Origin: Paludibacteraceae bacterium
GTDB taxonomy: Bacteria; Bacteroidota; Bacteroidia; Bacteroidales; Paludibacteraceae
Direction: 5' to 3'
NCBI GenBank assembly: GCA_016285885.1
Contig: JAEERP010000019.1
Location: 1-41,824 of the forward strand
DNA length: 41,824 bases
Shown here: in pieces, positions 1 through 41,824 of the stretch
Layout of the letters: the number at the start of each line of letters is the position of its first letter
Numbering within the stretch: the stretch's first letter is position 1
Notes under the pieces: generated by a model
The model's input: the letters and a program-made list of their open reading frames with translations, nothing else
Told to the model about the DNA's origin: nothing
The model's database searches: none
Program-made: the position numbers and the translations under genes

Positions 1-3000
1 GGTGAGAGGGAACACGTCATCTTCTGATATAGCGCATATGTCTAGTTCCTCGACGATCTCAAACAGCGTCATCTGTGACAATGTCGTCACCTCTTCCTCC
101 ACACCGATTTGGATGAGGTATGGTGCCTCCATGGTCAATTGTACCGTTGTCCGCAACGAGACGAGGCATGCGAATGTTGTCCATATCAATGGTTCCACGT
201 TGAAGAACTCTATTTTTGTCGGCAACAAGACGGTTGGCGGTTATGGCAGCATCTTTGATGACGCAGCGTCAAGCACGATCGTCAACAACATGTTGGAGAA
301 CACTTTCGTGAGGGGTAATATTGACGGAACAATGGCGCATGCCGCCTTCACGGATGCCGAGAACGGAGACTACTCGTTGACGGCGAACTCCTACTGTATC
401 AATGCCGGCGCAGATGTCGCCGACACGCTCGATTTCTTGGGGAAGGCGAGAAAACAGGGTGGTGCGGTGGATTTAGGTGCGATCGAGTCTGCCCATACAA
501 AAGCGCCAACCCTAAATTGCGGAGAGATTGTCTATGTGAAGTCAGGCTCCAATGGCGATGGCTCTAGCTGGTCGTCCGCTTTCGGGGATGTGCAGCAGGC
601 GATCTTTGCGGCGGCCGCGGACGGGAAGAGACACCAGATATGGGTGGCTGCCGGTACCTATTATGGCGACACGACGCACTCCACGGTGGTGAACCTTGCG
701 GCCGGAATCAGCTTGTATGGTGGATTCGCAGGCAACGAGACCTCCTTGGCGGCGCGTGACACGGCGAAGAACCCTACCATCCTGGACGGAAAGAATGTGA
801 GACGCTGTATCACCCAGAATTATGGATTCGTCGATTCCATGGCGGTTGTGGTGGACGGGTTCACCATCCGGAACGGCTATGCGCCAAACGGAGGAGGAGT
901 ATACCTCGCAGCCAACACGACGGTCAACAATTGTATCATCAAGGCGAATAAGGCATCCTCCAATGGTTCTGCCATCTATGCGGCAAATGCGACCATCAAA
1001 AACACCCAAATTGTGGGCAATGACTATCTGAGTGGTCTTCATTACACGGTCTATCTCTCTGGTTGTCGGTTGGACAGCTGTAATGTGAAGAACAACAGGT
1101 CGGATAACTATAGCGCGATTTATGCGAATGGCAACTCCGTTGTGACGAACTGTGAGGTTGAGGGCAATAGTTCCAATAGAGGCTATATAGGCTCTATCTT
1201 CTATTCGACGACCAAGGTCAGCAACTGTAAGTTCGTGAACACGAAGGGGAATGGTGCGTTTGTCTCTCTGCAGGAATCCTCCGTGATGCGGAATTGTTTG
1301 TTCCAGGGGAATACGGAAGGTAATGCGTCTGTCGTTGAAATTTCAGGCTACAACGTTTTGCTGGAAGATTGCCAAGTCATAGGCAATTCAACGAATTCAA
1401 GCTTGATGAGTGTGTATTACGGAAGAGTCAATAGATGTTTGATGAGGGGGAATACGACATCTTCTTATATTGTGTATATGTCTAGTTCTTCGGCGACCTC
1501 AAACTGCATCATCAGCGACAATGTCGTCACAACTTCCACCGAGCCGATTCGGTTGACATACGGTGCCTCCATGATCAACTGTACCGTTGTCCGCAACGAG
1601 ACGAAGTATGCGAATATCGTCTACCTCAATGGCTCCACGTTGAAGAACTCAATTATTGTTGGCAATAAGAGAAATACTAATTATAGTGATGTTTTGAGTC
1701 GTAATGGAACGAACACGATCGTCAACAACATGCTTGAGACCACCTCTTTGGAAGGAAATATTGATGGTGCGATGCAGTATGCCGCCTTCACGGATGCTGA
1801 AAACGGAGACTATTCATTGTCTGCGAACTCCTATTGTATCAATGCCGGTGCAGATGTCGCCGACACGCTCGATTTCTTAGGGAACCCAAGAAAACAGGGA
1901 GGTGCGGTGGATATGGGCGCGATTGAGTCTGCCCATATGAAAGCTTCAACGCCAAGTTGCGGGGAGATTGTGTATGTGAAGTTAGGATCCAATGGCGACG
2001 GCTCTAGTTGGTCGTCTGCCTTTGGCGATATCCAGCCAGCGATCGTCGCTGCGGCGTCGGATGGGAAGAGACACCAGATTTGGGTGGCTGCCGGTACCTA
2101 CTATGGCGACACGACGCTTCAAACGGTGATGAGCCTCTCGAAAGGAATCAGCCTATATGGAGGTTTTGCTGGAACAGAAACATCCCTTGCGGCGCGTGAC
2201 ACCGCCAAGAACCCTACTATTCTGGATGGTAGGAATGAGAGACGTGTTATCTCGCAATCCGAGGCGTTCGCCGATTCCATGGCGGTTGTGGTGGACGGTT
2301 TCACCATCCAAAATGGTTATGCGTCGAACGGAGGAGGTGCCTATTTGAGAAAGAATACGACCTTGAATAATTGCATCGTGAAGAATTGTCACGTCGTTGA
2401 TAACGGAACGGCAATATATGCTGTTGGCGCTAATGTCACAAATTCCATGATTTGTGGCAATGGTAATTCGAATTCGTATGATTATAACAAGTATGCTGCC
2501 TTGTACATGATAGGTGGTAAGGTTGATAACTGTATCGTGGCGGGCAATAAGGCATATTACACGGCTGCCATACATGCGACAGAATATGTCCGTATTACCA
2601 ATTCGCTTTTTGAAGCGAACTCGTCAAATAGAGGAGATCTGATTTATATGTCTCAATCCACAATGTCTGATTGTAGGATTATCAATCACACCATTTCATC
2701 GTACGCTGATTATGTGATCAGGATGGTTTCTGCTTCCAAGATGGAAAGATGTCTGATCGAAGGCAATACGGCGTTTGACCATATTGTGTACCTCTCCGAC
2801 AATTCCCTGCTCTCTAATTCCCAGATCACGAAATGCAAGTCTACCGATAGAAGTATGGTCTATTTCAGTGATGCTTCTAGGATGATTAACTGTACTGTGG
2901 CGGACAATGTCACGGGATATCAGACTATCTATTGTGAATCCTCACCTCAGATCCTGAATTCAATTGTCGTAGGCAACAAACGCACGAACAATTCTGAGAG

Positions 3001-4512
3001 TGTCTTGGTGAGAAACGCCACTATTCAATACTCAATGATCGAAGGTGGAGCCAATGGTGAAGGCAATATTGACGGTGGTAAGTCGAGTGCCGCGTTTGCG
3101 GATCCTGCTAATGGTGATTACTCTTTGTCTGGATCTTCCCTTTGTATCAATGCGGGAAGTGATGTCGCTGACTCGATTGATTTGAGGGGCAATGTGAGGA
3201 AACAGAGCACTGCCGTGGATATGGGTGCGATCGAGTCCGCATTCACGGAGAGAGTTTCGGTCGGCCCGATTATCTATGTGAAGTCTGGATCCGAAGGCTC
3301 TGGATTGAATTGGGACGATGCGCTTGGGGAAATCAACCAGGCGGTTACGCTTGCCTCTACTACGGGACAGAAACATCAGATCTGGGTGGCTAAGGGAACT
3401 TACCTCGGAGACACCTCTTTGGTTTCCGCCATCTCACTCGCCGCAGGTGTGAGCTTGTATGGAGGATTTGAGGGCAATGAGTCCTCCCTGGAGGAGCGGG
3501 ACGCCGCAAAGAACGTTACCGTGATAGACGGTAAATACAGACGTAGATGTATCATTCAAACCTATGACTTCGCTGATTCGTTGGCAATTGTGGTTGACGG
3601 ATTCACCATCCAAAACGGATTCCTGAGGGATAATGCCGGTGTGAATGCGAATGTGAAGGGCAACACTACTTTCAACAACTGTATCTTCAGAAGCGCGCGA
3701 GAGGGTAATGAGGGCGTATATGCCAATAAGACTGCCTTCAAGAACTGTACGTTCGTTGAGAACACAATCCAAGAACTCGAGCTCTATGGCGGAACGGTAG
3801 AGGGTTGTACCTTCACGGGTAATAAGACGAACCATTATGTTAGTTCTGTCGTTTATATCAGTGGTACCAAGATGTCTAACTCGCGGATCTCCGATTATGC
3901 GGAACACAATGCTATCCTTAAGGCAGAGGGAAATTCTGTGGTGTCATCTTGTAAGATCGTGAACAATGAAGCATGGTACGAAAATATAATTCATTTGTCT
4001 AACGCTACGCTCGAGAACTCTTTGGTGTACGGGAATGCTTTGCGCTACTCCAACCATTCTATCATAGCGGTTGACTACAACTCCTTCATCACCAATTCCA
4101 CTATCGCCCATAATACAACATTGAATAGAAGTGCGATCAGTTATGCGAACAGTTATTCTGGACGTTATGCTACAATCGCCAACTCTATCATCTTTGGCAA
4201 TAAGGTGACGGATGAGGTGCGTCCTCAAGTGGTTGCGTCAGAATATGTCAAGGTGAAGTACTGTGCTTCTGATGGGGAGTTGACTGGTGAGAACAACATT
4301 AGGTTGGCCACTTCAAACAGCGGTTCTGACGCATCCAAGAATTATGTATGCTTCATCAATGCGGCTGGCGGTGACTATCGTCTGCATGCTACCTCCGCTT
4401 GTATCGACAAGGGTCTTGATAGCTTGATGAAGGCTGAAACGGACCTCAACGGTGGGGCGAGAATCTACGGCAAGGCCATCGACCTCGGTGCGGTTGAGTT
4501 TGACGGTGAATA
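1..4512 (+). repeat. Tandem beta-helix units of the first giant gene (partial unit plus three)
   Basis: One partial unit is followed by units starting near 524, 1964 and 3266, each opening with a [IV]-[IV]-Y-V-K-x-G-[SA] motif. Spacings are 1,440 and 1,302 nt. The last unit ends near 4512 with DLGAVEFDG. Units share long near-identical DNA stretches, for example around [19 protein letters not shown] and [15 protein letters not shown]. The last two units are of a different, shorter subtype that closes the helix in all three giant genes. Confidence 0.85.
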
Positions 4513-7500
4513 TGTTCAGATGCGTGACTACAGCCAACCGGTTTGCTACAACAGGTACTCTTTGGAGGCTACATTCGATTCCACCATCGCTAAGATTGAT
4601 TGGCTGATCGTCAATGCGGGTTATGTGGAAGGCTTTGAAAACACTTCGGGTAGCGGTATCTCCATTCCGGCCATGCAGCTCCGCACCGCCAAGAACGATG
4701 TTGATACGATGACTGTGAAGGTTACGCCTTATGACAAAGCAGGTGTGGCTGGCACTCCATTCAACTACAACTACATCGTTTATCCGGACTTCTCCAAAAA
4801 GAAGGTGTCGTTCTCTTATCCTCCAGTGGCTTATATGGTGAATGAGCAGAACAATAACATGACTATCAGTTGGAACAGATTAATACTCCCTGTTGAAGTG
4901 GATAAGTATGATTTGTATGTATGGAAGGCTTCCCATAAGATGCCGGCTAATCCAATGGCTTCCTTCGTGAAGGATCACAGCAGACAATTGACAGGTCTGG
5001 ACAACCATACAACGTACAAGTATATGGTGAAGGCAGTCATCGCGTGTGACACTATATGCTCTGAGATCGATAGCTTCAGGATAGATATCCCTGTGAGCCT
5101 TACTGTGAGCGGGGATGTGAACTGCGTCTTCGGCTCGAAGTTGAACGAGACCTCTTCTCTTACCCGTTATGTGAGGGGATTCGAGTTGACGGATTCGATC
5201 ACGTATGAGATCACGGGTAGGGATGCCGCTGATTTCTCCGCAAGGTGTGAAAATGGTTGGGATAAGCTGAATGGTGGTTATCTGAGAATATTCTATACAC
5301 CAACGGATGTGAAGAAACAGACCAGCGATGCGGCGATCACGATTAGGTCGGGTAATTCTGGTAAGTATGAGGTCACATTCTATCTCGCTGGTACATTGTC
5401 TAACTATTATGTGTATGGTGCTGAGGTGGAGGAGCCTGTCTACTCTGCGGGTGACACGGTGAATGTGATCGGTATCCTGACCGATGCCTATGGTACTCCG
5501 ATGTGTGGCAAGTCGATCACGATAGAGGCGAACTCTAACACGGGATTCTCTCACTCCACATCCGAGGTGACAGATTCTACGGGTAGGGCATTGGCTCGAT
5601 TTGCGACGGAAAAGGTGGAGTGTGGTGTCTATACTGTGAAAGTATATATTGGATCGAAGGAGAGTAACGCGGCTTATGCGCGCTTCGATATTCCTGGTAT
5701 GGCATATTCGGGTGGTACTACGAAGTGGACCATCCAAAAGGGAGACACGATTGATGGCACGATCACTATTTCTAACCGAAGTGGCGTTGATCTTCATAAC
5801 CTTGTTGTCGAAACGCGTGAGTTGGCGGATGGCTTGGAGATTGCGTTCGACACGCTGAAACTCCTTAAGGGAAGCGAGTCGGCTAGAATTCCGTTCAAGG
5901 CTACTGGTACGAAACTGACCGAGGGCCGGTTGTATCTCCCAAGTGTCTTCAGGGTATCCTGCTCGGAGAAAACGACTTGTGACTTCACCACGTTCTTCTA
6001 TTGTGAACAACCTTATGGTCAGATTAAGGTCTCTCCTTCAAATATCAACGAGTATATCTCGAAACAGAAACCTAAGTACATCAATGTTGAGTTGACGAAT
6101 GCTGGATTCGGTGAGACGGGTGAGGTCTCGCTGGCTTTGCCGGATTTCGGTGGGTTCAGTGTTCCGACGACAACGTTGCCAAGCATTAAGTCTGGCGATA
6201 CGGCTAGAGTGATGTTGAGGCTCGCATACTTTGCAGGCGCTCCTATCAATGTGCCATTCACGGGCTCGATCGGTGTCAACTGCGCAAACGGCAAGTCTAC
6301 AAGTTTGCCATTCAGAGTTGAGTACTCTTCTGAGTCGAAAGGTGGCTTGGCGGTGGAAGTAGTGGATGAATACTACTACAATACCGCGAACAACAAACAC
6401 CTGAATGGTGCCAAGGTTGTGGTTCGCAACCAGTATAACAATCAGGAGGTGGCGTCTGGCTACTCAGACACTACCGGTATCGTGAAATTCGACAGCATTC
6501 CTGAAGGCACCTATCTGTTGAGCGTGAAGGCGGACAAGCATTCTGAGTACCAGGAGACAATCGAGATCCAAGCGGGTCAGATTGTGAACAAGTTTGTCTT
6601 CTTGGCTTATCAAGCCATTACCTATTCTTGGAATGTGGAGCGTGTTGAGATCGAAGACAGGTATGACATCAACCTCGACTTCGAGTACGAGACCAACGTT
6701 CCGGCTCCGGTTGTGACCTTGACGTTCCCTAACGGTGTCCCTGACAAGGCTAGATTCCAAGTGGGTGAACCGAAAGTGGTACAACTTCAGATCACCAACC
6801 ATGGTCTAATCGCGGCGCACTACGTGAAGTTCGGTATGCCGAAGGTGCCATATTATCGGTTCTATGTGCCTTACAACTATATCGATTCGTTGCCGGCCAA
6901 CCACACGGAGTTCGTGCCTATCACGATTGTCCGTACTGATGTGGAATTCCCTGAATATGGTTATAGTGAAAGCAGTGGCTCGGGTATCCCATTGGAGAAT
7001 GAGTCGCTCGGCACCTCTGAGTGCCCAAGCGTTCATGCGGAGTACTCTTATGTCTGTGGTTTGCTGAGACAATTGTCCGCCGTCAGCCCTAATCCATGGG
7101 GATGCCCATATTTGGTTCCTCTTGGCGGAGGTGGCGGCCACGGAGGTGGCGGATTTGACGTGCCTGCATATGGTGGCGGGGACCATAACGACGAGCATGA
7201 GCTCGGAAAGGTGGAGAACCATCATTATTCCGTCAATTTGGATATTCCATGTAATTCATGTTGGTCGAAAATTAATCCATGGGGATGTGTGGGTGATGTC
7301 CTTGGCTTTATCCCTATCATCGGACCTGCCCTTTCTTGGGGAACCGACAAGTTGCATGAGGCGCTTGAGGCGGATGCCGAAGAGAGACGTAAGGAACAAA
7401 GCGCTGAACTTAAGGATCACCCTGAATTGGAAAATGCCAGGGAATTTGCCCAAGAAACGGACTATTTCGAGTCCCTTGATATTCCATTCAGTGATTATAC

Positions 7501-10468
7501 ATTTGACAGTGATCAGACGCCTCAGGATTTTGCGGACCTTGGCCAAGCGATTGGCGAATATACCTATGGTCCTGGTCAATATTTTGTGGAGTTCAGGAAA
7601 GAAGAAGATAGAAAGAGGGAGGAGAGAAAGGCGAAAGCTGAGCGAAAGAAGAAGGAGAAGGAAGAGAAAACAGGCAAGAAGAGTAAGGATTTTGACATGG
7701 TTATCTCTTCAAGCGTAGATGATTTGAAGGATGTATACAAGGGAACGAAATTGGTTTGTAAGGGAATGAATGGCGAGCTTGATCCATATGAAGGTGTCGA
7801 TTTCATCTGGAGCCAAGGAAAGAGCCGTATCTTGGATAAGGCCAAGAAAAAGATTCCTGTCATCAAGGATGTCCCTTGGAGCTGCTTCGATTTGCTGTGC
7901 CAGATGAATTCGTGCGATGCCGGAAGGTACGCGAAGGATTGCGGACGTTATATCTACGATAGGCTTGCGGGCAATGACGAAGAGGATGAAGACACACGTA
8001 AGACGGTTACTACGGCTGGCGATACTGTTGTGATCGTCAATGGAGAGATCGTTGATGTGCTTTATTCTGACGGTGATAGTTTGAGCGCTCAGAACAGGCC
8101 AATGGACCCTGCGATCAGTAAGGCGAAGTCTGAAATGGATAATAGTTTCTTCCAAACTCATGATGACCATATGTTGGCGGTGCAGGATGCCGTTGAGTTC
8201 GCTGGTTTCATGCAATATAGAAGCAATCTTATGAAAGAGCTCGCCGGTGCGGAGTCTAGACTTTCTGAGGATGGAATCGTCGATTACTTCGATTATACCA
8301 TCAAGAATTACGCTCAACGTGATACTATCGATACGAAGTCCATCATGAATTTGCCGACAATAGATCTTTCTACTACGGAAATGATAGAGATGGCTCGCCG
8401 TTGGAACAAGACGTTGGAGGCGAATGCGAATGGTGTATATGCTCCTAATGCGGAATATCCTGATATCATTGATCAGTCTGTAATCGAATCGTATATGGAT
8501 AGCATCGTCAACTTCTACAATTACATGCATTTGAGACATTTCGGCTCAATCAACGATTTGCTGCTCTCTGTTAACGAACAGGTTCATAAGCCAACTCAGA
8601 ATAGCGTCTGCGCAAGTGTCAAGCTTCACATCGCACAGACATTGACGATGACCCGCGAGGCATTCGATGGTACACTTACTGTCAACAATGGTAATGAATC
8701 GGGTGCTATGGAGGGATTCAAGGTCGTATTGGAGGTTCGCGACGAAGAGGGTAATCTTGCGAACGATTTGTTCCAGATCAACACGCAGAAACTGACAGGC
8801 GTTTCAGCCATCGATGGCACGGGTGAGATTGCTCCTAAGTCGGAGGGCGAGGCTGTGTTCAGATTCATTCCGGAGAAGGGAGCGGCTCCTACGGCTCCGG
8901 TCAATTATTCGTTCGGCGGATACATCGTCTATGTTGACCCTGCTTCTGGCGATACGATAACGGCTGACCTTTACCCTGTGACGTTGACGGTTAATCCTAG
9001 CCCTGACCTGCAGATCGATTACTTCATGCAACGTAACATCCTTGGCGATGATGCCTTGACGCTGGATCGTGTCGAACCAAGTGTGCCTGCGGCTTTGGGT
9101 GTGAGAATCGACAACCAAGGGTATGGTATCGCTAAGAATGTGAAGTTGGAGACGGCTCAGCCTGAGATCGTGGACAACGAGAAGGGCTTGCTGATTGACT
9201 TCGCAATTATCGGTTCTAGCCTGAATGGCAAGGATTGTGATCTTGGCTCCGAGAATATTGACTTCGGTAACATTGATGCCTTGTCGGCTAAGACAGGTGT
9301 TTGGTGGATGACCAGTTCGTTGCTTGGACACTTTACAAAGTACGAGGCTAGCGTGGTTCACGCAAATAGTTTCGGTAATCCTGAACTGAGTTTGGTGAAG
9401 GGTATAGAAATCCATGAACTGATCAAGACGGTTGACGCCTATGGTGTGAAAGCGGATAGCGTAGTTGACTTCCTCGTGAACGACAAAGAGGATGATGACG
9501 ATACCCCTGATGCTATCTATTACTCGGATGGAGGTGTGGATGACGTCTATAAGACTTCGGTGGCAAGGCTCGACAAACAACGTTTGACGCCTGCCGATAC
9601 GGTGGTCAGACTTACTGTCATACCAGATCAGGCGGGTTGGAACTATGCGCAGATGAATGATCCGGGCGATAATTGCTACGAGATACTGAAGGTGGTTAGA
9701 CTGAAGGATAGTGTGGAGATTCCGTTGGACAATGTGTGGACAACATTCGTCACGCTCCCTGACGGACTAGAACCAATCTATGTGAACCGTCTGCACTTCT
9801 TGGATTATATGACGACGATGGGCGAGAACGACTATGACATTTACTATAGTGTGAAGAAGAATGTCTTGGTGGTGACGGAGATCTCGGATGTGCCTACGTC
9901 TGTCAATGCGGTGACGTCGCCTGTGAAGAGTGTGGTGGTTAAGTTCAACCGTAAGATAAAGAAGGAGACGTTCGATTATAGAGACATAGAGCTCTTCTGC
10001 CAGGGTGGCGACAATCTGAGCGACTCCACCATTATGGTGACGCAACGTGACGACTACACCTATGTGGTGAATATCGCTTCTAAGACCAATGCCTCTGGAT
10101 TCTTCAAGATTGAGGTGAATGTCAACAATGTGCTGGATCAGGATGGCTATGCTGGTACGTTTGGTAGAAATGCTACTTGGAGCCAACTTGTAGAGGGTGG
10201 TAACCCAGGTGGTGAAGACAATCCTGGTGGTGAAGATAACCCAGGCGAACTCACACCAGTTGCGGATGTCACAAGCGATCAGATTGTTGTGTATGCTTAC
10301 CAGAATGGTATATATGTGAAGTCCGCGAAGGCAGGTACGCTTGACATCTACGATATTCTTTCCAGGTTAGTGGTGAAGAATGCGCAGTATGGTGAGGGCG
10401 TCACAATGGTGGCCATATTGCCGAAGGGTATTTACCTCGTCAATGGCAAAAAGGTGATCGTGGAGTAA
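1..10468 (+). CDS. Giant T9SS-secreted beta-helix surface protein, 5' truncated by the window edge
   Basis: The frame is open from the first bases to a TAA at 10466-10468, giving 3,488 residues. The GTG at position 2 aligns with an internal valine of the repeat units, so the true start lies upstream. In order: parallel beta-helix units to about residue 1504; beta-sandwich domains including an FN3-like one (about 1620-1700); a carboxypeptidase-regulatory-like fold (about 2113-2200); a Gly/His- and Cys-containing central cassette (about 2324-2660) with a Lys/Glu-rich charged helix (about 2530-2563); and conserved C-terminal modules from about 2869. A Big_5-like domain (about 3307-3393), a short Pro-Gly-Gly-Glu-Asp linker and a roughly 70-residue sorting domain ending in [13 protein letters not shown] follow. 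Units end in the 'choice-of-anchor Q' pattern (INAG...GAVDMGAIE). Domain names come from pattern recognition, not a search. Probable role: a secreted, cell-surface adhesin or fibre. The ligand is unknown. Confidence 0.85.
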   Translation, partial: VRGNTSSSDIAHMSSSSTISNSVICDNVVTSSSTPIWMRYGASMVNCTVVRNETRHANVVHINGSTLKNSIFVGNKTVGGYGSIFDDAASSTIVNNMLENTFVRGNIDGTMAHAAFTDAENGDYSLTANSYCINAGADVADTLDFLGKARKQGGAVDLGAIESAHTKAPTLNCGEIVYVKSGSNGDGSSWSSAFGDVQQAIFAAAADGKRHQIWVAAGTYYGDTTHSTVVNLAAGISLYGGFAGNETSLAARDTAKNPTILDGKNVRRCITQNYGFVDSMAVVVDGFTIRNGYAPNGGGVYLAANTTVNNCIIKANKASSNGSAIYAANATIKNTQIVGNDYLSGLHYTVYLSGCRLDSCNVKNNRSDNYSAIYANGNSVVTNCEVEGNSSNRGYIGSIFYSTTKVSNCKFVNTKGNGAFVSLQESSVMRNCLFQGNTEGNASVVEISGYNVLLEDCQVIGNSTNSSLMSVYYGRVNRCLMRGNTTSSYIVYMSSSSATSNCIISDNVVTTSTEPIRLTYGASMINCTVVRNETKYANIVYLNGSTLKNSIIVGNKRNTNYSDVLSRNGTNTIVNNMLETTSLEGNIDGAMQYAAFTDAENGDYSLSANSYCINAGADVADTLDFLGNPRKQGGAVDMGAIESAHMKASTPSCGEIVYVKLGSNGDGSSWSSAFGDIQPAIVAAASDGKRHQIWVAAGTYYGDTTLQTVMSLSKGISLYGGFAGTETSLAARDTAKNPTILDGRNERRVISQSEAFADSMAVVVDGFTIQNGYASNGGGAYLRKNTTLNNCIVKNCHVVDNGTAIYAVGANVTNSMICGNGNSNSYDYNKYAALYMIGGKVDNCIVAGNKAYYTAAIHATEYVRITNSLFEANSSNRGDLIYMSQSTMSDCRIINHTISSYADYVIRMVSASKMERCLIEGNTAFDHIVYLSDNSLLSNSQITKCKSTDRSMVYFSDASRMINCTVADNVTGYQTIYCESSPQILNSIVVGNKRTNNSESVLVRNATIQYSMIEGGANGEGNIDGGKSSAAFADPANGDYSLSGSSLCINAGSDVADSIDLRGNVRKQSTAVDMGAIESAFTERVSVGPIIYVKSGSEGSGLNWDDALGEINQAVTLASTTGQKHQIWVAKGTYLGDTSLVSAISLAAGVSLYGGFEGNESSLEERDAAKNVTVIDGKYRRRCIIQTYDFADSLAIVVDGFTIQNGFLRDNAGVNANVKGNTTFNNCIFRSAREGNEGVYANKTAFKNCTFVENTIQELELYGGTVEGCTFTGNKTNHYVSSVVYISGTKMSNSRISDYAEHNAILKAEGNSVVSSCKIVNNEAWYENIIHLSNATLENSLVYGNALRYSNHSIIAVDYNSFITNSTIAHNTTLNRSAISYANSYSGRYATIANSIIFGNKVTDEVRPQVVASEYVKVKYCASDGELTGENNIRLATSNSGSDASKNYVCFINAAGGDYRLHATSACIDKGLDSLMKAETDLNGGARIYGKAIDLGAVEFDGEYVQMRDYSQPVCYNRYSLEATFDSTIAKIDWLIVNAGYVEGFENTSGSGISIPAMQLRTAKNDVDTMTVKVTPYDKAGVAGTPFNYNYIVYPDFSKKKVSFSYPPVAYMVNEQNNNMTISWNRLILPVEVDKYDLYVWKASHKMPANPMASFVKDHSRQLTGLDNHTTYKYMVKAVIACDTICSEIDSFRIDIPVSLTVSGDVNCVFGSKLNETSSLTRYVRGFELTDSITYEITGRDAADFSARCENGWDKLNGGYLRIFYTPTDVKKQTSDAAITIRSGNSGKYEVTFYLAGTLSNYYVYGAEVEEPVYSAGDTVNVIGILTDAYGTPMCGKSITIEANSNTGFSHSTSEVTDSTGRALARFATEKVECGVYTVKVYIGSKESNAAYARFDIPGMAYSGGTTKWTIQKGDTIDGTITISNRSGVDLHNLVVETRELADGLEIAFDTLKLLKGSESARIPFKATGTKLTEGRLYLPSVFRVSCSEKTTCDFTTFFYCEQPYGQIKVSPSNINEYISKQKPKYINVELTNAGFGETGEVSLALPDFGGFSVPTTTLPSIKSGDTARVMLRLAYFAGAPINVPFTGSIGVNCANGKSTSLPFRVEYSSESKGGLAVEVVDEYYYNTANNKHLNGAKVVVRNQYNNQEVASGYSDTTGIVKFDSIPEGTYLLSVKADKHSEYQETIEIQAGQIVNKFVFLAYQAITYSWNVERVEIEDRYDINLDFEYETNVPAPVVTLTFPNGVPDKARFQVGEPKVVQLQITNHGLIAAHYVKFGMPKVPYYRFYVPYNYIDSLPANHTEFVPITIVRTDVEFPEYGYSESSGSGIPLENESLGTSECPSVHAEYSYVCGLLRQLSAVSPNPWGCPYLVPLGGGGGHGGGGFDVPAYGGGDHNDEHELGKVENHHYSVNLDIPCNSCWSKINPWGCVGDVLGFIPIIGPALSWGTDKLHEALEADAEERRKEQSAELKDHPELENAREFAQETDYFESLDIPFSDYTFDSDQTPQDFADLGQAIGEYTYGPGQYFVEFRKEEDRKREERKAKAERKKKEKEEKTGKKSKDFDMVISSSVDDLKDVYKGTKLVCKGMNGELDPYEGVDFIWSQGKSRILDKAKKKIPVIKDVPWSCFDLLCQMNSCDAGRYAKDCGRYIYDRLAGNDEEDEDTRKTVTTAGDTVVIVNGEIVDVLYSDGDSLSAQNRPMDPAISKAKSEMDNSFFQTHDDHMLAVQDAVEFAGFMQYRSNLMKELAGAESRLSEDGIVDYFDYTIKNYAQRDTIDTKSIMNLPTIDLSTTEMIEMARRWNKTLEANANGVYAPNAEYPDIIDQSVIESYMDSIVNFYNYMHLRHFGSINDLLLSVNEQVHKPTQNSVCASVKLHIAQTLTMTREAFDGTLTVNNGNESGAMEGFKVVLEVRDEEGNLANDLFQINTQKLTGVSAIDGTGEIAPKSEGEAVFRFIPEKGAAPTAPVNYSFGGYIVYVDPASGDTITADLYPVTLTVNPSPDLQIDYFMQRNILGDDALTLDRVEPSVPAALGVRIDNQGYGIAKNVKLETAQPEIVDNEKGLLIDFAIIGSSLNGKDCDLGSENIDFGNIDALSAKTGVWWMTSSLLGHFTKYEASVVHANSFGNPELSLVKGIEIHELIKTVDAYGVKADSVVDFLVNDKEDDDDTPDAIYYSDGGVDDVYKTSVARLDKQRLTPADTVVRLTVIPDQAGWNYAQMNDPGDNCYEILKVVRLKDSVEIPLDNVWTTFVTLPDGLEPIYVNRLHFLDYMTTMGENDYDIYYSVKKNVLVVTEISDVPTSVNAVTSPVKSVVVKFNRKIKKETFDYRDIELFCQGGDNLSDSTIMVTQRDDYTYVVNIASKTNASGFFKIEVNVNNVLDQDGYAGTFGRNATWSQLVEGGNPGGEDNPGGEDNPGELTPVADVTSDQIVVYAYQNGIYVKSAKAGTLDIYDILSRLVVKNAQYGEGVTMVAILPKGIYLVNGKKVIVE

Positions 10469-10500
10469 GTTTTCGCGAACATTCATGATTAAGAGGACGA

Positions 10501-10540
10501 AACCGCTTCTCGAAAAAATTTCGAGAAGCGGTTTTTTGCT
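10501..10540 (+). terminator. Rho-independent terminator after the first giant gene
   Basis: A perfect 15-bp stem (10501-10515 with 10519-10533) has a 3-nt A loop and is followed by a T-rich tract. It lies 32 nt after the stop codon. Confidence 0.93.
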
Positions 10541-10791
10541 TTTTTGTAATTTATAGCTATTTTTGCAAATGTGATGTGTGCAATATCGAATCTGTTTTTT
10601 ATTGTATACATCAATAATATTGAGGCTATAATGTAAAAATCAGACCTACGGGCTCTGTAGTGTTTTCCGATTAACTGAATTCATAGTTTGTGTAATGCTA
10701 TTCAGTGTTTGTATGCTCGTAGAAAGGGTTCGTGTCCCTAGAAGCGTTTTTTGCATGTTATTTGTCGTGTATTTATTTTGAATGATAATAT
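10541..10791. other. Non-coding gap before the 5,288-residue gene; no confident promoter
   Basis: No coding pattern is seen. Many partial TTTG/TA motifs occur. The best pair is TTTG at 10750-10753 and TATTTTG at 10774-10780, which is one base short of the consensus -7 element. It would leave almost no leader before the ATG at 10792, so no promoter is called. Confidence 0.5.
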
Positions 10792-13700
10792 ATGAGAATG
10801 AACAAGAATTCTATCGGCTTTAGGATTAGGTCGCTTGTGACAGTTTTGGCTCTTTCATTTGTCGCGCTTTCCGCGTCGGCGAAAGGTGTTCTTTATGTGA
10901 AGTCAGGGGCTAGCGGAGATGGTAGTTCCTGGAATAATGCTATGGGAAATATTCAGCAGGCTGTCGATTCTGCCGCAAAAATTGGTGCGGACGTATGGGT
11001 GGCCACAGGCGTTTACAAAAGTGAATCGTCGGCTGTGGTTTCCTTGAAGCCTAATGTTAGTTTGTACGGCGGTTTCGCTGGTACGGAGTCCTCTCTTGCC
11101 GCTAGAGATACGGCAAAGAACCCTACGGTGTTGGACGGAGGTGGAATGGTCCGGGTCATCAATCAGGGAAATGCGTTCACTGCCGCATCTGCGGTTGAGG
11201 TGAACGGATTCACCATCCAGAACGGGTCCGCTCAAAACGGAGGTGGCGTGAATATCCTTGCCTACACTACGATTAATAACTGCATCCTCAAGGGCAATAA
11301 GGCTTCCAGCTACGGCTCGGCTATCTATGCGAAAAATGCTACAATCAAGAATTCTCAAATCATCAACAATGCTTATCTAAGTTATCTTCATTATACGGTG
11401 CGTTTGGACAATTGTGTGATGGATAGCTGCGTGGTGAAAAATAATAAATCGTATTATTATAGCGCTGTTTGTGCGGAGAACAATTCCAAGGTCACCAATT
11501 GTGAGATAGCAGGTAATAGCTCTTCATATAGCAATAGCTATAGAGGCTCTTATTTCAATTCGTCAATCGTCAGCAACTGTAAGTTCGTGAACACCACGGC
11601 CGGTGGCGCATCGGTGGAACTGCAAGGTTCAACCGTAATGACGGGCTGCTTGTTTGAGGGAAACAAAAACATTAACACCAACCTCATCTATGTGGGTAGT
11701 CGGAATGTCTTGGTGGAGAATTGCCGTATCCTTGACAACACAACGAATTCGACTCTGCTGAACTTTGCTGGAAGATTCAACAGATGTACGATTCAGGGGA
11801 ACACGTCATCTTCCCGTATCGTGGAGGTGGGTTCCTCTTCGTCGATTTTGAACTGCCTGATCTGCGACAATATCTGCACATCATCTACCGAACCATTCTA
11901 TCTGAACGACAATGCCCTTATGAGCAATTGTACGGTTGTCCGCAACGAGACAAAGCATGGATATATTCTCTCTATGCGTAATTCGACGCTGAACAACTCT
12001 ATCGTCGTCGGGAACAAGAGGGCTGCTAATTATACGGGCATTCTGGGGTTGAATGGAACGAACAGAATCTCCCATAATATGCTGGAATACAATTCTGTAA
12101 ATGGTAATATTGATGGTTCGATGAAGTATGCCGCTTTCACGGATGCTGAAAACGGAGACTATTCGTTGTCTGATAAATCTTATTGCATCAATGCTGGCAT
12201 AGAGGTGACCGACTCGCTTGATTTGCTTGGAAAGACGAGGAAACAGGGGGGTGCGGTGGATATGGGTGCGATCGAATCCTCCCATTCCCATGCTCCTGCG
12301 ATAAGGTTGGGTGAGGTTGTCTATGTGAAGTCTGGCGCCACGGGTGACGGCTCTAGTTGGCAGTCTGCGTTCGGCGATATCCAGCAGGCCATTGTCGCCG
12401 CATCGATAGATGGCAAGCGGCACCAGATTTGGGTGGCAAGCGGTACCTACTATGGTGACTTGTCGCTCTCTTCCGTGGTGAACCTTGCGAGAGGAATCAG
12501 TTTGTATGGCGGGTTCGCAGGGAATGAGACTACCCTCGCTGCTCGTGACACCGCAAAGAATCCTACGATTTTGGATGGTGGGAATGCGAGACGCGTCATC
12601 TCTCAGAATTATGGTTTCGCGGACTCCATGGCGGTTGTGGTGGACGGGTTCACTATACAGAATGGTTCTGCGCAGAACGGTGGAGGTGTGAATCTTCTTG
12701 CCAACACTACGATTAACAATTGTATCCTCAAAGGCAATAAGGCCTCGAGTTATGGCTCGGCTATCTATGCGACAAGGGCTACGATCAAGAATACGCAGAT
12801 TATTGGTAATACATATATGAACGAACTTCGCTATGCGGTTCGTCTTGACAACTGCTTGATGGATAGTTGCGTGGTGAAGGGGAATAAGTCTTATTATCAG
12901 AGTGCCATTTGTGCGGAAAACAACGCTAGGGTGGCTAATTGTGTGATAGAGGGTAATGTCTCTTCTTACAACAATGGTTACAGGGGGTCCTATTTCAATT
13001 CGGCGAAGGTTGTCAATTGTAAGTTTGTGAATACCACTGCCGGAGGTTCGTCTGTTGAACTGCAAGGATCGACTGTGATGTCTAGTTGTTTGTTCGAAGG
13101 AAATAAGAGCGTCAACACTACCCTTATCTATGAGGGAAGCCGAACTGCCTTGGTGGAGGACTGCCAGATCCTTAATAACTCAACATCCAATTCGACGCTG
13201 TTGAGCGTATACGGAATCTTCAACAGATGTTTGGTGAAGGGGAATACCTCGACTTATCGTATATTGGAGGCGAATTCTTCTTCGACGATCTCAAACACGC
13301 TTATCTGCAACAACTCCTCCTCATCATCATATGAAATTGTTAATCTGGGTGGCGCTATTATGACCAATTGCACGGTTGTCCGCAACTCTACATCTAGCAG
13401 ATATGTTATCTATGTGAGCGGTTCCACGTTGAGGAACTCCATCGTTGTCGGCAATAAGATTGCATTGAATTACAACGGAGTCTTGGGACTGAGCGGATCG
13501 AATACGGTTGTCAATAACATGCTGGAATCCACCTATATAAGGGGAAACATTGATGGCTCGATGAATTTTGCCGCCTTCACGGATGCTGAAAAGGGAGACT
13601 ACTCATTGTCTGAGAAATCCTATTGTATCAATGCTGGTATTAACGTCACCGATTCGCTCGATCTGCTTGGAAAGGCTAGAAAGCAGGGGGGCGCTGTGGA

Positions 13701-16700
13701 CATGGGAGCGATTGAGTCGGCCTATACCTATGCGCCTGCGCTCGTGACATGTGGTGAGATTGTATACGTGAAGCCTGGTTCCACTGGCGATGGTTCCAGC
13801 TGGCAATCCGCATTCGGCGATGTCCAACAGGCAATCATTGTCGCATCGGCGGATAAGAAGAGACACCAGATATGGGTGGCTGCGGGCACATACTACGGGG
13901 ACTCAACCCAGTCTTCTGTGGTGAACCTCGCAGGCGGAATCAGCCTGTACGGAGGATTCGCAGGAAATGAGACTTCCCTCGCTGCACGTGATACCGCCCA
14001 GAACCCAACCATCTTGGATGGTAAGAATCAGAGATGTGTCATCTTGCAGAATTATGATTTCCCTGATTCCCTGGCGGTTGTGGTGGACGGATTTACCATC
14101 CGGAATGGAAATGCACAAAATGGTGGAGGTGTCTACCTTCTCGCCAACACTACAATTAACAACTGTATCCTCAGTGGGAACCGGGCATCTGGAAACGGTT
14201 CGGCTATCTATGCGACTAAGTCGGTGTTCAGGAACTCGCAGATCATCGGTAATACCTATACGAGTTACCTCTCTTACACCATCCGCATGAATAACTGTGT
14301 GATGGATAGTTGTGTGGTGAAGAACAATAGGGCATATTACAATTGCGCAATTTATGCGGAGAATTCTAGCGTCACCAATTGCGTGTTGGAAGGCAATAGC
14401 TCCGCATATACGAGTGGACAAAGAGGTTCTTATTTCACTTCGACAAAAGTCATCAACTGTAAATTCATAAACACCAATGGTAATGGTGCGTCAGTGGAAT
14501 TGCAGGGCTCGTCCGTGATGAATGACTGTCTGTTTGAGGGGAACAAGAATGTCAACGCAAATCTTATCTATGTTGGAAATGGCAACTCCAGGGTGGAGGA
14601 TTGCCAGATCCTCAACAACTCTTCATCGAGCTCAAACTTGTTGAGCTTCTATGGGAAAGTCAATAGGTGTTTGGTAAAGGGGAATGTGTCGGCTGCTAAT
14701 ATCCTTAGCGTCTATTCCTCATCATCTATTTCAAACTCCCTGATCTGCAATAATGTTTGCTCATCATCTAGTGAAGTCGTCTATGTGGCTGACAATGCCT
14801 CCATGATCAATTGCACGGTTGTCCGTAATGAGACAAAGCAAAGATACATAGTGAACATGCAGAATTCCACGTTGAAGAACTCCATCATTGTCGGTAACAA
14901 GGCGGATGCTAATTATTCTGGCGTGTTGAATTTAAATGGAACGAACAAGATTACCAACAATATGCTGGAATCCACCTTTATCGGTGGAAATGTTGATGGC
15001 TCGATGGATTTCGCCGCCTTCACGGATGCTGAAAACGGAGACTATTCATTGTCGGAGAATTCGTATTGCATCAATGCTGGTGCTGATGTCGCCGACACGT
15101 TGGATCTTCTTATGAATAAGAGGAACCAGGGTGGTGCGGTGGATATGGGAGCGATCGAATCGTCCCATGCTGCGGCACCTGCATTCCCGGTGTTGGGTGA
15201 TGTCATATATGTGAAACAGGGTTCCAATGGTGATGGTTCCAGCTGGCAGTCGGCATATGGCGATGTGCAGAAGGCTATCCTTGCCGCATCGTCCGACGGA
15301 AAGAAACATCAGGTTTGGGTGGCTGCGGGCACCTATTATGGTGACTCGACGCTGACTACAGTGGTGAACCTGGCACAAGGAGTCAGTCTCTATGGAGGAT
15401 TCGCAGGAGACGAGACCTCCCTTGCCAGTCGTGACATCGCACAGAACCCGACCATCCTGGATGGTAAATCGAAGAGACGTGTCATCTCGCAGAATTATGC
15501 ATTTGCGGATACCATGGCGGTGGTGGTGGATGGATTCACCCTTCAAAATGGATCTTCTGCCAATGGAGGTGGTGCGTACATTAACGCCAACACTACGATT
15601 AACAATTGTATCGTCAAGGGCTGTAGGTCTTCAAGCTATGGCTCGGCCATCTATGCGACAAGGGCGACGATCAAGAATACCCAGATTATCGGCAATACCT
15701 ACTTGAATTATCTTTCGTACACCGTTCGTCTGAACAATTGTGTGATGGATAGTTGCGTGGTGAAGAACAATAGGGCTTATTACAATGGCGCAATTTATGC
15801 GGAGAACAATGCTAAAATATCCAATTGCGTGATTGAAGGCAATAGTTCTGCCTATAGCAGTAGCTATAGAGGCTCCTATTTCAACTCGGTAACTCTCACT
15901 AACTGTACGTTTGCGAATACGAGTTACGCTGGCGCATCGGTGGAGCTACAAGGCTCGACCAAGATGCTCGGCTGTTCGTTCGAAGGGAATAAAGATGTCA
16001 ACTCTACCCTCGTGTATGTTGGAAATGGCAATGTCAGGGTGGAGGATTGTCAGTTCCTTAACAATTCACTCAATTCGGATCTGTTGTATGTGAATGGCGG
16101 AAAAGTCAATAGGTGTTTGATAAAGGGAAATACCGTAAATTCTCATATGGTATATTTGAATAATTCCTCAGCATCGATAGCAAACAGCCTAATCTACAAT
16201 AACGTCTCATCCTCTTCGTATGAGCCGATTTACTTGTACGAAAACACGTTCATGATCAATTGCACGTTCGCCCGCAACGAGGTGAAAAACAGGTATATTG
16301 TATACATGCGTAATTCCACGTTGAAGAACTCCATTGTCGTAGGCAATAAGTTGGCCTCCATTTACACTGGTGTGTTGAACCTGAACGGAACGAACACGGT
16401 CACCCATAATATGTTGGAATCCACTTCCGTGAATGACAACATCGATGGTTCGATGAATTTCGCCTCCTTCACGGATCCTGATAACGGGGATTTCTCATTG
16501 ACGGAGAATTCATATTGTATCAATGCCGGTGTGGATGTCGCCGACACGCTTGACTTCCTTGGTAATGTGAGAAGCCAAGGCGGTGCGGTGGATATGGGTG
16601 CGATTGAGTCGTCCCATGCTGCGGCGCCTGCATTCGCGACATTGGGTGAGATCGTCTATGTGAAACAGGGGGCCGATGGCGATGGAACAAGCTGGCAGTC

Positions 16701-19700
16701 TCCGTTTGGTGATGTGCAGAAAGCTATCCTTGCCGCAACGGGGGATGGAAAGAGGCATCAAATCTGGGTGGCGGCTGGTACGTACTATGGTGACTCAACG
16801 CTCTCTACGGTGGTGAACCTCGCTCGTGGAATCAGCCTGTATGGAGGATTCGCGGGGAATGAGACTTCCCTCGCTGATCGTGACACCGCACAGAATCCGA
16901 CCATCCTGGACGGTAGAAATGCAAGAAGTGTCATCACGCAAAGCTATGGCTTCGCGGATTCCATGGCGGTGGTGGTGGATGGATTCACCATCCAGAATGG
17001 ACGTGCGGTAAATGGTGGTGGTGTGAACCTCAATGCCAATACAACGATTAACAATTGTATCTTCAGGAACAACAGGGCTTCAAGCTACGGATCGGCCATC
17101 TATGCGACTAGGGCGACGATCAAGAACACCCAAATCGTTGGTAATAATACTTTGAACGAACTTCGTTACACTGTCCGCCTGAACAACTGTGTGATGGATA
17201 GTTGCGTGGTGAAGAACAATAGGGCTTATTACAATAGCGCAATATATGCGGAAAACAATGCTAGGATATCCAATTGCGTGATCGAAGGCAATACTTCCAC
17301 CTATAGCTATAACAGTTATAGGGGCTCATATTTCAACTCGGCTAAGGTTAGCAACTGTAAGTTCGTAAACACCAATGGAGTTGGCGCTTCGGTGGAGTTG
17401 CAAGGCTCAACTTCGTTGACCGGCTGTTTGTTCGAGAGAAATACGAATCTCAACAACAACCTTATTTACACGGGAAGTGCTAATGTGTTGGTGGAGGATT
17501 GTCAGATTCTTAATAACTCAGCCAGCTCAGATCTTCTGAGTGTGGATTACGGAAAAGTGAATAGGTGTTTGATAAAAGGAAACTCGACGTCAAGTTATTA
17601 TTTGTTGAAGCTGAGATATTCTTCCTCGATATCAAACAGCCTAATCTGCAACAACAATGTCACATCATCGTATGAGTTGATCTACATGTACGATAAGGCT
17701 TCCATGATTAACTGTACGGTTGTCCGTAATGCGACGAACCAAAGGTACATCGTATACATGCAAAATTCCACTTTGAGAAACAACATTGTCGTGGGCAACA
17801 AAATGGCTGCCAACTATACTGGTGTTTTGAATCTCAGTGGAACGAATACGATCACTAACAATATGTTGGAATCCACCTTTGTGAATGATAACATTGATGG
17901 ATCGATGAGTTATGCCGCATTTGCAGACCCTGAGAACGGTGATTTCTCATTGACGGAGAATTCGTATTGCATCAATGCCGGTGCGGATGTTGCCGACACC
18001 CTCGATTTCCTTGGGAATGCGAGAAAACAAGGCGGTGCGGTGGATATGGGTGCGATCGAGTCGTCCCATGCGAAAGCTCCTTCGTTCGCTGAATTGAGTG
18101 AGATCGTCTATGTGAAGCTGGGCTCCAATGGTGACGGAACAAGCTGGCAGTCGGCATTTGGTGATGTGCAGAAGGCTATCCTTGCCGCAACGTCGGATGG
18201 AAAGAGACATCAGATTTGGGTGGCGGCTGGCACATACTATGGGGACTCGACGTTAACTACTGTGGTGAACCTCGCCCGTGGAATCAGTCTCTATGGAGGA
18301 TTCGCAGGAAACGAGACATCCCTTGCCGACCGTGACACAGCACTGAACCCAACCATTCTGGATGGTAAGAATGTGAGGTGTGTCATCACGCAAAGTTATG
18401 GCTTCGCGGATTCCATGGCGGTTGTGGTGGATGGATTCACCATCCGAAATGGATATGCGGTAAATGGTGGTGGTGCTTTCTTGAGAAAGAATACCACGTT
18501 GAACAATTGTATCGTGAAGAATTGCCATGCGGTTGAAAGAGGATTGGCCATATATTCCGCTGGCGCTAATATCACCCATTCTGTGATCTGTGACAATGGG
18601 AACCAGAATTCCTACAATTACAACAGATATGCGGCTGTGTATATGTCGGGTGGACGTATGGACAGCTGTGTCTTGAGGAACAACAGAGCCTATTACACGA
18701 GTGCTTTGTTGGCTGAATCTGCGGCGAAGATTACGAACTCTGTGTTTGAATCGAATCCTTCTTCCGGACGTGTGATCGACTTGTCTAATTCCACGATTTC
18801 CGATAGCAAGATTATCAAAAACACCAATCTGAGTGGTTATGTGATCATCGCACAGAATAGTTCAATGATTGAGAGGTGTTTGTTTGATGGAAACGAGACG
18901 AGCAGCCATCTTTTGTATGTTTGCAATAGTTCTGTGATTTCTAATTCCCAAATCACCAAATGTAGGTCACGTGAAAATTGTCTGATCTATCTCTATGATA
19001 AACCTAGGATGATTAACACGACGGTGGTTGACAATGTCTCTAACCGTCAGACTATTTATTGTAGCTCCGCCCCTCAAATCCTAAACTCTATTGTTGTCGG
19101 CAATAAGCGTTCGAACAATTCGGAGAGTGTCTACGTGAATGGTGCTACAATCAGGTACTCCATGATTGAGGGTGGTGCGAATGGAGAAGGCAATATTGAC
19201 GGAAGCAAGGCGAGCGCGGCGTTTGTGGATGCCTCCAAGGGCGACTACTCGCTTTCCGGAACTTCTCTTTGCATCAATGCGGGAACGGATGTCTCCGACA
19301 CGATCGATATGCGTGGCAATGTGAGAAAACAGAGCGACGCTGTGGATCTAGGTGCGATCGAGTCCGCATTTACGGAAAGAGCGGCGGTTGGTACGATTAT
19401 CTACGTGAAGGCTGGCGCTGATGGTTCGGGATTGAATTGGGACGATGCCCTCGGTGAGATTAATCAGGCGATAACCCTTGCCTCAACTACGGGACTGAAA
19501 CATCAGATATGGGTGGCTAAGGGAACGTATTACGGAGATACTTCGTTGACATCTGCGATTTCGCTTTCTGCTGGTGTGAGCCTGTATGGTGGATTCGCGG
19601 GTACGGAGTCATCTTTGGAGGAGAGGGACGCATCGAAGAATCTCACCGTGATCGATGGTAAATATAAGAGAAGATGTATCATCCAAAACTATGATTTCGT

Positions 19701-22700
19701 CGACTCGTTGGCGATTGTGGTGGACGGATTCACCATCCAAAATGGTTCTTTGAAGGACAATGCGGGTGTGAATGTGAAGGCTAAAAAGAACGCTACTTTC
19801 AACAACTGCGTCTTTAAAAACGCGAAAGAGGGAAGTTCTGGCGTCTATGCGGAGTGGTCTACGTTTAGGAACTGTAAGTTCACCGGGACCTCAATCCAGA
19901 ACCTTGAACTCCATAGAGGGTGGGCGGATAGTTGTATGTTCGTGGGAGATGGGGCCGAGCTGAGCTGCAGAATCGCCTACCTCAATGCCGCAAGAATGAC
20001 CAACTCTCAGGTCTCGGGTTATGTTGACAGGTATAATATACTTGAGGCGGTGGAGAACTCGGTTGTTTCATGTTGTAGGATTATGAACAATGAAGCACGG
20101 TCTAATAATTATATCGTTTATTTGTCCAAATCCACGTTGGAGAACTCTTATGTGTACGGGAATGTGGCCCGTGGTTCTGGCTATAGCATCATTTCGGCCA
20201 ATTATAGTTCCTTCGTCACCAACTCTACCATTGCGCACAACACGACTAAGAACAGAAGTGCGATCAATTATTATTATACATCTTCAGGCATGTATGCGAC
20301 CATCGCCAACTCTATCATCTATGGCAATAAAGTGACGGACGATGTGCGTCCACAGGTGGTTGCCTCAGACTATGTGAAGGTGAAGTACTGCGCTTCTGAT
20401 GGTGAGTTGAAGGGGGAGAACAACATCAGGTTGGCTACTGCGAATAGCGGTTCTGACACGTCAAAGAGTTATGTGTGCTTCATCAACGCTGCAGGTGGCG
20501 ACTATCGCTTGCATGCGACGTCCGCTTGTATAGACAAGGGTCTTGATAGCCTGATGTCCGCTAAGTTTGACATCAATGGTGGTGCGAGAATCTATGGCAA
20601 GGCCATTGACCTTGGTGCGGTTGAGTTTGATGGCACCTATGTCCAGATGCTGGATTATAGCCAGGCTGTCTGCCACAACAGAACCTCTCTTGAGGCCACG
20701 TTCGATTCCACCATCTCTAAAATTGATTGGCAGATTGTCCATGCGGGAAGAGTTACAGGTTATCAGACCACTTCCGGCAGTGGCGCCGTCATCCCGACTA
20801 TGCAACTTCGTACGTCGAAGAACGATGTTGATACTTTGACGTTGAAGGTGACTCCTTATGACAAGGAGGGTGTGGCTGGCGTTCCATTTAACTATAACTA
20901 CATTGTATACCCTGATTTCTCTACAAGGAAGGTGTCATTCGTCCGCCCTCAGACGTACGTGGTGAATGTGAAGGACAATACCATGACCATAGAATGGAAC
21001 AGGTTGTCTCTTCCTGTCGAGGTGGACAAGTATGATCTGTATGTGTGGAAGTCCTCTCAGGGAATGCCTTCCGTTCCGATGGCTTCTTTCGTGAAGAATA
21101 ACAACCATTCCTTGTCGGGTCTAACCAACCATACAACTTATAAGTTCATGGTGAAGGCAGTGATTGCGTGTGACACGATAAGCTCAGAAGTGGATAGCTT
21201 CCGAATTGATATCCCTGTTAGCCTGGAGATAAACGGTTCCGCGATTTGTGAGCTGGGTACAAAACTGGATGCATCCACCTATACACGTAGATATATCAAG
21301 GGATTTGAGTTGAGTGATCCTATCACGTACACCCTCTCAGGTGCGGATACTGCTGACTTCTATGTTAAACTTCCGTCTAGTTGGGATTCGCTGACGGGTG
21401 GATACTGTGATGTATATTATCATCCGACAGACTCAAAGAAATCGTCAAGCAATGCCACTGTAACATTCAAGTCGGGCAAGTATACGACCGTGTTGTATCT
21501 GAAAGGTACCCTTTCGAACTACTATGTGTTTGACGCATTGGTGGAAAAGGATGTATTTAGGGCTGGAGACACGGTTGATATCAAGGGCATTGTGACCGAT
21601 GCGTATGGTAATCCGTTTGAAGGCAAGAACCTCATGGTGACGTTGAGAAAGAGTGGCTCCATCATATGGTCCACCTCCGCAATGTCCAATGCCGAGGGCG
21701 TGGTGGATGTTAAGTATGCGTCTTCATTATTCGAAAGTGGTGTATACGCTGTAGGTGTGTGCCTGAACGGAGAATCTTCCAATGCGACGTTTGATGAGTT
21801 TGACATCCTTGGAATCTCCTGCAGCGTGGGTACGGATAAATGGTTGGTGCAGAGGGGTGATACGATATCAGGCACTGTCACTGTGAAAAACCGTAGTAGT
21901 GTTGCGGCTCACAATGTGAAGGTTAAGACTTTGTCTTTGGCTAACGGGTGCAAGGTGGTGTTCGATTCGATAGATGTGTTGCCAGGTCTTGAGTCTAAGA
22001 GAATCAACTACTATCTGACTGGTGATACACTTACCGAGGGGAATCGATATCTGCCGTCAAGTTTCCGTGTGGAGACAGCCGAGGGACTGACTTCAGACTT
22101 CACTTCATACTTCTATTGTGAGATGCCTTATGGACAAATCAAGGTGTTGCCTGCCAATATCAAGGAGTATGTCTCTAAGCAAAAGCCTAAGTATATTGAA
22201 CTTCTGTTATGCAATACAGGATTTGGCGAAACAGGTAATGTCTCTATCTCCTTACCGAAAAACTTTGAGGGCATCTCCGTGGTCAATGGTACCGAGATTG
22301 GAAGCATAAAGTCTGGAGATACGGCCAGGGCGACTTTGAGGTTGGCTTATTATGACGGTGCTAAATTGAATACTCCAATCAATGGCTCAATTGGATTTAA
22401 TTGCGAGAACGGCAAGTCCACCTCTATCAACTTCTCCATGGAGTATACCTCCTCTTTTGTGGGTGGCCTGAGTGTTGATGTCGTCGATGAGTATTACTAC
22501 AACGCTGCGTCCAAGAGTCATCTCGCAGGTGCGACGGTTGAGGTCCTGAATGCGTTCAATTCTAAGGTTGTCGTTTCCGGCGTTACCGACAGCACGGGTA
22601 TGGTCAATTTCGATAGCATTCCGGAGGGAGACTATTTGTTGTCTGTCAAGGCTGACAAACATGCTAGTTACAGAGAATCGATTTCAATCCAGGCGGGCCA

Positions 22701-25700
22701 GAATCTGAGCAAGTTCGTGTTTGTCACGTATGAAGCTGTGACATACACATGGAAGGTGGAACGCACTGAGATTGAGGATAAATATGAGATTACGATCGAT
22801 ACAAAATTCGAGACCCATGTTCCTGCTCCTGTCTTGACGGCCGAGTTCCCGAATGGCTTGCCTGGCAAGGAGAAATTTAATCCTGGTGACAAGGAGATCG
22901 CTTATCTTATGATTACGAACCATGGATTAATCGCTGCGAAGAATGTGACGCTCCATTTCCCTGAGATGGCGAATTACATATTTGTTCCAGATGTGAGTCG
23001 TATTGATTCTTTCCCTGCGAACTATTCTATGGTCGTGCCTGTAACTATCCAAAGAGCTTATGCGGATGGAACATTTGATCCATCTTTCGGAGAAAGCGGC
23101 TCTGGCAGTGGTAGTGGTTCCGGCAGTGGTAGTGGCTCTGGCAGTGGCTCTGGATCCGGCAGTGGATCAGGTTCTGGATCCGGCAGTGGTAGTGGCTCTG
23201 GTTCTGGTGGTGGTTCCGGTAGTGGCTCTGGCGATAACCCTGGCGGTGAAAATCCTGGCAGTGGCTTCGGTAGTGGTTCTGGTAGTGGTAGTGGCAGTGG
23301 CTCCGGTAGTGGCTCAGGAAGCGGCTCCGGCAGTGGTAGTGGTTCCGGCAGTGGCTCTGGTTCTGGATCAGGCAGTGGCAGTGGATCAGGTTCCGGCAGT
23401 GGCAGTGGATCAGGTTCTGGCAGTGGCAGTGGATCTGGCTCAGGCTCTGGTAGTGGTTCTGGTAGTGGTTCCGGCAGTGGCTCTGGTTCAGGCTCAGGTG
23501 ATGATTGTGGAATAATTGTCATTTATTATAATTACGAGTGTGATGAATTGGTCGACAAGGAAGTCTATGTTGAGACCTGGAGGTGTGCTACAGCCACGCC
23601 ATCAAGCAGTGGCGGCTTGGCTGGTGTCGCTGGCGCAGGCAGTGGCGGATATGGTTACGGCGGCGGCTCTGGTGGCCAAAGTGGTAGCGTAAATATTAGT
23701 GGCCCAATTATTATTGAAAATAGAGAATGTGACAAAAAGTGTGATGGCCTTAATGCTAGGGCTGTTTTCAATTGCATGTTGAATCTTTGTGGATGGTTGC
23801 CATTCGACAAAATGAATAATTTGCCTGAAAATATTAGGAGAAATCTGAGGGCTTTGCCATCCTTGTTAGCTGGAGCAGGTCCGCTTGGATCAGCATGGGC
23901 GTATACGACAACTAATAACATGCATCGTGGGAAAGTGGCCGCTAGCTTATATGATGCAGGAACTCTAATTCTGAGTCTTATACCATATGTGAGGGTTATC
24001 CCATTTTCTTGTCTAGATATGTTGTGTCAGGCTATTTCGTGTGAGTACGATGGCGTGGATGTTAGCAATTGTGGCGAATATATCTACAATAAGTTCGCTT
24101 CGCCAAATACATTGAGGTCTGGTGGCCTTGATTTCTATCGGATCGCGGATCCTGAGTACTTGGCTTTGCATGACCTTTGGGAACTTATTAAGTTTGAGAG
24201 CCATAGATACGATTGTATTGTGGAGTATGTCGGAGCGGATGAGGCGATGATGAAAAAGGTCGGTTTGAATGACTTCCTTGAATTCGCCATGGATTCTTTT
24301 GCCGCTGTTGGTAAGATCGATATTGAGGCGGTTAAGAAGATTCCTGTGTCTGATCTTTCTTTGACTGAGATGATTGCGATTAGCGAGAGGTGGAACAGAA
24401 CTGTGGATGCTTGGAATGCTGGTGTCTACGCTCCGAATGAGGAATATCCGGATATCGCGAACAGAAGTGTTATCGAACAGCATCTTGATGCGGTCTCTAA
24501 CTACTACCAATATGTTATGTTCCGTGGATTTGAAAACATTGGCGATATGATTACGTCCTTCAATAATGGTTTGAAAGACCTTGACAAGCCAATTAAAAGT
24601 GTTTGTGCTAGCGTCAAACTCCAGATTTCCCAGACAATGACGATGACACGCGAGGCATTCGATGGCACGCTTATCGTTAACAATGGCAATGAGGCTATGG
24701 ATATGGACAACTTTAAGGTTGTGCTTGAGATCCGTGATGAGGAGGGCAATCTTGCGAATGATCTGTTCCAGATCAATACGCTCTCTTTGAAGGGCATCGA
24801 TGCTGTCGACGGAACCGCAAGTATTGGCGCCGGGAAAGAGGCAACCTCTGTGTTCCGCTTCATCCCGGAAAAGGGTGCTGCTCCGACGGCTCCTGTGAAC
24901 TACTCGTTTGGAGGTAAGATCCTCTATGTCGATGGGGGAGATACCATCACAATCGATCTCTATCCAGTGACATTGACGGTTAATCCTAGCCCGGATCTGC
25001 AGATCGATTACTTCATGCAACGTAATATCCTTGGCGATGATGCTCTGACGTTGGATCGTGTGGAGCCAAGCGTGCCGGCGGCTTTGGGTGTGCGAATCGA
25101 CAACCAAGGTTATGGTCTAGCTAAGAACGTGAAGTTGGAGACTGCCCAGCCTGAGATTGTGGACAATGCGAAAGGCTTGCTGATCGACTTCTCGATCATC
25201 GGTTCTAGCTTGGATGGCTTGGATTGTGATCTCGGCTCTAAGAACATTAATTTCGGCGACATTGAGGCGCAGACGGCTAAGACGGGTGTCTGGTGGATGA
25301 CCAGTTCATTGCTTGGACATTTCGTCAGCTATGAGGCGAATGTGGTTCATGCGAACAGTTTCGGTAATCCGGATCTGAGTTTGGTGAAGGGCGTCTCCAT
25401 CCATGAATTGATAAAGACGGTCGACGCCTATGGTGTGAAGGAGGATCATGCGCCAGACTTCCTCGTGAATGATGATGACGACTGGGATTATACGCCTGAT
25501 GCCATCTACTACTCTAATGGTGGCAAGGATACTGTCTATGAGGCGAAGAACGCTAAACTGGACAAGAACCGAGTCTCTCCTTATGATACGGTGGTCAAAC
25601 TTACCGTCACACCTGCTTCTGTGGGATGGAACTACGCTCAGACAAACGATCCGGGAGATAATCGCTACGAAATACGTAGGGTTGTGAGAGTGAAGGATAA

Positions 25701-26658
25701 CGTGGAGATCCCATTGGATAATGTCTGGACTACATTCGTCATGCTCCCTGATGGGTCGAGTCCGATCTACGAGAACCGCCTACATCTCTTGGATTACATG
25801 ACGACGCAAGGAGAGACGGATTACAACATCTATTATAGTTTGAAGAAGAATCTGTTGAAGGTGATAGATATTAGGGATGTGCCTTCTGCGATAGACGTTG
25901 TGACTACTCCTGTGAAGAGTGTGGTTGTTACGTTCAACCGTAAGATCCGTAAGGAGACGTTTGATTATAAAGACATTGAGTTCTACTGTCAGGCCAGCGA
26001 TAACTTGAGCGACCCTGCCATTACGGTTGAGCAACGTGACGACTATAACTATGTGGTGAATGTCTCTTCCAAGACGAATACTACGGGCTTCTTTAAGATC
26101 GAGGTTAATGTCACTGATGTGCTCGATCAAGATGGCTATCCTGGAGAAATGGGTAAGGGCGCTACTTGGACACAGTACTTGGAGGGCGTAGACCCTGGTA
26201 CGGGCGACGGTCCAGGCACAGGCGATGATCCGGGTACTGGTGATGACCCAGGTACGGGCGACGGTCCTGGTACGGGCGACGGTCCAGGCACAGGCGATGA
26301 TCCGGGTACTGGTGATGACCCAGGTACGGGCGACGGTCCTGGTACAGGTGACGACCCAGGTACAGGTGACGGCCCTGGCACTGGTGACGGCCCTGGCACT
26401 GGTGATGACCCTGGTACAGGTGACGGCCCAGGTGAGGAACCTACTCCTATTGTGGATGTTGAGGGTGGCAAGATGGTGGTTTACGCTTACCAGAATTGCA
26501 TCTATGTGAAGTCCACGAAGGCAGGTACGCTAGATATCTATGACGTGCTTTCTAAACTAGTGGTGAAGAATGCCCATTATGACGTGGGTGTCACACCAGT
26601 GGCCGTCTTACCTAAGGGCACTTATATCGTCAATGGCAAGAAGGTGATTGTGAAGTAA
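10792..26658 (+). CDS. Giant (5,288-residue) T9SS-secreted beta-helix surface protein
   Basis: The uninterrupted 15.9-kb frame starts at ATG 10792 (a second in-frame ATG lies at 10798). A signal peptide with basic N-region and hydrophobic core is probably cleaved after Ala30 (ASA|KG). Residues about 32-3280 are seven tandem beta-helix units. Next come beta-sandwich domains including FN3-like (about 3397-3475) and carboxypeptidase-regulatory-like (about 3890-3975), then a 135-residue Ser-Gly linker (4102-4236) found only in this paralogue. A Cys-rich, hydrophobic central cassette (about 4237-4437) leads to a conserved helical part and modules shared with the other two paralogues from about 4604. 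The protein ends with a Big_5-like domain, 13 hexapeptide repeats (about 5134-5214) and a T9SS sorting domain (about 5220-5288) closing [13 protein letters not shown]. Secretion route and surface location are inferred from these ends. Calculated size is above 500 kDa. Function is unproven, most likely adhesion or cell-cell contact. Confidence 0.92.
10885..20640 (+). repeat. Seven tandem beta-helix units, about 1.25-1.45 kb each
   Basis: Unit starts lie at about 10885, 12313, 13756, 15199, 16648, 18100 and 19393, giving spacings of 1428, 1443, 1443, 1449, 1452 and 1293 nt. The first five are long units. The sixth and seventh match the closing pair of the first giant gene. Each unit runs from the Y-V-K-x-G motif through [22 protein letters not shown] and DGFTI.NG, then about a dozen N-C-containing helix rungs, and ends at CINAG...[13 protein letters not shown] identity between units is high enough for homologous recombination, so copy number may be unstable or misassembled. 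Confidence 0.9.
23095..23499 (+). repeat. Ser-Gly dipeptide linker (135 residues)
   Basis: An in-frame array of Ser/Gly codons is broken once by a Pro/Asn/Glu-containing stretch near 23230-23268. It separates the beta-sandwich stack from the central cassette and is absent from both paralogues. At DNA level it is a 6-nt-period microsatellite with mixed Gly and Ser codons, so length can change without frameshift when whole units are lost or gained. Confidence 0.95.
26191..26433 (+). repeat. Hexapeptide (D/G)PGTGD linker minisatellite
   Basis: Thirteen complete 18-nt units alternate DPGTGD and GPGTGD, with a 72-nt higher-order repeat (compare 26197 and 26269). The linker joins the Big_5-like domain to the sorting domain. 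The equivalent linkers in the first and third giant genes hold only two or three units of a similar type. Confidence 0.93.
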
Positions 26659-26689
26659 GAGAAGTTCACTTATTTTGATAAAAGAGAGC

Positions 26690-26727
26690 AAAACCACTTC
26701 CCGAGAGTCTTGGGGAGTGGTTTTGTG
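26690..26727 (+). terminator. Rho-independent terminator after the 5,288-residue gene
   Basis: A 13-bp stem with one G-U pair (26690-26702 with 26712-26724) and a 9-nt loop is followed by T-rich DNA. It starts 32 nt after the stop codon. Confidence 0.85.
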
Positions 26728-26969
26728 TATTTGTTGTGGTATTTTATGATGGTGGCTTTTTAGGACAAATCTTATGCAAGTTTCTTTATGATATGATATT
26801 TAATTTGCTATTAATCAATTATTAAGTTTATTTATGTCATTTTTATTCGAGAGTGTTTTTACAATTTTTATATAATTTTTTCATTTTTTAAATCTACACT
26901 TGTATTTTTGTGTATTTTATGGCATAGTTTTTGTTGCTAAAAAGGTGGAGATAATTTTTATTTAATACC
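26728..26969. other. AT-rich non-coding gap before the third giant gene
   Basis: No ORF with coding character is seen. The gap holds only the candidate promoter listed separately. Confidence 0.5.
26900..26933 (+). promoter_or_regulatory. Candidate Bacteroidota promoter for the third giant gene
   Basis: TTG at 26900-26902 is followed after 22 nt by TAGTTTTTG (26925-26933), which is the TAnnTTTG -7 element with one extra base. A start near 26940 would give a leader of about 30 nt before the ATG. The match is imperfect in an AT-rich region. Confidence 0.35.
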
Positions 26970-29900
26970 ATGAGTTCTGTTATTATCAAGTCGAAATCGC
27001 TTTTGATGATTTTGGCACTATTTTTTGTCACGTTCCCGTCATTGGCTAAAAGTGTAATTTATGTGAAATCAGGAGCTAATGGGGACGGTAGTTCTTGGAG
27101 TAATGCATTCGGAAATGTTCAGCAGGCTGTGGATTTGGCTGCGAAAACAGGTGCTGACGTTTGGGTTGCCAAAGGTGTATACAAAGGCGATTCGACCGCG
27201 GTGGTTTCCTTGAAACCGAATGTTAGTCTGTATGGTGGTTTTGCTGGAACGGAGACTTCACTTTCCGTTAGGGACACGGCAAAGAATCCTACTGTGTTGG
27301 ATGGTGATAATGCAATCCGCGTAATCAGTCAGGTGGATGATTTTGCTGACACGTCTGCGGTTGTGGTGGATGGCTTCACGATCCAAAATGGTATGGCGAG
27401 TAACGGTGGTGGCGCGTTCCTGAAAAAGAATGCCACGATAAGCAATTGTATTTTAAAGAATAATGGTGCGACATTGAAATCCGTCGGATTGGCGATCTAT
27501 GCGAAAAATGCTAAGATTAAGAATTGTATAATTTGCAACAATAGCTCAAATGAAGTTCCTTGGACAGTCTATTTGCTACAATCAGAAATGGACAGCTGTG
27601 TTGTGAAGGACAATGCGGTAATATCGGGCTCGGCATTGTATGGAGAGCTTTCCACAATTTCTAATTCTGTCATAGACTCGAATAAGAATATCGACTGGTA
27701 TGTTAATCCTCCGGTGTTTTTGAATAATTCTAAGTTGGTTAAATGTGTTGTGAAGAACAACTATGGACAAAATGCTGGTGTGCGTGCTTGTAATAACAGT
27801 GAGATCACGGGTTGTACGTTTTCAAATAACATAAGTACGCAGAATAGTGTCATCCATATTGAAACGAGTTCAAAGATTGAGGATTCCGAAATCTTCGACA
27901 ATGAAGGCCTTTACTACGAGGTGATTTATTTGATCGGTTCCTCGTCGATGAATCGTTGTAAGGTGTTCAATAATGTGGTGGATAGGAATCATTGTATTGT
28001 TAATATCCGCAACAACTCTACTCTTTCCAATTCGTTGATCTATGGAAATGAGGGTCGGGAGAATGCCTATGCACCTCTTGTGTTGGTCTATTCCTCGATG
28101 GTAAATACAACCTTTGCGGATAATGAGACGTCGGCAATATATGCGGCTGATATCACAGGTTCAACTGTGACGAACTCTATTATTGTCGGTACGAAGTTCA
28201 CTGGGAGATTCCTGAGCCATCTTGATCTGAAAGAAACAAACAACATCACGTATTCGATGATTGAAGGTGGCGCGGATGGAGAAGGCAACATCGACGGAAA
28301 CAGATGGGGCGCCGCTTTTGTGAACCCTTCCAATGGTGATTACTCATTGTCCAAAACCTCTCTTTGTCTTAATGCGGGTACTGATGTCGCTGATACGGTT
28401 GATTTGAGGGGCAACGTGAGAAAACAGATGTCAGCGGTGGATATGGGTGCGATCGAGTCTTCGTTCTCGGGAAGGGCTTCTACCGGTCCTGTCGTTTATG
28501 TGAAGGCTGGCGCCGAGGGCTCCGGATCGAGTTGGGAAGACGCTTTGGGCGATATCAGTCAGGCGATAACACTTGCCTCTGCAATGAGGAAGAAACCTCA
28601 GATATGGGTGGCTAAGGGTTCTTACTATGGAGATACGACGAGGCCATATGCCATCACACTCTCTGCTGGTGTGAGCCTCTATGGCGGATTCGCCGGCACG
28701 GAATCCTCTTTGGGGGAGAGAGACGTGGTGCGCAATGTCACCATAATCGACGGTGATTCTAAGAGGAGGTGTGTCGTCCAGAACTATGTTTTCGCTGATT
28801 CGTTGGCAATCGTGGTGGACGGATTCACCATTCGGAACGGAGCTGGGAAGAATGGCGCTGGTGTCGCCGCAAATACAAAGAAGAACACTACTTTCCGCAA
28901 CTGCATCTTCTCTGATGTGGTGGAGGGCGATCAGAGCGTCTATGCGGAAAAGACTCACTTCAAGAACTGTAAGTTCGTTGACATCGCAAACCGAATCCTT
29001 GAAATCAAAGGTGGGGTGGTGGATAGTTGTGCGATCCTGAATAACAGGAATACCCGATACTCCAGCTCTATCTATCTCGAAGCGTCGGTCTTCTCTAATT
29101 CTTTGGTGTCTGGCTGCTCGGCTATCTTAGGTGTTTTTGAGGCTATGAATAATTCTGTTGTTTCGGCATGTAGGTTCGAAAACAATGAGACTGCTGAAAG
29201 GAACGTGATCCTTTTGAATAGTTCTACGCTGGAGAACTCTTTGGTGTTCGGAAATAAAACGCGAGATGGACAGGCACCCATCGTTTCGGTTAATCACGCC
29301 TCCTTCATCACTAACGCTACCGTTGCCCACAACATCACTGTGCGTGGCAATGCGGTAGGTCATGGCAGTTCGGCGCAGGGTGTATATACTATGATTTCCA
29401 ACTCCATCATCTATGGCAACAAGGCGACGCACGCTGTTGTCCCTCAGGTTGATTCGTCGGATCACTTGAAGGTGTCGTATTGCGCCTCTGATGGCGAATT
29501 GACTGGCGAGAACAACATCAGGTTGGCTCTCGCCAATAGCGGATCTGATGCCTCTAAGAAGTACGTGTGCTTTATCGACGCTGCTGGTGGTGATTATCGC
29601 CTGCATGCGACATCCGCTTGTATCGACATGGGTATTGACAGCGTGATGACGGCTAAGCGTGACATCAATGGTGGCGCAAGAATCTATGGCAAGGCTATCG
29701 ATATGGGTGCCATTGAGTTCGATGGTGAATATGTGCGGATGTTAGAATACAGTCAAGTGGTTTGCTACGACAAAACTACGCTGGAGGCTACTTTCGATTC
29801 TACCATCTCTAAGATTGATTGGGAGATCGTTGATGCAAGCGATGTCACAGGATTCGAACATACTTCCGGTAGCGGTTCCGTGATCCCTGCTATGCGTCTT

Positions 29901-32900
29901 CGCACTGCGAGTGATAATGTCGATACGCTGACACTGAAGGTCACTCCTTACAATGTGGCAGGTGAGGAAGGTGTGCCGTTCGATTACAAATATCTTGTAT
30001 ACCCAGATCTTTCCGAGTTGAAGATCTTGTTCCTTCGCCCTCAAACGCCTTACGAGGTGAATGCGAAGAGCGCAGACATGGCGGTGGAGTGGAAGAAATT
30101 GCCGCTCGCTGCTGAGGCGAACCAATATGATTTCTATTTGTGGAAGGCCTCTCAAGAGATGCCGTCTGCTCCGAAGGCTTCTTTCACGAACAGATACCGT
30201 ATAGACTTGTTGGAACTGGATAACCACACGACGTACAAATACATGGTACGGGCGGTGTTCGCTTGTGATACCGTATATTCCGAGGTGGATAGCTTCAGGA
30301 TAGATATTCCTGCGAATCTGGAGATATACGATTCTCCGATTTGTGAGTTGGGCACTAAGTTGAACGATACCACCTATTCCCGCAGGTATATCAAGGGATT
30401 TGAATTGAAGGATACAATCACCTATACGCTCTCAGGCGAGGAGGTGGCGGACTTCTCTGTCCAACTCGCTGATGCATGGAACGCATTGACGGGTGGTTCC
30501 TTCGATATCTATTATACTCCTACTGATGCGAATAAACCATTAAGCAATGCCACATTGACGTTCCAATCGGGCAGTTTTACTGCGGTGATGGATCTGAAGG
30601 GTATTCTCGCGAACTACTATGTCTTCGACGCTGTTGTGGAGAATGATGTGTACAAGGCGGGCGATACCATCATGATCAAGAGCTCTGTGGTGGATGCCAT
30701 GGGGAAACCTTATGAGAACAAACAACTGAAAGTTACCTTGAGGAAGGATGGTTCCCCAATCATGATAAAAGAGGTGACGTCGGATGCTCATGGAGAGGCC
30801 ATCGTGAAGTATGTCTCTTCTGCTTTTGAATGTGGCGTCTATTCAGTGGGCGTCTGTCTGAGCACGGAAAATACAAATGTGACCCATGATGAGTTTAACA
30901 TCCCGGGTATCTCATGCGTTGTGGGCGCTGACAGATGGTTGGTTCAGAAGGGTGACACGATCCGTGGAACGATTCTCGTGAAGAACCATAGCAATGTTGA
31001 GTCTCGCAACGTGAAGGTGAAGACTATCAGTTTGGCCAGTGGCTGCAAGGTGGTCTTCGATTCAATTGATGTGTTACGAGGCCTTGAGGAGAAGAGCATC
31101 AGCTACTATCTGACGGGCGAGTCTATCACCGAGGGCTCTTCTTATTTGCCATCGACCTTCCGTGTGTTGACGGGAGAGGGCTTGAGTACAGATTTCTCCA
31201 CTTACTTCTATTGTGAGATGCCTTATGGACAGATCAAAGTGTTGCCTGCCAATATTACGGAGTATGTCTCCAAACAAAATCCTAAGTATGTTGAGCTTAT
31301 GCTTTGCAACACAGGCTTAGGAGAGACTGGTGGAGTGTCTGTGGCTCTGCCGTCTGGTTTTGAAGGCATGACGATGCCTGGTGGTACGGAGATCAACAGC
31401 ATTAAGCCTGGCGACACGGTAAGAACCGTCTTGAAATTGGCTTATTATGAGGGCGCTAAGCTTAATATGCCAATCTATGGTACGATAGGGGTCAACTGCG
31501 AGAATGGCAAGTCCACATCCATCACCTACTCGGTAGAATACACTTCTTCAGTGGTGGGAAGCGTCAGTGTTGATGTGGTCGATGAGTATTACTATAACAC
31601 TGCGGACAAACCGCATCTTGCTGGTGCGACCGTTGAGATTAGGAATGCGTTTAGCAATGAGGCGATCGCCTCTGGCGTTACCGATAGCACCGGCAAGGTC
31701 CACTTCGACAATATTCCGGAGGGAGATTATTTGTTGGTTGTCAATGCGGATAAGCATGCTGGGCACAGAGAGACGATCACCGTTCAGGCTGGTCAAAATT
31801 TGAACAAGTTCGTGTTTGTCTCCTATCAGGCTGTGACATACACCTGGAATGTGGTGCCTACGGAGATAGAGGATAAGTATGAATATAGCCTGGAGATGGA
31901 GTATGAGACGAATGTTCCTGTCCCGGTTGTGACGGCTGAATTTATTTCCGAAATACCTGACAAGTCGACCTTTAACGTCGGTGAGAAGTATGTCGCCAAT
32001 CTTTTGATTACAAATCATGGATTGATCGCGGCGAAGAATGTGCGGATTAATGCCCAGCACGTGGAGAGCTTCCGTATAAAGCCTGCTATCGATCATTTCG
32101 ATTCTCTCCCGGGAAACTTTTCTGTGCTTGTGCCAGTGTCTATCGAGCGTGTTAAGCTAAATGGTGATGATAACAATTCTGGTGACGAGGGATGTTCTGG
32201 GTTAGCGTTTCTGTATGAATATGTTTGCGATACTATCAAGGCGATTCATGGATATGTTCCTATTTGGAGATGCCCTTCGTTTGATATCAATTTGTCAGGA
32301 GGTGACGCCTCTGGACATGTCGATGGCGCAATAGCATATTTTGGTGCCTCTTCCTCCACGGGTGACCCTTGCCCTCCAGACACGTGTGAAGGAGAAGTTA
32401 ATGCATTAATAGATTGTATTTTGGATATAATTGGCTGGATTCCACTCTTTGGAGATGCGGCGGAAGATTCGTATGTGGGTGCTAAGCGAGTCGGTGATAT
32501 TATTTCTGCGTTTCAGGCCTCATATTCGGCTGCGTCTGCAGTTGGTGATGCTATTGACGGAAAAAATTCCGAGAGGGATAAATATCGTAATTTGTATAAT
32601 GCTAGTGCTATTGGTATGGGCTTTATCCCTATTATTGGGGATTTCATTCCGTTTGGATGTTATGATTTGTTGTGCCAACTATTTTCATGTCTCATGAATG
32701 GCGTGTTTGCGGAGAATTGTGGTGAATATTTATACGATTTGGAACATAAAAACACGTTGAGATCCGCTGACGTGAATGATTTCTATAAAACTGCGCCGCC
32801 ACATTTGTTGGCATATCACGATTTGCTCGAGTTTTATAAGTTTGAGGCCTATAGGTTTAGATTCGTTGCGGAATGTGTTGGAGCTGATGATGAAATGATG

Positions 32901-35108
32901 AAAAAAACTGGCTTGGTGGATTATTTGGATTTCGCCATTGATTCTTTTGCGTTACGACGGAAGATAGACATTGATAGAGTCAAGGAACTTCCTGTAACTG
33001 ACCTCTCTCTGACTGAAATGATTGCGATTAGTGAGAGATGGAATCGGTCTATGGATGCTTGGGATGATAGCGTGTTTAGCTCGAATGAAAAGTATCCTGA
33101 CATTGCGGACAAGAATGTTCTTATCGATTATCTTAAGGGAATGGAGAACTTCTATTATTATGTGGCATTCCGAGGATTTTTGTCTACTCAGCAGTTGAAG
33201 GATTTCATCATCGACCAAGTTGATAAGCAGGACAAGAAACGGAAGGGCGTTTGCGCAAGCGTTAAGCTTCATATCTCTCAGACAATGACGATGACTCGCG
33301 AGGCATTTGACGGTACGCTTACTGTTAACAATGGCAACGAGACTAGGGATATGGATAACTTTAAGATCGTGCTTGAGATTCGTGACGAGAAGGGCAACCT
33401 TGCGAATGATTTGTTCCAAATCAACACGCAGTCTTTGAAGGGCATTGATGCTGTTGATGGTTCTTCGACGATTGGTGCCGGGGAGGAGATTACCGCATCG
33501 TTCCGTTTCATACCTGAAAAGGGTGCCGCTCCGAAGACTCCTGTGAGATATTCGTTTGGCGGAAAGATCATCTATGTGGAGTCTGGCGATACATTCACGC
33601 TCAAGTTGAATCCGGTAATGTTGACTGTCAATCCAAGCCCAGACTTGCAGATCGATTACTTCATGCAACGTAATATCCTTGGCGACGATGCCTTGACGAA
33701 GGATCGTGTCGAACCAAGTGTGCCGGCGGCTTTGGGTGTGCGAATCGACAACCAAGGCTATGGGGCCGCTAAGAATGTGAAGCTCGAGACGGCTCAGCCT
33801 GAGATCGTCGACAACGAGAAGGGCTTGCTGATAGAGTTCGATATTATCGGTTCTAGCTTGGACGGTAAGGATTGTAATCTTGGATCGGAGAACATCAACT
33901 TTGGTGACATCAATTCCCGAACGGCTAAGACGGGTGTTTGGTGGATGACCAGCTCATTGCTTGGACACTTCACTAAGTATGAGGCGAGTGTGGCTCACAC
34001 GAACAGCTATGGCAACGCTGATTTGAGCCTGGTGAAGGGCATAGCCGTTCATGAGTTGATCAAGACGGTCGACGCTTACGGTCTGAAGGCGGATCATGTC
34101 GTTGACTTCCTCGTGAACGACCAAGTGGATGGCGATGACATCCCTGATGCGATCTACTACTCTGATGGAGGCGTGGATTCTGTGAGTGAGGCGCACTCTA
34201 CAAGGCTAGATAAGGATAGGGTTTCCTCTTCCGATACGGTGGTGAGACTCTCCGTCATTCCTTCCCAAAGCGGTTGGAACTATGCACAGACGTATGATCC
34301 GGGAGATAATTGCTACGAAATACAGAGGGTGGTGAGACTGAAGGATGGCGTGGAGATTCCTTTGGATAATGTCTGGACAACGTTCGTCACGCTTCCTGAT
34401 GCCGAGGAGCCAATCTACGAGAACCGCCTGCATTTCTTGGATTACATGACCGCATTGGAGGAGACTGACTATGATATTTACTTCAGCCCGAGAAAGAACC
34501 TCTTGGAGGTGACTTCCATTACGGGAACGCCTTTGACTGTTAATGCTGTCAGGGAACCGATAGATAGTGTGATCGTCCATTTCAACCGCAAGATCCAGAA
34601 GGAGTCGTTCGACTATAAGGATATCGAGTTGTACTGCCAGGCCGGCGATAACCTGAGTGATTCGACCTTCACGGTTAAACAGTTAGATGACTATACCTAT
34701 GTGGTGAATATCTCTTCCAAGACGAATGCTTTTGGGTTCTACAGGCTGGAGGTTAACGTCAACAATGTCTATGATGAGGATGGATACCCTGGAGAGTTCG
34801 GTAGGAGCGCTACTTGGGTTCAATACGTGGATGGTGAGGAGCCTGGCGCAGGCGATGACCCTGGCACAGGTGACGACCCAGGTGAGGAACCTACTCCTAT
34901 TGTGGATGTTGAGGATGGCAAGGTGTTTGTTTACGCTTACCAGAATTGCATCTATGTGAAGTCCGCACGGGCGGGTACGCTTGATATCTATGACATACTT
35001 TCCAAATTGGTGGTGAAGAATGCCCATTATGACGTGGGTGTCACACCTGTGGCCGTGCTGCCTAAGGGCGCTTATATTGTCAATGGCAAGAAGGTGATTG
35101 TGAAGTAA
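26970..35108 (+). CDS. Giant (2,712-residue) T9SS-secreted beta-helix surface protein, short paralogue
   Basis: ATG 26970 opens a signal peptide that is probably cleaved after Ala26 (SLA|KS). Only two beta-helix units follow (about residues 28-920), corresponding to the closing pair of the larger paralogues. The same beta-sandwich stack comes next: FN3-like about 1035-1114 and carboxypeptidase-regulatory-like about 1531-1614. The central cassette (about 1731-1931) has Cys pairs and two hydrophobic stretches, including GMGFIPIIGDFIPFG. A conserved helical part, the shared C-terminal modules from about 2094, a Big_5-like domain (about 2531-2614), a two-to-three-unit Pro-Gly linker and the T9SS sorting domain (about 2645-2712) complete it. 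Its own promoter candidate and terminator suggest independent transcription. It looks like the minimal member of the family, useful for defining which parts are obligatory. Function is unknown; a surface location is inferred. Confidence 0.92.
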   Translation: MSSVIIKSKSLLMILALFFVTFPSLAKSVIYVKSGANGDGSSWSNAFGNVQQAVDLAAKTGADVWVAKGVYKGDSTAVVSLKPNVSLYGGFAGTETSLSVRDTAKNPTVLDGDNAIRVISQVDDFADTSAVVVDGFTIQNGMASNGGGAFLKKNATISNCILKNNGATLKSVGLAIYAKNAKIKNCIICNNSSNEVPWTVYLLQSEMDSCVVKDNAVISGSALYGELSTISNSVIDSNKNIDWYVNPPVFLNNSKLVKCVVKNNYGQNAGVRACNNSEITGCTFSNNISTQNSVIHIETSSKIEDSEIFDNEGLYYEVIYLIGSSSMNRCKVFNNVVDRNHCIVNIRNNSTLSNSLIYGNEGRENAYAPLVLVYSSMVNTTFADNETSAIYAADITGSTVTNSIIVGTKFTGRFLSHLDLKETNNITYSMIEGGADGEGNIDGNRWGAAFVNPSNGDYSLSKTSLCLNAGTDVADTVDLRGNVRKQMSAVDMGAIESSFSGRASTGPVVYVKAGAEGSGSSWEDALGDISQAITLASAMRKKPQIWVAKGSYYGDTTRPYAITLSAGVSLYGGFAGTESSLGERDVVRNVTIIDGDSKRRCVVQNYVFADSLAIVVDGFTIRNGAGKNGAGVAANTKKNTTFRNCIFSDVVEGDQSVYAEKTHFKNCKFVDIANRILEIKGGVVDSCAILNNRNTRYSSSIYLEASVFSNSLVSGCSAILGVFEAMNNSVVSACRFENNETAERNVILLNSSTLENSLVFGNKTRDGQAPIVSVNHASFITNATVAHNITVRGNAVGHGSSAQGVYTMISNSIIYGNKATHAVVPQVDSSDHLKVSYCASDGELTGENNIRLALANSGSDASKKYVCFIDAAGGDYRLHATSACIDMGIDSVMTAKRDINGGARIYGKAIDMGAIEFDGEYVRMLEYSQVVCYDKTTLEATFDSTISKIDWEIVDASDVTGFEHTSGSGSVIPAMRLRTASDNVDTLTLKVTPYNVAGEEGVPFDYKYLVYPDLSELKILFLRPQTPYEVNAKSADMAVEWKKLPLAAEANQYDFYLWKASQEMPSAPKASFTNRYRIDLLELDNHTTYKYMVRAVFACDTVYSEVDSFRIDIPANLEIYDSPICELGTKLNDTTYSRRYIKGFELKDTITYTLSGEEVADFSVQLADAWNALTGGSFDIYYTPTDANKPLSNATLTFQSGSFTAVMDLKGILANYYVFDAVVENDVYKAGDTIMIKSSVVDAMGKPYENKQLKVTLRKDGSPIMIKEVTSDAHGEAIVKYVSSAFECGVYSVGVCLSTENTNVTHDEFNIPGISCVVGADRWLVQKGDTIRGTILVKNHSNVESRNVKVKTISLASGCKVVFDSIDVLRGLEEKSISYYLTGESITEGSSYLPSTFRVLTGEGLSTDFSTYFYCEMPYGQIKVLPANITEYVSKQNPKYVELMLCNTGLGETGGVSVALPSGFEGMTMPGGTEINSIKPGDTVRTVLKLAYYEGAKLNMPIYGTIGVNCENGKSTSITYSVEYTSSVVGSVSVDVVDEYYYNTADKPHLAGATVEIRNAFSNEAIASGVTDSTGKVHFDNIPEGDYLLVVNADKHAGHRETITVQAGQNLNKFVFVSYQAVTYTWNVVPTEIEDKYEYSLEMEYETNVPVPVVTAEFISEIPDKSTFNVGEKYVANLLITNHGLIAAKNVRINAQHVESFRIKPAIDHFDSLPGNFSVLVPVSIERVKLNGDDNNSGDEGCSGLAFLYEYVCDTIKAIHGYVPIWRCPSFDINLSGGDASGHVDGAIAYFGASSSTGDPCPPDTCEGEVNALIDCILDIIGWIPLFGDAAEDSYVGAKRVGDIISAFQASYSAASAVGDAIDGKNSERDKYRNLYNASAIGMGFIPIIGDFIPFGCYDLLCQLFSCLMNGVFAENCGEYLYDLEHKNTLRSADVNDFYKTAPPHLLAYHDLLEFYKFEAYRFRFVAECVGADDEMMKKTGLVDYLDFAIDSFALRRKIDIDRVKELPVTDLSLTEMIAISERWNRSMDAWDDSVFSSNEKYPDIADKNVLIDYLKGMENFYYYVAFRGFLSTQQLKDFIIDQVDKQDKKRKGVCASVKLHISQTMTMTREAFDGTLTVNNGNETRDMDNFKIVLEIRDEKGNLANDLFQINTQSLKGIDAVDGSSTIGAGEEITASFRFIPEKGAAPKTPVRYSFGGKIIYVESGDTFTLKLNPVMLTVNPSPDLQIDYFMQRNILGDDALTKDRVEPSVPAALGVRIDNQGYGAAKNVKLETAQPEIVDNEKGLLIEFDIIGSSLDGKDCNLGSENINFGDINSRTAKTGVWWMTSSLLGHFTKYEASVAHTNSYGNADLSLVKGIAVHELIKTVDAYGLKADHVVDFLVNDQVDGDDIPDAIYYSDGGVDSVSEAHSTRLDKDRVSSSDTVVRLSVIPSQSGWNYAQTYDPGDNCYEIQRVVRLKDGVEIPLDNVWTTFVTLPDAEEPIYENRLHFLDYMTALEETDYDIYFSPRKNLLEVTSITGTPLTVNAVREPIDSVIVHFNRKIQKESFDYKDIELYCQAGDNLSDSTFTVKQLDDYTYVVNISSKTNAFGFYRLEVNVNNVYDEDGYPGEFGRSATWVQYVDGEEPGAGDDPGTGDDPGEEPTPIVDVEDGKVFVYAYQNCIYVKSARAGTLDIYDILSKLVVKNAHYDVGVTPVAVLPKGAYIVNGKKVIVK
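27049..29731 (+). repeat. Two beta-helix units of the third giant gene
   Basis: Unit openings (Y-V-K-x-G-A) lie near 27049 and 28492. The first unit combines the standard N-terminal opening with the [15 protein letters not shown] feature of the penultimate units in the paralogues. The second matches their final unit and ends in GAIEFDG near 29731. Confidence 0.8.
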
Positions 35109-35138
35109 GAGAAGTTCACTTATTTTGATAAAAAAGAG

Positions 35139-35177
35139 CAAAACCACTTCCTGGAAGTATTTCCGGGGGTGGTTTTG
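35139..35177 (+). terminator. Rho-independent terminator after the third giant gene
   Basis: The stem of 35139-35156 with 35161-35177 has two G-U pairs and one bulged T, with a 4-nt loop. Its outer arm and the 30 nt before it are nearly identical to the terminator region after the 5,288-residue gene. Confidence 0.85.
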
Positions 35178-35256
35178 TGTTTTGATATGTACTTCATCGT
35201 TTATTTTATATTTACACATTATTGGCGGATCGCAATGAAGAATTCGGGGAATATGC

Positions 35257-35264
35257 TATCTTTG
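35257..35264 (+). promoter_or_regulatory. Bacteroidota -7 promoter element upstream of the 535-residue exported protein gene
   Basis: TATCTTTG is a perfect TAnnTTTG match. No clear TTTG -33 element is seen at the usual spacing. Transcription would start near 35271, leaving a leader of about 66 nt before ATG 35337. Confidence 0.5.
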
Positions 35265-35336
35265 TTAAATCGTCTATCCGTTGTGAAGAAACAATGGGTG
35301 CGGTGTTGGTTGATGTAACCCCTAAAAGAAGAATTT

Positions 35337-36944
35337 ATGAAGGCAAGAATTTTTTGGCTATCGTTTGTCGCATTATTGTTGTTGAACGCAGGTGTGGTTG
35401 AGGTCTCCGCCCAAAAAGTTTTCAAAGGAATAATTCTCCGGTCGCAGGAGAAGGTGGAGTACACCAGTACGGAATGGGTGGAAGTGGAACTCTCGGAAGC
35501 GGATGATCCCATGGAAGAGGATTCCATCGGTTCTGTAGTGGAATCCATTGATCTGGAGACTGGAGTTTATCCTAAAAATGGAGTCTCCTATATGAATCAG
35601 GAGGTTAAGAAACTTGCGTACGAGGTGTTTTCTCTGAGTGTGCAGATGGATTTCTCCGTTGAGGCCTATCCTTACCGTAACAATCCCTATCTGCAGGAGG
35701 ATATCGTCAAGTACATTGTGAGGGAAAAACAATATGCCGACTCTCTTGAAAAGGTGATGCATGGTTATATGCGGGGAGCCAAGTCGTTGGATGACATGGT
35801 TAAGCGTCTTAAGGAGGTGAAAAAATACGATAAATTCGTGTACGATGACTTGCGTTCATTCGCCATTGGAGTTGATACTTGTAAAAAAATGGGTTGCCGT
35901 AAGCATGGGGGTGTATACCCCGTGAAGATAGATGTGAAGAATGGTGTCTTGTATATGGTTGAAGGTCACGATGTTAGTTCCCCGAAAAAGATGGGGCTTT
36001 ATGATGTCGAGACAGGTAAGAGGATTGAGCCTGAAGATCTGCTCACCACACGGCAATTCGTGGGTAGATATAATGATACGATAAAGATAAACGCTGTAAC
36101 CCGTATAGACGGCGAATGTATCGATTTTTACTACAATGATAAGGATTGGTATGTTTACAGCGTATGTAAGGATGATGATAGCTTATTGTTGACTCCATAC
36201 GCTAAGTCGTTGATGGCGAAAGACAAGGGATATCGGTCGACCACGAGAACGAATGAATTTGGAGATCAAATACAGATTATAGAGATTAATAAGGTAAATG
36301 AAAGATACGAATCCCGAAAAGTACAGCTTCCTGTCCAGTTGAATGGTTGTAAGAACACCCAGAAGGTTCGGAATAGGATGTTGGAGGTTATGTTCGGACG
36401 TTCGGACGGTGATCTGGAGAATTTGGTCACAGAGGGTGTCCAGAAATGGATACCGGAGTATGGCAGAGGTCTGCAAATGCTTTTGTTCGTGGGCGATGGG
36501 GTGGTTTCGTTTGGTTTTGAGGATTTGTCTACGCATGCCAATGACAGGAACACGTTCATTGTTTTCGACAAGACCACGGGTGATGAGATAGACGTGAAGG
36601 ATCTGATAAAGGACAAGAAGGGCTTCCTGGATTATGTCAACTCGTTTAACATGTATTTCGCAGGTTTCCTTTTCGATTCAACGAACGTGGAAAGAGGTCC
36701 GAGGGTTGGAGAAAGTTTGCGTAATTACCTCAAACATTCTGGTGGATACTTGGCTCCGTTTAATGGATGGGACGAGTTCCCGACATCCTGGTGGTTCGCG
36801 TTCAGCAAAATGGACGAATTCATCCCAGTCGAATTCAACACCAAAGATAGCCGTATATTCCTGAATTATGACGATGTGAAGGCATTCATCGACCCTAAAT
36901 ACCATGAGCTGTTGGACCGTGCGGTGAAGTCGATTAGGAGGTGA
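35337..36944 (+). CDS. Exported protein of unknown function, weakly DUF3298/RsiV-like
   Basis: The 535-residue product has a clear signal peptide (MKARIF..., hydrophobic LLLLNAG core) that is probably cleaved at VSA|QK near residue 26. No lipobox is seen, so a periplasmic or secreted location is likely. Two segments, MGLYDVETGKRIEPEDLL and a later FIVFDKTTGDEIDVKDLI, resemble the 'FDLkTGkel.l.DLF' signature that I know from DUF3298/RsiV-type periplasmic domains, so the protein may contain two diverged copies. This is a weak match. The N-terminal part is helical and charged. It has its own -7 element and follows a terminator, so it is probably not co-transcribed with the giant genes, though the location suggests a possible accessory role. 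There is no T9SS sorting domain. No clear terminator follows the TGA. Confidence 0.8.
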   Translation: MKARIFWLSFVALLLLNAGVVEVSAQKVFKGIILRSQEKVEYTSTEWVEVELSEADDPMEEDSIGSVVESIDLETGVYPKNGVSYMNQEVKKLAYEVFSLSVQMDFSVEAYPYRNNPYLQEDIVKYIVREKQYADSLEKVMHGYMRGAKSLDDMVKRLKEVKKYDKFVYDDLRSFAIGVDTCKKMGCRKHGGVYPVKIDVKNGVLYMVEGHDVSSPKKMGLYDVETGKRIEPEDLLTTRQFVGRYNDTIKINAVTRIDGECIDFYYNDKDWYVYSVCKDDDSLLLTPYAKSLMAKDKGYRSTTRTNEFGDQIQIIEINKVNERYESRKVQLPVQLNGCKNTQKVRNRMLEVMFGRSDGDLENLVTEGVQKWIPEYGRGLQMLLFVGDGVVSFGFEDLSTHANDRNTFIVFDKTTGDEIDVKDLIKDKKGFLDYVNSFNMYFAGFLFDSTNVERGPRVGESLRNYLKHSGGYLAPFNGWDEFPTSWWFAFSKMDEFIPVEFNTKDSRIFLNYDDVKAFIDPKYHELLDRAVKSIRR

Positions 36945-37129
36945 TGAGGTGTTTGTTAAGGGAGATAGTTTGCATAATTGAATTATACAACTGATTGTCA
37001 AGTGGTTAAGTTCACAAAACAATATATGTTTATATTGCAAACCAAACATGCGAAAAAAATATGAATACCATGTTAATATCTTATTGGCATAAGTTATTAA
37101 CCAATCCTTTTTCGTATTCAAAATTATAC
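36945..37129. other. AT-rich gap with inverted repeats upstream of the small-peptide unit
   Basis: No gene is seen. Two short perfect inverted repeats occur: CAATATA/TATATTG (37020-37026 with 37031-37037), and GTTAATA/TATTAAC (37072-37078 with 37095-37101). The second ends about 29 nt upstream of the -7 element at 37130 and could be an operator. Confidence 0.4.
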
Positions 37130-37137
37130 TATATTTG
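37130..37137 (+). promoter_or_regulatory. Bacteroidota -7 promoter element of the small-peptide transcription unit
   Basis: TATATTTG is a perfect TAnnTTTG match. A -33 TTTG is not obvious (only a T-run near 37107-37112). Transcription would start near 37144 and run through two tiny ORFs to a strong terminator at 37535-37566. Confidence 0.5.
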
Positions 37138-37297
37138 TCCTGTGAACGGTGGTTCTAACCATTTGTAAATAAAGTTGTTGATGCTAAAAATGATGCTGTA
37201 ATTAGTATTGCAACTGATGCTATAAATGGTAAAGAAAAAGGAGTCGTACTTGCACTACAACTCCTCTTATTAGAAGTACCCGTTCTGGTACCCAACC

Positions 37298-37349
37298 TTA
37301 TAATCTTCTTTGCAAAGATTATAAATATATTTTTAATATAAAAATATAT
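37298..37349 (+). promoter_or_regulatory. Two hairpins in the leader of the small-peptide unit
   Basis: There are two perfect 10-bp inverted repeats: 37298-37307 with 37315-37324, and 37325-37334 with 37340-37349. The right arm of the second covers the first two bases of the ATG at 37348, so folding could hide that start codon. The stems are A/T-rich and therefore only moderately stable. Confidence 0.5.
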
Positions 37350-37422
37350 GGAGAAAATAATGAAAATTATGGGTGCCATGAGATTATTAACGGGAGCATC
37401 TTGCTCTCATTGTTTAACTTAA
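37348..37422 (+). CDS. Tiny ORF, 24 residues, ending Cys-Ser-His-Cys-Leu-Thr
   Basis: The frame is ATG 37348 to TAA 37420-37422, with in-frame alternative ATGs at 37360, 37369 and 37378. The product starts MEKIMKIMGAMRLLTG and ends with a C-S-H-C-L-T tail. It is too short for family assignment. Support comes from context: it lies between a perfect -7 element and a strong terminator, and its stop is 13 nt before the next tiny ORF. It could be a leader peptide controlling the following gene, because its start is overlapped by a hairpin. The Cys-x2-Cys pair could bind metal, but this is speculation. Confidence 0.45.
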   Translation: MEKIMKIMGAMRLLTGASCSHCLT

Positions 37423-37435
37423 TTTTTTAAATATT

Positions 37436-37525
37436 ATGACAGTATTTAAAGAATGGTTGCCAAATATAATCACATGGATAATCATGATTATATTCGGGAT
37501 ATTAGGTATCCTAAAAAAGAGGTAA
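37436..37525 (+). CDS. Hydrophobic 29-residue membrane peptide
   Basis: The frame is ATG 37436 to TAA 37523-37525. The product starts MTVFKEWLP, continues with a hydrophobic core (NIITWIIMIIFGILGIL) long enough for one membrane span, and ends in KKR. The layout (short, one span, Trp residues at the edge, basic tail) is that of small membrane peptides such as type I toxins and phage or host membrane micropeptides. It is followed after 9 nt by a strong terminator, which supports it as the true end of a transcription unit. No family is recognised. Other readings are a small-protein accessory of unknown role or a chance ORF in AT-rich DNA. Confidence 0.55.
   Translation: MTVFKEWLPNIITWIIMIIFGILGILKKR
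37461..37468 (-). promoter_or_regulatory. Possible antisense -7 element inside the 29-residue ORF
   Basis: Read on the minus strand, these bases are TATATTTG, a perfect TAnnTTTG. A transcript starting near 37454 would be antisense to the start codon of the hydrophobic peptide and to the leader. No -33 element is seen, and AT-rich DNA produces this motif by chance. Confidence 0.2.
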
Positions 37526-37534
37526 CAAAAGACG

Positions 37535-37566
37535 GGGCTATACATAGTATAGCCCTATCTTTTTTA
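37535..37566 (+). terminator. Rho-independent terminator of the small-peptide unit
   Basis: A perfect 9-bp stem, GGGCTATAC/GTATAGCCC (37535-37543 with 37547-37555), has a 3-nt loop and is followed by a six-T run. Weak T-richness on the other side might also let it serve the convergent minus-strand gene. Confidence 0.9.
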
Positions 37567-37618
37567 ACTTTGATATTATTATTGCAGATCCTCCTTGCCA
37601 ATATTCATCAAGTAAAAT

Positions 37619-37702
37619 ATGCGTAGACCGCTCGTTGGTCGTTTGTCAAACTCAAGGAGTCTGGACTCCCCATACACAATAAGCACAAAACAGCCTACGC
37701 AT
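37619..37702. repeat. Multi-arm inverted-repeat element downstream of the CoiA-like gene
   Basis: The outer arms ATGCGTAG (37619-37626) and CTACGCAT (37695-37702) enclose an ACC/GGT stem (37627-37629 with 37637-37639), a GTTT/AAAC hairpin and a perfect GGAGTC-TG-GACTCC palindrome (37656-37669). Read on the minus strand it lies just after the CoiA-like gene and ends in ATATTTT, so it could be a structured 3' end or terminator. It is not a tRNA: no T-loop consensus or anticodon arm is seen. Confidence 0.45.
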
Positions 37703-37720
37703 AATCCTGAAAACGATTGC

Positions 37721-39355
37721 TTAAATTTTTCCAATCAAACCATATTGTTCGATATCTTTCTTTATTTTCTCAATATCAAGTTCAAAATGCTCGCATTTAT
37801 ACTCGTTTTCATATATAGCATGATACCCATAATATTCTTCTGTATATCCCATTCCTGTAGTATTTTGGATAATATACAATGAGTCTTCCGAATCGTGAAA
37901 ATCGCCATATATATTTTGAATTTTACGCTTAATTCTACCTCCCTTTGTACAATGTAGTCTTTTAGTATAAACTGGCCAACTTGTATTATACGGTTTTATT
38001 ATAACATTTATGGTTTCTGGTTTCCGTTCTACATGTTTACATTGTTCACAACATGGATTCTTCTTCCCATTCATTACTAATATGCACCTCTTCACATAAT
38101 CCCTATCAAAATCATCTAATCTTGGATTAAACGATATGGCATTAGGCGTTCCTTGCACATCTGGATTAAAATCATGGCATTTCATTGGCATCTTATGACG
38201 ACCGTTTTCTTCGTTGGGACATACATATAAACCCTGTAATGAAAAGTTGATTGAACCATATGCGTTATGCCCAAATAAACCGGAAGCGTCGTATTGAGCG
38301 AACTGCCGTACTGCCTCTGTTTCATACGGCATAGAAAGCCCTAATCGTTCCAAATTGTAAAAGAGCACTTTGTCTTCTGTCTTTTTTTTCTTGTTTGGAA
38401 CCTGTACATTTCTTTGCTCTCTGAAAATTTTTTGATTTAATAATTCATTAAGATCTTCTTCGTTATTTATTTTAAACTCAATGATTGGAATGCCTGATTG
38501 AATCTTTTCCACATCGCATGGATGAGAAACATAGATTTCCAAAAACATCGGTTCATGCACTCCTCGTGAATCGCGAAGCAACACATCTGCTGTATAACCG
38601 TTATGCTCCTTCTCCAATTCGCAGATATCATAATAGTTCTTTAGATTCAAAAGCGTTTCATAACTATCTTTACAACCACTCACCAGTCCTCTTTCCCTCA
38701 AAACACATTCATCGAATCTATCACAAGCATTAACCACAGACGTCTCGACCAAGAATTCATCTCTTTGTTCGAACGCTTCTTTAAGACGAAGCTTTGCCAA
38801 CTTATGTAAGTAACTTTCATAACTACAATGTTCACCGTCATGTCTGAAATGATGTGTATTCTTTTTACCTAAGACAGGGATCATCGGGCCATTACAATAT
38901 GGACAACGATATGAGTGTTGGTCTCGGGTTTCCTCGCTCAAGTCATCAATATAAATTAGGTTGCCGTCCTCATCCAACGCAGAGAAATACTTAACCTTTC
39001 TGTCGTTTGGGCTGTTAATGTCTTGCTTGTCAATGTTCGTTCCTTCCCAATGTTGTTTATCCTGCTTGATTTGAAACTTTTGAAGGTGAGACTTGGCTAA
39101 ATCTAATTCAGGCTCAGAAGCGATAATCAACTCATTCCATTTGTTGAATCCAGCCATTCTTGCAATAAGATGCTGGGCTTTCTGTAGAACAAACTCGTGA
39201 TCCTGGAATCCAAATGTTTGAAAGATACTACCTATATCGTAGTGTATAGGCTTATAAGCATAGTTGTTTCCTTCCTCGTTAAAATAACGGGTTTTATAAT
39301 CATTTAAAAGAAACTTTGATTGTTTTTTGAAATATTCAATAGAATAATTTGTCAT
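37721..39355 (-). CDS. CoiA-like zinc-finger/nuclease protein with an extra N-terminal domain
   Basis: The product has 544 residues. Residues about 149-190 form a Cys/His cluster, YRCPYCNGPM followed by HHFRHDGEHC, as in the zinc-finger part of CoiA-like competence proteins. Next comes a probable PD-(D/E)xK nuclease core with YTADVLLRD and FLEIYVSH supplying the Asp and Glu positions (about 257-285). A second Cys cluster (CCEQCKH, with nearby Cys) lies in the C-terminal third. The first 95 residues are extra: they hold an FKKQSKFLLNDYK motif and an AQHLIARMAGFNKWNEL motif, similar to a short helical 'seen before a GF.xW.eL' domain that I recall from other bacterial families. Role: DNA processing, either competence or, given the neighbouring DUF262 gene, defence. 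The start at ATG 39355 is preceded by AT-rich DNA with no clear -7 element. Confidence 0.75.
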   Translation of the reverse strand: MTNYSIEYFKKQSKFLLNDYKTRYFNEEGNNYAYKPIHYDIGSIFQTFGFQDHEFVLQKAQHLIARMAGFNKWNELIIASEPELDLAKSHLQKFQIKQDKQHWEGTNIDKQDINSPNDRKVKYFSALDEDGNLIYIDDLSEETRDQHSYRCPYCNGPMIPVLGKKNTHHFRHDGEHCSYESYLHKLAKLRLKEAFEQRDEFLVETSVVNACDRFDECVLRERGLVSGCKDSYETLLNLKNYYDICELEKEHNGYTADVLLRDSRGVHEPMFLEIYVSHPCDVEKIQSGIPIIEFKINNEEDLNELLNQKIFREQRNVQVPNKKKKTEDKVLFYNLERLGLSMPYETEAVRQFAQYDASGLFGHNAYGSINFSLQGLYVCPNEENGRHKMPMKCHDFNPDVQGTPNAISFNPRLDDFDRDYVKRCILVMNGKKNPCCEQCKHVERKPETINVIIKPYNTSWPVYTKRLHCTKGGRIKRKIQNIYGDFHDSEDSLYIIQNTTGMGYTEEYYGYHAIYENEYKCEHFELDIEKIKKDIEQYGLIGKI

Positions 39356-39774
39356 AAATTTAATCCTGTTGCGTATTAAAGTCTTTGTCGGATTGTTTGG
39401 ACCAGTAAACTTGTTGACAAAAACCTTAACACAGAATTAAACTTATGTTAATGTTTTGTATGGTATGATAAACATCTTCGCACTGGCCGGCATGCATTAC
39501 CACAATGCAAGAGCAAATGTAAGAAAAATATGCAAGAGAAAAAATATATTTGCAAGAAGAAATGTACATAGAGAAAAAGTAACAGGGATAAGGAATTGAT
39601 GAGGTGATGATGCGGAAGGAAAGGTGGGGTAGGGAGATGGTGAGGGTGTCTGCTGCATTAAATATTGCCACTTTTGGGTAGTGGAAAGGTGCCTGTTTTT
39701 ACTCAAACGACCAAACAACACGACCAAAAACTGCCAATATTGACAACTTTTGGTCGTGGCTATATCTACAGGTA
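39356..39774. other. Non-coding gap with purine-rich tract and repeated AATATTG...CTTTTGG motif
   Basis: No convincing gene is seen. About 39500-39650 is purine-rich on the + strand. An AATATTG...CTTTTGG...GTGG motif occurs twice (about 39661-39684 and 39736-39759). An ACGACCAAA motif also occurs twice (about 39706 and 39720). The second copy forms the hairpin listed separately. Confidence 0.5.
39719..39758. repeat. 11-bp inverted repeat behind the thioredoxin remnant
   Basis: CACGACCAAAA (39719-39729) pairs with TTTTGGTCGTG (39748-39758) around an 18-nt loop containing CAATATTG. On the minus strand it lies 16 nt after the remnant's stop, so it may be the old thioredoxin terminator. There is no long T-run after it. 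Confidence 0.5.
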
Positions 39775-39888
39775 CTATTGAATCACCCCGCTCAGCTCAC
39801 CCACCTCCAGCACGCCGCTCTGCCTCCACACCGGCTCACCGTTGCGGAAGAGCATTAATATTGGGACGGATTGTAGCAGGGTAGGTGT
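39775..39888 (-). pseudogene. Thioredoxin C-terminal remnant
   Basis: On the minus strand, the 37 codons directly after the DUF262 stop read through QSVPILMLFRNGEPVWRQSG to ELSGVIQ and a TAG at 39777-39775. This is the cis-Pro strand, beta-hairpin and last helix of a Bacteroidota thioredoxin (family pattern S-[IV]-P-T-L-x-L-F-x-N-G-E). The CxxC half and the start are missing. The fragment is visibly GC-richer than the adjacent DUF262 gene and is in the same frame as that gene, separated only by its TAG. It reads best as the stump of a gene interrupted by an insertion. Confidence 0.75.
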
Positions 39889-41646
39889 CTATTCGTTTGC
39901 TGCCCCGACTATTTCCTCAAATCTTTTTTTCAACAACTCTTTTCTTTTATATACAAACTCTGAAAAATTACCAACGCTTAAATCTATGTTCTTGGGAATT
40001 AATTGATTATCGAGGTCGATATTCTTGTCTTTAATCCAAATATCAAGAGGCGTGTCAAGTTTGGATTCATTAAGAGAACTATTTAAGAGTTGTAAATTGA
40101 TTATGGAATTATAATTAAGTGGGTCTGTATAAAAAACGAACATGCCTTTATTTTCAAAATCGGATTCTTTTAGTTTCTGAAAATAGCTGAATGGATGTAG
40201 GTGGTCCTTGTGAAATACTTGATTAAAGTTTAAGTGAGAATAAAGTAATGCCAAAATAGGGTAACAATTAGAATCGTCCTTTTGAGTAGTTAATAAACCA
40301 TCTACATATTCAGAGGTGAAAGCAAGGTTCTTTGTGGGATCATCTTTGAATTCTTCTTTAATTTGTTCTAATGGGAAATGTGACTGGTCATGATTGTTCC
40401 TTAATACATTTCTTATTTTCGTAAGGACTGTGTCAGATTGACCGCTGAACACCCTTTTCAGTAACGACAAACATAACCATTTCCTCATAGCATCTTTTTC
40501 TTCTTTATGGTGTGCTTGGTTATTTATATTCTTCTCCAAGCCTTTGTGGTATATATAATAGATAATCGGGATTACAGCGTTTTTTGCACGTAGACTTGAT
40601 TCGTTAAACCCCCAAGATTCTAATAATACAAAAGCCGCAATAATAGAATCTTTTATTTTGTCCCAATTCGTATCGAATATTTGAACACTGGAACGGTCAA
40701 AGTTCTTAACTTGAAATTTGATATTATCATTAAAAAGGACAAGGCATACTTTCAAAATAAAATCAGCATTAATCATAAATCCCGGTTTGCCTATTTCGAA
40801 AACTTTCTTCACAACATCTTCCAAGGATTTTCGAGCATCACGTAATGTCCAATTAGCTGTTGTTATGGACATAAGTAAGTTTGAAAAACTCAATGGCTCA
40901 CCACCGCTATTTGTCCTAATGAAAATATCTAAAACGACATCTATTTCTTGAGAAGTCTCCAAGTAATAATTAATAATCTTTTCGTCAAATACTTTTTTGC
41001 GAAGAGTACGTATTGTTGACTTGGCAAAATTATTGTTGCTCCATGTTTGTTTGTCAATATAGTCATCTAAATCATTTGCATCTTCAAATCTTAATATGTC
41101 ATTAACTTTAAACCAAATGGAATTGGCGTCTTTTGACAATCGATCGTAATCGTTAGACGATAGAAAACGAAATTCATATCTCATTTGTCTTTCGTCTTCT
41201 TCTGGTAATGGTTTTGTAATATTTACATATAAGAATCTTGTTGGCAAACATTTTTCATCGTCTTTCCACCATACGCGAGGCATTTTATACGCATAACTTC
41301 CTTTCAGTCCAAGATAGATGCTGGTAAGACGTTGTTGACCATCAATTACAGCATAAAAATCCTGAAATCCTTTTGTATCAATATCTATGTTGTTCTCTTT
41401 GAAGAATTGACGGTACTCGGTCAAAAACTGATAAAACTTGAAGTCGTTTTTAATTTTTTGATCTTTTATTTCCCAGAACATAAAAGAGTTGATAGGATAC
41501 CCCCGCATTATACTATCAAATAATGTTTCCACTTTATCACTACTCCATACGAATTTCCTTTGGATAGCTGGTATTAGATATTGCCTTGCTACGATTTTAT
41601 CAATCGCATCTTTAATTGTTATAGGTGTAGCAAATCCGCTTGACAT
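39889..41646 (-). CDS. DUF262 (GmrS/ParB-like) protein with probable C-terminal HNH (DUF1524-like) domain
   Basis: The product has 585 residues from ATG 41646 to TAG 39889-39891. The N-terminal DUF262 signature is clear: IPAIQRKFVWS, then LFDSIMRGYPINSF and the DGQQRLTS motif near residue 103, which in this family belongs to the nucleotide-binding or hydrolysing ParB-like fold. FIRTNSGGEPLS follows near 235. The C-terminal part has DHLHPFSYF and NLQLLNSSLNESK, resembling the D-H/N/N-x-x-K residues of DUF1524 HNH nucleases. This is the GmrSD/BrxU-type layout, known from modification-dependent (type IV) restriction of phage DNA, here in one chain. The gene is AT-rich and abuts a thioredoxin stump, which suggests acquisition by transfer. 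Defence is inferred from the family and was not shown here. Confidence 0.8.
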   Translation of the reverse strand: MSSGFATPITIKDAIDKIVARQYLIPAIQRKFVWSSDKVETLFDSIMRGYPINSFMFWEIKDQKIKNDFKFYQFLTEYRQFFKENNIDIDTKGFQDFYAVIDGQQRLTSIYLGLKGSYAYKMPRVWWKDDEKCLPTRFLYVNITKPLPEEDERQMRYEFRFLSSNDYDRLSKDANSIWFKVNDILRFEDANDLDDYIDKQTWSNNNFAKSTIRTLRKKVFDEKIINYYLETSQEIDVVLDIFIRTNSGGEPLSFSNLLMSITTANWTLRDARKSLEDVVKKVFEIGKPGFMINADFILKVCLVLFNDNIKFQVKNFDRSSVQIFDTNWDKIKDSIIAAFVLLESWGFNESSLRAKNAVIPIIYYIYHKGLEKNINNQAHHKEEKDAMRKWLCLSLLKRVFSGQSDTVLTKIRNVLRNNHDQSHFPLEQIKEEFKDDPTKNLAFTSEYVDGLLTTQKDDSNCYPILALLYSHLNFNQVFHKDHLHPFSYFQKLKESDFENKGMFVFYTDPLNYNSIINLQLLNSSLNESKLDTPLDIWIKDKNIDLDNQLIPKNIDLSVGNFSEFVYKRKELLKKRFEEIVGAANE

Positions 41647-41677
41647 AATATTATGATTTTTTATTGTTTATAAGAGT

Positions 41678-41685
41678 CAAAGATT
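41678..41685 (-). promoter_or_regulatory. Near-consensus -7 element of the DUF262 gene
   Basis: On the minus strand this is AATCTTTG, one base from TAnnTTTG. A start near 41671 would leave about 24 nt before the ATG. The C homopolymer (G on this strand) starts 6 nt upstream and would occupy the spacer towards the -33 element. Confidence 0.35.
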
Positions 41686-41689
41686 GTTC

Positions 41690-41738
<49 letters not shown>

Positions 41739-41749
41739 GCCCCCCACCC

Positions 41750-41824
41750 TCCTCTCTCCGTCCGCCGGCGCTGTTTTCATCTCACCCTCCACCTCCCAAC
41801 CCACAACACCACCACCCAACACAA
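41750..41824. other. Pyrimidine-rich end of the window, nothing recognised
   Basis: Low-complexity C/T- and CCACC-rich sequence lies beyond the homopolymer, with no coding pattern on either strand. It may be unreliable sequence. Confidence 0.4.

What the first reader, a model, noticed from the sequence alone, without database searches (positions are those of the whole stretch)
1..35108. Three-member family of giant T9SS surface proteins with modular length variation
All three share the same order of modules but differ in beta-helix units (at least 4, 7, 2), in linkers and in the central cassette. The two closing helix units and everything from the beta-sandwich stack to the sorting domain are conserved. 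This suggests a fixed base with an extendable tip, in which reach from the cell surface is tuned by unit number.
Basis: partly seen in the sequence, partly recalled or inferred. Interest (0 to 1): 0.7.

Follow-up and report, generated by a model that had tools for sequence, protein, structure and literature searches.

The report
Giant surface proteins with swappable units
A bacterium related to gut bacteria of plant-eating animals carries three giant probable surface-protein genes built from strings of large helical units, and the DNA suggests that whole units have been gained by recombination at the start of a unit and that a middle section has been swapped between relatives.

Summary
Three related giant ORFs are real, in a genome with type IX secretion genes. 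Corrections: the window starts at a contig end inside gene 1; its likely start lies at another contig end, so unit numbers are at least 5, 7 and 2. Units fall into head, variable (V), penultimate (P) and closing types. Gene 3 is head plus closing, so only the closing unit is common to all three. Twelve genes with countable arrays, here and in relatives, have 2-7 units. Three of ten unit triplets tested, one in gene 2, show the mosaic that unequal crossover near the start of a unit (N-cap) would leave. In 9 of 9 genes the P cap is on average closer to the gene's own V caps than to other genes' P caps. The 'fixed base' is only partly fixed: a central block of about 1000 residues exists in two types and looks exchanged. 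The last 520 residues before the linker and tail recur in other Bacteroidales with other tips, in Nostoc and, in part, in proteobacteria. Not shown: adhesion, reach, variation within a species. It resembles Periscope Proteins but lacks their high repeat identity and separate head domain.

The parts
2..10468 (+). gene 1, 3488 aa in the window, 5' end cut by the contig start (its likely start is C41:85468-87516, not in the window)
2..496 (+). gene 1: C-terminal part of a V-type unit
524..1936 (+). gene 1: V-type beta-helix unit
1964..3244 (+). gene 1: penultimate (P) unit
3269..4504 (+). gene 1: closing (C) unit
4505..6922 (+). gene 1: beta-sandwich stack, transthyretin-like domain and following Ig-like region
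6923..8608 (+). gene 1: central cassette (glycine-rich linker, Cys-rich and helical region)
8609..10180 (+). gene 1: conserved C-base
10310..10444 (+). gene 1: T9SS type-A-like tail, 20.9 bits (cut-off 23)
10792..26658 (+). gene 2, 5288 aa, 7 units
10888..12285 (+). gene 2 unit 1 (V-like)
12313..13725 (+). gene 2 unit 2 (V)
13756..15168 (+). gene 2 unit 3 (V)
15199..16617 (+). gene 2 unit 4 (V)
16648..18069 (+). gene 2 unit 5 (V); within its first 420 nt, sites up to about nt 369 (window ~17016) mostly follow unit 6, later ones unit 4: probable crossover scar
   Evidence: 52 of 67 informative sites fit one break; 7 of 10,000 shuffles as good
18100..19371 (+). gene 2 unit 6 (P)
19396..20631 (+). 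gene 2 unit 7 (C)
20632..23043 (+). gene 2 beta-sandwich stack (PKD/fn3/MG2-like), transthyretin-like domain and following Ig-like region
23044..24603 (+). gene 2 central cassette with a (Gly-Ser)n linker coded by imperfect repeats (23104-23493)
24604..26169 (+). gene 2 conserved C-base
26191..26433 (+). gene 2 [12 protein letters not shown] linker, 18-nt repeats
26500..26634 (+). gene 2: T9SS type-A-like tail, 20.1 bits (cut-off 23)
26970..35108 (+). gene 3, 2712 aa, 2 units
27054..28466 (+). gene 3 head (H) unit
28491..29723 (+). gene 3 closing (C) unit
29724..32138 (+). gene 3: beta-sandwich stack, transthyretin-like domain and following Ig-like region
32139..33251 (+). gene 3 central cassette
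33252..34817 (+). gene 3 conserved C-base
34950..35084 (+). gene 3: T9SS type-A-like tail, 18.3 bits (cut-off 23)
35337..36944 (+). 535-aa protein without a family match over cut-off; related DNA follows the giant gene in relative G015; possible accessory

Best explanation
These are probably T9SS-exported giant surface proteins, anchored by the C-terminus, that carry an N-terminal string of separately capped right-handed beta-helix units. Each unit has a conserved N-cap (about 140 residues) and a less conserved solenoid body. Misaligned homologous recombination between the caps of neighbouring units, above all at the V-P boundary, adds or removes whole V units and leaves the penultimate unit with a cap like the gene's own V units. 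Closing and penultimate units keep their place and type, the head unit mostly so. The central block with its Cys-rich cassette is exchanged as a separate module. Function is probably binding of glycans or other surfaces in the herbivore gut, with number and kind of units setting valency, specificity and length together. Shown here: anatomy, unit types, number variation between genes and species, cap mosaics, signs of block exchange, T9SS genes. Inferred: export of these particular proteins, anchoring, adhesion, and ongoing variation in populations.
For: Unit clades by position for C (SH-aLRT 100), P (99) and H (100), and V units that mostly group by gene (FastTree). 2-7 units in 12 countable arrays. 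Cap mosaics: G034 unit 4 (60 of 63 informative sites fit one break at nt 144-174), G011 unit 4 (65 of 68, break at nt 115-132), own gene 2 unit 5 (52 of 67), reached by 0, 0 and 7 of 10,000 shuffles (3 of 10 triplets tested). G034 units 3 and 4 are 97.5% identical with a 507-nt exact run, and units 4 and 5 share their first 152 nt. P caps: mean synonymous divergence to own V caps is below that to P caps of other genes in 9 of 9 genes, while P bodies go the other way in 8 of 9; in V-P pairs caps are synonymously closer than bodies in 22 of 25. Block exchange: G034 and L035, which share the same downstream gene, have 80-89% DNA identity in 6 of 7 windows from the P unit to the fn3 region, 47-65% in the next 7 windows (about 1000 residues), then 73-80%; against L025 the first four windows of the block are 77-81%. 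The two-unit model shows two separate capped solenoids. T9SS genes.
Against: In V-V pairs of one gene, caps are synonymously closer than bodies in only 15 of 30, with equal means (0.55 and 0.55), so caps are not homogenised among V units in general. Seven of ten triplets gave no clear mosaic (one at 207 of 10,000, six at 3,766 or more); the test ignores autocorrelation of sites and looked at one orientation. The three tails score under the family cut-off, and at E up to 1 the tail model also rings in 13 of 14 control genomes, over its cut-off in 1. Adjacent V units are 67-88% identical in DNA in all but one pair. Five of five countable clade-I arrays have 6 units. The family was not found in 9 of 15 same-genus genomes. 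The assemblies are fragmented MAGs as far as titled, so arrays could be collapsed. Model confidence is middling (67.9) or poor (47.4 for the C-terminal part). No binding partner is known.
Confidence: 0.55

Rival explanations
1. Plain length-tuning: the array is a passive spacer on a fixed base, and unit number only sets how far a tip reaches.
For: Unit number varies 2-7; a head-type unit comes first in many arrays; fold predicted as elongated solenoids.
Against: Gene 2, G005_A, G010_A and G015 lack the head unit in first place and L024 carries it second, so there is often nothing special to project; the base is not fixed. Amino-acid-changing divergence is higher in bodies than caps in 20 of 30 V-V pairs, but synonymous divergence is not (15 of 30), so this is weak evidence only.
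Confidence: 0.2
2. Units are polysaccharide-active enzymes (lyase or epimerase like) strung together to act on plant or host glycans.
For: Best Foldseek hits are PL6 alginate lyases, AlgE epimerases, GH55, GH87 and phage tailspikes.
Against: In 67 units no charged residue or His of the body is conserved at 95% or more, and only one Asp reaches 85%. V-type units alone do keep one Lys, one Glu and one Arg at 95% or more (24 units). The fold hits have low TM-scores and may reflect the common fold.
Confidence: 0.1
3. Old paralogy plus drift: tandem gene copies diverged, unit gains and losses are rare and neutral, and nothing is being tuned or shuffled.
For: Low identity between V units in gene 2 (68-78%); 6 units in all five countable clade-I genes; no cap-body difference in V-V pairs.
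Against: 97.5% identity of G034 units 3 and 4 with a clean mosaic; V units mostly group by gene, not by position; six of ten interrupted genes of the close family are broken inside a V unit, as near-identical or mixed repeats would cause.
Confidence: 0.25

Closest known systems
Periscope Proteins (SasG, Rib, Sgo_0707, CdrA; passages of PMC8201768 and PMC9704523 seen)
   Same: Surface proteins with tandem folded domains, repeat number differing between genes, and recombination between repeats as the proposed cause.
   Different: Repeats here are about 410-475-residue capped beta-helices, 67-88% identical in DNA in all but one adjacent V pair; mosaics lie in the caps; no separate N-terminal binding domain; T9SS genes; number variation seen between species and paralogues only.
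choice-of-anchor Q / right-handed beta-helix proteins (NF041518, PF13229)
   Same: Gene 1 matches both models over cut-off (4 and 6 stretches) and gene 3 matches choice_anch_Q (2 stretches).
   Different: Here such domains are strung 2-7 times in one chain, in four positional types. Gene 3 has no PF13229 match at E up to 1.
T9SS type A cargo proteins (TIGR04183 / PF18962)
   Same: C-terminal sorting-domain-like tail; relatives G277, G296 and G052 that share the C-base match PF18962 over its cut-off.
   Different: The tails of the window proteins fall below the TIGR04183 cut-off.
RHS-containing giant proteins of Methylomonas and Eleftheria plasmids (L079, L078)
   Same: A region like the one before the cassette and the first 375 of 522 residues of the C-base are both found there.
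   Different: Between them lie RHS repeats and further ORFs instead of the Cys-rich cassette, and the two parts are in separate ORFs.

Membership tests
Periscope Proteins | tandem repeats of individually folded domains forming a rod | tested here: inconclusive
   two separate capped solenoids in one model, mean pLDDT 67.9; rod not tested
Periscope Proteins | highly identical repeats at DNA level | tested here: not met
   G034 units 3/4 reach 97.5%; the other adjacent V pairs are 67-88%
Periscope Proteins | repeat number varies between closely related strains | not testable with these tools
   one genome per species held; variation seen between species and paralogues
Periscope Proteins | distinct functional domain at the distal end | tested here: not met
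   units begin directly after the signal-peptide-like start; a head-type unit exists in some arrays but is itself a unit
T9SS type A cargo | tail matching TIGR04183 above cut-off | tested here: not met
   20.9, 20.1 and 18.3 bits against 23; E 0.001-0.007; 78 other places in the genome pass
T9SS type A cargo | T9SS machinery in the genome | tested here: met
   SprA, PorU, GldM; other components not searched
T9SS type A cargo | signal peptide | tested here: inconclusive
   seen by eye at the start of genes 2 and 3 and of the C41 fragment; no predictor run
choice-of-anchor Q domain proteins (NF041518) | model match above cut-off | tested here: met
   95.3 and 50.3 bits against 25 for genes 1 and 3; gene 2 was not scanned with this library

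The most novel reading that the evidence does not exclude
A recombination-built, combinatorial surface array: the caps act as shared seams through which beta-helix bodies are duplicated, lost and shuffled, while a separate central slot, occupied by RHS repeats in two proteobacterial relatives, is swapped as a payload cassette next to a C-base shared across phyla. The protein would be a general chassis with two independent variable bays, not a telescoping stalk.
Probability: 0.25. Interest if true: 0.75.

Novelty: new variant of a known kind. Interest (0 to 1): 0.55.

Why it matters
If true, uncultured gut Bacteroidales remodel their largest surface proteins by a route that can be read from sequence: seams in caps, changing bodies, fixed closing end. 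That makes population-level surface variation testable by long reads. It also points to a conserved C-base module, found here in Bacteroidales, Nostoc and (in part) two proteobacterial genera, for which the Pfam scans made here gave no match over cut-off apart from a Big_5-like end in one relative.

Tried and rejected
PDB sequence searches with the two-unit and C-terminal profiles gave no credible relative. The second structure job, on the C-terminal 1090 residues, was too poor to use as a whole. No Rfam match in the window at the gathering scores. No phage record of that collection matched the C-base of gene 2. The C41 fragment as a fourth gene: less likely after the comparison with G007 but not excluded. 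The DNA upstream of it does not match the DNA upstream of the relatives' genes, and the 190-aa gene that lies upstream in G007, G005 and G015 is elsewhere in this genome. Homogenised caps as a general rule: one search gave lower synonymous divergence for caps than bodies in 36 of 48 within-gene pairs (p 1e-4, pairs not independent) against 15 of 45 in a cross-gene control of P units, but one search showed that this comes from V-P pairs (22 of 25) and not from V-V pairs (15 of 30); the claim was cut back and the confidence lowered from 0.60 to 0.55 (novel case from 0.30 to 0.25; the drift rival raised from 0.20 to 0.25). A distal rise of divergence between gene 1 and its G007 counterpart (dS 0.08 in the base, 0.11 in P and C units, 0.19 and 0.25 in units 4 and 1, 0.64 in the unit-2 part) is not general: G010_A and G015 show the opposite. 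Break positions: of ten genes of the close family interrupted by contig ends, six break in a V unit (own gene 1, G449, G451, G452, G453, G454), two in the closing unit (G010_B, G011; G011 has a further break in the C-base), one in the cassette (G005_B), one in a unit of unassigned type (G013); suggestive only. Paper searches (lists capped) showed none that joins T9SS with Periscope-type repeat variation; none of the 9 listed papers holds both terms. The library has open-licence papers only. Listings only were seen, except passages of PMC9704523, PMC8201768 and PMC9210967.

Full report
What is there. The window is contig C31 of a 3.75-Mb, 46-contig genome. By the record titles of its relatives (MAGs called Paludibacteraceae or Bacteroidales, several from rumen, yak, sheep or horse samples, one Candidatus Scybalocola fimicaballi) the source probably belongs near the Paludibacteraceae. 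Three + strand ORFs of 3488 (5' open), 5288 and 2712 aa share one architecture: beta-helix units, PKD/fn3 and MG2/Big-like sandwiches, a transthyretin-like domain, a cassette, a conserved 522-aa C-base, a linker and a T9SS-like tail.

The start of gene 1. C41 ends at base 87516 inside an ORF that begins at 85468 with a signal-peptide-like start, one full unit and 176 aa of the next. Relative G007 has one complete 6-unit gene. The C41 fragment matches its units 1 (91.9%) and 2 (85.6%); the head of the window matches the ends of its units 2 and 3 (94.9 and 94.7%), and the window then matches units 4, 5 and 6 at 93.3, 96.6 and 96.4%. Gene 1 thus most likely has 5 or 6 units. G007's units 2-3 find matches in this genome on C31 and C41 only. 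The join of the two contigs remains inferred.

Unit types. A profile from 13 seed units and a tree of 67 full units (the distant G013 left out, one search had 68) give four types: closing, about 411 aa (SH-aLRT 100); penultimate, about 425 aa except one of 373 (99); head (100, with L024's second unit); variable (98). V units mostly group by gene: G005_A units 2-4 (99), G010/G015 units 1-4 (99), G034 units 2-4 (93), G007 units 2-4 with gene 1's V unit (100), gene 2 units 2-5 (89). First units of gene 2, G005_A and L024 form a group of their own among the V units (99). Gene 3 and its G010 counterpart are head plus closing.

Unit number. Countable arrays: own gene 2, 7; own gene 3, 2; G007, G034, G005_A, G010_A, G015 and G011, 6 each; G005_B and G450, 5 each; L024, 4; G010_B, 2 (in G011 and G010_B the closing unit is itself cut by a contig end). 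Split over two contig ends, if the halves belong together: own gene 1 at least 5, G449 clade I at least 5, G453 at least 7, G451, G452 and G454 at least 4 each. Among 15 same-genus genomes the C-base was found in 6, so the genes are not universal.

Mechanism of unit gain. If caps of neighbouring units cross over unequally, the new unit must begin like the unit after it and continue like the unit before it. In G034, unit 4 follows unit 5 for the first 144 nt and unit 3 mostly from nt 174 (60 of 63 informative sites in the first 420 nt); in G011, unit 4 switches at nt 115-132 (65 of 68); in the window, gene 2 unit 5 switches near nt 369-378 (52 of 67). Shuffles as good: 0, 0 and 7 of 10,000. Of the other seven triplets tested, one gave 207 and six gave 3,766 or more. 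G034 units 3/4 share a 507-nt exact run and units 4/5 their first 152 nt.

A second test. Crossover at the V-P boundary should give the P unit a cap like the gene's own V units while its body stays P-like. In 9 of 9 genes the P cap has a lower mean synonymous divergence to own V caps than to P caps of other genes (lowest single value: 6 of 9), and P bodies go the other way in 8 of 9, L024 being the exception. By DNA identity, P bodies are closer on average to other P bodies than to own internal units in 10 of 10 genes (five further P units had no internal unit to compare, and two pairs of genes are near-identical). Against a wider claim: among V units of one gene, caps and bodies do not differ in synonymous divergence (caps lower in 15 of 30), so the 36 of 48 rests on V-P pairs.

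The base is not fixed. Trees of the part after the helix split the family into clade I (gene 1 type) and clade II (genes 2 and 3 type) with support 1.0 (FastTree). Sliding identity shows that the split lies in a central block. G034 and L035 sit beside the same downstream gene and are 80-89% identical from the P unit to the fn3 region except one window of 67%, then 47-65% over about 1000 residues, then 73-80% in the C-base and tail; G034 and L025 are 77-81% in the first four windows of that block and 56-71% over the cassette. G010_A and G015 are 95-100% identical except in the cassette (70-92%) and near the tail (92 and 83%).

Where the base comes from. In 393 genomes of the order, 11 (the own one included) hold the C-base, in 10 of 207 genera. 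In the stretches fetched from the 10 others no helix unit was found, though some of these genes are cut or masked. Pfam was run on three of them: they carry cohesin and CARDB (G277), CARDB (G296), or laminin-G and ASPM/HYDIN-like Ig repeats with CARDB (G326). G277, G296 and G052 (same family) match PF18962 over its cut-off. Among 72,556 plasmid records four carry the C-base: Nostoc (38.6% over all 522 residues), Eleftheria and two of Methylomonas (about 375 residues each). In Nostoc both halves are in one ORF with only about 160 residues between them. In Eleftheria and in the one Methylomonas record examined, the part before the cassette and the C-base are in separate ORFs with RHS repeats and other ORFs between. 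The central position may therefore be a general payload slot; this is inference from two loci.

Structure. The two-unit model of gene 3 (15 sequences) gives two solenoids, each with its own capping helix, mean pLDDT 67.9, relative orientation not reliable. Foldseek's best hits are PL6 lyases and other polysaccharide-active beta-helices, with low TM-scores. No charged or His residue of the body is conserved at 95% across 67 units; V units alone keep a Lys, a Glu and an Arg at 95% or more.

Export. SprA, PorU and GldM are present over their cut-offs. The genome has 124 tail matches at E up to 1, of which 78 pass the cut-off; the three window tails do not, and at this E-value the model also rings in 13 of 14 control genomes (over cut-off in 1).

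Verdict. The extendable part is real and a sequence-level route for it is visible in three genes. The base is itself modular, and nothing here measures reach. I place it as a new variant of the length-variable surface protein idea, not as a Periscope Protein.

Noticed in passing
C41:85413-85428 (40 nt before gene 1's likely start) and window 26918-26933 (before gene 3): An element TTTGRCAYRCTTTTTG lies exactly upstream of gene 1's likely start and of giant genes in G007, G010, G034 and L024, and with one change before gene 3; it resembles a sigma-54 -24/-12 site (recalled, not tested; the second G is A in G007, G010 and G015). TTTGGCAYRCTTTTTG with up to 1 mismatch occurs 9 times in the genome against 0 for the reversed control; in the window alone looser matches are not above chance.
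   Followed up: partly
window 37721-41646: Two - strand genes in a stretch of lower G+C (0.37-0.38): one with a CoiA N-terminal domain and one GmrSD_N protein that matches PADLOC's candidate defence model HEC-05 at 689 bits.
   Followed up: partly
window 41691-41749: A run of about 59 bases, nearly all C, near the end of the contig, followed by odd C-rich sequence; perhaps an artefact.
   Followed up: no
L009 2-8284: Upstream on contig C41, an ORF of at least 2760 aa (5' open) that looks like HYR-type repeats with a gliding-type C-terminus; by eye only.
   Followed up: no
L078 4438-17340: On the Eleftheria plasmid an RHS-repeat ORF, an ankyrin ORF and genes annotated as GspG, type II secretion F and GspE/PulE stand next to the C-base ORF: perhaps an RHS system with its own secretion genes.
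   Followed up: no
window 35337-36944: A 535-aa protein with a signal-peptide-like start and no family match over cut-off follows gene 3; related DNA (81-83%) follows the giant gene of G015.
   Followed up: partly
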